Positions 1 through 64,000 of a stretch of 64,000 nucleotides of DNA are shown one piece after another; positions within the stretch are counted from its first letter, which is position 1; the number at the start of each line of letters is the position of its first letter. Position numbers and translations under genes: made by a program. Source of the stretch: Lepiota brunneoincarnata (Eukaryota; Basidiomycota; Agaricomycetes; Agaricales; Agaricaceae); the NCBI GenBank assembly GCA_023014365.1, contig JAEBUN010000041.1:1-64000 (forward strand). Direction: 5' to 3'. Under the pieces are notes generated by a model. That model made no database searches. It worked only from the letters and a program-made list of their open reading frames with translations, and had not been told where the DNA came from.

Positions 1-236
1 CGATGAGCGTGGGATATCTCATGACCGATTGAATGGAACCATCAGCGCACTGTCAATCAACAAAGTTGATCCTAAAGGGTTGCTTGGCAGTTCGGGCGTT
101 AAGGGAACCTTTCCTAGGGCAAACCCTACGAGCTACTAAGCAGGTGCAGGGGTGCACGACTGGAGATCGCCGCCAGCAGCCAAGCGAAACATTCGTATGT
201 CAGGAACGCCAGCACATCTCTTTGACCAACGCTGCG

Positions 237-1979
237 ATGTTCAACAAAACGAGGGAAGCGCCTCTGGCGCTACATGTTGTCATTGTTGGGTGTGGAATAG
301 CTGGTCTTACCTCCGCATATGCCCTGGGGCACGCTGGACACCGTGTTACTGTTGTGGAAAGTGCCCCGCTACTCACAGATGTGGGGGCTGGAATTCAAGT
401 TAGCCCAAGTATTGTGATTCTTTTTGTTTGAAAGTTTTTATCACTGACATTTCTGTAGACATGGCCCGGATTTTGATTCGATGGGGACTGCGAGGTGAAC
501 TCGAGAAGCTGGGTGTCCAGCCAAGTGCTATCAACTTTAGGCGTTGTTCGTTGGATACTACCCTGCTTCAAATCCAGGCTAACAGAAGTGTAGTTGAGAC
601 AGATGAACTCATAGGCCTCAATGTTCTGGGCGAGGACGTCGAGAAGCAATATGGAGCACCGTATTGGAACATTCATGTAAGATCGATCTACCAAGGGATT
701 GCGAATTACACTAATGACTTCTACAGAGAGCCGACCTCCTCCGGATGCTATATCATGTTGCGAAACCTTTCATCAACGTTGTCCAGGACCATGTTGTCTC
801 GGTATCCACTTCGCCAAGTGGCTCTCCATACATTACGACACAAGCCGGTGGAGTCATCCACGCAAACCTTGTCATCGGCGCGGATGGAATCAAGAGCGTC
901 GTGCGATCCTTCGTTGTTCAGCAAGAGAGCAAGCCCAAATTAACAGGAGACCTTGCATACCGAGTTGTCATCCCGACGAAGGAGTTTGTGAATGACCCAA
1001 TGCTTAGGTCACTTGTGGAAGATCCTCGGGTAACAGTCTGGATGGGTCCACATAGACATATCGTCGGGTATTGTGTGGTATGCCACTCCTTCCTCGTATT
1101 AGGGGCAGGGTTGTTGACCCCTCGTTCAGAGCTCAAGGAAGATGTATAACCTTGTTTTGATACGACCCGATACTAATGATTCGAGAGAATCGTGGTCAGT
1201 GGAGGCGGACATTGACGAAATCCGAGCAACATACGAAGGCTGGAATCCGAGGTATACTCCGGAACAACGACTAATCTTTCCCTGCTGGGTCTCACTTCTG
1301 GTACACAAACAGGGTGACGAAGTTGCTGAGTATGGCTGAGGAGGGGATCAAGTCTCGACTGGTTGTGCACGAGTCTCTGGGAACCTGGGTGCATCCAAAT
1401 GGGCGGGTAACGTTAATTGGAGATTCATGTCATGCGATGTTGGTACGTTCGTTGATATCTGCTCCAGATATGTCGCATGTGAATAACATTGCTGAATAGC
1501 CATACCTGGCCCAAGGAGCAGCAATGGCCGTGCGTTCCACCAGCCAGCCCCACCTCAACTGTGACAGGCTAACCCATATGGTCTCCATTTATATCAGGTT
1601 GAGGATGCCGCAGTCTCTTGAAGCTCTGTTTTCTCGCATCACCTCGTACGCGCAGATTCCCGCACTCCTAAGGGCCTACGAGTCACTCCGCCTCCCACGC
1701 ACAACGAACACACAAATCGCTGCGCGGTCAAACCAAGGAGCATTCCACCTTCCGGATGGTCCTGAACAGAGAATGAGAGACCAGGCGATGCGAGAGTTAA
1801 TGGAGGAGACACTAAGGAAGAGGGAGAAGGAAACACAAAGTGAGGCTGAGGTGGAGGAGAGCGACACGAGAGACCGCGCCGGGGCGAGGCAGTTATATGC
1901 TTATGACGCTACTGAGGCCGTAGAGGAGTGGTATCAATCGGGCGGGTACAAGGTGTACCAAGAACAAGCGAGATTATGA
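237..1979 (+). CDS. FAD-dependent aromatic-ring monooxygenase (salicylate hydroxylase-like), one frame break
   Basis: Seven exons read best: 237-408, 459-676, 727-1077, 1130-1251, 1313-1442, 1500-1529 and 1598-1979. Seen: an N-terminal Rossmann motif (VVIVGCGIAGLTSA), the mid-protein GADGIKSVVR motif and the second FAD motif GDSCHAMLPYLAQGAAMAVEDA, assembled across two introns. These define class A flavoprotein monooxygenases (FAD_binding_3), which use NAD(P)H and O2 to hydroxylate aromatic acids; the actual substrate cannot be read from sequence. Predicted length is about 467 aa, normal for the family. The start at 237 places the Rossmann motif near the N-terminus; the frame is open further upstream, so an earlier start is possible. 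Odd: the last exon needs a one-base shift at about 1613-1616, between VEDAAV and LEALFSRI. Without correction the protein ends there and loses its C-terminus (about 125 residues). Next gene starts 134 bp downstream on the same strand. Confidence 0.85.
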
Positions 1980-2112
1980 TTTGTGTCGCTCCTAACGTCC
2001 TGTGATGTTGAAGATTATGTAAATATTTAATGTCTAATATTGGTTGTTTGGCCCTTACCATCATAAATCCGTGAGATCACGTTTCTCGTCACGTCATCAG
2101 TGCAGCTCCACC

Positions 2113-3783
2113 ATGGCTCCCAACACCACAAGCTCTGACGAGATCGCTGCCCTTGTAAACAAGGTCTACAGCGACCGGGCCAAAAAAGGCTCTCATCCTG
2201 CTTGTCTGTCCCAGTACGCGCTTGTAGCACGCATTTTTTACCGACGGATTATGCCCTTTAGATTCAGCCACTGTAGCATCAGCCATCGGGTATACCCCAG
2301 ATCAGCTGGCCAGGATACCCCAGGGCTCTAATCTCGGTCTTGGTTGTGGTAACCCCGTCGCAGTAGCTACTCTCCGACAGGTAAGTATACATACCTCCTG
2401 ATATCCAGTGATTCCCACCTCGTGTTGTAGGGCGAAGCTGTCCTTGATCTAGGTTCTGGGGGGGGCCTTGATGTATTCCTAGCTGCGGACAAAGTGGGAC
2501 ATACAGGCATAGTCGTCGGCTTGGATGGGTCTCTGGTAACGTCATATGAGCAGTCTCTTCGGTCTCTGAGTCTGATACTCGGCGACGACAGGACATGATC
2601 AACCTTGCGCGTAGCAAAGCGGAGGAAAAAGGGGTCAAGCCTCCGCACGTCGCATTTGTGCACGCCTCGCTAGCAGAAGCGCTCCCGATCGAATCATCCT
2701 CGGTAGATTGTATACTTTCAAATTGTGTTATGAACCTGTTACCACTTACCGACAAAGCAAATGTCATCAGAGAGGCCATCCGAGTTCTCAAGCCTGGAGG
2801 AAGGATCCACCTCGCCGACGTACGTCCACACAGCCACAACCTGACTCCTGTTTGATCCCTCCGGAACCAGATTCTCGCCAAAAGTCACCTCCCGGATGAA
2901 GTGAGAAACGATGCTGCAAATTACGTCAACTGCATATCCGGAGCTATTACCCAGGCAGAATATGAGGATATTTTGCGGGGCGCTGGCTTTACTGGTATGT
3001 TTCAACATCAGGTTCTTATGGCTTCCGACCGCTGGACTCCCCAGCCCGCAGATATTGCGTTCACCAACAATGGCAGTGATCTGAATATCTACTATTCATG
3101 TTCTCCAAGCGCGCAGCAAGGTTCCGAGACATGTTGCCAGGTCACCCCTGCCCTTGGAGGTACGGCAGCGAAACCGGCATTTGACGCTAACGAGTGGGTT
3201 GGTGCGTATCAGTATATTCACCGGAAATACTACTGGTCTCCTTAATCTAAGTTTCTTCAGCATCTTTCCAAATCACCGCACGGAAACCCTCAAATTCTCC
3301 GGACCCGGTTTCGGAGACAGTCTTGAAGAGGTGGTGGGATGCCTACCCGATGGTCAAATCGTCACCTGACGGGATGACCGCTGATGAGGTCTCTGTACTT
3401 GTCCGAGATCCACAAAAGACACTCAAGGACTTTGCAGTTATCGATGTTCGACGGAACGATCACGCAGTAAGTTATTCGTTCTTTGACCCTATCCTAGCTT
3501 CACAGGGTGTTTTCAGGGCGGCCACGTACGAGGAAGTTATCAATGTCCTGCACAAACCTTCTACGACGATATGAAAAGTTACTTCGAGCAATTCAAAGAT
3601 ACCGAAAAGGTCATATTCTACTGTCAAAGTTCGAATGGTCGGGGTCCCCGGTGTGCTGGGTGGTATCAGGACCACCTAGACTCAGTTGCCCACACTTCCT
3701 CCAAAGCATTCGTCTTGACAGGAGGAATCAAAGGTTGGATGGGAAAGTTCGCGGGCCAGGACGATCTGGTTGACTATGATTGA
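2113..3783 (+). CDS. arsenite methyltransferase fused to a Cdc25/rhodanese-type (arsenate-reductase-like) domain
   Basis: Exons 2113-2203, 2262-2380, 2431-2535, 2592-2819, 2871-3201, 3261-3466 and 3517-3783 give one uninterrupted 448-aa frame. Residues 1 to about 295 match AS3MT/ArsM/Cyt19: a SAM-binding loop (LDLGSGGG, about 75-82) and three conserved cysteines, C59 in [11 protein letters not shown]150 in SNCVMNL and C202 in NCISGA, equivalent to the arsenic-binding set. These enzymes methylate As(III) using S-adenosylmethionine and thiols. Residues about 325-448 form a rhodanese/Cdc25 fold with the active-site loop C396-X5-R402 ([10 protein letters not shown]), like the fungal Acr2/Ych1 arsenate reductases. 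The intron at 3202-3260 joins the two parts in frame ([12 protein letters not shown], the normal methyltransferase C-terminus, then the rhodanese domain). Inference: arsenate reduction and arsenite methylation joined in one cytosolic protein. Alternative: the rhodanese part is a phosphatase or sulfurtransferase. Confidence 0.88.
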
Positions 3784-4912
3784 TCAAATGAAATATCTCG
3801 TGCAAATAGTTGGGCGATGGCCTAGTCAGAGTTGGGGTACAGGTCCGGTCTCCTTACGACATATTCAATCAACTTGATACGATATACATATTGATTCTCA
3901 GCGTCCAGTCAGCCCCATGGACTCACATCAGGCAAGCTCAGATCCTTAAGAAAAGACCGTTATCCATCTTGCCCTTAGCAATGCATGCAATCGGAGTCGT
4001 CGGTGTCCACGAGAATGCTTCCGGGTTTTATTCGGTACTGAGCGGATCGAGGATGTCATTGTGGCTTGGAGCTTCATACAACTGTCATCCGTTCAACCAC
4101 ATGCACACTCTGGAAAGCCTACCAATATTCAATCAGAGACTCTGGACTGCACAACATAGGAAGCTTGGTGAGATCACCCAGTGAGTACCACAGACGAAGT
4201 TTATACGACGGAATACAGTTAAGGCTAGATTGTGCCTGGTCTGATGCGACAGGCATTCACACGAGACTCGGGGCCGACTCCAACTTAATGATGCAACATA
4301 GCTAGGGGTGATGATCACCAGCCGCTGTTCTACCTTTAACTCGGTACGTATTCGCGCAATGACCGAACCTTTGGTAACAGGGAGTGGTCCCCGCCTGTTC
4401 GGTAAACCAATCCGCTTGATGAGGAACAGTGGTCAAAAATATGAACGGCATGATGCCCTCCACTCTGATGTGGGCGTTCCTCATCAGTTTTCATCAAAAA
4501 TTACGAATATGGCGCCGAGGGCAGCAATATGATCACTCTTCCCAGTCACAAGTTTATTTAATATGAGCCAAGACGTTTTGCGAACGGGCTAACTTCCTTC
4601 GAGCGACGCCAAGGCTGTGCTGTCCAAGTGATCAGCAACTCGGGATGCAGGTCAGAATGGAGCCATTCCTATACCCCACCACTCCCCGACCAGTCCTAGA
4701 TGAGCGGAAAACGAGCGGCGTTCCCGAGCTAGTTGATGGAATGACGGCCACGAGATACTTCAAAGATAACACGCTGAATCTGATGATCTCAAAAGTTGGC
4801 AACAGTCATAAAGGCACCTAATCGTCCAAGTGACATAAGGACATCTTCCCAGTTTCTCTTTACCAGGTATCGCTCAGCCCTCCCGTTCGCTCGAATCCTC
4901 AACACCTGCCGC
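3784..4912. other. intergenic stretch, no supported gene
   Basis: Short open frames occur on both strands, but none shows a domain, a convincing splice pattern or a start context. It holds the 3' flank of the methyltransferase fusion gene and the upstream region of the membrane-protein gene that starts at 4913. I see nothing else in it. Confidence 0.5.
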
Positions 4913-6745
4913 ATGCCTGCTTTAATGCAACACAGTACGTATGAACTCCCGAACGATTTTCTAGCCTGACTGTTTCCAGGATCTTTGTTATCTACTCTTT
5001 TCCTAACCTTGGCCCTCGTGGAGTTAGCAGCCTGCGTCGTCAACTTTGATAAATGCCTCGAGGCGGCCCAACAGGGCACGTATGGTCTATCTGGTGGGGT
5101 GGATAATCACGGCCATCCAGTAGCAAATATATCCAACGCTACCGCGCTAACATACAAGATGTGCACAAAGTCCTGCAGAGCCGCTCAAGTGCCCTTCGAA
5201 TGGGACGTTTTCTTTCAGCGCTTCAGTCAATGGCTCCTGCCATGGCTAGCGCTCATCTCACAGCTCCCTTATGGAGCAGCCGATAAGCTGGACAATATCG
5301 AATCCGTCCTCCTAACCGTTGGGTCTCCCACACTGGCTGCATACTCCCTCGCGCTCACCGTCCTCAATAGAAGGTGGATTTCCAGACGTTTCTCCAACTA
5401 TCACTGGCCAAACGTACGACCTGTTGTACGCGTCCTCACAAGCCTCCAACAGGCACCGCTCAAAATAGACGATAAGAACGGGATCTTGGCGTCCCTGATA
5501 ATCCTTCCTCATAACGACGAATGGTGGCAAGAGTTGTTCTTGTGGTTGAACTATGCTCACGCATGGTCTATTTCTGCTATCGTCTCAATCGCCTGGGTCG
5601 TCATTGCCTACGTCTTCACCGTTATCGACTCCTTCGCAGGAGATATCATGACGACCATTCCATCTAACGGTCAAGGAATTGGAACCATATGGATATGGCT
5701 CCTCCCTGTCGTTATTGGATGGTTACAAGTGTCGGGCAAGTGCGACCGCTCACGCCTTCGCGAGGCTATTACCCGGGCGAACAACATTGCATGGGTAGCT
5801 GCCCCATACGGGCCACCCATCTTATCGGAGTACAAGGCGATTTCGCTCCAATGGACCAAAGATCACGATTTAGATGTCCACGCAGATGAGCAATGCACAT
5901 CCCCTCTCTATAACTACGCACGCTTCTTTACATGGACTCAAGGTGTCGAGGAAATCGCCTCGATATTCCGGGCTACCACCGAACGCTCTCATGAGCATCA
6001 ATCAGTCGACCCCGAGGTCCCATGGTTGCCTTCGAATCAAATCCAGCCGGCCAACAGGATTGGGACGCTTGATCAGGTGAATCAGTACTCGATTCCTATC
6101 ACCATGGCTCCGTATATGCCTTGTAACGGTTGGGGCTCAGATATTGTCCCAAGAATGGTTGCGGCTTCTGTCCTTGCATTAATGCTTTCGTGGGGGACGA
6201 CGGGTGCTGCATTTGTTGTTGGATGGTTCACCTATACATACGGTAAGTTTCTGATCCTATTGAGGGTACGAATGCAGGTTGAACAATGGATCACAGGACT
6301 TGGCTGCCGGGCTGGATCCTATTTATTATATGGTGTGCTCTCAACATTATCATGGATGCTCCTCGTAGCTTCCAGTATTTTGGCCCATCGGTGTAAGCTA
6401 GATTCCCAGCGATGTCAGGATTTAGAGGGTTTGAAAAGGGTCCGGCGACGTACCGGATCCATTGCAATATATCTGCGGCGTGTGGGTAAAGGAATAGCGA
6501 TATTTAATGCTGTTTGGGTGGTTGCAGCTTGCTTATTCCAGTTCAGTAATTTCTACAACAGATGCTTCTGCAACAGTAGTTATTTTAGTCTCCTGGGCAA
6601 GGCATATGTCGTCATCAAAATTAGTAGGGAGGACGCTGTTGCTTATCGGGACGCGTGGCTGGGCGGCGTTAGTCTAGGAGGGAGTACCGCGTTCATATTC
6701 ACAGCCTTTGTTGGTTTGTTGGTCAACCCGCCGATACCAGAATAA
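4913..6745 (+). CDS. multi-pass membrane protein of a fungal family of unknown function
   Basis: The ATG at 4913 opens a 22-nt first exon (4913-4934); a 45-nt intron (4935-4979, GTACGT...CAG) joins it to the long exon 4980-6242. A second intron, 6243-6296 (GTAAGT...CAG), is 54 nt, so reading through it also stays open; I favour splicing because it gives TYGLGCRAGSYLLYG, the conserved stretch I recall for this family. Product about 577 aa. Seen: an N-terminal hydrophobic signal/anchor (LLSTLFLTLALVELAACVV), an extracellular N-terminal part with cysteines and NxS/T sites, and about six or seven hydrophobic segments, at roughly residues 70-140, 200-235, 240-265, 405-435, 440-470, 510-540 and 550-575. 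Similar proteins are common in fungal genomes; no function is known to me. Location is probably plasma membrane or secretory pathway. Confidence 0.75.
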
Positions 6746-7244
6746 ACACTTTGAGTGTTTGCTGTTGTGAGCTAGGGCTGGTCGACATTCAACATTTAAT
6801 CGTCAACAGCTTTGAAATGCCAGAACCCATGAGACCACTTCTGTTCGCATCGGACCCGGGATTCGTGGCTCGGCATGACTCATTGATCCTTCTACATCTC
6901 AAGGCGGCCTCGATGGTTGTTCTGATGTGCTATAGCCCGGCGGCCTTAGAGTTCTGGCGGCAAAAACTCGAACATGCATCAAGGGCCCAAAATATCCCAC
7001 GGGTAACATTTAGCTATCAAAGGAAATGTACGACATTGACCGCCATCATGCCGAGCTCGGCCCGCCCTCTATCACGGCATTATCGCTCCATTTATGGAAA
7101 TCGCTATTAAGCGGCGCTTGTCTGAGCGCATTGTTGCCCAAATATGGTTATGGGTACGGGGTTGCCATGAGTCACTGGCCGCCCTTCTAAATCGAGATGC
7201 TCAACAACCTAACGTTATGCTGTTTGCACACCACCGACGCACTC
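6746..7244. other. intergenic stretch, no supported gene
   Basis: Open frames here are short and have no recognisable domain. The right end is the upstream region of the DUF6699 gene with its TATA box at 7245. Confidence 0.45.
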
Positions 7245-7251
7245 TATATAA
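7245..7251 (+). promoter_or_regulatory. TATA box of the downstream DUF6699 gene
   Basis: TATATAA lies 78 bp before the chosen ATG at 7329, a usual distance for a fungal core promoter. It supports transcription on the + strand here. Confidence 0.55.
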
Positions 7252-7328
7252 GGCTTTTCCCGACACGATGTCCGCCATCCCTCTCCCACCGACCTCGCAC
7301 AGGCATCTGACTCGTTGCTTGACACGAC

Positions 7329-7970
7329 ATGCATCACCCAGGTTCCTATCCCCATGCACCTGCTGGTCTGCCCGGCACTGCTTCCTCATGGGCGACGGTT
7401 ACAACTGGTCCCAGCTCTCCGGGCGTCCCTGGCGCACCGTATATGGGGACGGTCCCGCTCCCTTCGAGTACGTTTTTCTTTCTTGGGGTGCTTAGACCTG
7501 GGTTCTTAATCTTTTCGGGATAAGCATCCGGAATTGAGGTGAACCCTGTGTTGTCTTTTCGGCCCGACCGCGCAATTATAGATGTCGCTACGCCATTCGC
7601 ATCACAACATTTTAATCCGAGCACTCTGATACAACCTGCTATTTATCCCGCCACAAGAAGAATCATTATTCGCGGGGGACCAGGAAAATGGGCACGATGC
7701 ATTGAAAACGCAACCACTGGTATCACTGTTCAGGATATTCTGACAGGAGTCTATGGGCTATATCACGAATATCTCTCACTAGAGGAGCATCAATACCTCC
7801 GTGGCGACGCTTTGGAGCATGCCAGAGCCTGCTGCATGCAGAGGTGTAAGGGTGATATGAACGACTTTGCTAGAGGGCTTAAGCGGGTGGACTGCCTTGG
7901 CGGAAGGAGCAAATTTTGTGGAATATCGTTGTCTCATGATTACACTACATGGGTGGTATACATGAATTGA
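7329..7970 (+). CDS. DUF6699-type protein
   Basis: Two exons, 7329-7467 and 7525-7970, joined by a 57-nt GTACGT...AAG intron, give 194 aa. Seen: a Pro/Gly/Ser-rich N-terminus (about 45 residues), then a globular domain with ITVQDILTGVYGLYH, a helix rich in R and C, and LKRVDCLGGRSKFCGI near the C-terminus. The pattern 'VTVxDVLxxIY...RVDxLGGxxxFxGI' is what I know from the DUF6699 family of Agaricomycetes, usually found in large multigene families with no known biochemical role. A second, longer member lies on the opposite strand at 8263-9647. Another ATG at 7268 exists in a different frame. No signal peptide or membrane segment. Confidence 0.72.
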
Positions 7971-8262
7971 CTGAAGGGCAGTAAGACAGGTTTTATCGTT
8001 ATTCGCTATCATTTGCTATTATCTCGCTTTCCGGAAGAACTCACGACCTTCAACATATTTATTAGTACTGTTATTTTGTCGTGCTGGACATCTGCTATAT
8101 ACCAAGCTATGTATCCTAGTATTCAATAAACATCCAACAAGTCTTATCGGAAATCTCAATTAGTGGTATTACAGTGTCTGCGCTATCCCATCGCTAACCC
8201 AATAATCACAATGGTAAACAATATCAATGCGCCAAAGCTTGAGCTTGGGCCTGGAGCAAAAT
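7971..8262. other. intergenic region between convergent DUF6699 genes
   Basis: AT-rich stretch between the two 3' ends. It contains AATAAA at about 8126, a plausible polyadenylation signal for the + strand gene. Nothing else recognised. Confidence 0.4.
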
Positions 8263-9647
8263 TCAAGGGCGAGAAAAGACCAGTTTACCTATGGTCATCG
8301 TTTCTCCAGAAGGGCTCTTCTCCGAAACAATTTCGATACCAACGAGTTTGGTTTTCCCACCAAGAAAATCCACCCTTCGCACACCAGCGTCCCATCCGCC
8401 CCCCATCTCTGTACATCGTTTCTCATAAGCCTGGGTTGCCTTTCGTTGTGCCCGACTTCCACTGCCAAGCGAGTCCCACTCTGCTTGTGTTATCCGTCTA
8501 GACAAAGAGGTGTGAACGGCGTGAATAACGTCAAGATTTGACACGGGTTCGGGATTTTCATTGGATCCGGTTGACCCCGAACGTGGTCTGGATGTTGAAG
8601 ACTCGATATAGAACCGCTTTGCGGGGGCGTGACTCGTGCTTTTCGACCAGGTGGATGGCTCCCCTCCTGGAGTCGCGACGATCTCCCAGGGGAATTTGTC
8701 CGACTTGAGAATGAAGCGATGAAACGTTGGCGGTTCAGTTGCTGGTTGAGTGAGAGTGAAGGGGGGAATGGCAGTGTGTGTGTGACGGTCGACAATGGTA
8801 CGAGACGAGGGCGGGAATATAACGTCATATGAAATAGGTGCTCGATGGATGCGACCATAGCTCAGGAGTGGGTGCATGTGAACTGGAACGGGGCGATTGG
8901 GGTTCTGGAAGGAAACGTGCACATCTGAATGGTGTCCAAATGACTATAAGAACCCGATGATGAGCGTTGAACATAACGGTATAGCTCACGGCGACCCTGC
9001 TTATACGTATCTCCACTACATCCGTTGTGCTTCAGTACAGACTTCGGCTCCTGATTACTAGTCGACTGCGTTGTAACGCTCCCGGAGCTCGAGTTTCGTG
9101 AGGGAGTGGGGCGTTGAATACTATGGGAGGCTGAATAGACCGAATGATTGGAGGAACGGATACTTCCAAAAGAATCAGTGGCCGGAAATGCTGGGTGGAG
9201 GGGTGCTGTGAATGAGGCTATAAGTAAACTGTGAGGTGTAGGGTTGAACAGGGGCGTACGTCGTTCTCCGACTTTGTGGCTAGAGGTCCGGTATAATGGC
9301 GCTTTGGAAGAGTGGTCTGCGAAATGATTGGATGTTTGGGACAGGTTTTCACTGCGATTCGGTATACCTCGTCGAGCATCGGGGTCGAAGGTATAGCGCA
9401 ATGGAGAGGGCGCATTAGCGCGAGCAGCCGTCAAGCTATTGCTTCGTTCGCGGGAGGAGGGCTGAATTGGCGCCGCGGGAACACTACCAGGTTCAGCATA
9501 GAGATACTCGAAATGCTTTGCTTTGGTTGGTGAAGACGGTTCCGGGCGTGAACCCAAGTGGGACTTGGTCGAAGGAGGAGACGTGTCACGATTCCTTGAC
9601 TTGGATGAATCACGACCCCGGAAGATGCTTCGAAGGTAAGACGCCAT
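8263..9647 (-). CDS. DUF6699-type protein with long Ser/Pro-rich N-terminus
   Basis: Read on the minus strand as exon 9647-8990 and exon 8924-8263, joined by a 65-nt GTGAGC...CAG intron; product 439 aa. Residues 1 to about 220 are Ser/Thr/Pro/Arg-rich and look disordered. The C-terminal domain starts near HMHPLLSYG and continues with ISYDVIFPPSS, a DVIHAVHTSL segment and RRVDFLGGKTKLVGIEI, the same closing motif as the neighbour at 7329. This is the canonical layout of DUF6699 proteins (disordered N-terminus, DUF at the end). The two members converge tail to tail with 292 bp between stops, so they are not a simple tandem duplication. Function unknown. Confidence 0.75.
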
Positions 9648-9712
9648 TGACGAAAACAGGCACGAATGGGCTTGAACAATGAATGCCTAAGAAACGAGGA
9701 GTGGAGTGAAGC

Positions 9713-9719
9713 TTATATA
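9713..9719 (-). promoter_or_regulatory. TATA box of the minus-strand DUF6699 gene
   Basis: TATATAA on the minus strand, 65 bp upstream of the ATG at 9647. It supports that start codon. Confidence 0.55.
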
Positions 9720-10491
9720 TGGTAGGTAGTAACTGACTCATGGTTATGGGAGGAAAATAGGGGGGACATTTCGTAACACTTAGTTTTGATTCTAGTGTAG
9801 GGAGGAGGTCGCACGAAGCCGTTTCCGTCCAGAACCGTGCAACTAGTGCTGAGTAGGGCGGTGTTGCAATACCGAATTATGTGAAGAGAGTCTGCAAGGT
9901 TCTACATGCTCGGTCTTTGAGTTGTTGAATAGCCGAGTTGAAGGCTTCTCGAGCGTGATATGAGGTAAACAGCGGTGATATATGAACTACAATGCCCCAA
10001 AATGAATTTCAGGGTGGATGGCGGTAGGGTGATGGATTGTGCGAGGGAGGGTGTTGTTCTGATGGCGCCCTGTACTGGTGCTACAATCCCTTGCGATATT
10101 TTTGCGGTGCGAGGTATTCTTATACTATCCCAATAAACAACCTAGGGCAGCCCTTTTGGATCGGGCTCATGGAAATCAAGCACCGCGTATCATAGGATGC
10201 AGGAATTGGATTTCCTTAAAGCGTTGCCTAATGAGGCAATGCCGAAGGGTCGGGCACGCCTCAGCCCGACGTGCGAGCGATGCCGAGGCAGGAAAATGTC
10301 CCCCTCGTGTCATGGGTATGCGTTTGATTGAGTAATGGTGGGCGCTATTGGGTCACTTGCCAATGACTCCCGGTAAAATGGGCTTGGTTAGACATTATAA
10401 AGGATCCAGGCCCTCGTGGCTCAATTGAACGCTCAGAACCTGTAGGAAAACTATTAAATTCAACTTCTCGAATTCAGTACAGAGGCGCTCT
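9720..10491. other. intergenic stretch with a GC-rich hairpin
   Basis: No gene supported. At about 10227-10290 there are nested inverted repeats, including GTCGGGC...GCCCGAC with an 8-nt loop. It could be a cruciform-prone site or part of an untranslated region; no function is claimed. Confidence 0.35.
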
Positions 10492-13158
10492 TTAGACAGT
10501 CGTAAAGTTGAATGCGGTTCTGGTATCGTCGGCGATTCCCGTGAGGGCGGGTGCAAACCACCATAATGTCGTGACACCAACTGGGAATGTGTATGTCGCC
10601 TGGCACTACTGTTAGCAAACAAGAAAGGAAAATGACAGTAGGTGCTCACCTGCATGCCGCGGAATTCAATGGTAATTTGAACGGGGGTCGGATTCCAATT
10701 TCCGTTGGTGTTGTCATCCCCTGTAATACGAATAGGGGTCAGGTGTGCATGCCTAACACGGTACTCATAGTCTTCTCACAGTTGAGGACAACTATGGAAT
10801 ATCGAAGCCAGTCGCTCGAAGAAACTCTGCGTGTCACAAAGGCCGAGACTCGCAATGCCCACGACAGCGAGCCTCCAATGCTTACCCCTATTCGTTGTGC
10901 AAACGGACCGCCGTTATCTTGGGGATGGTGGTTTTGGAAGCCTGGGCCATTGCGTAAACTATCATCATGTTAAACCCCTTCGTCAGTCGGTGGAAAAGAA
11001 AGAACGAACATTCCTGATTCAGGTTGTAGCTTCCGTCAGCGTTGATTGTAACCAGCGGTCTGCAGCCTGGACCACCACAGCTATTGGGCCCTGGTAACTT
11101 AGGGTTTCCGCTGCCATCCAGTGCGATGTTCCACATCAGACCCTAGGTATAAATTTCAGAATGTGAATCTCGGAGGTATCTGCAGGACGACCAACACTTT
11201 GAGCGCCACGGGACACACTTCCGACCCATCTAAGGGTGCCTGGGTTAGAAAAGGGTGAGAGCTGCTCACAGGTTATCGATATCCTACTACGAAAACCATA
11301 AAGTGATGAATTATGTGAGCCAGCTCGGTTGCATGTTTACCTTGATATCACTCCACCAGTCCGAACCGTATGTACCAGTACACTCGGTAAAGTAAATTTC
11401 CTGCGTTCGATAGTAAGCCTTGACCGAACTACAAAGGAAGGGTCTCGCCTTAGATGGGAAAGCATTGTGGTAAGCGTCTTGGTTCGAGACTGATCCTGCA
11501 TAGCAGTGAAACGCAACGCCAGCAAAGGCATTACCGTTTGCTTGCATCTAAATCTCCATGAAAATGGACTACGATGGGTGAAATATAGGGGGTACGCACG
11601 AGCTGAACGGGGTATTGCCCTGCCGTGTCCCAGTTGTGCTAACGAATTATGATAAGATCTTGTGACTCTGCAAGGGAGTATTAGTACCTCGTATCCAACG
11701 ATTTTTATGCTCCCGAGGCCGTTATTGTTCAGCAATGTTCTGAGCGCGGCGCCTATTTGTCCTTCTATTTGAGGAGTCATGGTACACGTGGGGTATGTTG
11801 GATTGTTGTTCTGGGGTTCGTTCTATAGCCAAATCAGTGGGAGCACATACTTTCTTATGGGCGTCAATCGACCTGGATGCCAATAGCGTATACGGGGATT
11901 CCCTGATTCTGGAAGCCTTGGACTGACTTCAAGAGATGGGTAGGATCTTTGGATGTTGATTAAGCCTGTGATTAGTAGGATGCACGAGTAAGAGACTCAC
12001 AAGCGCTTATCGAATCCGACCTCAGAGAACCGCCGTTCATTGTTCCAGTGGTCTTCATCCTGTTGGAGCACGCAAACGCGTCCCCGAGACCATAGGCCTC
12101 AACGCGAGAGTCGAGACTCGACGGCGACGCAACCCTGCGGTCTCGGCCCTCCCTGTTCGCCACGTAGATATACTCCGTTCACGCTATCGCTCTCTCGGAC
12201 ATGAACATTTAACTACGTAGAATACTACTTAACCTAGACCTTTCGTTTGAGACAACTTCCCTCAGTTCTCGTCGTAAACGAGTGCTGAGGTGAGCCGCAT
12301 AAATTATCCCACTCGTTCTTACAGACGTTAACGCTACGTAGTTTTTAATCTTTCTTACACATCCAGCCGGGCTACAGGGTGGTCAGAAATACCTCAGAAG
12401 CTGATCACCAAAGCGTTTGTACCGGCGACCAAGGTAAGAGATGGACTTTGACATAGTGATTGATTGACCGGATATCTTTTAAGACACTAAAGACATAAGA
12501 AGGAACGCGATTCATGTTGAAACTGGAGAAACTGGTATCACCACTCGTGCCACACAAGCTGTAAACTGGGAATGGCCGTGAGGGGTAAACTAAGGGGGAC
12601 AATAGTGGGGCTGACCTGAAGCTGAGAAATCGGATGCGCCAATCGGAACACGGATATAATTGATACCAGCAGCGTTGGCACCATCCGTGGGATCGAACAT
12701 ATGGCTAAGTAGACTCTGATAGTTGGTGGAGTTGCGATTCTGTTATACCGAGTTTGGACCGTGTCGGCGGCGGAGTGGTCGGAAGTCAGTACCTTAAGAT
12801 TGTTCAAAGTCAGAGCGGCCGAATCCGCTGTGAAGCGATTAAATTATGGCCTGAGTTGTAAAATAATGGTGTTCCTCACTGAGTGTCCCTCCGAACCCGG
12901 CCATTTGTTGAAATATGGTGGCGTCATTAACTAGCGATATCCGCACTACCAATGGGTCCGGGAGAGGCAAAGTTGATGGGCGGGTTGGGGCCGACAAACG
13001 TGAAAAGCTTGGACTTATCCCAAGTCGTTTGCCACTGCATCCACCTAGTCAGCCGGGGCTCGAAAGGACGACAAGGTGGTCCATACAATGTCCCATATTT
13101 GCTGCGAGGCACACATCGCTGTGAGCGCGAGAAGGGATAGAGCTCTAAATCGCACCAT
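10492..13158 (-). CDS. secreted GH30 glucan endo-1,6-beta-glucosidase, about 17 exons, three frame breaks
   Basis: The minus-strand ATG at 13158 starts a signal peptide (MVRFRALSLLALTAMCASQQ). Exons: 13158-13087, 13034-12880, 12827-12793, 12739-12616, 12565-12423, 12371-12361, 12059-12001, 11946-11873, 11822-11688, 11638-11600, 11547-11449, 11400-11341, 11239-11196, 11142-11010, 10958-10780, 10720-10650 and 10599-10492 (stop). They give a nearly complete GH30 enzyme: FGGTLTDSAALTLNNLK, the acid/base Glu in GIQNEPQ, the nucleophile Glu in IYFTECTGTYGSDWW, MWNIALDGSGNPKL, and a C-terminal beta domain ending TLWWFAPALTG. Such enzymes cut beta-1,6-glucan outside the cell. Single-base breaks occur near 12932 (extra base), in exon 11239-11196 (one base short) and near 10919 (one base short). 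Intron 11448-11401 begins GC, not GT. Confidence 0.85.
12060..12360 (-). mobile_element. 301-nt intron in the GH30 gene that looks like an inserted element
   Basis: Most other introns of this gene are 48-59 nt (one is about 101). This one splits the conserved PGWMK codons, begins GTGTAAG and ends AACAG. It is flanked by a 4-bp direct repeat (ATCC at 12057-12060 and 12361-12364 on the + strand); removing the insert plus one copy restores the coding sequence exactly. Inside, a 10-bp inverted repeat (AACTACGTAG about 12210, CTACGTAGTT about 12334) encloses a smaller stem with CTCGT/CGAGT. Splicing it out leaves one extra Met codon. Interpretation as an intron-generating (introner-like) or MITE-like insertion is inference. 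Confidence 0.5.
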
Positions 13159-15214
13159 TTGAGCTTCGCATGTTTGACTATAGCCAAGATCTGGTTTTAT
13201 ACTGGGAATGAAGTGAGATATCTTTGTTCCAGTCTCTTCATGACGGATATACCGCATAGGGATTTATGTGGGTTTCGCCCTTGCGAAGGGGCTTATCAGA
13301 AGGCTTAACCACTGCCCTAACCCGCCTTGGCTCGCGCGGCAACAGAATTAGACTATCTAACTTAGGATGGCTATGGGGGAGTATGAATAAATATATTAAT
13401 TGATCTGCTGGACCGGCTAGCATGCCAGGGTGCCTCCGGAACCCCGTACAGGTGGGTAGAATAAGGGGGGTCGGCAGTGATGGTCAAGCTACTAGCGAGC
13501 TGCTGATAGCCACTGAACTAGTCCAGCTGGCTTGATAGCTAGCTAGAGTGCTAGTAATAATGGCTAAGGCGGCGCCTGTGCCTGAAGCTAGGCTTTAATC
13601 CTACCCACACCTCAAAAAACCTATGCAAATGCTTGTCTGGCTTGAAAATCAGTGAGATAAATATTAATTACTAGTATAAATCTGATCAGCCTCATATTTC
13701 CACGATACCACGCTAGCCATGAGCCGATTGGCTTTGATGGCTAGCCATCGAAAGCTATCGGGTTTGGATCAGCAGCTGACGTGACTCTTGACTGGCTCGC
13801 CCACCGCTGCTGTGGCATCCCTCCTACTCAGACCCCTCACAGAACGGTGCCTAATGAGAGACCGGCCCGCTGCGTGGGCTTTTGCACCGCGGCTTCGTCG
13901 TCTGTGTGTGTGTGTGGTCCCTTCGCCGGATCCATACTTAGGCATCAGGCCGGCCGTCTCCGACGATAGGGCGGCAAGCTGCGAAAGTGCAAGGTCTTGG
14001 AATTGAACCAAGAGTGTAAGATTCTTAGATGAATGAAAGGACAAGGGGTGGAGTTTTCGGCGTCCCATGATGTATTTCCCTGTGCCCTTACATGCGTGTA
14101 TGGGGTCTCGTGGTTCATGCTGCGCGCCCAACTAGCCAGAACCGGCATGCGAGCCTCGTGGCGCGGTGTTTCGGGAGGTCAGCGAGAAAACTCAAAATGT
14201 TCCAATGTTGAGATTTCCATGTGGCGTTCGACTCGTATTCGCTACCCTGTCTACAAGAGGAATGTTTTGATGACCGGATAATAGTGCAAACACGGATTTT
14301 CTTCGGGCAGTCCATGGGCGACGTATGGCGAGAACTTCCAGCGGACGATAGAAAAGAAATAATAACGGGGAGAACCATGTGCAACGCTGGCAAATCCATA
14401 TTTGGTGCGCTGGGGGCTGCGTGTTTGGGTTATTTTCTATGATTTCAGCGGGCAGGGTGTATTGCGGGTGTTGCGTGGGTCTTCTCGAGAACGAAGTGAA
14501 GAAGCCACGACGAAACCACACGGAGGGTGCAACAGTAGTTGTGCCCTCCTGCCTCGTTTTGTCGTGGTGATTGCGGTGAGTGGGAGTTAATTTCCAGATA
14601 TTTGGCAGTGGATGAGCTCCTTGAGGTCGAGTTTCACCTGGAGATTCATTTGCTTGAGTATGAGTGACATTGAGAGGGAAGGGTGTTATTGAGCGCAGAC
14701 AGGGGCTACTGTCTATCTTGTTCTCAGAATTGGAGAAAGGGTGTGAGCCTGGTTGAACAAGTTTCACAAAGCTACATGAGAATGGCGGCAAATGTGTTGA
14801 GGAACCAAGGAGTCGTAAGCCAAGACGAGCAAACGTCTGGGAGGGTAAAGGTTACACGTGATCTCAACACAAGTGAGTAGTATTGCATTAATAAGGGAGT
14901 GCAACACCAGAAAACAACTAATAATACAGACGGTATAGTGGAATAAATAGGAACCAATGAAACAAAGTAAAGTATATATGGGTACAACGTGAACAATGGT
15001 TATGAACATGGTACAAATGAAGGGAATGTCGCCAGTGTGAACGAATGCACAAGTGAAAAGTGGGTCAATGCGAACGAATATAATACAAATGATGACAAAC
15101 AAAAAAGGGTCAGAGTGAGAAGAATTAACTGGGGAGCGAGGTGATTTTGATTTTCCACATTGGCGTCTAGAACTAGTAAAAAAAAGGAAATTTCTATAAG
15201 CCCAAGGAACAGAA
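13159..15214. other. intergenic region, palindrome-rich at 13.4-13.77 kb
   Basis: No gene is supported with confidence. Between about 13425 and 13760 the tetranucleotides CTAG/TAGC recur many times, with a perfect 14-bp palindrome GATGGCTAGCCATC at 13736-13749. Around 14117-14442 short + strand frames (one starting MLRAQLARTGMRASWR, mitochondrial-presequence-like) could be a small gene, but no family is recognised. The rest, up to the HMG-box gene, shows nothing I can name. Confidence 0.4.
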
Positions 15215-17104
15215 CTAGTCAGTGCTGCGAGTGAGGGGTATGGGTTGTGGCGAATTGGAGTCAGATTGATGATGAATGGCAGCTGATGACGACAATTCGG
15301 GGGGAAGTGTCGGATCCTGATATGTTATTTTGTGGTGGGAACTTTCGGGGTTTGAGCGAGATCTATCCACATTATCACTCTCATGACTCCACGTAGATTG
15401 TCTTGAGACGCTTTGCCAGCTCTGTCCGTACCAGTCTGTTGACAGGGCTGGATTCAAAGAAAGACCTGGATGCTCCGTGTACTCGCCGGCCCAGCCGGTC
15501 AAAGAAGAATAGGTGGACGGGACGAAAGCGGTAGGGGTCACTGGTGATACGGTCCCATCTGCACTGAAAAAAGAGGAGACTGAGGTACAAGAAGAGGCGG
15601 AGAGTATCGTGGGAGACACTGGAGGTGGAGGTATAAGGTTGGAAGGTGGGGGAAAGGCGGTCGGTGACCTGGCAGTGGGAGAGTCGCTGGAGATTGGCAG
15701 GGGATCGCTTATGACGGTACAAAGACCATGCCTGCCGGTGTTGCGAGCCCATTGAACACGTTCGCTGCCATCTTGTGATTGGGGTAGCTGGTTAAATTGC
15801 TGGGAGGTACGAGTGAGTATCACTGGTTGCTGCAGTAACTGTGAAAAACATACGTCTGAAAACCCTTGATCGAAGTTGCCATCTTCCTCGTAACCTAGTC
15901 CGGCTGTGGTGATCCCCGGAGGGTCGTAGCAGCTTCCAAAAGGGGATGGAGAAGCGGCAGAGGGGTCGGGGGTCCACCATTGAGAATAGGAGGGCTGGGA
16001 AGGGGGGAAGGAGGCAGGGGTGGTAGTTTGAGACCAGGTAATGGTCGGTAATGGTTGGGAGTTGGTTTCCAAGGGGGGATGGGAGTTGTAAAAGGGAGTG
16101 TGGGGGGAAGGGGTGTGAGAACTCTCGTGTGTGATGACAGAGACAGATTCGGTGGTGAGACGGGCGAGGTCGGAATGGTGGGCAGGGTCGGAGGGAGAGC
16201 GCCTGAACACGTGTATGAGGGGGGGGTCAGGAGGATGAACGACAGAGGGAGGGAGGGAGGGAGGAGCAGAAGGGGTTGATTGAGAGGGAGAACTATCTGG
16301 GCTAACACCGTCGACGCGGGATTGGGAGGAAGTCGGTGGCTCGGGAGGGGACGGGGGACAATGTTTGCGCTGGGTGCGACGTTTCTTGAGGGGACGAGGG
16401 TCAGCCGCGGGGTCAGCCGTGGATTGGATTCGTTCCCATTCTTCAAGGGCCTTTTCGAGCTCGGCGCCTGTCTTGCCTTGCTTGACGAGGTCTGCGATCT
16501 TGGCCACACGGACGTCCTCGTCGATCTCACCTGGGTCATGAGAACGATCACGGGCCTTTCCCTTGCCCTTTTCTTTGCCCTTGTGCTTGACAGAGGAGTC
16601 TGGGTCATCCTGGGAATCGTCGTTGTCATTGTCATCGTCGTCGAGATTCCTTCTGCGCTTACGAGGGGCGCGTTTCTTGCCGAGAGAGTTGGCCTCGGGT
16701 CTCCAGCGCCAGTCTGGATAGAGCGTCCTGTGTTCTGCCTGAGCGATGCGAGCCTTTTCTTCCCAGGAGCGACGTTCTTGGGGGGAGAGTGCCTTCCAGC
16801 AAAGACCTGCGGACAAAGAAGATAGTAAGAGTGACGGAGGGATGAGGAGAGCGCAAAGCGCACCAATGATTTTTGATAGGGTGCTGTGATTTCCCTCTAC
16901 CTTTCCGGGGACGTGGTTGCTGCGAATGAAGGAGGAGCGGAAGAGGATGAAGGCGTTAGGAGGGCGAGGGATGTGGGAGGATGACCTGCGGCGGGGCTGT
17001 TGTTGTGGTTGTTGGCGATGGTCTTGGTCAGTATGTAGACCAACGTTGGGTTGAGAGAGAGCGAGGCGGTTCGATTCCCGCTCATCCCGTCCTCGCGGCG
17101 GCAT
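15215..17104 (-). CDS. HMG-box (MATA_HMG-type) transcription factor
   Basis: Minus-strand exons 17104-16864 and 16806-15215 joined by a 57-nt GTGCGC...CAG intron; the intron length is a multiple of three and has no stop, so unspliced reading is also open. Product about 610 aa from the ATG at 17104 (an in-frame ATG also exists at 17128). Residues about 44-114 form the HMG box: HIPRPPNAFILFRSSF, NHSTLSKIIGLCWKALSPQER, then AEHRTLYPDWRWRP. The intron falls inside the box, as in many basidiomycete members. A basic stretch (KKRAPRKRRR) and an acidic Asp/Asn run follow, likely nuclear localisation, and the C-terminal two thirds are Ser/Pro/Thr-rich. This class binds DNA in mating, pheromone and stress control; the specific role is unknown. 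Confidence 0.85.
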   Translation of the reverse strand: MPPRGRDERESNRLALSQPNVGLHTDQDHRQQPQQQPRRRSSSHIPRPPNAFILFRSSFIRSNHVPGKVEGNHSTLSKIIGALCALLIPPSLLLSSLSAGLCWKALSPQERRSWEEKARIAQAEHRTLYPDWRWRPEANSLGKKRAPRKRRRNLDDDDNDNDDSQDDPDSSVKHKGKEKGKGKARDRSHDPGEIDEDVRVAKIADLVKQGKTGAELEKALEEWERIQSTADPAADPRPLKKRRTQRKHCPPSPPEPPTSSQSRVDGVSPDSSPSQSTPSAPPSLPPSVVHPPDPPLIHVFRRSPSDPAHHSDLARLTTESVSVITHESSHTPSPHTPFYNSHPPLETNSQPLPTITWSQTTTPASFPPSQPSYSQWWTPDPSAASPSPFGSCYDPPGITTAGLGYEEDGNFDQGFSDVCFSQLLQQPVILTRTSQQFNQLPQSQDGSERVQWARNTGRHGLCTVISDPLPISSDSPTARSPTAFPPPSNLIPPPPVSPTILSASSCTSVSSFFSADGTVSPVTPTAFVPSTYSSLTGWAGEYTEHPGLSLNPALSTDWYGQSWQSVSRQSTWSHESDNVDRSRSNPESSHHKITYQDPTLPPELSSSAAIHHQSDSNSPQPIPLTRSTD

Positions 17105-17859
17105 CGACAGTCGTTGTCCACACCACACATGCCCCTCCCTTTATGCTCAATCAGGTCATCCTTTCACACGCTCTCGGCACGCCCTTGCCGACCGAGTGTT
17201 GCTCAACTAGAGGACGGCCATGCCGTCTTACACCTTCCGTTGCTTAGGTGAAATGATTGAGCCGGGAAAGAAGGCAGGGGAAAATGTTGATCATTTGCAA
17301 GTTGTACATTGTTCACGGGGACTGACACTTGAAACCTATGGGAATGCAAGAGGCCCACACAGGATTTTATTCAAAATGCACTGACGAATGGACAGTCCTC
17401 GTGTGTTCTGTCACTTATACAAAAAACAACAATGAATTTGTTATTTCTGTTTAGATATTTTGCAGAGTCTATATATACATGGCACATTATTTTAGACTAT
17501 TTCTCTATGGGTGTCATTTATCTGTTTGTGGAATTAGAAACCATGAATAGATAGGAGGTGTAAGGGTGACCTGGTTGCCATGTTGCATCAGCTGAGCAGG
17601 GAGAAACCTTAGAGAATTGAGTAAGGTTTCTCCAAGCTCACCTACACTATTTATACTACCTGCCATAAGGTCTGAGTTGAGTAATCTACTCTACATAAAT
17701 GGCTGTGAGGTGTCAGGGATGCTTAAAGTGAGTATAGCTGGGAATGGGCTTGGGATAGGGTCATGCATGCCAGTGAGGGTTTGCATCTGTGTTGGAGGGG
17801 TGTAGGAGGGAATTCTGAGTACTGGGGTGCTGGGGGACAGATTTCCAAGCATTGGGAGG
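17105..17859. other. intergenic region at the host/transposon boundary
   Basis: Upstream region of the HMG-box gene (17105-17300), then AT-rich sequence without a recognisable gene. Base composition and low complexity resemble the transposon block that follows. Confidence 0.4.
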
Positions 17860-18175
17860 CTGTTACCTGGGTTAGGGGTTTACTCTTGAGTAGCACAGCA
17901 TTTGAGGCAAGATGTCTATACAGACTTGGTCTTGTCCTACTAGGTGTGACTTAGAGATGATGGAGTACTATAGTCCAGTTGGTTTAAGGGCAAAGAGGTA
18001 TAGGAGGCAGGAACTGTATAACACTAAGATAAGGATACATGGTAATGTACTGTATCCTTATATAATACTAAGTGTGGCTATGCTCCCACTATAATTGGGT
18101 GGACCCAAGTAACTATGAGTCAGAGATAAGAAACAACGAGGCATAGGTTAAATATAGTCCTTCTGATGTACACTA

Positions 18176-18696
18176 TGTTAGGGCAACCTGGGGGCCCAGG
18201 CAACTCAGGGGAACTGAGGGGAGCAGAGGTGAACCTGCAGGGGAATCCTAAGTGTCATTGACCAGGTATGTACATATGGAGGGCTTACCTGCAGGGGAAT
18301 CCTAAGAGAATAGGATGAAGAGACCCCTGCAGGCAAAAACTGTGTATATACATGACTTATATAAGCAATATTAATGAATAGGGGGGTGAAGTGAACTGTC
18401 CCAACACTGCTAATGTAGGAATAAGGAAGGATGAAAGGAGGGAGTGAATACGGTGACAAGGGAGTGTCAGGTAATAGGAGAATATAGGATAGGTGTCAGG
18501 GGGAGTCTGGAGGGGGAGAGGGAGGGCTTGTGAGGACCTTCATGGGGTGTTTGGGTTGTTCCGGGTGTCCTGGGGCTTCTGGCATTTGAAGGGAGGAAGG
18601 TATAGTGTGCTGGAGGGTAAGGGGATGCTTTGAGGGGTTTTAGGGGTGTGGGACATGTTAGGGGTGTCTTTGAGGCCTCTGAGGTGTCCCCTTACA
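18176..18696. mobile_element. solo LTR, 521 bp, with 5-bp target duplication
   Basis: Begins TGTTAGGG and ends CCCTTACA (imperfect inverted ends, TG...CA) and is flanked by CACTA at 18171-18175 and 18697-18701. The inverted copy of the surrounding sequence at about 57828 lacks it and shows a single CACTA-type site, which is an empty-site proof. It contains a 20-bp direct repeat at 18233-18252 and 18287-18306. Confidence 0.8.
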
Positions 18697-18701
18697 CACT
18701 A

Positions 18702-20270
18702 CTGATTGTTTCATAGTGACATTTGATGTGGGAGTGTAAACTAAGCATAACTATCCTTCTAATGTGGAATTCTGATAACATTAGGTCCTTTTTGAGAGTT
18801 GTTTTCCAACACAACTTGTTAGTTTCCTTCTTCCAGATATTTGGCAAGGTAGTAGGGTTCATAGTACTTGATTTGGGGATGTTTGGTGGAGTCTGGTCAA
18901 GGGGGAATAACTGGAGAAAAGGTGGGCATGGGGGTTCTGTAGAGGTCGAGTGCAATAGCTGGTTTCTGGGGATGGGGGTTGTCCTGGGTAAAAGATGTTG
19001 TAGAGGAGTTGTCTGAAATGAGGGACTTTCCATCCTTTCTTTTGGTGGGGTAGTTTGGTTTTCTTCAGAAGGCACTGCATGGTTCTCCTGTAATGTCTGA
19101 TTCAGTGATCTCATCATAGCATTCCTCATAGTAGTTGTCATTGGTGAGGTTGATGTATCAATTGTGAGTTGTGGGGTTTGTCAAAGGTCGGGTTGTTGGA
19201 TTTCTGCAGTAGGGGGTGTATTGGGTCTTTCAGTTTGGACATTCGGTCTGTTTCTGGCACAGTTGGAAGATGGCATAGTGGGGGCATCTGTATTTGATGC
19301 AGTTGTATGAGTAATGTCCTGGAGCATACTGCTTACATCTAAGACAGGTGAATTGTGGGCAGTCCATAGCCCAATGTCCAGTGTGTCTGCATTGAATACA
19401 GACTGATCTGTTGGTGGTTCTGGGGTAGGTTCGTGTGTGAATGGGATTGGGGGAGTTCTGAACTGGGATGTTGTTATTGGTGATGGTGTGGGTGGTGTTT
19501 CTGGTGGGGGTGAGATGTTGGAATGGGTTTCTGGGGTTGGTGGATTTCTTTCCCTTATTGGGAGTGGTAGTGGTGATAGGAGCAGGGGGAGTCATGACAG
19601 TAGAGGGGGTGGTTGTGGTGGGGGGCTTCAAGGATGTACCTCATCTTGCTTGGGTATGTTCTTTGACACCTCAGACATGAGGCTCGATCATGTTCTGAGA
19701 AGTTCTTCAAGTGATTCTGCCCATGCTCATTGTGTATCATATGTAGCAGTGAGAGCCTTAGTCTGTTGTACATGGTGGGTGTAGTCAGCCCAGAGTTGTC
19801 AGTTGTATTCTGAAATTGGAGATTGTTCCAATCTATTCGTAAAGGTTTGGCTGGTGGCAGCCTCACGCAGATCTCCATTAGAATGGGTGATCTGGTCTTG
19901 GTGGTCGTACTCCAGCTGAGTGGAATCTAAGGGAGGTGGCTGGGGCGACTGTGGGCTCTGGGGTAGCATTGGGGTTGGGGATCTTGTCTCTGTCAGCAGT
20001 GTAGGCTGTGGCAAAGGTGTGAGAGGGGGTGTGGGGAGATGGGGCCAGAATGGGAGTTGTTTAAAGTGTTGTATGTTTGATGTCCTGGTCATTGATGATA
20101 ATAACTGAAGATAATGAGGAAGTAGGGGAAGGTGTTGTGGAAAAGGGGGGGGGTAGTTTGGGGATGAGTGAGGTTGAGGTTCATGGGCATTCTTAAGTTG
20201 TTTTGGTATGGGAGTGGAGTCATTTCTGGTAGGTTCTGATGAGTTCCTGATCTTTCTGGGGGATTCCATG
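18702..20270 (-). pseudogene. gypsy-A post-pol ORF with double zinc knuckle, degraded
   Basis: Minus-strand pieces lie just after the chromodomain. The best part, around 19300-19480, reads CIQCRHTGHWAMDC followed by CLRCKQYAPGHYSYNC: two adjacent Cys/His knuckles. The same arrangement and spacing (CX2CX3GHX4CPX3CX2CX3APGHYX3C) occurs in the intact extra ORF of gypsy-B at 23855-25069. Pro/Ser/Thr-rich linkers surround it. Frame changes and stops show it is no longer coding. Probably a nucleic-acid-binding, gag-like protein. Confidence 0.6.
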
Positions 20271-21714
20271 AGCTTCTTTATACTTGGTTAGATATTCTTC
20301 AGTGTTTGTATGGAGTGTTTCATCAGTGATCCATTTGTTCTCGTGGGAGTATCCTTTCCATTTGATGTAGTACTGGAGTTTTCTGCGATATCAGCAGTGA
20401 TTGAGAATAGTTTCAATTTTGTATTCTTCTTCTTCATTAATGATATCAGGTGGTGGTGGTGGTGTTGGATAAGACCTGTATGCTTCTGTTTCATTGAATG
20501 GAGTGAGAAGGTTTTGATGGAATACTGGGTGTATCTTCCATTTGATCAGAAGTTGGAGTCTGTATGTCATTGGTGATAGGATTTCTTTAATGATGAATGG
20601 TCCTAGTCTTTTTGGGGATATTTTTTGTGATTGGAATGGAAGTTTGAGGTTTTTGGCTTCTAACCACACTTTTTGACATGTTTCAAGGGGTTTGGCAGTT
20701 CTTCTGCTTCTTTGTTTCATAATGTTGGCAGCTATTTGGTGGGTGGCATGTGCTTCTTTTTGGGTGTTGTCTAGAAGTCTGATGTGATTGTCTTTTGATG
20801 GGAAGTTTGATGTTTCCATGATGGTGGGGATTGCTGGAGGGTTGTATCCCATGATGAGTTTGAACAGGGATTTTTGATTTTTGGCATGTGTCTTGGAGTT
20901 GTGGGAGAATTTGAGGATTGGGAGTGTTTCTGACCATTTGTGAGGGTTCCTGGTACAATATATGGATAGGTAGGTTTCTATCTCTTGATTGTATTGTTCA
21001 GTTGTTCCATTTGTTTGTGGATGATAGGCAGTGGAGAAGGCTTGTTTGATGTTCAGTCATTTTGCTAGTTGCCTGAGGGATTGGGCAGTGAATCTAGGAT
21101 CTCTGTCTGATATGATTTTGTCAGGAAGACCATATCTTGTGAATACTTTTTCGATAAGAAGCCTTCTGATGTTGTCAGCTGTGGCGTTTTCTGATGTAGG
21201 GATGAAAATTACCCCCTTTGTAAGGCTGTGGTCCACCATGGACAATATGGCATTGTTTTCCATAGATGGTGGGAGACTGGTGATTAGATCCCAAGAGATC
21301 TGGCTAAATGGGCATAGCGAAGATGCTGGTTGAATTAGTTGAATTGAAGCATGGTCCGGTCATCAGATAATTTTGTGTTGCTGACACTCTGGACAGCCTT
21401 TGATGTAATTCTTTATGAATGTTGACATTCCTGGCCAATACACTTCTTTCTTGGCAAGGTGGTATGTTTCTTGTTCTCCGGGGTGTCCATGTGTAGGGTA
21501 GTTGTGGTATCTTGCAATGATATTGCATCTGAGTTGGAGGTCTTCTGGAATGATAACACATTCTTGGAATGTGAGGAGTGGACCATTTGAGGTCAGGACT
21601 GTCCCAAAGTCTTTATCAGCAGTGTTAGGGTGGGATTTTTTCAGGAGTTTGAACACTCCAGTGGTTCTAGCGTTGTATTTGGGTGATTCTGTGATTCTTT
21701 CTTGGAGTTCCATA
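20271..21714 (-). pseudogene. gypsy-A integrase and chromodomain, degraded
   Basis: Reading right to left: HHCC-type zinc domain (HGHPGEQETYHLAKKEVYWPG, CPECQQHK), DDE integrase core pieces (SMVDHSLTKG, SDRDPRF, AYHPQTNGTTEQYNQE), a GPF/Y-like segment (KRLGPFIIKEI), and a chromodomain (EEEYKIETILNH then KLQYYIKWKGYSHENKW). Stops at 21360-21365 (two), 21057-21059 and 20391-20393 are all TGA where CGA (Arg) would restore the family reading. Chromodomains direct integration to modified chromatin. Confidence 0.75.
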
Positions 21715-22947
21715 CACTGCGCCAGCAAACTGATAAGACAAATGGCATATTAAAATAAAATTTTATTGATAACCTGAGCATGAATCTGATAAACCACATA
21801 ACATATCAAATACATATCATAAAGAATATTCTGGTATGTCAAATGGGATATCAGATATACTTTTTTTGAGTTATCAAATATAATTTCACAAAATTAATGC
21901 ACAATATACTCTTAATAATGCAGGTGGCATATCAAATCCTTATCAGGATCAGGTTTAAGGTATATACAAAAAAAACCAGCTGGACTAGTGTTTCTAAAAT
22001 TGAGAGGTACTGAAAGACATGCATTTTGGCAATCCCACGTTAAAGCTATGATATGGTTTTGGTAGGCCTGAAGCAATATTAAAATAAAATAGTGACAAAA
22101 CGTTACTGTATATTCATAATAGGGTCATGGAGAGGTACAAGGAATATTGAATATACGGTCTCACTATGTGAAAAATACCCCACCAGAACTGCCTGGTGCT
22201 GAAGTCATATATTCTGTTGTTAGTTTTGATAGCACACTCACAGCACCAGCTCAATCAAGTGGTTACAGTGGACAAATACTAGTGGTATTTATGCTGGTGA
22301 ACATGAATTTGAGTGAGGCTCTGGGAGATATATTAGTGTGGCTGGAGAAGTGACATTGACCTGGCAAGCAATATGCTGCAAAGGGGGATAGGGTCAGGTT
22401 GGATGCAACGCAGGGACGGGGGAGATATACGCATCTGGGCTGAGCTCAAGCCAGCTAACACCACACTCGATGTCCTGGCCATTCCCAAGATTCTGTGCAA
22501 TTCAGTGGTAATCGCTCGGATTCGTCACAATTTGGGGGGTGAATGTTGATCATGTACTACACAAACAATACATGAATTGTTGAGCTAGGGGTGTGCTTAC
22601 CTGGAGCAGGTCCGAGCCATTTCCAACTGTGATGGAGAGCAGATTGCTGGGTATCCTCGTCCAGGAATGCTTTGTCTGATGGGTGGTTGATACATTTAGC
22701 GCACGCTCACTCAGAGCACAATGTCAGGGAAACTCACAATGTCTGTTCCCCTTCTCTTCATCAGACAAACATGGTGGGCATGGCTGGGATTCCATATACA
22801 TTATCTAAAGGGAATCTATCTGAAGGATCGACAAAGGTCAGACAATCTTACCCCCACAGGAAATGAGACATTGTACTTACCTACCAAACAGCCTTCGGAT
22901 TTCGGCCAACGCATGTACCCTTCTCTCCCTGTCGTGGTCGGTAATGA
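21715..22947 (+). repeat. left terminal inverted repeat of the CACTA-like element, outer part
   Basis: Matches the reverse complement of about 56600-57690; the first 500 bases differ at only a few positions, the inner part shows small insertions. Sub-terminal motifs of the form TATCAAAT/ATATCAGAT recur (for example around 21810, 21850, 21880 and 21930), like the sub-terminal transposase-binding repeats of CACTA elements. Short open frames in it are repeat sequence, not genes. Confidence 0.85.
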
Positions 22948-23114
22948 TCATGCCACCAATGCAAAACTGTCTCCACTGCCCTGGCGATTAGATATTTACG
23001 CTGATCCCAGGGACATAGTACTTACCACTCCAGCAATCCTTCTAGACATATGTATAGTCATACCGCTGGAAAGTCACTTTAATCCAGTGATGATTGATGT
23101 AGACCTCCACGCAG
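22948..23114. other. extra sequence inside the left inverted repeat, left flank of gypsy-B
   Basis: Absent from the right inverted repeat. Together with 31357-31650 it forms an earlier insertion of about 450 bp into which gypsy-B later integrated. AATGAT occurs at both edges (about 22943 and 31627), a possible target duplication. No gene. Confidence 0.45.
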
Positions 23115-23812
23115 TGTTATGATCCGTGCTCCTTCTGTATCCGAGGATAACTGGAGACGGCCTTCAATCACTCTACAAGGTGTCCAAGACGGTTGGCCTT
23201 ATAGAGCTTAGTGGATCGCGCTCAATGAGATAACGAGGGAAGACGCCAAGTTAAGGCAGAGAGGTAAACGACCGCTGTTAACAAGATTAAAGCTTGAGGC
23301 TTTAATCTCTACTTGTACAGGCCTTATATACCTATGAGATGCTATATACTCGTTATAGGTTACTTGGCTGTTCTACTGGTCGTGCGCAGTCCTGACCATG
23401 ATGCACATCCTGGCTGATGGCATCCTAGCGTTATTTATATTACAATGAGTCAGTACTCTCGCTACTGCTGTGCGACGTTCCATCGCTTTCCTCTGACTCA
23501 TAATCTCCTTCTCCCAATTGTATCTCCATGGAGTCTTCTCCATTCTCGCTCTCCATTCTCTCGGTGCTTCCATCCGTATCGGAGGTTGGATCGGTTGATC
23601 CATGGTTATCTTCCTCGTCCTCGGGGTATTCCAATATATCCTCCAAGGTTATCTCCATTCCTGCTTCTCTCGCCAGGTCCTGCATGGCGGTGTAGTATTC
23701 CCCTTCCTCGTCTTCGTATTCTTGTGCCCGTAGTTGATCTGTAGTCTCCTGTACCCATCTTGTAAAGTCGAATAGTAATTCTTGTTCCTCCCGGTCTGGA
23801 CTGTTCATAACA
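23115..23812 (-). repeat. 3' LTR of gypsy-B
   Basis: I see no difference from the LTR at 30659-31356. The long frame of the post-pol region runs into it and stops at 23440, so the LTR carries coding sequence for an acidic Asp/Glu/Ser-rich C-terminus. Confidence 0.9.
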
Positions 23813-25011
23813 TTATCCCCTTCGTAAGGTCTGATGTCCTCATCAGACATATCCTCAGTATAGTCCGACAGGCTCTCCTGTAATGTTTGATTCGGCGATG
23901 GGGTCCCAGTCGAAGTATGGGTCGGGTTCTGGGGAGTCGCTTCGGTAACTTGGTGGTCTGGGGATGGCGGGTCTTGGGTGAGGTCGATGACGATGGGTTC
24001 TCTGGAGTGAATGGTGGCGGGTGTGCCGAAGGATCGATTCAGGAAGTCGGTGGCTTCCACTAGCAGATGTGGTGGTGGCGTTGGTGGTCGGAATGACGAC
24101 GGGGGCATTTTGAATTCGGGTGCGGAGGGGTCTGGCTGAAGCGGGGCGCTGCTCGGTGCTTGCAACAATGTGTCGAATATTGTTGTTTGTGGTTTCACGT
24201 GTGAGGGATCGAGCTCTGCTTGGTATTCCTCGTGGGCGGCGATACAGGCCAGGTACCATACTTGCGGGTTGATGCTGGTAAGGGTTTCTCTCGCAGTGCT
24301 TCTCGTAATGGCCTGGGGCAATCTTTCGACAATATCGACATTGGTAGCGCGGGCATCCTGCTTTGATATGGCCGAATCGACGGCAGCAATTGCAGCGAGT
24401 TCGGGTGGTGGATAAGTGAGTGGTGGTAGTCCCGACGGGGGCGTCATTAGAAGCAGATATAGCTTGTACAACACTTGATGATTGGTTACTCGTATCCACC
24501 ATGGGAGGGTTGGAAGGTTGGGTGGTGGTCCCGATAGGTAAGATAGGGCGGTCCTGACTTCCGCTTCCATTGCTCGGGCTTGGGATCGGACTCTCGAACG
24601 GGAATTCGGTGAGAGCGGTTGATAACATGGCAGAAATGGTGTTGCGGTCCTGTTCCTCTGTTGCGCTAGAAAGAATAGTGGCGCATAGTTTTTCGAATTC
24701 TGTTGCTCGGTCGTGGACGAGGCGCTTGTGATACAGAAGAGCAGTAAATGTCTTCCAGCAGGTGTCGACCAGGGGTACCATCGCTGGACTGCGTTTAAGA
24801 CGGGTTCCGGTAATATGAAAGGGAACTTCGTGTAAAAGGATGGATCGTATCTCGGGTTGGTTGGAGGGAAGGAAGGTATGCCGGATGATATAAGGACTGT
24901 TGGTCCTGTCTGGTTGGTCGTCAACGGTATTGGTGGCAGGGTTAGGTTGGCTATTTCCTTCGACGCGGTTCGCCAGGGATATGATTCTTTCCCGGATGAG
25001 AAGGCGTCCAT
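23440..25011 (-). CDS. second long frame over the gypsy-B post-pol region, extending into the 3' LTR
   Basis: 523 codons without a stop, in a different frame from the zinc-knuckle ORF. Its C-terminal 180 residues look protein-like: a SUMO-interaction-type motif (PIVIDLTQD), then a strongly acidic tail (DEEGEYYTAMQDLAREAG, EYPEDEED) that lies within the LTR. The N-terminal half overlaps the zinc-knuckle ORF and could be a shadow. The likely solution is one protein that starts in the zinc-knuckle frame and is spliced or shifted into this frame; I cannot fix the junction. Confidence 0.4.
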   Translation of the reverse strand: MDAFSSGKESYPWRTASKEIANLTLPPIPLTTNQTGPTVLISSGIPSFPPTNPRYDPSFYTKFPFILPEPVLNAVQRWYPWSTPAGRHLLLFCITSASSTTEQQNSKNYAPLFFLAQQRNRTATPFLPCYQPLSPNSRSRVRSQARAMEAEVRTALSYLSGPPPNLPTLPWWIRVTNHQVLYKLYLLLMTPPSGLPPLTYPPPELAAIAAVDSAISKQDARATNVDIVERLPQAITRSTARETLTSINPQVWYLACIAAHEEYQAELDPSHVKPQTTIFDTLLQAPSSAPLQPDPSAPEFKMPPSSFRPPTPPPHLLVEATDFLNRSFGTPATIHSREPIVIDLTQDPPSPDHQVTEATPQNPTHTSTGTPSPNQTLQESLSDYTEDMSDEDIRPYEGDNVMNSPDREEQELLFDFTRWVQETTDQLRAQEYEDEEGEYYTAMQDLAREAGMEITLEDILEYPEDEEDNHGSTDPTSDTDGSTERMESENGEDSMEIQLGEGDYESEESDGTSHSSSESTDSL

Positions 25012-25069
25012 CGTTGTCTGGCTCTGGGAGGTCTGGAGTGGCTGCTCGAGTGTTGGGTGGTTGGGTCAT
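23855..25069 (-). CDS. post-pol ORF of gypsy-B with double zinc knuckle
   Basis: 404 aa from the ATG at 25069, overlapping the last 119 nt of pol in another frame. The N-terminal half is mostly helical and gag-like in composition; at about 240-275 it has two adjacent knuckles, CNCCRRFGHIKAGC and CRYCRKIAPGHYEKHC. The C-terminus is Arg/His/Pro-rich. The knuckle pair and its position after the chromodomain are shared with the older gypsy-A at about 19.3-19.5 kb, so it is a kept part of these elements, not a chance frame. Role unknown; RNA/DNA binding or chaperone is the simplest guess. It may be spliced into the second frame described at 23440-25011. Confidence 0.6.
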   Translation of the reverse strand: MTQPPNTRAATPDLPEPDNDGRLLIRERIISLANRVEGNSQPNPATNTVDDQPDRTNSPYIIRHTFLPSNQPEIRSILLHEVPFHITGTRLKRSPAMVPLVDTCWKTFTALLYHKRLVHDRATEFEKLCATILSSATEEQDRNTISAMLSTALTEFPFESPIPSPSNGSGSQDRPILPIGTTTQPSNPPMVDTSNQSSSVVQAISASNDAPVGTTTTHLSTTRTRCNCCRRFGHIKAGCPRYQCRYCRKIAPGHYEKHCERNPYQHQPASMVPGLYRRPRGIPSRARSLTRETTNNNIRHIVASTEQRPASARPLRTRIQNAPVVIPTTNATTTSASGSHRLPESILRHTRHHSLQRTHRHRPHPRPAIPRPPSYRSDSPEPDPYFDWDPIAESNITGEPVGLY

Positions 25070-28000
25070 TGGTGGGGTTGTCTAATTTGTGGGCCCTTTT
25101 ATATTCTTCAATGACTTCCTTGGCGTTCTCCAGGTTTGCTTCTGGCTCCCAGGAATCCTCAGTGGGAAGGTATCCTTTCCATCTGACTAGGAATTGATAC
25201 TTGTTCCGGAATTTTCTGTGGCGCAGTATTGACTCGACCTCGTATTCTTCTTCTCCATTTACAAGGTCGGGTGGTGGGGCTGTGTTGTATTCCCCATGTG
25301 TGTCGTTCTCTTCTGCAGGCATTAGGAGGCTCGCATGAAACTTGTTGTGGATCTTCCATTTGATGGGTAATTTTAGTTCGTAGGTAACAGGTCCGAGTTT
25401 TCTTGTTATGGTGAAGGGACCTTCTCGGCGTTGGGCCAGTTTCTTTGAGGCGTACTGAATTGGGAGGTTGCGGTTGTCGAGCCAAACCTTCTGTCCAACT
25501 TTTAGATTGATATCTGGCCGGTTATATCTTGCAGCCATTTTTAGTCTGGCTTGTTCATGCGCAGCTTGGGCTTCTTGGCGTATCTTGGCGAGGTATTTAA
25601 ACTTCTCTCCTATTGCTGGAATGTTCGTTGGCTCCTCGGAGGTCGGAAATCCTTTGGGGCTTGATCCATAGAGGAGTTCAAATGGGGTATGTTGGTGTTC
25701 GGCGTGTGTTTTTGAATTGTGGACATATTCCAGGAGTGGGAGTGCCTTTACCCATTTGTTCGGGTTCGATGAGCAATAGATGCCAAGGTAGAGTTCTATT
25801 TCTTGATTGAATCGCTCTGTTTGTCCGTCTGTCTGGGGGTGGTAGGCGGTAGAGAGTGCTTGTTCGATTCCGAGTTGTTTGTAGAATTCTTTCATGGATT
25901 TGGCAGCGAATCTGGGGTCGCGATCGCTGAGAACTTTCTCGGGAAGGCCAAATCTAGAGAATAGCCGTTTGATAAGAATTTCGGCGATCTTGTCCGCGTT
26001 GGCTGTTTTCGCAGTAGGTTCTAGAATTATCCCCTTCGTAAGCTGGTCGACCACGACCAGTATAGAATCATGGGGTCCGTCCGGGGGTAGGTCTGTGATA
26101 AGATCCATCGAGATGTTCGAGAATGGACGGGTAGAACGGGGTCCAGGGATAGGTTGAAGCGGTGATTTTAGGGGGTGGCGATTGATCTTGTATTGTTGGC
26201 AAGCGCCACATCCTTTGACGTAATTTTTGACAAAGGATCGCATCCCAGGCCAGTAGGCGTATTCCTGGAGTTTTCTAGTTGTTTCTGCGATTCCAGGGTG
26301 TCCTGCGGTGGGTGAGTCGTGTACTCTTTGCAGTAAGCGGCGTCTGAGGTGTAGATCTTGTGGTATAAATAGCTTTCCTTGAACGCGTGGGTGTCCTGAG
26401 TCATCTTCTTGGGCGATGTTGGTCTGTTTCTTTTTCTTCCACAGCTCTTTTATTTCCTTTTTAGTGTTTTCGTCGATAATATGGATATGTTGTGGCTGTT
26501 CTGGGGTGAAGAATTTGTCAGGGAGTGCAACGACCTGTTTATTGTCTCTTGTCTTGGGTTCATGATCGGGTCGTCTGGAAAGGGCATCTGCTGGTCCGTT
26601 TTTCTTTCCAGGGATATGTCGGATTTCGATGTCAAATCGTTGCATGTAGGCAATCCATCGGGCTTGTCTTCTGCTGAGGTCTTCAGGTTTTCTCCAGCGG
26701 CGAAGGTTGTCGTGATCTGACCATACGATGGTCTTGTGTGATGATCCTTCTATATGGTGGCGCCATTCTTTGAGTGCTCGGATAATGGCGAAGAGTTCCT
26801 GTTCGGAGCAATGATAGTTGCGTTCGGCTGGTGAGAATCCTTTTGAGAAGTATGCGACTGGGTGTTTAACTCCGTTGTTGTCGCGTTGAAGTAGGACTGC
26901 TCCTGATGCAAATAGTGATGCGTCGCATTCGATTTCGAAGGGTTTGTCTCGGTCGGGGACCATTAATACCGGTTCGCTTTGGAATTTTCTCTTGAGAGTA
27001 TCGAAGGCGTTCTGGCATTCTTCTGTCCATTCGAATTTCTTGGTTTTGGACATTAGGGCATTGAGAGGTTTTGCCCATGTGGCGTATTGGTGTATGAATT
27101 TTCGATAAAAGTTGCAAAATCCTATGAATTTTCGTACATCGCGCGGGGTAGTTGGTGTTGGCCATTCAGCGATGCCTTTGAGCTTTGCTGGGTCCATCGA
27201 AACTGAGTCGGGAGTGATAATAACTCCTAGATATTCGAGTCGTTGTCGTTCGAATTCGCATTTCTCGGTTTTGAGGTATAGATCGTTGTCCTTGAGTATC
27301 TTGAGTACTTCTCTTGTGAGGCGTCGAAGTTCTTGTTTTGTTTTTGCGTGAATGAGGATGTCGTCCATGTAAACAATTACTCCTCCGTTGTCGATGAGTT
27401 TTCGGAATAATGAGTCCATCATGGTTTGGAATGTTGCTGGGGAGTTACACATTCCAAAGAACATAACCGTGGGTTTGAATAATCCTCGGGGTGTCCTGAA
27501 GGCTCCTTTCCATTCATCTCCTTTGCGTATGCGGATGTTGTTGTATCCTGCTCGTACGTCGAGTTTGGTAAAGTATTTTGATCCTCGGAGTTTGTCGAGA
27601 ATATGAGAGATGAGGGGAAGGTTGTACGCATTTTTGACGGTATGTTCGTTGAGGTACCTGTAGTCTTGACAGGGGCGTAGTTTTCCGTCTTTCTTCCCTA
27701 CGAAGAAGAAGGGTGATGCCATTGGCGATTCGGATGGTCGAATGTATCCCTTTTGAAGGTTTTCTTCTAGGAACGTGTCGAGTTCTTTTTCTTCATTGAG
27801 GGAGAGTCGGTAGGACTTCATGGCAATTGGTTTGAATGATTCCTTGAGTTCAATTTTGTGATCCCATGGTCGTTGTGGGGGGAATCGTTCGGCTTGTTTC
27901 TTGCTAAATACTGGGAGATATTCGTGGAATTCCGTGGGTACGACTTTTCTTGGGTCGTCGTTTTTCTTTTCTCCGTGTTGTACGGCGAGGAATTGTGACG

Positions 28001-28445
28001 CGGAGGCTTTGAAGTTGATTTCTTCGAAGCTTGTGGGTTCTAGTGTGGAGATGTGGTTGAGTTGGTCGTTGTAGATCCAATCGGGTTCCATGGATTGGAT
28101 GAGTTCTCGGAATATAGTGTTGTCCCAACGTTCGTTTCTCCAGCGTAGTTGTTTGGCATCCCAGTCGATGTCTGGGTTGTGCTCTGCAAGCCAAGGGAAT
28201 CCAAGGATGAGTCTTGGGCTTCCGAGGGAGACTACTTTTGGTTTGATCTCCATATTCTTCCCGTTAACCGTTAGGTTGAGGGTCGTGTAGTGGGTGGCTG
28301 TTCCATTTTCATTAACAGATCCATCGGCATTTCGTACTTCGATGGGTCGATCGAGGGGTGTTGTTTTGAATGAATGTTGTTTGACCATTCCGGGGTCAAT
28401 GAAGTTTCCTGCTGCTCCTGAGTCGAGTAGGGCGAGTAGTTCCAC
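24951..28445 (-). CDS. pol: Pol polyprotein of gypsy-B (protease, RT, RNase H, integrase, chromodomain)
   Basis: 1164 aa, intact from the first ATG; the frame is open a little further upstream (to about 28520). Domains in order: aspartic protease with LLDSGAAGNF at 6-15; reverse transcriptase with FFGMCNSPATFQ and YMDD at about 358; RNase H (ECDASLFASGAVLLQ); integrase with the HHCC zinc domain (HPGIAETTRKL, YWPGM, CGACQQYK) and DDE core (MDLITDLPP, SDRDPRF, AYHPQTDGQTERFNQE); chromodomain at about 1060-1115 (EEEYEVESILRHRK, FLVRWKGYLPTEDSWEP). This order defines chromoviruses. It copies RNA to DNA in the particle and inserts it into chromatin read by the chromodomain. Confidence 0.95.
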   Translation of the reverse strand: MELLALLDSGAAGNFIDPGMVKQHSFKTTPLDRPIEVRNADGSVNENGTATHYTTLNLTVNGKNMEIKPKVVSLGSPRLILGFPWLAEHNPDIDWDAKQLRWRNERWDNTIFRELIQSMEPDWIYNDQLNHISTLEPTSFEEINFKASASQFLAVQHGEKKNDDPRKVVPTEFHEYLPVFSKKQAERFPPQRPWDHKIELKESFKPIAMKSYRLSLNEEKELDTFLEENLQKGYIRPSESPMASPFFFVGKKDGKLRPCQDYRYLNEHTVKNAYNLPLISHILDKLRGSKYFTKLDVRAGYNNIRIRKGDEWKGAFRTPRGLFKPTVMFFGMCNSPATFQTMMDSLFRKLIDNGGVIVYMDDILIHAKTKQELRRLTREVLKILKDNDLYLKTEKCEFERQRLEYLGVIITPDSVSMDPAKLKGIAEWPTPTTPRDVRKFIGFCNFYRKFIHQYATWAKPLNALMSKTKKFEWTEECQNAFDTLKRKFQSEPVLMVPDRDKPFEIECDASLFASGAVLLQRDNNGVKHPVAYFSKGFSPAERNYHCSEQELFAIIRALKEWRHHIEGSSHKTIVWSDHDNLRRWRKPEDLSRRQARWIAYMQRFDIEIRHIPGKKNGPADALSRRPDHEPKTRDNKQVVALPDKFFTPEQPQHIHIIDENTKKEIKELWKKKKQTNIAQEDDSGHPRVQGKLFIPQDLHLRRRLLQRVHDSPTAGHPGIAETTRKLQEYAYWPGMRSFVKNYVKGCGACQQYKINRHPLKSPLQPIPGPRSTRPFSNISMDLITDLPPDGPHDSILVVVDQLTKGIILEPTAKTANADKIAEILIKRLFSRFGLPEKVLSDRDPRFAAKSMKEFYKQLGIEQALSTAYHPQTDGQTERFNQEIELYLGIYCSSNPNKWVKALPLLEYVHNSKTHAEHQHTPFELLYGSSPKGFPTSEEPTNIPAIGEKFKYLAKIRQEAQAAHEQARLKMAARYNRPDINLKVGQKVWLDNRNLPIQYASKKLAQRREGPFTITRKLGPVTYELKLPIKWKIHNKFHASLLMPAEENDTHGEYNTAPPPDLVNGEEEYEVESILRHRKFRNKYQFLVRWKGYLPTEDSWEPEANLENAKEVIEEYKRAHKLDNPTNDPTTQHSSSHSRPPRARQRWTPSHPGKNHIPGEPRRRK

Positions 28446-28606
28446 GCTTTCGGGTCCTTCCTTAGTGATCTTGTGTTTTCGGATTCGACAGGGTAGATGT
28501 ATTACGCGTGCTGACGATTCCTGTAATTTTACAACATTAATATCATTTTGTGAATAGGAAAGGGAAGGAGGTCTTTGTGGAGGGCTAGACGTGGTGGCTA
28601 GTCTCC

Positions 28607-29731
28607 TTAGGCAAAATCCTTAACCAGAGGGGCGTCTGGGTGGTTGGATTCGTTTGCAAAGTGTTCGTAGATGTCCTCGACTTCTTCGTCGGTTGCATCT
28701 TCTAGTATGTTGTATAGGGAATTCTTCTTCCTATAACTTGCTTGTCTTCTTCTGGATATCGCATTTGACCGGTTTCTGGCATCCAAATTGCGGGGTAATT
28801 CGGATCGGCGATATATTGTCTTCTTGGTGGGGCATTCGCGGGCGAAGTGTCCAGTCTTGCGGCAGTTGAAGCATCTCCTTTCTTTGAGATCCTTTCTTTG
28901 GGCGTCCGTGAGGATTGCATTGAGGGCTTCGCGGGTGCGTTCTTGTACCAACTGGTGGAGTCTGTCTTCTTCGGTTTCCTCGTCTTCATCAGCTTCCTCG
29001 GCGAGTAGATCTGGCTCGTCCTCAAAGTCGAGGTTGTAGACTGCTTCGGCGAGTTGGTCAATATCCATTGCGTTAGGGTCTGTTGCTTGATAGGGCAGTG
29101 GGACACGGCGCGTAAAAGCATTTCTTTTCCCTTTAAATGGGCGAGTGCGCGAAGTCGTTGGAAACGAGGGAGTTCCTCGAGTTTGCATATAGTCGCGTTG
29201 AGTTTGTAGTATTTGATATGCTGTTCGAGCTTGCTTGAACCAGTCGCTGAGTTTGTTTCCTGGATTGAGGCTAATTGTCTTGATTGCGACGGGGCGATCC
29301 AGCCCGTTCTTGAAATAGTTGACCGCCGCCACTCCATCTCCAAGGTCGGCCTGATAGGCAAGTATCTGGAACTGGGATATGTAATCGTCGATATATCGTC
29401 CATTCTGTTTGAGGTGGCGGATTCTGTCCATTGCGTCGGCGGGGACATTGTTTGGGGCGAAGGATGTATCGAGTCCTTCGAGAAATTTCTTCCATGTCGG
29501 GAGGGTCTGGCTTCCATCAAGTTCTTTGTTTGATTCCAAGAATGCTCCTCTCCATGTTGCGGCGGGGCCGGTGGACATGTATGAAAGGGCGAATTGTATC
29601 TTGGTCTTGTCATCGGGAAAGGCTCCTGGCTTTGCATCGATGTATAGTTGTACTGCATCCTTCCAGAGGCGGAAGTAGTCGGTCTCTCCATTAAAGGTTG
29701 GGGGTGTGTTAATTTTTGCGGAGGAGGCCAT
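28607..29731 (-). CDS. gag: Gag capsid/nucleocapsid of gypsy-B
   Basis: 374 aa, intact. The N-terminal two thirds match the retrotransposon gag capsid domain (FNGETDYFRLWKDAVQLY, ATWRGAF, LKQNGRYIDDYISQFQILA). An acidic linker rich in Glu/Asp follows (about 225-265), then one CCHC zinc knuckle, CFNCRKTGHFAREC, at about 300-313, and a basic tail. It forms the virus-like particle that packages element RNA. The stop at 28607 is about 90 nt before the open pol frame, so pol must be made by splicing, reinitiation or frameshift; an acceptor-like TTACAG at about 28525 precedes pol. Confidence 0.9.
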   Translation of the reverse strand: MASSAKINTPPTFNGETDYFRLWKDAVQLYIDAKPGAFPDDKTKIQFALSYMSTGPAATWRGAFLESNKELDGSQTLPTWKKFLEGLDTSFAPNNVPADAMDRIRHLKQNGRYIDDYISQFQILAYQADLGDGVAAVNYFKNGLDRPVAIKTISLNPGNKLSDWFKQARTAYQILQTQRDYMQTRGTPSFPTTSRTRPFKGKRNAFTRRVPLPYQATDPNAMDIDQLAEAVYNLDFEDEPDLLAEEADEDEETEEDRLHQLVQERTREALNAILTDAQRKDLKERRCFNCRKTGHFARECPTKKTIYRRSELPRNLDARNRSNAISRRRQASYRKKNSLYNILEDATDEEVEDIYEHFANESNHPDAPLVKDFA

Positions 29732-29739
29732 ATTGTTAA

Positions 29740-30468
29740 TGTCAGAGGTTGTGGATTCCTCGTCGGAAGTGTGAATAGACCCGGTAGTGGGGCTAACTTC
29801 GGATGATTCGGATTGTATAGGGGAACTGGATCGAGGCGGTGAGTGTACCGGTGATCCAAGTGGTGATGCGAGGGGTGAGAATGTTCTTGGGGGTTTCTGT
29901 TGCGAAGTGTTGTCGCTAGTTCTTGTACTTGTTGAGGGTTGAGGACCGGAGGATGGGGTAGATGTTCTATGAATCGGCTCCCCGAGCTTTGAGCGGGTAG
30001 AGGTGGCAGTTCTTTCAGGTGGTGGTTGTTTAGGTAGGGATTGAAGAACTGATGCTGGGGGTGCTGGATATCCTGGGTCTTCTGTTCGACGTTGAACTCT
30101 CTCGGTAGGTTGTGTAGGGTACGGTGCGGAACCAGAGGGTGAACGAGTGAGGGGTATAGGTTTTGTTTTCTTTTTAGGGTCCGTGGTGGAGGGGGTGTGA
30201 AGTCGGGTTCGGAGTCGGTTGTCGACCAGTCAGAACTGTTGGATTCTTCGTAGTCGGTGGCAAGGGGGTCGTTTCGGTTTGTAGACAGGGTGAAGAGGGA
30301 AGAAGTCGAAGGTGAAGGTGAGGGTGAATAAACAACGCTTGCGGGTGCGTTATCCCAATCGACGCTTGAAGGTGCGGATGACCTGTATACAACGCTTACG
30401 GGTGCGTTATCCCAATCAACACTTAAAGGTGTGGATGACCTATCAACGCTTTCGGTGCGTCTGACCAA
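29740..30468 (-). CDS. upstream (leader) ORF of gypsy-B, Pro/Ser-rich
   Basis: Between the 5' LTR and gag the minus strand is open for about 240 codons from an ATG at 30468, in a different frame from gag. The product has two 19-residue repeats (SVDWDNAP core), acidic patches and long Pro/His-rich stretches. The same frame continues open through most of gag, but that part looks like a shadow of gag. It may be a leader protein, or an N-terminal part of gag joined by splicing or frameshift. No known domain. Confidence 0.4.
30332..30445 (-). repeat. 57-bp tandem repeat in the gypsy-B leader ORF
   Basis: Two units, 30332-30388 and 30389-30445, diverged at several positions. As 57 bp is 19 codons, they give a repeated peptide with the core SVDWDNAP in the upstream ORF. 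Confidence 0.7.
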
Positions 30469-30644
30469 GGGTGCAGAGGGTATGGTGGCCTGCTCTACGG
30501 GGGTGTATCACCGGACAGCGACAAGGCGTGTCGTCAGATACGGTTGGCACTCGGATAGCGATAAAGCGTATCGTCTGCCGGTGTGGAAGGGTAGCGACAA
30601 GGCGTACCGATACCACGGGGTGTACGATGGAGGTTGTCCAAAGG

Positions 30645-30656
30645 AAGCTTTAATCT
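30645..30656 (-). other. putative primer-binding site of gypsy-B, self-priming type
   Basis: Two bases inside the 5' LTR the minus strand reads AGATTAAAGCTT. Its exact complement, AAGCTTTAATCT, lies in the LTR at 30839-30828, next to the predicted transcript start. No usual tRNA 3' end (TGG...) is seen here. This layout matches Tf1/sushi-type self-priming, in which the RNA 5' end folds back onto the primer site. Confidence 0.55.
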
Positions 30657-30658
30657 AA

Positions 30659-31356
30659 TGTTATGATCCGTGCTCCTTCTGTATCCGAGGATAACTGGAG
30701 ACGGCCTTCAATCACTCTACAAGGTGTCCAAGACGGTTGGCCTTATAGAGCTTAGTGGATCGCGCTCAATGAGATAACGAGGGAAGACGCCAAGTTAAGG
30801 CAGAGAGGTAAACGACCGCTGTTAACAAGATTAAAGCTTGAGGCTTTAATCTCTACTTGTACAGGCCTTATATACCTATGAGATGCTATATACTCGTTAT
30901 AGGTTACTTGGCTGTTCTACTGGTCGTGCGCAGTCCTGACCATGATGCACATCCTGGCTGATGGCATCCTAGCGTTATTTATATTACAATGAGTCAGTAC
31001 TCTCGCTACTGCTGTGCGACGTTCCATCGCTTTCCTCTGACTCATAATCTCCTTCTCCCAATTGTATCTCCATGGAGTCTTCTCCATTCTCGCTCTCCAT
31101 TCTCTCGGTGCTTCCATCCGTATCGGAGGTTGGATCGGTTGATCCATGGTTATCTTCCTCGTCCTCGGGGTATTCCAATATATCCTCCAAGGTTATCTCC
31201 ATTCCTGCTTCTCTCGCCAGGTCCTGCATGGCGGTGTAGTATTCCCCTTCCTCGTCTTCGTATTCTTGTGCCCGTAGTTGATCTGTAGTCTCCTGTACCC
31301 ATCTTGTAAAGTCGAATAGTAATTCTTGTTCCTCCCGGTCTGGACTGTTCATAACA
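30659..31356 (-). repeat. 5' LTR of gypsy-B
   Basis: Promoter LTR for minus-strand transcription. It contains a TATA box at 30874-30868 and a 25-bp near-palindrome at 30852-30828 where transcription should begin. The outer part also encodes, in one frame, the acidic tail that the 3' LTR gives to the post-pol ORF. Confidence 0.9.
30868..30874 (-). promoter_or_regulatory. TATA box of gypsy-B 5' LTR
   Basis: TATATAA on the minus strand within GGTATATAAGG. A start site 25-35 nt downstream would fall in the near-palindrome at 30852-30828, so the RNA would begin with or just before that structure. Confidence 0.5.
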
Positions 31357-31650
31357 CGCAGTGTCTGCGCTGGAACCATTCTGTGAGTATGTATCATGAT
31401 CGAATACCGAACGGTTACTTACCTTGAATGGTCGGGGGTGAGATTCAACGGGCCTCCTGGAAATACGCTGCGCCATCGTGGTTGGGTGGTGAGAGGTGAG
31501 AGGTGAGAGGTGAAATGCGAGAGGTGAGAGGCGAGAGGTGAGAGAAGACGTGAGAGGTGAGAGACAAAAGGCGAGAGGTGAGAGAAGATGTGAGAGGTAA
31601 GAGGTAAGGATCAAATGAAGTCATCTAATGATTGACTTATGAGTCCATGC
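31357..31650. repeat. right flank of gypsy-B with GAGAGGT-type minisatellite
   Basis: After the target duplication CGCAG, the stretch 31487-31610 consists of degenerate repeats of GTGAGAGGT/GCGAGAGGT. It is absent from the right inverted repeat and belongs to the earlier insertion. No gene. Confidence 0.6.
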
Positions 31651-31871
31651 CTGTTTGTGTATTCCATCTGGCAGAGCCCTCCAGATTCATCTAGATTCTG
31701 TGGTAAGTGTAATGTATTTAGGTTCTCAATACAACGGTGTCTGCACACCGCAAAAGATAGGCTGGCATGCCCACCAGGGCTGGGCCAGTGTGATCCCGAT
31801 TGCGAGGAGGAAAATTCGAATGGTTCGTACGCAAGAGCTTGCAGATTATTTGAGAATCTGAATTAAGCATT
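31651..31871 (+). repeat. left terminal inverted repeat, inner part
   Basis: Continuation of the left inverted repeat beyond the insertions at 22948-31650. It matches the reverse complement of 56325-56545 (GTGTATTCCATCTGGCAGAG through to AATTAAGCATT). Homology with the right end stops at 31871. Confidence 0.8.
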
Positions 31872-33985
31872 GACATTCCTTTAGTCCTCTTCTCTTTGTC
31901 TGTTTCAGAGCCAAGGAGCACCCCACGGATCCAAACAGAGAGGCCCAGCAGGCACATCTGACACCCCCAGAGGTCTGCCAGCTAGAATCAGGGAACATCT
32001 GACATCAGGCTGGTCGAGTGTTCGCCAAGATCGATATGACCTGTGGATATCTCGCCACTCAAGACGTCAGCTTAGGGGGCTATAGTTCATGGGTATAAAG
32101 TATCACTTTGGAATCCTCGCAATTCTGAGCTGATCAGCGGCAGGTTCTACAGAGAAACCCCTTGGAGTCTTCACGATGCCAGCACCTCAGATCCAGGCAC
32201 ACCGAGTGCAGTGGCAACTTCAAGATATCATAGAGATGGTGACAAAGAAATTCGGCTTTGCCCAAATGAAAACAAAGCCCTGACCCTGCGATTGAATGGC
32301 AATTTCATATTCCAGCTAAATTTCTGCTCTTTCCGCAGCTAGTTACCTTGTACTTGTAAGGATGTTTGTCTCCAAGGCGAAAGGTCTTTGTGATTCTTCG
32401 GGTAGTACGCACCTCAAAGGAAACTGCCCCTATTAAAGCAAGTTGTACTCATTGACACTGTCAAGTTGAAGTACAGGATAATGCCCTCCATCTATCGGAA
32501 CTCTGGTTTGCCTGCTGTAAATGTAAGTAATGGTAATAATGACTGTTCCATGGCATCTGACTCCAATTAATCAGGAGGATGGGGACTGGCACACTCACAA
32601 AGTTGTTCTCTATTCTGCGGAGCAGAACGAAGTGCAGCTCATAGAGATTCAGTGTCGACAACCTATTCCAGGCCATTGCGTCCCTTCGCTGGAAGGTGTT
32701 ATAAGTAAAGAGGGTTCAAGACTCAAAGTTCATAGCATCAAGGCCTCGTTCGAGTTTCCAGGGGAGGTTAAACACAAATTTGTTGTTCACTTCCGCTTGT
32801 CTGGGAAACTTACAATCAATCACTTGATTCCTGGCAATCGATGTTGGAGGGGAGATGTACTGATCATGTGGTGTAGATCATCCCAGCGCCAGAACATCTT
32901 GTTTGTCCACTTGCGCCCCGATGACAAGGGGTTCACCAACGTCTTGATGGCTCAGCAAGTACAGAGTCTGAAGATTTATGACTGCACTCACCTCTATAAG
33001 CTTTGTCCAGCGTGTTGTACATGTTCATTGCACTATCAGGTTTCGTGGTGCTCAGGAATTCATCGTTGCTCTGTCCCCGTGTGCAGATGATCAGCAGCAA
33101 CAGGATGAAAGGCATTGAGGTCGAGTTCAGGGCCGTTACCAGAGTTGGATTTGGTAGTAGTATAGGGCTACGTATGACAGACAGGAACTGGTTGAGATTG
33201 GAGCATCAAAATGACATGTATGCAAATGAATGAACTGAACATGATAGTCACCCTTGAACCCTCTGCCATGAGCCCATAGCCCTGGCAACGTTCTCAGAAT
33301 ACCTTGATTATCCTGCTCATAACAATCCCGGTTGGACTGTACTTGTTATCTTGACTATGAAACCATGTCTGTATCAGTATCGCAAAAAATAGCACATGAG
33401 CGTGCACATTGGAGGTGCGCTCACCTGAGAAATTCTGGTCATAGAGGGGTTGACTTGTGAAATACCTTCTTCGAGGGGATTGAAGCATCCGTTCTCTGTG
33501 TCAATTGGGTAAGGTGCTCTACCACTACCTAGACTACTGCCAACGAGGTTCTACTAATGATGAAGGGGCTTCCCATGACTATGTGATTGATCATCCCAAC
33601 CTAAAATGGAGGATACATATATATCCCACTGCATGAACAGATGATTGCACTATGTTATACAGGTTAAAAAATAGACTAAGAATGGCAACACAACAAACAA
33701 AAGGATCAGCATGGCCAAGGTAGATTGCTCCGAGGGCTTTGGGGTTTCCCTTGGCACTACATGGAGGGTGGTTAGAACTAGCTGCATAAAAAAGAGCACT
33801 CATGAACAAGCACACCATTTGCAAAAAGGATTTTGAGGGTATGATGATCGGAAACTAATGCAATTTGATATGTAGCTCCCCCTTGATCATCGGCACCCTG
33901 AAATTTATTCCACTAGGCCTTGTGAGACGCATAATCATAAAGCACTGAATTGTTCTTACAGCAAGTTGAGTAATATGATTAGACC
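31872..33985. other. left interior of the CACTA-like element, unrecognised cargo
   Basis: A + strand frame at 32530-33090 may be part of a gene; it contains INHLIPGNRCWRGDVLIMWC, which resembles VNRSIPRAGGTQWKGDIVVL in the frame at 37710-38186. Both look like copies of one uncharacterised family whose core is 'hydrophobic-N-x-x-I-P...W-R/K-G-D'. A possible short exon starting at 32175 also occurs. No function is assigned. Confidence 0.3.
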
Positions 33986-35054
33986 CTAAAAATTATAGCG
34001 TAAGACTGAGAGCACTTGTGTTCGTATTGCATAGTACTGACCCCTGACACTGATCACTATTTCAAGTCGTTTCTCGACATGCCAGAGAACCAAACCCTTG
34101 TCCGTTGATCCTAAGACGCAGGTTTTGTTGTGTGCCCACACCATTGGAGATCCACAAGGAATGAGACCCAGAGAATCAAGGTACTGAAAGTCCTTTCCGT
34201 CATGCCGTCCGTAGACGTGCACTTCATTCTCAGAAGGTACCACATAATGGGGCCCACTCCCAATCAGGACAAGCAAGTTATCGCCGGCTGGAGCCGTCAT
34301 ACTATTTTGTGCAATCTTGCCAGCCTTGAACAGCGGGACATACCGGTCAACATCCCATGTCCTAGAGAGGATAGAAGCACCACCAACCCATCCACCATAC
34401 CAAAGAACTTACATGATGCCTTGCCTAGAACAAGAAACCACCAAGTGCATACTATTGTCATTCGCCCAAGTGATGCCGGTCACTTTAACTGCGGTCCTAT
34501 CGCATTTATCCTGAGGGTCATCAAGTTGTTTAAAAAATTCCCATATGTGATGATTGTGATAGGTTTCATCTGAGGGTGGGCCTGGGTGTAGTAAAATTTA
34601 TGACCACAGTGAAATAAACTCACGTTTGCGGAAACGCCAGATTGTGACTTCATCGTGTCCACCAAGTGCGAGGAGATTTGACTCATTGTTAATGGCAATA
34701 AATTGTATAGGATTTTGTGAAGTATGAAAACCCTTGGCGGAGTACTCCTGTGGAATGAATGAGCGCAAAAAGAAAGTCTGGTGGAGAGGGTCGAATCACC
34801 AATTTGCCAAAAGTAATCATAGTTAAAAATCTGGCAGCGCAGCCAAAGAAAAGGTGGCTACGAGAATCCCAAGCAACCGAATGAATGGTCACAGGATCTC
34901 TTTGAAATTGTAGGTTGAGCACCCAGGTGTTTGTACTCCAGATGTAGACCCGATTGTCGATGCCTGCAGCTAGATAATCTCCGTTGGGGGAAAACAAAAT
35001 ACAGTTGGCTTTTCCAGGGAGTTTGAATCCCTTTCCAAAGGTGTAAGTGGACAT
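33986..35054 (-). CDS. WD40-like repeat protein carried by the CACTA-like element
   Basis: Minus-strand exons: 35054-34800; 34747-34624; 34488 to about 34411; then about 34292 to 33986, joined by GT-AG introns. Seen: repeat-type units ILFSPNGDYLAAGIDNRVYIW, IAINNESNLLALGGHDEVTIW, VTGITWANDNSMHLVV, and MVWAHNKTCVLGSTDKGLVLW, all with the Gly-x-Asp...Val-x-I/L-W pattern of WD40 blades. Four to five blades are visible, fewer than the seven of a full propeller, so it is partial or diverged. The start at 35054 (MSTYTFGKG) puts the first blade near the N-terminus. WD40 proteins are scaffolds; partner unknown. It lies between the left inverted repeat and a solo LTR at 35355, which may have removed its promoter. 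Confidence 0.6.
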
Positions 35055-35354
35055 GGTGGTAGAACAGAGAGGTAGCATACCCTCGGTCGTATAGAGGCAC
35101 TTTGTTAATGGGGTGTATAGACAATGTTTGACAGCCTAAATTCAGAACAATGGTTCCTTTGAGATGAATAAAAGAGCTTGAGTGATGTATGGACTGCCCA
35201 AACTCAGGGCAGTGCTTCCTGAGTGGTGTGTTTGTGATCTCCAAGGTGAGGGGAAGATGACTAGCAGAGGATTCTACGCATTCAGAACGCTATGTTGTCT
35301 AGTTACACTTATATCTACCCAGAGTCTCCTTCTTAACCCAGCGAGGTCCGTCGT

Positions 35355-36656
35355 TGATACGCCGATTTCACGCCTATACATGAATTCCGTACTCCGGAAT
35401 GATTCTCTACATAGAATCATTGGCTATATCATTAAAGAACTCTATAGAGGATTGGTACTATGTCCCGTAGTAGCCAGTTCGACCGAATTGAGGATATTCG
35501 AGCCTTGGAAGTGTTCAAACCAGTTCATTATCACTAAGCTTAGTGAACCAAACTATCGGAACGCTTTCCAGAGGGATTCAGGACTCTACATAGTCTATCG
35601 AGTATACTCCGGTCGCATCAAGGGACCTTACGAGCAGTTTTCTGATGAACCCGGATGCGTTTGAATATAAAGAATGTACCTAGCGGCTGTCGCAGGAGTA
35701 TTACGTCGAAAGCGAGCCCAATAATGATGACCGGACCACGGAACGGAACGTTCAACGTTCGGGAGGTGACACCTGATGCCCAAAAACCCTAGAAATATCA
35801 AAGACTCCTAATTAACGAGTGCTTTGTGGGTCCTGGCACCTTGGCCTATTGCTTAACTGAGATTAATTACAACGGATCAAGGGACTGTCCATCCGCTATA
35901 CGTTCCGATCATAATTGATCCGGAGTCTTAACGCGCTCGCGTGGACGCAGAATAATGCAGACGAGCACGGAACACGTCTGGCTGGATTGCCATTCGTTAA
36001 TCAGAGAAAAACCCATAACCCAGGGCAAGGTAGAAATGCTGCCAAACCTTCCAAAATGTTCTACAGTGCCTGTAACAATTAAGCTTATTGTTTTCTATTT
36101 CATATTTACTATCTCTCGTATGTATCTAAACAATATAAATACGGTCGCACTTGTTCGTGGAGAAGCAAGAGGTCTCACCCCCGCTTCCACATGCAAGTCT
36201 GCGAGCCGTGATCAAGAACGGTTTCAGAGGGCTATTTAGTGTGCGTCGTTAAGTGTGATTTCTTCGGTCGTCGACCAACCCAGAGACAGAGACAGAGACC
36301 AGAGTTCAGAGTTTAGAGTTCCAGAGTGCTAGAGACAGAGACAGAGACAGAGACCAGAGTTCAGAAACCAGAGACCAGAGACCAGAGACCCCGCGCTTTG
36401 AATTGACAGGGATTGTCCTTTCATTGTTGCACCGTACAGCTAAGATAACTTCAACGGCTGTTCGTTAACCTCTAAAACACTACTCTCTTGAATTTCGCTG
36501 TCAGAACGCACCCCCAGAACACCCTAAAAGACGAAACTGTTCATTATCTATCTCGTTCCACTTGTATTAGCTTAAGCTTATCGAACTTCGGCTAAGCTTA
36601 GTGAAAACAAGCCCACAATCGATATTTAAAACCTACAAACGTTGTTTATCTTTTCA
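35355..36656. mobile_element. 1302-bp solo-LTR-like insertion, copy 1
   Basis: Begins TGATACGCC and ends CTTTTCA (TG...CA). Direct repeat of 51532-52833, same length, with scattered differences. Flanks are TCGT and TCAT, a 4-bp target duplication with one CpG-type change. It contains a short open frame (MNSVLRNDSLHRIIGYIIKE), a TATA-like TATAAATA at about 36136, and a run of AGAGACAGAGACC repeats at 36281-36390. Confidence 0.65.
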
Positions 36657-38594
36657 TCATTAGCGATATAAAAGCTGTAGATTTTTCCATCAATTACCTG
36701 CATGGCATTGCTACCTTTTGTGATGGCCCACTGGACCTTCCGTTTGCTGATGTTGATCCAGATTTGACGCTCGATGCACCGGCCCCCCTGGCCAATTACA
36801 TCACAGATATAGAGGGCTTTGGGCGGTATTGTTTGACCTTGTGGTACTTGGAGAGGTGTGGAGATCAGATGAATCTTCTGATTGTAATACCAGGTTTGAG
36901 CAGGTTTTCCGTTGTAAATGGTAACCTGTCACAGATGTTGACATGGGGAGGCTAAGGGTACCTGAAAGGGTGACATTCAATGTAGGACAACTGTACTATA
37001 CCCAGTTGACAGCCAAGCTCACATGTTCAACTTCAATTGTAGGGATCAATCAAACTCTTCTTGGGCTCATACAGCCACCGTCGCCTGAATTATCCTGTTT
37101 CTGATATCTGAAGCAATTTCTGCTGAGCATGTATAAGAGTCATACCTTCCCAGTGCCCTCATTCTCTGCATCTGATTCACTCAAGGAAGAGAGTGACCCC
37201 TCAAAAAGAATTGATTCAGTGAATTTCCTTGGTGCTGAGTTCGAAGCAGGAATATCATCAGGTGCATAGGCCTGCAAACCAATCCTCAAGGTCAATTCAG
37301 AATATAATAACCCCCTGCACACCTCAGGGATGGTGGTTGAGCTGTATTCATCTCCGGATTCATTGATCCCATCCAGCTCTCCATCAGATTCTCCATGTAG
37401 CGGGGTGGGATGGTGGATAACGGTGGTTCTTGACGGTTCGTAGTGCTTGCTGCTTGAAAGGAAAAAATATTTCCCTCCGCGCTGGAAGGATGAGACAGAA
37501 TCAGGGCTCATGGTACTGCTAGGGGGTAGGAAGAGATAGCCTTTTGATTCTGGAATCATTGTTGCAGCCCAAACGAAGTTGATTGCATTGCAAATGAGGA
37601 CTGTCCCTTGTTCCTTGGCTTCATGGCATGTCGCCATCACAACACCCATGCGTACCATTATACTTGAGAAGGTACTAACAACGGCTCCGAGATCTTTCAT
37701 GTCTTTTAGGTGAGATCGACATATTTGGGGCGGGGCAGGATGAAGACTGTACCTCACAATGTGCTGACGGCTCATGGTCCTCCTTTTTCACCCCTTCCTA
37801 AAGTAGGTTGTGTCATCGCTTGGAAAGTCAAGCACTCATATTATGCATGGCCCCAGGCAAGGCATACAAACATCCGATGCTGTGTATATTCAATGCAAAG
37901 GGAAAGGCCATACTTCGACTTGTGTGCATGGCAAGATTTGGGAGATCTCCACCATCCCATAGTGGAAGGCATGTTTGGGGGCGCTCTACAACAACCATAT
38001 ATCCACAGCTGTGTAGTCACGGTTCTGGAACGAATGAGGACTCACATGTTTCACGTCTTTGTCAAGAACCACTGCAAACTGCCTGTCAATCGCAGTATTC
38101 CAAGAGCTGGCGGCACCCAGTGGAAAGGTGACATAGTGGTGCTGCGCTGCTCCATGATGAAGCCGGGATTTTTTGTTCACATGTGAGCACACGACCAGAG
38201 AATAGTCAATTTCCTTGTCTTCAAGTGAGTGTCAGGTTTGAATTTTCTATTCAAAGGGCGGCTCACTCACCCTTAGATATCAGGTTTGTCAGAAAGGTCA
38301 CCCAGGGATGCAATTTCAGATTTCCGGACCCAGCTGGATTGGCATTTGCATGGTAGGGATGACAGTCAGGGTGACAGTGATGAATCCTCTTTTAGCTAAT
38401 AATGTATCAAAACGTTGGCGCCGTGTGTCCTTTGTACATATATTAGACAATGATATGTATAAAATGAGCCCACTTGCCAGAACTTGATGCACCGAGGCTG
38501 CCATAAAATGGCAGCAAAGTGTGATTATTTTTCTGAGAAAAATGGTAGGGCATGGATATAATACACATTTCCTATCTTGATGGTCCGAGTACAG
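36657..38594. other. CACTA-like element interior, unrecognised frames
   Basis: Three frames may be coding. 36690-36955 (+) reads FADVDPDLTLDAPAPLANYITDI and was probably the far side of the gene hit by the solo LTR. 37140-37775 (-) is Ser-rich and acidic with no domain. 37710-38186 (+) holds the W-K-G-D family motif noted for 32530-33090. None has a recognised function. Confidence 0.3.
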
Positions 38595-39635
38595 TTACTG
38601 GATGGTTTCTTCATGAATACCAACACTATATAGACAGGTCGTGTTCGAGCCCCAGTTGCTCAAAACTTCAAAGATCACAGCACGGGATGTCGAAGGGAGA
38701 GTAGAGATGAGTGAAGTAGGTAAATCAAAGAATTGACGGGCTGCGGTAGAAGGATCATATGACCCGTTCAACAAGAGGATAAACTGGTCGGTGGCCTCTA
38801 TATCGTGAGGAAGGGAGTTGGATAGGAGAAATTGAGTGGGATATCGTGTCTGGATGTTGAGAGGCGGTGCAAGCTTTGATAACGAATATAAACCCCACAG
38901 CGCAAATTTCCTGGGAGCCTTTCCAGTGGATGCGGGTGACATTAACCGAGGGTGAGGATGGCCGATGCTCAATGTTGAAGCACATGCCTTTTCTGACAGG
39001 TGAATACCAAGTTGTCCCTTGTTCCCCATAAATTCCCAACAGTTACCAACCCCAATATTACTGTTGAGGGTGATAGCAGGGGGCATAGGAAGCTTCTTCG
39101 GTGCCGTTCTGAACTTGAGATACTGGAAAATCCCATTATTGGAGTCGGTGTGGGCTGGAGAAGTGAATGCCTTGATGGGTTTTGCTCCATCGCCTCTGTC
39201 AGTGAAATTCCTAGGTGGCATCTGCAAATGTTGAAGTGGGTGTTCGAGGAAGTCTAGGCGGGATTCAGTGGCGAAGATACATAAGGAGAGGTCATTGAGG
39301 GGTGAAAGTTGGGATAAGAAATGACTGAGGGACATTGGTGCTAGTAGGTGAAGCCTAGGCTGAGCTTGAAAGGCGGCGGTAATGACAAAGATGTCCAAAA
39401 TTGCCTGGACATAAACAAAGGCTCGCAAGGCAAAGCCCAAAATCACCAAAAGGCGCCAGAGTATCTGTTTAATCTGGTATAATGGATTACAAAAGTGTCT
39501 CTTGTAAGGGACGGGGAACCTAACCTTAGTTTGTCCAGCCTCAGTGCCACTTGAGGGATTCTCTGCCAGCCTTTGGAAGAAAACATCTGCAGTATCTTCG
39601 CAAGATAATTTTGGAGGATGAGCTTGCAAGAACAT
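38595..39635 (-). CDS. SUN-domain membrane protein carried by the CACTA-like element
   Basis: The minus-strand frame is open for 346 codons; an intron at 39524-39474 (GTTAGG...CAG, 51 nt) is likely and gives 329 aa. After a short N-terminus comes a transmembrane segment (ILWRLLVILGFALRAFVYVQ), then a C-terminal SUN domain: IGVGNCWEFMGNKGQLGIHL, PRKFALWGL, FILLLNGSYD, and VLSNWGSNTTCLYSVGIH. The GNCW start, the 'L...AxWGL' core and the 'SNWG...TCLY' end are SUN-domain hallmarks. SUN proteins sit in the inner nuclear membrane and bind KASH proteins (LINC complex), or act at the ER or cell surface in fungi. It is intact, unlike the SPT5-like neighbour. Upstream exons could be missing. Why a DNA transposon carries it is unknown. 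Confidence 0.75.
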   Translation of the reverse strand: MFLQAHPPKLSCEDTADVFFQRLAENPSSGTEAGQTKVRFPVPYKRHFCNPLYQIKQILWRLLVILGFALRAFVYVQAILDIFVITAAFQAQPRLHLLAPMSLSHFLSQLSPLNDLSLCIFATESRLDFLEHPLQHLQMPPRNFTDRGDGAKPIKAFTSPAHTDSNNGIFQYLKFRTAPKKLPMPPAITLNSNIGVGNCWEFMGNKGQLGIHLSEKACASTLSIGHPHPRLMSPASTGKAPRKFALWGLYSLSKLAPPLNIQTRYPTQFLLSNSLPHDIEATDQFILLLNGSYDPSTAARQFFDLPTSLISTLPSTSRAVIFEVLSNWGSNTTCLYSVGIHEETIQ

Positions 39636-40532
39636 GATGGTGTAAAGGATCTGGGTTGGTACCTAGGGAGCCTGGGGGCCTCGACTGGCATTATTATATG
39701 GCGTCCCTGGAACAAGAAACATCCTAATGACCAAAGTATAATGCTTTCCTGAGTGGGGTCATGATGAAATCATGTAATTATCTTTTTTCTCAGGAAGAGA
39801 ACAATGGATAAGAGCATAGCCATGGTTCGGTCCTGGGGTAGTGGTCACCAAAAATGTCAGTGTTATAGTTAAGGGTAGAATGTGTTATTGTGCCATACCA
39901 GTACACCTTCTCTTCGCCATCAAAATGGTCCAATTTGTCCTAGCCTCCAGATCCAGAAACTGGTGGGTGGTATCTGGATCATGCGTGGGTGACTACCAGA
40001 TAACAATGTATCATGCAGAGTTTTCCACCTTCGTATCCTCCAGTGCACTTGCGATGTCATCAGCTTTTTTTTTCATCCATCACGCATGAATGCGTGGAAC
40101 TACAGCTATGGATCATCCATACCGCATGTTTGATCTTGTGTTACCATGACTACTTTATGAGACTAGTTACTGTGTACTGATGGTGGTTGGCGGACAAGAG
40201 AAAAAGCATGAGAAATTGCGCAGCCCTGTTTATTGTACCACAACCAATTTGGATGTCGGGAAAACCGGCTACTTGCATAACTGGTATATGACTAATTATG
40301 ACAACTTGTCAGTCGTTGCCTGGCATGCCCGACACTCAATTTGGTGGTATTGATCAACCAGGCATCGCCATCATTTGCACGCCTTCCAGCTTGTAACTCA
40401 ACCACCACGACGTCAGAATGGTAAGTAATCCGGTTATCAAGTGGTACTACTAGTGTAGCATGTACGTACCATAGAGGCGAGGGCACCCAAGGCACGCGAT
40501 TTATCGCTCCCCTAAGTGTTGAAACGGAAGAA
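39636..40532. other. CACTA-like element interior, no supported gene
   Basis: Region between the divergent SUN-domain and SPT5-like genes, so it probably holds both promoters. Short frames only; nothing recognised. Confidence 0.4.
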
Positions 40533-43438
40533 ATGAGCACCAGGTCTCAACTTGAAGGTGCTGCAAGTGCATCCCTGCACCAAGTGGACAGTCTCAATGA
40601 TGGAGTTGTCCTGCTTGGCTCACAGGATGATCCAGCAACAGCGGTTACGACGTTAGTTACATGCTCACAATGCACATAGATTCCCGATGAAATACATGGT
40701 TTTTTAGACCTCAAGGCTAGAGTGGGTGATAGTGAGTCCTCTGGCAAGGAAGAGGAAGATTCTGGTATGCTTCAGCTACAAGTAATACGCTGTGAGTGAA
40801 TGAATATTGACTACTTGCGCTTGAAAGGTTTCATTAATGACGAGGATATCAAGGAACGCTCAGGGCAGCACTCAACGACCTCAAGCAACTTCTCTGCAAC
40901 TCAGGGCCGTCTTGGTGACAAGGAGAGGGTGCATAACAATTTGTTGGCACGGATTTCGGAACACTATGTCTTAAATTCATCTTCTCAGCAGGTGGAGAGC
41001 TCACCAACGGGTAGTGCTTCTCCCAGCAACTCATCTGGGGGTAGGGTGGCAGACCACCTTGTTCGACAGGTAACTTCTTCTGCGGATATGCTAGAAGGGA
41101 TATCAGAACTGGATGAATGTCCGATCTGGCAAGTCAGCTGTCGGGTAAGGCCTATCATGAGATATGTTGTGCTGAATTTGAAATAGTATTTAGCTGGGGC
41201 TGGAGGATGAGCTGGTACTTTTCCTCCTTTGCAGGGTTAAGCCACGACATGAACTCAAGTCGGCTTTTGCATGCGCTTCCATTTGTGGCTGGGTTTGCAT
41301 GGAAGCAATGATGAATAAACACTTGAGCCATCTCCTGCGACTCGCACCAGGAGTGATTCGTTCATATGATGGATTTATTCGACATCTTGTTGATCAAAAC
41401 AATCAGGAGGCCCTGCTCAGAATGCGGAAACCTGCAATCAAAGTAAAGGTCGGAAATTGGGTTTGGGTATGCACAGGATTGTACAAAGGAGACGTAGGGT
41501 ACGTGGTTGATGTGGAGGATGGAAAGGATGCCAGTGTCCTCCTGGTACCTCGATTGAACCCCCCGCAGCCGACGGACACCATACTTTCCAAAAGGAAGCA
41601 CAGCAAATCTCATCCGGAACCTGCATTGTTCAATGCCTCAACCATCAAATTATTGTATGACATCAGGCCCACCAGGTTGCGCGAGAATGTCTATCGTTTT
41701 ACAGGTTATACATTTGAATATGGGCTGATCTGAAAACCTTTGAGTATCTGTTCGATCTCAGCAACCTGTGCCCACCCACCCATGTCTCTGTTTGAAATGC
41801 TCTGAGACTCCAAGCATCCCACGTTTTCCATGTTGGGATTTCCATGACCTTTGGAATGGGTCTTCAAGGAAGGCAAAGAAGTACAAATTCTTTCCTCTGG
41901 CAAGTGAGGTTGTGTCATGGCCTTACAATCAGATTCGGTTGAAGTCGAGCTGGCCTCTGGTGAGGGGATCATCACTGTTCAGTGGGTCAACATATGAAAA
42001 CACATGAACACTGGCAACTTCGTGGAGGTGCTCAGTGGTCCTCATCAAGGGGAGACAGGATGGGTTGAGTATGTCAAGGGGCATGTGGTTCATGTTGTCC
42101 AACATACGTCCCACTCTACAGTGTCCCATGCTGTCAAGGTGCAGTACTTCATGGTACCGATTTGTTATGAACTAAGACCCCTTTAGAACTTTGAATTCCA
42201 CGCCAACTGGCTCAAAATCGCTCCCATTCCATTTTCACATGGGAACCAACACTCTCCATCAAGCACTATCATCTGTGCATGTGCTGACCCAATACCATGG
42301 CTTGGCACCACTGTCGTGATAAAGAAGCTTGGACACCCAATGAAGGGTCGTCATGCTATTGTTAAGGATGTCATAATCAAGCAGGCGACAGCAAGTGGAC
42401 TAAGACTTCTAGTGGAATTCACGTATCTAGACTCCGTGACTCCTTTTCAGCGTAGTGTCGTGGACTACGATGATGTTGTAGAAGCACAGTAGGCATTATC
42501 ATTTAAATCATGCTGTACGCTCATCTTGATTTATGGCCAGCCTCAAATGTAAATTGTACAATTGTCAACGGCCAGAGAGCAGCTCTTTCCGACCCAGCAA
42601 TTATGTTGGTCCAATAACTTCATTACCATGGCATCACAATGGAATCACCTCAAACAACCCCAGTGCCCTGGAAAATTCCGCTTCAACCCCCATGCCTGAC
42701 TGGTCTCTGTCTACACCTGCATGGAACCCATCATCACAAACCCTGCTCCCTAATCCGCTGTCAACACCTGCATGGGATCCTTCTTCGAGGTCCCCCACTT
42801 TGTCTTCACTATCACCTGCATGGGATCCCTCATCACAGATGCCTTTAGGTCCCTCGTCAAGTTCAGACACAGGACGATTCAATGTTAGTTCAACTCTAAT
42901 GCCCAGCACCTCAACGTTGGAGGACAGTCCATCAAATTCCTCCAGCCACCAGAACCCGGAACAAGCCTCTGCCGTACGCCCTCTGTTAGACCCATGACTT
43001 GCTGGCATCCAGCTGAAGGTATTGGTGACAGGTGGAGGATACACTGCCAAAGAGATGATTGTCACACTGGAGCTAACAAATGGCCAGCCTTCACTGAGAT
43101 ATATCAAGTGCAATATTCCCGCATTATTGAACCCAAATTGGGTCAGCCCCAAACATCCCACCCCTGTGCGCAATAATGGGGCGTTAGTGGTAATCAATGG
43201 CGAGCACTGCAGCAAGCTGGTGAGGTGGGTCCACCTTCAGTATGAAAACGATGAGGCGGTTATGATTTTGGCTGTGGTAAGAATGACAGAGGGTGTGATA
43301 GATGGATTCACCAGCGAATGGTTGGAATTAGGGGCCAAGGATGTTTGCTTAGCTTGCAAAACAAAGGAGCAGAAAACCATGCTCAATAAAATGCTTGAAG
43401 CGGCCTGTCAGGAAGCCCAGAAAACGCAGGCCAAATAA
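40533..43438 (+). pseudogene. SPT5-like NGN/KOW transcription-elongation protein, degraded cargo gene
   Basis: From an ATG at 40533 the spliced frame gives a Ser-rich N-terminus, an NGN-like domain (CPIWQVSCR joined at 41160-41240 to VKPRHELKSAF, then GWVCMEA and LAPGVIRS), a KOW domain (VGNWVWVCTGLYKGDVGYVV, VPRL), a second KOW (TGNFVEVLSGPHQGETGWVE), a third (WLGTTVVIKKLGHPMKGRHA), a tail with TPAWNPSS, TPAWDPSS and SPAWDPSS repeats like the SPT5 CTR, and a C-terminal domain (43022-43438) ending in a coiled coil. SPT5 with SPT4 binds RNA polymerase II. The frame 41299-42490 is continuous apart from TGA at 41731, 41803, 41845, 41905 and 41995 and TAG at 42184; CGA or CAG at those places restores the family pattern. 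Not functional as it stands. Confidence 0.75.
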
Positions 43439-45182
43439 TGTGAAATCAAGCCAAGCTGGTAAGCCGTCATTATTGGCCATGACTTGGATAATGATCCTAT
43501 CTGCAGGACTATATTCCTGGCTTACATACCACTCCCTTGGACACGGTTATGGAACTGATCAAGGGTCAAATTCACGCGATTGTCCTGCCTCATGTCTTGT
43601 ATGAGCAAGCAAGGAGACAACTTGAGACAAGGGTATTACAGAGGGCTCTAGTTTACCATCAAACTTCTTTTGCTGTTTCCAAGGACCCCTTTACATTCTA
43701 CCACCAACTGACCCACTGCATTTCTTTGTGCCTTGTAAATTGATGTATCATAACAACGTCTCTTGTTCAGATTTGGACATCCACTACCCTTGGGTTTGGC
43801 AGCAAAAGGACAATGCCTAAAATCTGGGCCCTACTAGGTATCTTAGTAACTGGACTCTTTGGGCTTACGGCGACGCTATTGCAGAAATCGTATATAATCA
43901 TGGTATCATCTCCTTACTGACATCAAATATTGCTCTCCCAAGTCCTCCCAGCTCCGACAACTGCCCTGCGGTGCACATTGTTATGGAGACTTCCAAAGCC
44001 ATAGCTGAAGACTCCTGCCCAGAGCAATCCGATAATGGTATTCAACCATGTCACTTATATCTTTATAGATCTGAGTGACCTGAGAACTTTAGCCTCAATA
44101 GAATCTGCCGAAGTAATCTCCCTTGCCAGTGACAACGATATTGGGTCTTCCATATCCAATGACGATCCAACTATGGCTTTAGAGATGGAGCATCTCCGTG
44201 CTCGCCTCCGGGAGGCCGACATGGTGCGTCAATTAATATATTCAACATGCTACCCAGCTTTTGACGCAGGCTCTAGCGCCTCCGTCAGATCGAAGTCATT
44301 TTAGAATGGGCTTCCTGGATTATCCACATCGTATTAGTGAGCAATCCACATTACTATCCAGGCCTTCACAGCCTGAACATTATGTTAGGTTCAAATGCGC
44401 CTATGGGGCCTGTGAGTCTGAGTACATAATTAAATTAAAATTTATCATCTGAGATCTGCCGCAATTCAATTGCTGTAAGGGCCTTGAGGGGCATGTGTCA
44501 GTAGAGACCGGCTGAATAAGTGACTGGTATACCCGACACCCAATTTGGCGTAGTATATCAGTGGGGCAAGGACTTTTTCGCACGCCCTTTTTCTTGTTCA
44601 TTCACCACCATCACTGGAGAAGGCAAGTCCTTCCATCGGCCATACCAGTAGTATAGTAGAACAGCGTATACCAAGAATAAATGCAAGGCAGGAGGTTAGG
44701 TAGAATGAAATCATTAAGCAAAAGCTTTCATTGCGACGACAAGTTGTACATAGGTGAGAGACAAAGTAGACAGGGGGCACTGTGTACGGCCACTGCCCAA
44801 TGTCTGGATTCCCGAAGAGATACGTGGGTCTCTTGATCTGGGGGCTCGGGTGATTAATGGGTGAGTGGGTGAGTGGTTCGTTCCTCTAATGAAGATGCTG
44901 ATATGATAAAATGAAGGCAGTATGGGTGAGCTCATTCCAATAACAGCACCTCAGCGATTCCCAAGCAACAGTGGCAGCCCGCCTATTTAGGGAACAAGGA
45001 AAGGGTTTCAAAGGATTGATCTTTCACGGGCTGGCCTCTGGCTTGTTCTTTCATGTTCACATTTTATCTTATCCGCGTGCTCGACCTTCACCACTTCCTC
45101 TATTTGCCTATTGGACTATGACACCCAAGGTGAGGCAGCTCTACATTTCATGTAGTTGCACTCAGTTTTTTTCCCAGCAGCC
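43439..45182. other. CACTA-like element interior, unrecognised frames
   Basis: Short + strand frames around 43790-44300 may belong to one gene with a hydrophobic segment (LLGILVTGLFGLTATLL) and an acidic, coiled-coil-like end (MALEMEHLRARLREADM). No family recognised. 44300-45180 shows nothing supportable. Confidence 0.3.
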
Positions 45183-46600
45183 AATGGCCAAGGATTTGAA
45201 ACCCAGCTCTCCAAGGACCTCTATGCCACTACCCCCAAAGGAAGAGCTCATAGGGCATGATTCTCATGAGATTGAGAATTGCAGAGCCGGCGCGGAGGGC
45301 ACTTATGATCCGATGGAACAGTATCTGGTACCAGATAGGTCATATGCAGAGCACATGGTATGGTCTCCTTCCCTTCTGTGGACCTTCCTTCTGAGACCTT
45401 ACATTCAGGGTGAGCGCCAGGAGATGTCTGATGACCGGATAGCTTGGCACATTGGGGAGGTTCGCAGGGAACTTTTCGATGCCCTTTATGGATGTCAAGC
45501 TGACCAGCACGCATTGGAGGGGAGGGTCTTTGAGCTCCAGGCTAGTTTGGAGCACTGCATGTCAAGCCAGGCATCGTTCAGCACGTCTCGTGATAAAAAA
45601 GTGGTAGGCTCACTTTCATCGATGTGTTGTGCTAGTAACAAGACGTCCCTTCATTTGCAGGATGCAACTAACAGTTATATTGGCGATATCAAAGAGAAAA
45701 TTTTGACAGAGATTCACTGTATTGAAGTCGAAATATCAAATAGGGACAAGCGAGTTTCCAGAGATAATGGCGGCCAATGCTTCCAAGTTGGAGTTGGATC
45801 TTTCACAGTCGAAACTAGACAACGTTGATTGTTCCAAGAAACTCAACCAGAAGATCATCATGCTTGGATCCCGGTATCTGTGTGAACATAATAGTAATTG
45901 TGCTCTTTTCAGGAAGCTTGACCAACAGATCAAGCGATTGTGCCCTGTGCAGGAAAATGACAACTCAAGGCACCTGAAAGAGTGGGTAGCCTGGGACGTC
46001 TATATAATTCGAGCTCTCTGCAAATCTTTGGAACAAGCCCTTGATGATCTTCCAGATTGACTCTATGCCCAAATTGCCCGGGATTGGAATGAATCGGCAG
46101 AGCCATTCGACGCTATTGGCTATCAATATCAATTGAAGCCCCATGTAGAAGAACAGCTGGCGCAAGTTGCCAAATTTATTGGTACGTATCCCTACCCGTC
46201 TTTCCACCAGTGTACTAACAGGGTCACGCAGCTGGATTCCAGAACTTTCACAGGAAGATCAATATGCTTTCTCCATCTTCCCTGCACAAAAAGTTGCAGT
46301 CGCTTGGCATTGGATTTGGGACATTTCTTCATGGTAGGTATATATGTCTCTTACTTATTGCAACATTTGATTTGACGCTTGTCGTTGGAAGACATAGGGA
46401 CCATGTTCTATGTGGCATTTTGGGTGTTCAAGGAGCAAGTCTATGATAGGAGAGGTTGGAATAGGTTCACTGCATGGAGAAGGTTTATTTTTGGTATTCT
46501 GCTATTTGGTGCCATATGTTTTGTTTTCGGCTATTACACTTTGGCTCCTGAAGAGGAAGACAGTCTTGCTCCCTCACTTTTCTATACTTGGTACTCATAG
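45183..46600 (+). CDS. coiled-coil membrane protein of unknown function, cargo
   Basis: Plausible exons from the ATG at about 45184: MAKDLKPSSPRTSM..., intron at about 45360-45410, then MSDDRIAWHIGEVRRELFDALY with a coiled coil (QADQHALEGRVFELQASLEH), another intron at about 45601-45660, and a helical region up to the stop at 46060. Further exons to about 46600 give KINMLSPSSLHKKLQSLGIG and a transmembrane segment FIFGILLFGAICFVFGYYTL near the end. The layout (long helical stalk, terminal membrane anchor) is KASH- or tail-anchor-like, which is of interest next to the SUN gene, but no domain match can be claimed. Exon joins and frame are uncertain. Confidence 0.35.
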
Positions 46601-49455
46601 CTATTTAATTTCACAGAAACGTGTACTGTGTCATCAACTTCTGTTTTACTCTTCTTTTGGAATTTGTTGTTCTGGTGCACACCCACCTAATGGCGACCCC
46701 ATTGTTCAAGTTGCCATAACACTACTTAACTGTTATTGCCCTCTCTTTCACATTTTGGGTCGTTATGTTAGCCCTGGCAGGTTTTTCTTTGATGGCCACT
46801 TAAGGTGATGCTTGTTCCAGCACAGCTCTTATAAATGCTGCTGCCTCCTTAGCCTGATGATACTGGAACCGCAGCATCCAATGGCGCAGCCAGGTCAGAG
46901 CGTGTAAGTGACATCTTACCTCATGGGACGTCAACATTGATTATAGTAGGCAATCCCCTGTTTCAAAGGAAGGTCTGGTTTCTCTGACAAGCGGTGCGCT
47001 GGTTTCTGATGTTCCAATTCCGTCCGTGTTCTTGTTTCTTGCATGTATGTCATTCTGACCAGTCTAGACATGGACACTTTTGGGAAGGGAAGCCAATTCC
47101 CAAGATTCAGTTCAAGAGAGGGGGAGTCACTACAAGGTACATGTTTTCTTTTTTTGTTTTAACTTGTTTGTCACTCTTCTGAAGAATTCTGTTTCAAGCG
47201 AGGATCCCACCTCCAAGGTGATCTTGACAGCAGATGCGTGGACCGTACTTATCCCTCAATTGCACAATGAAGACATTGCTCTAAACATTGGAAAAAGAAA
47301 AAGTGGTTCTGTTGGACTGAATGGTAGGAAGCAGCTCAAGAACAGGATCGACCTACAAGTGGTCCCAGAGCGACGTCCTGGACTTGCAGCTTGGTGCCTT
47401 AAAAGGCAGATTTGGCAGCAAGGCAAACAAGGTGCTACCGTACCTGAGGATACATCGGAAACAGAAAAACAAACCATTGAGGATGAGCTTCTAGGGGAAG
47501 AACAGGAAGAACAACTTCTTTCTATGGAGTACCCGTTAGATGCAACGGTCACTCACGCATCGTTGTTGAACTTAGGTATTGTCAATGGGTTTAGGTGTAC
47601 ATACACAGATAACTGAACTGATCTGCGCTCAGACCTCGATGTAGAAATGCGAATGGTGGACATCACTGAATCTGCGTCCATAGAGGTGGAATTGCCAAGC
47701 GAAGGAGAAGGGAATGACCATAGCGCGATACTATCGCAGGAGCACCCTGGTCTGTTTTTTCCCTGCCTTTTCATACCTGGGATATCAATAGAAATTATTA
47801 TGGAAGGGAGTGGATGTGTCAATAACGGCGAGAAGAACCAGCCCAATGTCAGCGAGAATGAGGAAGTCCGCTACAATGACCATGGTAGTGAGAATATTGA
47901 TGATGGCGACGAGAATGGTGAGAATGACTAGTATGGTAGCGGCAATAGATGTAACCAAGATCTCAACTGGAATTGTCACAGATTCAATGGAAGAGGGTCA
48001 GTGTCGAAGCATCGGTGACAGCGAAGAGAACAGCAAGTCTGCCGCCAGCAGGAATGACAATTTTGATATCAGGAGAGCCAGTGAATCCAATGGCCAGAGC
48101 GAACATAACCATGGTGAGCATGGCAAGGCCAGTAGCAAAAATGTCATCATTGATCGACAATCAATTGTTCGTCAAATCTTGATCCAACTATTGTAGAGAA
48201 CTTTTTGAACACAGAAAAAGGTGGCAAAGAAAAGGGCAATGGAAATCATACCGGTCCTCATGGTTGGTCATTCTATCAGTCTAACTATAGCAACCCCTAA
48301 TTGTGTTTCAGAATGCACGGACGAAACGGAAGGTATTTTCTTCGCGGTCTTGTGAGGCACACCTACCTATACTGTGAGCCCCAGATCCAATTATCGATGA
48401 CCAGAGTGAAAGGGGTGTTGATAATACCAATAATATAGACAAAGATGATTGTCGGAGCAAAGCAATGACTATTGATGGTATGTCTAGATTATCTTCCACG
48501 TTGCATTCAGATAAACACTTGGTTTAGATGACGTTGTGTATCAGAGCAGTCAGGGGCATATTCACAAAGTTGTCCACCAAAGCAGCAGAGAAAGCTGTAG
48601 TGACGGTCATGACAATGCTCACAGTTAGTCATTTTCTCACTCTAGGTTGTCATCAGCTGATAACATTCCAGGGCACATGGATGAAGAGCAAGATGAGATC
48701 GAGGGGACGGGTACAGACGGCATATATCTCACTATATCACAATGTGCACCTGGCTAACTGCGGGTCCCAGGTCACAACTTTGACAATCATAATGAAACGC
48801 GTACCAATAACTCCGACAAAAATGATGCAATTATGACTGATGGTATGTTTGGTATCCTTCTGCATTCCTTTTTGAATTATGACTGGGCTTAGGTGACCAT
48901 CAGGGCAACGACGTAGATATTCATGAAGCCGACTCCAAAAGCAACAGGAAATGGGTGTCTAGTGGTGTTCGAGTGGGGTCCGTGACCACAGAAGAGAGTG
49001 ACAGAATAATGAATATACAAGGTATACATTCCTTAGACTATCTTAAGTGTAGCTGACTCCTGTTCAGAAAATGATGAAAACAATATCCCCCGGAGCAGAG
49101 TGCACCGAGGAACCCAAACAGCTATTGACATTGTAAGCCAAGATTTTTGCCACAAGTACTCCATCTCATTGGAGTTAGCATTGCTGCAGTTGTGCCTATC
49201 GTCAAGGCTTGTGTTCCAAGCGCCCAATAACAACCAATGCCAGTTATGATGCTGATGATGACAGCGACAAAGATGAGACACAAATACACCATACGATCCA
49301 ACGTCATATCATGGACAAAAGCACACGAGAAGCCGACAACGGAAGCCGAATTTACACTCCCAAGCATTTCACCAAATTCGAGAATAGCCTGAAGGTATTT
49401 TAGTTCCTCCGTCCCGTGAATAGGATGAGTCATTTTGTAGAGGGATATTCGCAGC
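46601..49455. other. CACTA-like element interior with acidic repeat exons
   Basis: 47186-47616 (+) is open and reads TADAWTVLIPQLHNEDIALN and a Glu-rich end. From 47640 to about 49130 the + strand holds degenerate units rich in Asn, Asp, Glu and Ser (for example NDHGSENIDDGDENGEND), separated by stretches starting GGTATG and ending in AG, like repeated exon-intron modules. No domain is recognised. Confidence 0.35.
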
Positions 49456-50235
49456 ATGTTTGGCAGGCATTATGGATTCCAGAAGCCTTATCCGATTGAA
49501 ATACCTTCTAAGGAACAAGTCGAACGGTTTCGACAGACAGGCAAAGCCATAGATGGTCCCAACCTAGCTGACCTTAAATTGGATTTCATTGGCAGTTCCG
49601 TCTACACTCCTTGGAACAATCGTGCAGCTCTACTCCTTGCCTGCGATTATGTAGCGAGAGAGGACGCATTCATCGAGGATGAGACCCATGCTCAGGAGCA
49701 GGTTGCCCGAAGGGAAGGCAGCATTGCGTGACAGCGCAAGGTATGCGAGATTCCACCACTTTCCACAGGACATCAATTGATATGGGTCATTTTGAGCTTC
49801 GGGATCGTCAGGAGGCGGCCGCCATGCACTATAGGTCACATGGGCCTCAGATGGAACGGTTAGCAGAGCTCTGGAAACACCTTCCTAAAGAGGCGTGTAG
49901 CAGTGATGAAGCTGTTTGGTACAGCACCATCCGATACGAGATTGCAAGACCCACCTGGCGCAATCCCAAGATTGCAAGGTGGTTCAGGAGCTTCGATGCC
50001 TTGCATATGTCAATGTGATTCAGTGCAGATGGGAAGCCAGACGGCCCAGGTCAATTTCCTCATATTCGCTATGCCAATTCAACAGCGATAGACATCCACT
50101 CTAAGGCTCCCAAAGGGCTTCCACAGAACTTCTATGATGATATTTGGTACCACAGTCTGGATACAATTCAACAGGAGGCACTTGATGTGCAGCCCGAATT
50201 GGATCTCTTATTCCCCCTACCTATCCTTTGGTACG
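49456..50235 (+). pseudogene. unknown cargo gene fragment upstream of the transposase
   Basis: Frame pieces read KPYPIEIPSKEQVERFR, PWNNRAALLLACDYVAREDA, WRNPKIARWFRSFDALHMSM, then after a TGA at 50016 FSADGKPDGPGQFPHIRYAN and APKGLPQNFYDDIWYHSL. The TGA sits where CGA would read through. Proteins with this pattern are, as far as I recall, abundant in Agaricomycete genomes beside Tnp2-type elements. It may be the N-terminal region of the transposase system or a separate accessory protein. Confidence 0.4.
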
Positions 50236-50425
50236 TCGTGTCAATATTATCGATAGCTGCTCTCTCACACCAGAACCTGCAGCATTATAGAGTGATTTGA
50301 GCATGTTAGGGCACACAAAGACCGACCCTTGCCACCAAATCACCCTTCTTTGACCCCTCTTTGAAACGGTCACTACGTGAAGAGCTCATTGTGATCCCTT
50401 TATTGCACTTTAGGACACAAAGAAA

Positions 50426-53400
50426 GTGTTATATAGACATGTACTTGTTACCTGCTGTGCAACCTCCCACCCTTTGATGCCTCAATCATCCTTGAATAAT
50501 TGTTCCCAGTTGAATCCAGCCAGAGTCGCTGCTTTGGAATGGCTTTGTGAGGTAGAGCAATGTTTACATCGCCACAATACGCAGACGCTCCAGGATGAAT
50601 TTATGTCCCGCTCCTTTCAATTTGTGGGTTCACTGGAAAATTGTTCCATTATCGATTTGTTCATTGAGCCCAATACACTACTCTTGGATGTGGTCTCACC
50701 CAACAACTCCCTTGCCATGTCCCACGAGAGTTGGTTGGACCAGGAGCATCAGACAGCTAGGGACTTTCTCGACCACTATGCCAATGATGGAGAACTTGCA
50801 CCACGATTGAGCTGCTTGCTTGCAGAGATACAAGCAGATAAAATGTGTTTGAATCAGCTAAAGCAAGGCAAATGGAAGAGGCAGAGAAATCTAGTGCAGG
50901 AAGTGAACCAGGTCAACCCCGGTAAGCTGTGCGCTAGTGAACAAACAGACCTAACTCACGCCTTCTACAGGGGAGTATATGGTGTCACCATTCTTGGCCA
51001 TGGATCCCTGGCTGATTGTCATCTACATTACCACACTCTCCATTTACCTGCTCTCTGGTGCCTTGCAGAACCATTGCAGCTTCTATCTTGTGGCATTCCA
51101 GTTATTTCAAAATATTTCACTCCAGTCAAATGATACCCTCGCTGGCCATGCATCTTCAATCCCCAAGATGGTTGAGACACTCGCCCACCACTTGAATATC
51201 CAACCAAAGTATCATCCTTACATATGCTGTCCTCACTGCTTCTGCCTCTATGAGCCTGATGACAAGTACCCAGAAAATTGCACCCACATTGAGGCTCCCG
51301 GAGAACAACCATGTGGTAGCACACTGCGAGATCAGGGAACAAACAAGCCCAAGAGGGAGTATGTCATGCACGATTTCAAGGATTGGCTTGCTCGACTTTA
51401 TGCCCGCCCTGGCATGGAAGAGCTCCTCGATCGCAGCAACCTCTCTTCTCCCACCTCTGAAGTGATGGCAGATATATGGGATGCTCCCACTCTCAGGGAT
51501 TTTAAAGGACCAGATGGGAAGGGTTTTGCGCTGATATGCCAATTTCACGCCTATACATGAATTCTGTACTCCGGAACAATTCTTTACATAGAATCATTGG
51601 CTATATCATTAAAGAACTCTATAGAGGATTGGTACCATATCCCGTAGTAGCCAGTTTGACCGAACTGAGGATATTCGAGCCTCAGAAGTGTTCAAACCAG
51701 CTCATTATCACTAAGCTTAGTGAACCAAGCTATCAGAACGCTCTCCGGAGGGATTCAGGGCTCTACATAGCCTATCGAGTATACCCCGGTCGCATCAAGG
51801 GACCTTACGAGCAGTTTTCTGATGAACCCAAATGCGTTTGAACATAAAAGAATGTACCTAGTGGCTGTCGCAGGCGTATTACGTCTATAGCAAGTTCAAT
51901 AATGATGACCGGACCACGGAACAGAACGTCCAACGTTTGGGAGGCAATACCCGATGCCCAAAACCCTAGAAATATCAAAGACTCCTAATCAACAAGTGCT
52001 TTGTGGGTCCCGGCACTTTGGCATACTGCTTAACTGAGATTAATTACAATGGATCAAGGGATTGTCCATCCGCTATACATTCCGATCATAATTGATCCGG
52101 AAACTTAACGCGCTCGCGTGGATGCAGAATAATGCAGATGAGCACGGAACACGTCTGGCTGGATTTCCATTCGTTAATCAGAGAAAAACCCATAACCCAG
52201 GGTGAGGTAGAAATGCTGCCAAACCTTCCAAAATGTTCTACAGTGCCTGTAACAATTAAGCTTATTGTTTTCTATTTCATATTTACTATCTCTCATATGT
52301 ATCTAAACAATATAAATATGGTCGCACTTGTTCGTGAAGAAGCAAGAGGTCTCACCCCTGCTTCCACACGCAAGTCTGCGAGCCGTGATCAAGAATGGTT
52401 TCAGAGGGCTATTTAGTGTGTGTTGTTAAGTGTGATTTCTTCGGTCGTCGACCAACCCAGAGACAGAGACAGAGACCAGAGTTTAGAGTTTAGAGTTCCA
52501 GAGTGCTAGAGACAGAGACAGAGACAGAGACCAGAGTTCAGAGACCAGAGACCAGAGACCAGAGACCCAGCGCTTTGAATTGGCAGGGATTGTCCTTTCA
52601 TTGTTGCACTGTACAGCTAAGATAACTTCAACAGCTGTTCATTAACCTCTAAAAACACTACTCTCTTGAATTTCGCTGTCAGAACGCACCCCCAGAACAC
52701 CCTAAAAGACGAAACTGTTCATTATCTATCTCATTCCACTTGTATTAGCTTAAGCTTATCAAATTGCGGCTAAGCTTAGTGAAAACAAGCCCACTATCTA
52801 TATTAAAACAATGAAAGTTTCTCCACCTTTTCAGCGCGGAGTGGTGGGGCTGAGGGCTGCTTAATTTTTGGTCTCAATTTCGATGGGCTCAACCCATATG
52901 GGAACAAACAGTCCAGGAAACAGGTCACAGTTGGTGCCTTGTATCTGACATGTCTCAATCTCCCTCGTGCAATATGGAATCAAATAGAAAACATCTTTCT
53001 TGTCAGGATCATCCCCGGCCCAACGAAACCCTCCCTAACTCAGATAAATCATCTCCTAAGGCCCCTCGTTGATGTACTCCTGGAGCTTTGGAATGTTGGG
53101 ATATTTCTTAGATGTACCCCGCTGTTCCCAGCTGGCAGGAAAGTCACAGCTGCTCTCATTCCCCTTATCTGTGACCTACTCACTTCGAAGCAAGTGGCTG
53201 GTTTCGGAGCCCACAGCTGCATGCACTTTTGTTCACATTGTCAATTGACACTTGATGACCTCCTGAATCTTGATTTTCAGTCGTGGAAGCTGCGCACCAA
53301 GGAAACCCATATCGAGAGGGCAAAAGCATGGAAAAATGCTTCAACCAAGCTCGAGCAGGATGACATATTCTGAAAATATGGGATACGGTGGTCAGAACTG

Positions 53401-55816
53401 TTATGCTTGCCATATTGGGACCCCACATCGTTCGTTGTGATCGATTCAATGCACCTCTTCTTCTTGGGCCTTTTTCATCACCATGCTATTGACATCTGGG
53501 GGATGGATGCAAAAATGATGGATGGTGAGAGCAAGACCTACCAAGCGCTGAGGGAACCGATTGCTGAGGAGGAAATGTACCAAGCTCGTAAGGCATTCTC
53601 AGATGGTGCTTTCTCTAAGCTACAGGGAATGCAAAAGAATACCCTTGTCCATTTATGCTCAGAATTGAAACTATGGTTTGGTGGACATAAACGCAACCTA
53701 GTAGTAAATCTTCGCACAGTAAATATCCGTACAATTTTTGCCAGTAATTTGCTCACATTATGCAGTACAGGGAATCCCTCCCAGCTGATCACCCCACACT
53801 CAACTACATACCTCCTCAACAATCGACTGATCCAATCCTCACCCCCAAACCAGCTCAATTTAACTCCCAAGTAGGTCTGAATTGGGCTTACAGTTTTAGT
53901 GCGTCACTGATATTATGTAGCACCTTATTGCTGCTGTTCCGGACCCCACTTTGCCCATGACAATCCTGCAACCAAACTCCCGTTTAAACAATGACAGCCA
54001 ACCATCGGTTCTGACAACCCAGGAGATTACCAGCTACTGGGACTCTGCAAACAAAACAACGATTGTAGGACTCAGGAAAATGCTGCTCATCCAACTTCTT
54101 GAAGCGCAGGGAGTCTCCAAAAATTTGAAGTCTCAGACTAAGGCAGAGCTAGTCAAGCAAGTGCAGATGATGGTATGTTGTTGGGAACAGTCAATCTCAA
54201 TTAGGGTATTGATACTACACAGCGAAAGAACCAGGGAATCATTGGCGAGGATGAGAAACTCAAAGATCCTACTTTATGTCACCAGGGGTACCACCATACT
54301 CTCTCACAGGCAAATAGTTTCGGGTGGGTGCAGCCAGCAGCAGATGAAATGGAACTGGAATTCCAGGAGATGGCCCAAATAGAGCCTATTGCAGAAAACA
54401 AATGTGAGTTCTATTCTAATGTTCTTAGTTTGTCTTGCCTGATGAGTTCAGCCTCGTCGGAACACTTCCAAGCCCCTGGCACCCAACACCCCTTGTCTAC
54501 CAAGGCTCAGAGAGCAACCAAAGACATGCGTCCTGGGCAAAAACACCATCGCAGAAATTAGAAAAGACATGTCCAGATTGTCTCTTCCATCATGGGTTTC
54601 AAACGGTCCTGCTTATCCTGGTCAAGCAAAGGGCGGTAAACTACATGCTGATCAATGGCAGTCATTTTTTATCATCAACCTTCTGATCACGCTGACATGC
54701 TTGTGGGGCTTCAAGCCCGAAAACAGCCGTAAATTCAGGATGCTGGAGAATTTTCTCTATTTGATCAGTGCCATCAAGGTTGCCTCGACGCGTGCTATCA
54801 CCAAAGAGCACATTGCTCTGTACGAAGACTACATATACAAGTATCTATCAACTTTGATAGAGCTCTATCCTGGGTTTCAACTTACACCCATCCATCACAT
54901 TGCCTTACACTTAGGGGAGTTTCTGCGATGGTTTGGTCTTACACATGGCTGGAGGTGCTTTGCATTTGAGAGATATAATTACCTACTGCAACAATCATCC
55001 ACGAATAAGCTATTTGGTTTGTCCCATATTTGCCGGTCAACACATAACATGTTAACTCATTCCCCAACAGGTCAAATGGAAGGAACAATGTTCAAGAAAT
55101 TCTGCATGGTGCAAAATCTATGCATTCTCCTTAACACTTCACAGCTTCCCAAGCAGCTCCGCCCCCTCATCAACAAGTTCAACCAGACCTTCAATAGTGA
55201 TATTCGGGGTACCCTCCAAAGCGAGGATCTGACAAATTACCAAGGCAATGGTGACTCCCAGTTCAGGGATGCTACAGCTCTGCAAGGGAGTGCATATCAC
55301 TTATTGGTTGCATGGGTCAATCAAAACCTCACTTGCAAAGTCACCAAAATTCCCCAGATTGCAAAACAGCGTAATGCTGTGCACAGTAATGTTTTGTATC
55401 AGGATTCCTGCTGTTCAGTTCAGAACAGCCAGGTTATGTTTCGCCAGGGTGGCTCTGATACGTTTAGCTGGGGTGCAGGCCTCATCAACGCAATTTTTGA
55501 TCATGAGCTTGAAACGACAGGGGGAAATCGTTTGACAAGCACATCCCTCCTCATTGAGCCCTACAAACTGGTGGTCCTTGATGCTGACAGTAAAACACAC
55601 ATGCTCCTATGGGTGTTTCATTGGGATGCACGGTTTTCATCTATACTGGGTCAACTTTTTTGCAAACAAGTCACACAACCTATTCTCGTACATGTGGATC
55701 AGATTCTTGGCCATTTTGGTCATGCCTTGACTGACTATTGTGACGGCTCCGGACATGAAATTTTCCAGGCCATTCTGCTTGATAAAGTAAGGCCAAGTGC
55801 ATCATTTGTGACTTGA
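50426..55816 (+). pseudogene. Tnp2-type (CACTA) transposase, interrupted
   Basis: The N-terminal part (50426-51531) has a helical region, then a zinc-binding cluster (ICCPHCFCLYEPDD...CTH...CGSTL) and DIWDAPTLRDFKGPDGKG. The gene is then cut by a 1302-bp insertion (51532-52833, GCGC duplicated); across it the frame rejoins as GFA-RSGGAEGCLIFGLNFDG. The core follows: YLTCLNLPRAIWNQIENIFL, IIPGPTKPSLTQINHLLRPL, the CSHCQLTLDDL finger, a TGA at 53371-53373 (CGA expected), then LPYWDPTSFVVIDSMHLFFL. The C-terminal part (54569-55816) has GKLHADQWQSFFIINLLITL, HHIALHLGEFLRWFG and RCFAFERYNYLLQQ. These are hallmarks of Tnp2/CACTA transposases of basidiomycetes. A small DNA-binding-like segment (SAP-type, 54060-54170) lies between. 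With the insertion and the stop it cannot be active. Confidence 0.85.
51532..52833. mobile_element. 1302-bp solo-LTR-like insertion, copy 2, inside the transposase
   Basis: Begins TGATATGCC, ends CTTTTCA, flanked by GCGC at 51528-51531 and 52834-52837. Taking it out with one GCGC restores the transposase frame, which proves it is an insertion. Direct copy of 35355-36656. Confidence 0.8.
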
Positions 55817-56324
55817 ATAACTGAATCTTGTTCAGTAGGCCCTACACCGTGCATAAAATGAGTTAGTTTAGAGGGTCCATGTATACCCTGAATACCATAT
55901 ATGTATTAGCTATTTTATTCCTTGGTGTAAAACACAGCAACTGAGACAAGCTGCATACCAAGGATGGGACGCGTTTGGTTTGTCAGACACTCCTTTACTC
56001 CTAAAAGGTAAACACTGGTTACTTGTTCATCGACAAATAGATTCACAACACCCACCACTTCAAGGGCATTCATTCCTAACAACATTTTCCACATTGATGG
56101 TGCAAGCACCCCGGTTTTTATGCTGAAACCCACATGGAAGACTCTTGAAGATTCGATGGTGAGTTTCCAAGAATCATGCTCCTCACTGTCCCCAAAGCTA
56201 ATGCTATGAATGACGAGATACCCTCAGATCACTCCAGCTGCACAGCACGCCCGCACTTGACTGGAGAACCCTCAGGGAGTAACTCCTCTAAGGATTGAAC
56301 ATGGATTCTCTGAGAATCCGCACA
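55817..56324. other. spacer between transposase and right inverted repeat
   Basis: 3' flank of the transposase. Short frames only. Nothing recognised. Confidence 0.4.
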
Positions 56325-57690
56325 AATGCTTAATTCAGATTCTCAAATAATCTGCAAGCTCTTGCGTACAAACCATTTGAATTTTCCTCCTTGCAATTGG
56401 GATCACGCTGGCCCAGCCCTGGTGGGCATGCCAGCCTATCTTTTGCAGTGCATAGATACTGTTGTATTGAGAACCTAAATACATTACACTTACCACAGAA
56501 TCTAAATGAATCCAAAGGGCTCTGCCAGATGGAATACACAAACAGTAGACATAAACTCGTTCATTACCGACCATGACAGGGAGAGAAGGGTACACGCGTT
56601 GGCCAAAATCCAAAGGCTATTTGGTAGGTAAGTACAATGTCTCATTTCCTGTGGGGGTAAGATTGTCTGACCTTTGTCAATCCTTCAGATAGATTCCCTT
56701 TAGATAATGTATATGGAATCCCAGCCATGCCCACCATTTTTGTCTGATGAAGAGAAGGGGAACGGACATTGTGAGTTTCCCTGACGTTGTGCTCTGAGTG
56801 AGCATGTGCTAGATGTATCAACCACCCATCAGACAAAGCATTCCTGGACGAGGATACCCAGCAATTTGCTCTCCGTCACAGTTGGAAATGGCTCGGACCT
56901 GCTCCAGGTAAGCACACCCCTAGCTCAACAATCCATGTATCATTTGTGTAGTACATGATCAACATTCACCCCCCAAATCACAACGAATCCGAGCGATTAC
57001 CACTGAATTGCACAGAAGCCCAGATGCATATAACTCCCCTGTCTATCACTTGCCAGGATGCTACCGCTCAGGTACAGATCTTATTAATGTCGCTTCTCCA
57101 GCCACACTAATGTATCTCCCAGGGCCTCACTCAAAATCATGTTTGCCAGCATGAATACCACTACTGTCTGTTCACTCAAAACTGACAACAGAACTTATGA
57201 CTTCAGCACCGAACAGTTCTGGTGGGGTATTTTTCACATAGTGAGACCATGTATTTGATATTCCTTGTACCTTTCCATGACCTTATTCTGAATATACAGA
57301 GACATTTTGTCACAATTTTATTTTAATATTGCTTCAGGCCTACCAAAACCATATCATAGCTTTAACATGGGATTGCTGAAATGCATGTCTTTCAGTACCT
57401 CTCAATTTTAGAAACACTAGTCCAGCTGGTTTTTTTTGTATATACCTTAAACCTGATCCTGATAAGGATTTGATATGCCACCTGCATTATTAAGAGTATA
57501 TTGTGCATTAATTTTGTGAAATTATATTTGATAACTCAAAAAAAGTATATCTGATATCCCATTTGACATACCAGAATATTCTTTATGATATGTATTTGAT
57601 ATGTTATGTGGTTTATCAGATTCATGCTCAGGTTATAAATAAAATATTATTTTAATATGCCATTTGTCTTATCAGTTTGCTGGCACAGTG
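56325..57690 (-). repeat. right terminal inverted repeat of the CACTA-like element
   Basis: About 1366 bp, reverse complement of the left repeat (21715-22947 plus 31651-31871). It ends CAGTG at 57690. It lacks the gypsy-B insertion and the 450-bp extra sequence of the left copy, so it shows the original structure. Confidence 0.85.
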
Positions 57691-58165
57691 CATATTGACA
57701 GTGGTGATAAAGAGGTGTTCTGGGAGTACTATGATCATGTTTTGATCTTGTTATCAGAAACTGTATCAGAAGGATGGTTATTTTTAGCTATATTCCCATG
57801 TCACTATGAAACCATCAGTAGTGTACATCAGAAGGACTATTATTACCATATGCCTCATGGTTCTTATCTCTGACTCATGTTTCTTATCTCTGACTCATAG
57901 TTACCCTGGTCTGGACTATTATAGTAGGAGTACAGCCACACTTAGAAGTAAATAAGGATACAGTATAATACCTTGTATCCTTATCTTAGTGTTATACAGT
58001 TCTTGCCTCCTATACCTCTTTGCCCTTAAACCGGCTGGACTATAGTGCTCCATCGTCTCCAAGTCATGCCTAGTAGGACAGGACCAAGTCTGTATAGACA
58101 TCCTGCCACAAACGCTGTGCTACTCAAGAGCGAACCCCTAACCTGGGTAACAGATCTTCTAAGTC
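57691..58165 (+). mobile_element. gypsy-A tail in inverted orientation
   Basis: The reverse complement of this stretch matches 17860-18175 joined directly to 18702-18800, that is the 3' tail of gypsy-A without the solo LTR. It is therefore in the opposite orientation to the gypsy-A body left of the CACTA-like element, and it ends abruptly at 58165 against a minus-strand reverse-transcriptase fragment. Confidence 0.65.
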
Positions 58166-59155
58166 AGTTGCAGTGACAAAGAGGTTGTCTGGAAGCATGG
58201 TAACGTCTTTGTTATTGTTATCCTTGTTGGGGATGTGGTCTGGACATCTTGATAGAGTGTCTGGTGCAGGGATCTTTAAACCTAGGACATGTTCTGATTT
58301 GAAGTTGTAGTTGGTGAGGGTCTGGACCCATCGTGCTTGTTGGCAGTTGATTTTCTGGGATTTGTGCCAGTATGTGAGGTTTTGGTGGTCTGTTCTGATG
58401 TGGATGGTATGCAGGCTGCCAAGAAGGTAGTGGCACCATTCTTCAAGGGCTCAGATAATAGTGAGGAGTTCCCTGTCATAGATATTGTAATTGCATTCCG
58501 CTGGTCTGAACATCTTTGAGTAGAATGATACAGGTTTCCATATTCCATTGATGTCATGTTGGTATAGGACAGCTCCTGATGCAAATTTAGAAGCATTGGC
58601 TTCTATTTCAAAGGGTTTTGTGGAGTCAGGCATGAGGAGTACTAGTTCCTTTAAGAATTTGTTTTTGAGTGTTTTGAACACTTTTTGTTGTTCTTCTTTC
58701 CATTCAAATTTGTTTGATTTGGATAGGAGTTGGTTAAGGGGTTTAGTGTGGTGGGAGTAGCTGTGGATGAACTTCTGATAGAAATTACAGAATCCAATGA
58801 ATTTCCAAATGTGTCAGACTGTTTTTGGCACTGGCCAGTCTTCTATTCCCTTGAGTTTTCCAGGGTCCATTTTTATCTCATCTGGCATGATGATCATGCC
58901 AAGATATTTGAGTCATTGCTTGTTGAACTTGCATTTCTCCATTTTGAGGTAGAGGTCGTTTTCCTGCGGGATTTGCAGTACTTTTTCCGTAAGTTGGTTG
59001 GTTTCTTCTTGGGTTTTACCATAGATTAGGATATCATCTATGTAGATGATGATTCCTCCTTTCTCCATTATCTCAGAGAATAATGTGTCCATCATGTGTT
59101 GGAATGTTGTAGGACTGTTGCAGAGTCTGAAAAACATCACAGTTGGTTCAAAAAG
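58166..59155 (-). pseudogene. Ty3/gypsy reverse transcriptase-RNase H fragment
   Basis: Minus strand: FEPTVMFFRLCNSPTTFQHMM and IIIYIDDILIYGKT (RT active site YIDD), then FEIEANASKFASGAVLYQHD (RNase H) and LSRCPDH near 58240. This is the part that would precede the integrase half at 20.3-21.7 kb in a complete element, so it may belong to the same family. Cut at 59155 by the copia LTR. Confidence 0.75.
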
Positions 59156-59371
59156 TATCAGATTTACACAAGCTTACAGACATGTTGCCCTCCCATTTTC
59201 AGGCCCAGTAGAGTATATGGACCCACTGTTTTCCCTTATGCATTCGCAATTCTCATGCCATCTATTTGGCACTTGTTTGTTCACTGTTAGTTAGTATACT
59301 TATGATACTAAGTAAAGTCCACTCTCCTCAGTACTCAAACATATGTCAAGTGACTGAGGTGAGCCTTCACA
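59156..59371 (+). repeat. 5' LTR of the copia element (start)
   Basis: TATCAGATTTACACAAGC at 59156 is repeated at 63785; the two copies agree over at least 216 bp with some differences. The true right end of this LTR cannot be fixed because the second copy runs out of the window. Confidence 0.7.
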
Positions 59372-59499
59372 TCATTTATGCCTTATGCCCATGCTCATCA
59401 GATGTAGATACATATTCTGACAGGTTATGGGCCCCAGAAGTTGCTAAACCTATAAGCATACCAGAAATCACAAATTAGCTGAAAATGTCAACTGCCAAT

Positions 59500-60740
59500 G
59501 ACACCTTACCTTCATCAGTGCTGAAACTGGATCCCTCAGGAGGAAACTGGGCAATCTTCTCACTCAGGTTCAAGGTGGCAATCCAGGGAAAGGGCTTGTA
59601 GGGTCATTTTGATGGCAGCTCAACATGCCCACAGCTACCAGCTGCACAGGGAGGACCAACCATGTCCACAACACCTACAACCACTCCTTCCCCACCTACA
59701 GTTACACAGGAAATGGTTGACACATGACAATGTGATGAATGCATTGCACGTGCCTTACTCATCCAGTGACTCCCAGACTCCACTATGATAATAATTGCAC
59801 ACAACCCTTCAGTAAAGCACATGTGGGATGCAGTCAAACAGGAATACATGTACAAAGGAGCTTTCTCACAGGCACAATTGCACTGAGAATTCATGTCATC
59901 ACAGTGCCCTGATAGGGGTGACATATGAGCCTTCTTGCATGAGCTCTGTGCCAAGCACATTGAGCTCACAACTGTTAGAGTAAAGGTCAACAACAATGAC
60001 TACCGAAGCACAATAATTGGCTCCTTACCTCAATGGCTTGCATCATATGCATCAAATCAATTATCCTTTGCTTGTGTCCATGCTGCCCCAAGTTACATCA
60101 TCAACCCCGAAATCCTAATCATCCTAATCTCCAATGAATGAGACAGATGCCATTCCACAGCCAAACCCAAAGCTCCCTCCAAAAATGAAGGTGATGAGGC
60201 TATGAATGTTGAGGGGGGTAGCTGAAAAGGTGGCTGAAAAAAGGGAAAGTGCTACAACTGTGGTAAATTTGGACACTATAAATCAGAATGTCAAGGGCCA
60301 AAGAGAGAGGAAGGAGGGGATAAACTAGCCTGGGAGCAGCTGAAGCAAGAGTCAAAACAGAGCACCAAACCGAAATCAAGGCCAACACCCACAAATGCTG
60401 TCATAGACAACTTCATGGATGAAGCCCTGGCGGTGGAGTATGATGATGAGGAAAATATCATCACCAATGTTGATGATGATGCTGATTGGGAAATCGCATG
60501 CACTGCCACCATGAAAATAGATGAGCTATCAGATGACCTATTTGGAATAGCCAATGATGACAACTCAGCTGATGAGGCCTACATGACCTCAGACATTGAA
60601 GTCATTGCCAGACAAGTCCAAGAAACAGCTACCCATACTCATGTTGAGCTATTTGACTCTAGCACATCACAGCACATATCACCATACAAAGAAGCCTTCA
60701 CCACCTTCGAAAACATTCCCCCCTGTCCACTCTGAGCTGC
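59500..60740 (+). pseudogene. copia Gag, degraded
   Basis: The fragments read GGNWAIFSLRFKVAI, MWDAVKQEYMYKGAF (UBN2-type gag), then one CCHC knuckle CYNCGKFGHYKSEC at about 60250 and an acidic end. TGA and TAG codons interrupt the frame in several places. Confidence 0.7.
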
Positions 60741-60777
60741 AAACAAACAAAGTTTTAGTGCAACAGGCAAAGGTGAT

Positions 60778-63777
60778 ATGATCCTTGACCTACCAAATGG
60801 CACCACGATGGCCAAATTACACCTCACAGAAGTCCTATACTCCCCAGAAGCAGGTTACACACTCATCTCAATTGGACACCTCAATGAGGCTGGCTTCACA
60901 ACTACCTTTGCAAATGACAAATGCACAATCTGTGATCCTGGTGGCACCAGGATAGCCAAAATCCCACATAGCCATGGAGACCTATACAAAATTGTTAGGG
61001 AAGGTGAAATCGAAGCAAACACAATCTGTGAACCAGTCACCTTGGACATGATACACTGGCGGCTTGGCCATATTGCACCCAACACTGCAAAGAAGCTCAT
61101 ACAAGATAGGATGGTGATGGGACTATGGCTGGATACAAATGGTAGTATCAACCTCTTTTGTGAATCATATGTGTACACAAAATCGGCTAGACTACCAATT
61201 GCCAAGACATGTGGAAGTGAGGGTGCAACTAGCATTGCACAGAAGGTGCACTCAGATGTGTGGGGGCCTGCCCCAAAAGAGTTGAAAGGAGGGCGGAAAT
61301 ATTATATTACCTTCACTGACAATTATTTGCAATGGACTCATGTTGAGTTCTTGACCAATAAATCCAATGCTTTTGATGCCTATAAACGGTTTGAGGCCTG
61401 GGGCAAAACCCAGTTCAGCACATGTGTAAAGACACTCCACTCAAATTGAGGGGGAGAGTACACTGGAAAAGAATTCCAAAATTATCTCAAGTCTTGTGGA
61501 ATGCAAATAAAACTCACTGTACATGATACCCCACAACACAATGGGATAGCCAAGTGCCAAAATTGCACAATCACTGAACAAATATGAGCAATGAACCATA
61601 CCCCTTGCCTGCCATCATACCTATGGGCCAAAGCTGTCCAGCATGTTGTCTGGCTAATGAACAGAACCGGAACTAAGGCAATTGAAGGAAAGACACCTTA
61701 TGAAGTGCTACATGGCAAGAAACCAAACCTGCGTAATGTACATATGTGAATGGGGTGAAGAGTGCTGGGTGCATGAGCCAGGAGGGAGCAAGCTAGCAGA
61801 TCATGCACGAAAAGGCTGGTGGTTGGGTTTCAACACAGAAAGCAATGGGATGCCCATTTGGATGCCTAATACAGGAGCAGTAAGGGTAGAACGCAACATT
61901 CAGTTCTGAAAAAATGCAAATCTTGAGGGAGAGAGTCAGCTAGACAGTGAGATTTACAATGGAAACTCACCCATCACAGATGAGAACAATACAACACCCA
62001 GCACCATGCCAAGAGCTCAAAACAGTGATGACAAGCCACTCAACAAGGTGCCAGCCACCCCTCCCAAGACAACACCACCTCTAGAAGACACAAAAAACCC
62101 TGAAAACAATGCTAAACAAGAGCACCCCCAACATATTCACAATCCTAGCCAAAAAGCACAGCAAATCCTTGAAGGAACAGCTGTAACTATGGCAGAAGAG
62201 CTAGACTGGGAGGATGTGCATGCATTGGTAGCAGAAATGGAGGAAAGAGAGGCCCTAGAGCCAACTAGCTTGGCTGAGGCAAAGAGGCAAAAGGATTGGC
62301 CATCATGGGAGCATGCTATTAAGGAGGAGTTAGAGACCCTCAAAGCTGCCAAAACATGGGAACTTGTAGATGCACCACCAGGAGTGAACCAAGTTAGTTC
62401 AAAATGGGTTTTTTGAGCCAAGAAAGACACTGCTGGAAATGTGGTCTGTTACAAGGCCAGGCTCATGGCACAGGGGTTCTTGCAAGTACCAGGTGTTGAC
62501 TATTTCAACATGTTTGCACCAGTAGCACATTTGGGGTCCATCTGGGCAGTACTGGCCATTGCAGCTGCAAAAGACATGGAGATCCATAAAATTGACATAA
62601 AAGGTGCTTACCTAAATGGCCAGCTGGGCAAAAACAGGGTCATCTACATGACTCAACCCCCTGGATATCATGATCCCACTCACCACAACAAAATCTGCCA
62701 TTTACAAAAAACACTATATGGACTCAAGCAATCTGGACGATGCTAGTACCAGAGGCTATGTGAAATATTAGTCAGCAAGCTAGGATTTACACGATGCAAA
62801 GTAGACCAAAGTGTTTTCTACAAACAAAACCCCCCAAACCTGACTGTAATACTTGTGCATGTCGATGACTGCACACTTGCTGCTACTGCTATCGCTCTCA
62901 TAGTTTGGACCAAATCAAGAATCTCCAATTTTGTGGAAATTACAGATCTTGGTGAGCTCCATTGGCTCTTGGGCATTGAAATCAAACAAGACTATGCAAA
63001 CAAAAAAATTTTTATGTCTCAGCACTCCTACATAGATGCCTTGCTACGAAAATTTGGACTCAATAATGCCAAGCCACTCAGCGGGCCAATGGACCCCTCC
63101 ACTTGCATCACCTTTGATGCCATAATTGCTCGTATGGCACATATCCCATATCAGGAAGCAGTCAGCACCCTGATGTATGCCGCCCTAGGCACCTGCCCCA
63201 ACATTGCATATGCAGTCCAACATCTATTGCATTTCTCACAAAACCCCAGAGAGGCACACTGGGATGCTGTAAAATGTGTTCTCTGATATTTAAAGGGTAC
63301 TTGCAACCTGTGGCTCACCTATGGAGTCAAAAACCAGAAGCTTACTAGATACAGCGATGCTGATGGAAACATGGTGGAGGACTGCCAAGCCATCTCCAGT
63401 TATGTGCTCATGATAAACAGAGGTGCCATCTCTTGGAGTGCAAAACAGCAAGAGATCATCACTTTGTCTACCATGCCACCAAAGAAATACTTTGGCTTCA
63501 CTCCCTTATCACACAGATCTTTGGCACCCAGCTGCCAGCCACCACTCTGTTATGCGACAACCAATCAGCAATTGCACTTGCAAAGGATCACCAATACCAT
63601 GCAAGGACAAAACATATAGACATACACTACCACTTTATCCAGTGGATTGTTGAGGAAGGAAAACTTAAATTAATTTACTACCCCACTGAGGACATGATTG
63701 TGGATGCTCTCACCAAGGCACTTCCCTTGCCCAAAGTCAAACACTTCACTCACAAGCTCAGCCTGTCCTCAGCTTGA
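60778..63777 (+). pseudogene. copia Pol (protease end, integrase, RT, RNase H), degraded
   Basis: Seen in order: protease/pre-integrase end (LTEVLYSPEAGYTLISIGHL), zinc domain (HWRLGHIAPNTAKKL), integrase core (VHSDVWGPAP, GGEYTGKEFQNYL, HNGIA), RT (KARLMAQGFLQVPGVDYF, DIKGAYLNGQL, LYGLKQSGR, LVHVDDCTL), RNase H (ISWSAKQQEIITLS, CDNQSAIALAKDHQYHARTK). Stops at 61447, 61585, 61907, 62414 and 63284 are TGA and at 62744 TAG; frameshifts near 61740 and 63480. In most cases CGA (Arg) is the family residue at the TGA. Confidence 0.85.
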
Positions 63778-63784
63778 GGGGGAG

Positions 63785-64000
63785 TATCAGATTTACACAA
63801 GCTTACAGACACATTGCCCTCCCATTTTTGGGCCCAGTAGAGTATATGGACCCACTGTTTTCCCTTATGCATTTGCAATTCTCACGCCATCTGTTTGGCA
63901 CTTGTTTGTTCACTGTTAGTTAGTATACTTATGATACTAAGTAGAGTCTGCTCTCCTGAGTACTCAAACATATGTTGAGTGACTGAGGTGAGCCTTCACA
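63785..64000 (+). repeat. 3' LTR of the copia element, truncated by the window
   Basis: Repeat of 59156-59371. The window ends inside it. Confidence 0.75.

Follow-up and report, generated by a model that had tools for sequence, protein, structure and literature searches.

Structure of the element and its ends

Positions 21715-57690 of the window (the whole stretch analysed, 64,000 bp, positions 1-64,000 of contig JAEBUN010000041.1) are most likely a single CACTA/EnSpm-like insertion. The features of the element and its flanks are as follows.

20262-21566, minus strand: left flank, part of an old Ty3 pol (reference residues 747-1179)
21711-21714, no strand: left CATA target-site duplication, outside the tip
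21715-23114, plus strand: left terminal inverted repeat, outer part, tip CACTGCGCCAGC
23115-31355, minus strand: young Ty3 retrotransposon (gag and pol) nested in the left repeat, a later arrival
31356-32174, plus strand: left terminal inverted repeat, inner part, matching the C20 right end
33816-35054, minus strand: WD40 gene, modelled with five GT-AG introns (323 codons, all open), last exon(s) provisional
35354-36656, no strand: nested solo LTR of 1.3 kb, flanks TCGT/TCAT, a later arrival
38598-39662, minus strand: SUN-domain (Sad1/UNC-84) gene, 355-codon open frame, hydrophobic stretch by eye
40800-43435, plus strand: SPT5-like gene with a stretch homologous to NGN/KOW, plus CTR-like TPAWDPSS repeats
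44944-46597, plus strand: uncharacterised open frames, hydrophobic stretch by eye, common to the C5 and C20 copies
49441-50297, plus strand: uncharacterised open frames upstream of Tnp2, common to C5 and C20
50955-51531, plus strand: Tnp2 N-terminal part, CCPHC...CTH zinc-ribbon-like stretch (by eye)
51532-52833, no strand: solo LTR inside the Tnp2 gene, target-site duplication GCGC, absent from the C5 copy
52834-55813, plus strand: Tnp2 catalytic part (Transposase_21), containing stops
56325-57690, minus strand: right terminal inverted repeat, tip CACTGTGCCAGC, read inward
57691-57694, no strand: right CATA target-site duplication, outside the tip
58175-59155, minus strand: right flank, part of an old Ty3 pol (reference residues 380-705)

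The element has long inverted repeats ending in CACTG...CAGTG, termini that fit the CACTA/EnSpm rule (CACTA/CACTG, CAC..GTG). The alignment of the two ends proposed by the first-pass annotation bore out its nearly matching repeats in three blocks: 21715-22229 against 57690-57176 (95.5% identity over 515 bp), 22491-22947 against 57017-56561 (95.4% over 457 bp), and 31651-31871 against 56545-56325 (93.2% over 221 bp). Judged from these alignments, the match between the ends is far above chance. The 4.5% divergence in the outer 515 bp includes 6 transversions. The left repeat exceeds the length of about 1.4 kb first given; it is split by the 8.2-kb Ty3 element and comes to about 2.2 kb (21715-23114 plus 31356-32174), since the copies on C20 and C31 are uninterrupted at the Ty3 site. 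The C20 right end aligns to 32174-31355 and 23117-22491 as a single piece.

The CATA noted earlier at both outer edges is present, a 4-bp target-site duplication on the sole copy having both ends. Outside other ends the bases are CATA (C5 right end), AATA (C20) and GAAA (C54). Because the C5 right end is likewise flanked by CATA, the match here carries less weight than its length would imply, and it may partly reflect target preference. Tips like the left tip occur at the copies on C5, C20, C54, C63 and C42. CACTA/EnSpm elements have short subterminal repeats. A candidate for these is the motif CATATYAA, picked after a repeat scan: each end has three within its outermost 400 bp, the following 1000 bp of the left repeat have none, and 10,475 bp of the body have one. 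A 22-nt repeat family has four copies.

The gross length, 35,976 bp, agrees with the 36 kb originally reported, but about 11 kb of it consists of three later insertions missing from that account; with these subtracted the net length is about 25,117 bp. The nested Ty3 element (8.2 kb) has 698-bp LTRs that are 100% identical, a target-site duplication of CGCAG, and a CpG observed/expected ratio of 0.97. It and the two solo LTRs entered the element afterwards.

Genes carried by the element

All four proteins that the first-pass annotation placed between or beside the repeats were recovered, two of them from broken genes. The Tnp2-type transposase adjoining the right repeat matches Transposase_21 (PF02992) at 43.2 bits (cut-off 28.6), and its gene in the window copy is disrupted by a solo LTR and stops. 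The animal/fungal motif L/V/I-D-X-L/M-H-X3-L-G is found at 53440. The stretches GLNFDG (52870), ICDLL (53167), CSHC (53230), HHIALH (54893) and FERY (54965), chosen by eye before the scan, occur in this order; the CACTA/EnSpm rule, as given in a passage of PMC12730594, is DDE residues with C(2)C and H(3-4)H ahead of the last E.

In the exons covered (41194-43435) the SPT5-like gene is interrupted by six in-frame stops; it has three TPAWDPSS-type repeats. Its own KOW1_SPT5 score, 20.3 bits, is just below the cut-off of 22; the assignment is supported by its relatives. One of these, P0002, is 37% identical to the window frame over 185 columns, scores 27.3 bits for Spt5-NGN (cut-off 22.4), and matches SPT5 in PDB at 3.3e-11. 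Compared with the relative at C5:22 kb, changes at codon positions 1, 2 and 3 number 301, 226 and 448 over 694 codons, a distribution that shows, at the level of codons, past purifying selection between subfamilies. The gene would be a long-term component of the element lineage, and its tie to the element may extend beyond this CACTA family. The protein probably aids transcription of the element or counters its silencing.

The SUN frame matches Sad1_UNC at 52.8 bits (cut-off 22) and SUN1 in PDB at 2e-10, and the spliced WD40 model matches PF00400 at 30.2 bits (cut-off 27). The closest protein to the WD40 gene, at 45%, is from Macrolepiota fuliginosa. DNA searches of the 55.6-Mb assembly, scoring the best candidates, gave no second site for the WD40/SUN DNA. 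The first WD40 frame (148 residues) had no further match at E<=0.001, and none of the 1627 candidates in a protein search matched the SUN frame at that threshold. The C2 SUN gene is just 26% identical to that of the element over 168 residues, so the latter is no recent copy of it; among the matches listed, none with the C1 SUN gene aligned clearly. Recent capture of genes still seen in the host was rejected on the unmatched WD40 frame, the distance to the C2 gene and the C1 result among the matches listed.

A search of this assembly for same-end copies with SUN, SPT5-like and Tnp2 genes, which the first-pass annotation had suggested for related genomes, found the SPT5-like and Tnp2 genes again, but SUN and WD40 in none of the copies examined. 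The C5 copy is interrupted at window position 41816 by another retrotransposon, a Ty3 element past which lies another repeat; the C20 copy begins at 43777 and the C28 piece stops at 41053. No other copy therefore informs on whether WD40 and SUN travel with the element, and since their DNA was not seen in the other copies examined, recurrence is shown for the SPT5-like gene only. The two genes may be passengers of the window copy or its sublineage.

It is possible, though unlikely, that a smaller CACTA element with the SPT5-like gene, the uncharacterised frames and Tnp2 came first, and that the WD40/SUN block (about 32.2-40.4 kb) was a separate later insertion in this copy alone. The lack of a second site for the block and of matches to the first WD40 frame would fit such a history, as would the other left ends (C31, C5:61 kb, C63, C42), which are without the block over the fetched span, although three of the four are short deleted forms. 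However, CpG depletion is equal on the two sides, consistent with a single unit of uniform age: the observed/expected ratio is 0.485 (95% CI 0.43-0.55) for the part with WD40 and SUN and 0.478 (0.43-0.53) for the part with the SPT5-like gene and Tnp2. The SPT5-like gene extends into the block with its 5' exon (40800-41183), and the distance to the C2 SUN gene also speaks against a late arrival.

Sister copies, CpG loss and the insertion site

The C5 copy is 95-96% identical to the window copy (C38 in these comparisons), with 99.6% at the outer right end, and the C20 copy is 89-94% identical. Both contain the element from the SPT5-like gene, or from a point further on, through Tnp2 to the right end, in differing flanks. 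Ends at C38, C5:1002 kb, C20:630 kb and C54 likewise have differing flanks, as dispersed copies; C63, C42 and C5:61 kb have a near-identical flank in common and were counted once. The right ends of C38 and C5 are 99.6% identical in the outer 525 bp and 96.5% further in. Gene conversion is not needed to explain this, as the outer 525 bp contain one CpG in C38.

Over 14,049 columns, C38 and C5 differ by 579 transitions, 511 of them at CpG, and 28 transversions; 49% of CpG sites differ, as against 0.5-1.6% of other C sites. Changes by codon position are flat, both over 14 open frames (119/101/108) and over the subset of eight that belong to SPT5-like and Tnp2 (63/53/63). At 15 of the 18 stop sites within the exons covered, another copy has an open codon; 11 of these 15 fit a decayed CGA codon, so the copies probably spread intact, with open genes, and were then separately mutated at CpG sites, as the mutation spectrum also suggests. 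Cytosine methylation would be the cause. To judge by its reading frames, the window element is largely disabled by this mutation, with Tnp2 and the SPT5-like gene broken and the WD40 and SUN frames open.

The copies might instead have been dead already when they spread, mobilised by a transposase supplied from elsewhere, with a cargo that never mattered. The genome has 62 Transposase_21 matches, 60 of them above the cut-off, one SPT5-like stop is common to both copies covering that site, and of seven Tnp2 stop sites for which three copies can be compared, two have the same stop in two of the three. Yet none of those seven stops is common to all three, and earlier selection is visible on the SPT5-like gene; we consider such a spread unlikely.

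CpG ratios are 0.12 and 0.13 in the two flanks and 0.88 in window positions 1-17000. The step in CpG content failed as an exact element boundary, lying 500-750 bp inward of the tips, with the outermost repeats as CpG-poor as the flanks. Both flanks are collinear pieces of one old Ty3 pol on the same strand, and the gap between them across the joined site is 223 bp, compared with 123 expected (a 405-bp repeat excluded). Neither an empty allele nor a second copy with both ends was seen. This weighs against the main reading given below, as do the position of the CpG step, the 4.5% divergence between the repeats, a duplication of 4 bp where plant CACTA has 3 bp, and the Tnp2 stops common to two copies. 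The ends, the CATA and the collinear flanks point to an element of about 25 kb that inserted into the pol of the old retrotransposon, duplicating the CATA target. By analogy with its family, it would have moved by transposase-mediated cut and paste via the long inverted repeats.

Two independent small elements, or a nested repeat pile-up, facing each other and mimicking the ends of a large transposon are highly improbable: three later insertions are truly nested inside and short internally deleted family forms exist (C63, C42, C5:61 kb), but CATA lies outside both tips, and the collinear pol flanks with uniform CpG decay over the body led to the rejection of independent elements and support the original claim of one mobile unit. 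We give a probability of roughly 80% to the reading that a CACTA/EnSpm-like element of about 25 kb, with Tnp2, an SPT5 paralogue, SUN and WD40, inserted whole, that its copies were then separately CpG-mutated, and that the SPT5-like gene is a long-term component while WD40 and SUN are passengers.

Relation to known transposons

Plant CACTA elements have a 3-bp target-site duplication, and CACTA transposons are usually described with a transposase and one further protein. Passages of PMC1636069 describe CACTA/EnSpm and fungal Transposase_21 families that share the CACTG ends, inverted repeats, Transposase_21 and animal/fungal motif; the window element differs in its repeats of about 2.2 kb, 4-bp duplication, net size of about 25 kb, and SPT5-like, SUN and WD40 genes. 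In the sections of Kojima 2025 (PMC12730594) drawn on here, duplications in the wider clade around fungal EnSpm are 2-5 bp, and fungal EnSpm, Plavaka and other DNA transposons encode a TET/JBP dioxygenase. Such transposons likewise have CAC..GTG ends and a host-derived gene possibly acting on silencing, whereas the window element has an SPT5 paralogue, SUN and WD40 instead; none of the 17 element frames scanned, from a total of 114 that reach 70 aa, matched TET/JBP. Plavaka termini, given there as TGT..ACA or CATCA..TGATG, differ from the tips seen here (CACTG..CAGTG).

The earlier remark that CACTA elements are usually far smaller is qualified by a 20.5-kb CACTA reported from soybean (PMC2613891), so size alone is not exceptional. 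Plant CACTA elements, in the excerpts of PMC8978399 and PMC2613891, are large with captured host sequence, as here. The pieces captured in Chenopodium are fragments (PMC8978399), whereas here an SPT5-like family was kept by selection and the SUN and WD40 genes are open. Starship giant elements of fungi are likewise large with many genes and, in the relevant passage of PMC13066641, use a tyrosine recombinase; the window element encodes Tnp2 and is bounded by long inverted repeats, and a tyrosine-recombinase captain, the Starship mark, is absent from the 17 element frames scanned with Pfam. Of the earlier inference of a cargo-carrying giant element, host-like nuclear genes within one insertion are supported, but recurrence in other copies is shown for the SPT5-like gene only, and the idea that the proteins steer the element's transcription or nuclear position is speculative.

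A literature search of open-licence papers found, among those listed, no report of SPT5-like or SUN genes in transposons. In plants, an SPT5 relative serves RNA-directed DNA methylation. It is a speculative and rather doubtful proposal that a CACTA lineage of agaricomycetes relies on a dedicated set of nuclear proteins, with an SPT5 paralogue, keeping its RNA-polymerase-II elongation and C-terminal-repeat parts, that would transcribe through silenced chromatin or disturb a methylation pathway, and SUN and WD40 proteins that would anchor the element to the nuclear envelope or protect it there. The locus is a clear record of arrival and decay, in which a pol gene was split once, CpG loss serves as a relative clock, and stops are copy-specific. 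If true, an SPT5 paralogue under selection in a fungal CACTA element would extend the host-gene theme of TET/JBP in fungal DNA transposons to transcription elongation.

Extent of the insertion and its later inserts

The inverted ends reported by the first-pass annotation are real in the sequence: both tips read CACTG inward, and CATA lies outside each of them. The match between the two CATA needs to be weighed, because the right end of the copy on contig C5 (contigs of the assembly are numbered; the window is C38:1-64000) also has CATA outside it, where the C20 copy has AATA and the C54 copy GAAA. The flanks and nested inserts are as follows.

20262-21566, minus strand: left flank, Ty3 pol residues 747-1179
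58175-59155, minus strand: right flank, residues 380-705 of a Ty3 pol of that kind
23115-31355: young Ty3 retrotransposon inside the left repeat, with two identical 698-bp LTRs, a CGCAG duplication, gag and pol
35354-36656: solo LTR of a family other than that of the Ty3 insert
51532-52833: solo LTR of the same family as that at 35354-36656, interrupting the transposase gene

Joining the two flanks through a single CATA, and excluding the 405-bp repeat of the right flank, leaves 223 bp between the two pol matches; the 41 missing residues would need 123. This collinearity places all of 21715-57690 within a single Ty3 pol gene, and it speaks for one insertion against the alternative of two independent small elements, which had been raised on first reading. 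The CpG observed/expected ratio gives a second line for one unit, as CpG depletion is similar in both halves of the body: 0.485 on the left (WD40/SUN) side and 0.478 from the SPT5-like gene to the Tnp2 transposase gene. The inverted repeats have a ratio of 0.43, the flanks 0.12 and 0.13, and 1-17000 has 0.88. The profile does not mark the tips: over its outer 500-750 bp each inverted repeat is depleted of CpG to the same degree as the flanks.

The end repeats had been put at about 1.4 kb; the repeats stand and the length does not, because the young Ty3 insert (CpG ratio 0.97) splits the left one. In the C20 and C31 copies the repeat crosses the insertion point uninterrupted, without the insert, and the ancestral left repeat was therefore about 2.2 kb. 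The solo LTR at 51532-52833 is likewise missing from the C5 copy. The 36 kb first described is most likely a single insertion and not the original size: once the three later inserts are taken out, each with one copy of its duplication, approximately 25,117 bp remain.

The CpG profile also orders the nested insertions by age, and the repeats in 17800-21714 and 57691-64000, at about 0.12, give the extent of CpG loss in old transposons here. An LTR-like repeat family of about 0.4 kb (57749-58153, 17860-18175 and several other loci) is inserted beside or within a number of the element's copies, including those on C5 and C54.

Related copies and their decay

We searched the 55.6-Mb assembly (95 contigs) for relatives. 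The DNA of 41816-57690 recurs on C5 (971-1003 kb) at 95-96% identity, its outermost 525 bp (99.6%) separated by a nested retrotransposon. Parts from 43777 onward recur in two places on C20 at 89-94%, in swapped order, reflecting either rearrangement or an assembly fault; the two pieces (C20:614197-630778 and C20:685971-689651) meet at 46701/46702. On C28, 41053-41726 recurs at 92%. A genome-wide search with the inverted repeat produced 21 match rows, the window's own included, several of which are halves of one interrupted end. Among the copies examined, no second one with both ends was seen.

Searches that scored only the best candidates and skipped common words found no DNA of the WD40/SUN side elsewhere in the genome except its first 303 bp, which are part of the repeat. 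Its absence from C5, C20 and C28 is an unfair test, because another retrotransposon cuts the C5 copy at that side and the other two stop short. On C31 the left repeat reaches 31943, and the 1.5 kb beyond has no match to the WD40/SUN block.

Ends on C63, C42 and C5:61 kb (L002, L004 and L005) have a near-identical flank and a repeat joined directly to Tnp2 fragments; we read them as putative forms with internal deletions, lying in a stretch that has been duplicated. Their short bodies lie no more than about 62 kb from contig ends, and the three probably belong to a duplicated subtelomeric block. Another locus, L060, at C81:37501-46700, has a pair of inverted arms, 2,721 bp long or more and 99.96% identical, that contain a 75-83% relative of part of the element's inverted repeat and show little CpG loss (0.85); it is possibly a young, recently active subfamily.

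The copies differ mostly at CpG. In 14,049 columns aligned between C38 and C5, with one insertion excluded from each, there were 579 transitions (511 at CpG) and 28 transversions, with 49% of CpG sites differing against 1.6% of CpA, 1.3% of CpC and 0.5% of CpT. The Tnp2 part showed the same pattern against C20 (3,481 columns; 243 transitions, 166 changes at CpG, 17 transversions). CpG-targeted C-to-T decay of basidiomycete transposons has been described and linked to a Masc2-type methyltransferase (PMC4352252). Changes by codon position were 119/101/108 over 14 open frames, a sum that includes two overlapping pairs and frames that are not all necessarily genes, and 63/53/63 in the eight of these belonging to SPT5-like and Tnp2; the counts are flat, so no selection is visible after the copies split.

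Eighteen stop sites in SPT5-like and Tnp2 exons were examined in four copies. Two had single-copy coverage, one was a stop in both covering copies, and 15 were open in another copy; eleven of these 15 fit a CGA codon lost at CpG, three were other C-to-T changes and one was a transversion. Three copies cover seven of the Tnp2 sites; no site was a stop in all three, and at two of them the stop is shared by two copies. All three Tnp2 copies examined bear stops, and single-base indels also separate C38 from C5 in this region.

The genes carried

Tnp2 has a Transposase_21 (Pfam) match at 52807-53370 and, at 53440, the L/V/I-D-X-L/M-H-X3-L-G motif, described as animal/fungal in PMC1636069.

The SUN gene is a 355-codon open frame (Sad1_UNC, 52.8 bits); the genome has two further SUN loci, the one on C2 being 26% identical over 168 residues. 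A spliced WD40 model with five GT-AG introns, and possibly a sixth, has 323 open codons and a Pfam WD40 match, its nearest protein being from Macrolepiota (45%); the first 148-residue WD40 frame had no other match in the genome. Both genes lie inside this copy as open frames, and we claim nothing further for them. The SPT5-like gene has six stops in about 720 codons and SUN and WD40 none in about 680, a weak contrast given the few CGA codons at risk.

The SPT5-like gene scores 20.3 bits for KOW1_SPT5, below the cut-off of 22, and is collinear across four exons with a relative at C5:22.3-24.5 kb. A query from that relative found six proteins, three of them weaker matches with SPT5 domains and three at 30-39%: a Psilocybe cubensis chromatin elongation factor SPT5, a Pholiota conissans protein and P0002. 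The last is 37% identical to the window's frame over the NGN and KOW1 part, has Spt5-NGN above cut-off, and in the PDB matches SPT5 structures (3.3e-11) and, weakly, plant RNA-directed DNA methylation 3 (1e-4). Three TPAWDPSS-type repeats, which we take to be the SPT5 C-terminal repeat, are retained; the host SPT5 on C1 has TPAWNVSSRTP. With Psilocybe, Pholiota and Macrolepiota as sources of the best-named relatives for SPT5-like and WD40, the host is probably an agaricomycete.

The SPT5-like frame has 14 genome matches. Besides its own locus these are one on C28 (80%), six between 42 and 49% (C5:22 kb, C5:117 kb, C81, C89 and two on C92), C76 and C47 (35%), C1 with the host gene (30%), and three short fragments on C89, C92 and C28. 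Stretches at C81:3376, C89:4375, C92:15103, C92:33647 and C5:116834 (43-49%) are without stops in the matched part.

Selection, affinities and possible role

Against the C5:22-kb relative (41-51% amino-acid identity), the SPT5-like gene differs at 301/226/448 first, second and third positions over 694 codons. This marks long-term purifying selection, whereas the counts between recent copies are flat. About 18 kb downstream of the relative, in the same relative orientation, lies a right-end repeat of this family that has diverged to 73%, which suggests a sister element; Transposase_21 had no match between the two. On C81 an SPT5-like gene and element-family repeats lie about 34 kb apart. C89 and C92 carry SPT5-like genes but gave no match to the repeat in the genome search, and the gene's tie to the element is therefore not general.

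By its ends, transposase and dispersal the element belongs to CACTA/EnSpm. Plant CACTA elements make a 3-bp duplication (PMC8978399), in contrast to the 4 bp here, which lie within the 2-5 bp of the wider clade (PMC12730594). Precedents are a large soybean CACTA of 20.5 kb (PMC2613891), CACTA elements with captured gene fragments (PMC8978399) and TET/JBP genes in fungal transposons (PMC12730594). Our searches, confined to open-licence papers, turned up no description of transposons with SPT5-like, SUN or WD40 cargo.

Judging from its family, Tnp2 would cut and paste the element at the CACTG ends. The most likely role of the SPT5-like protein would be to act on the element's transcription or to oppose silencing of the element.
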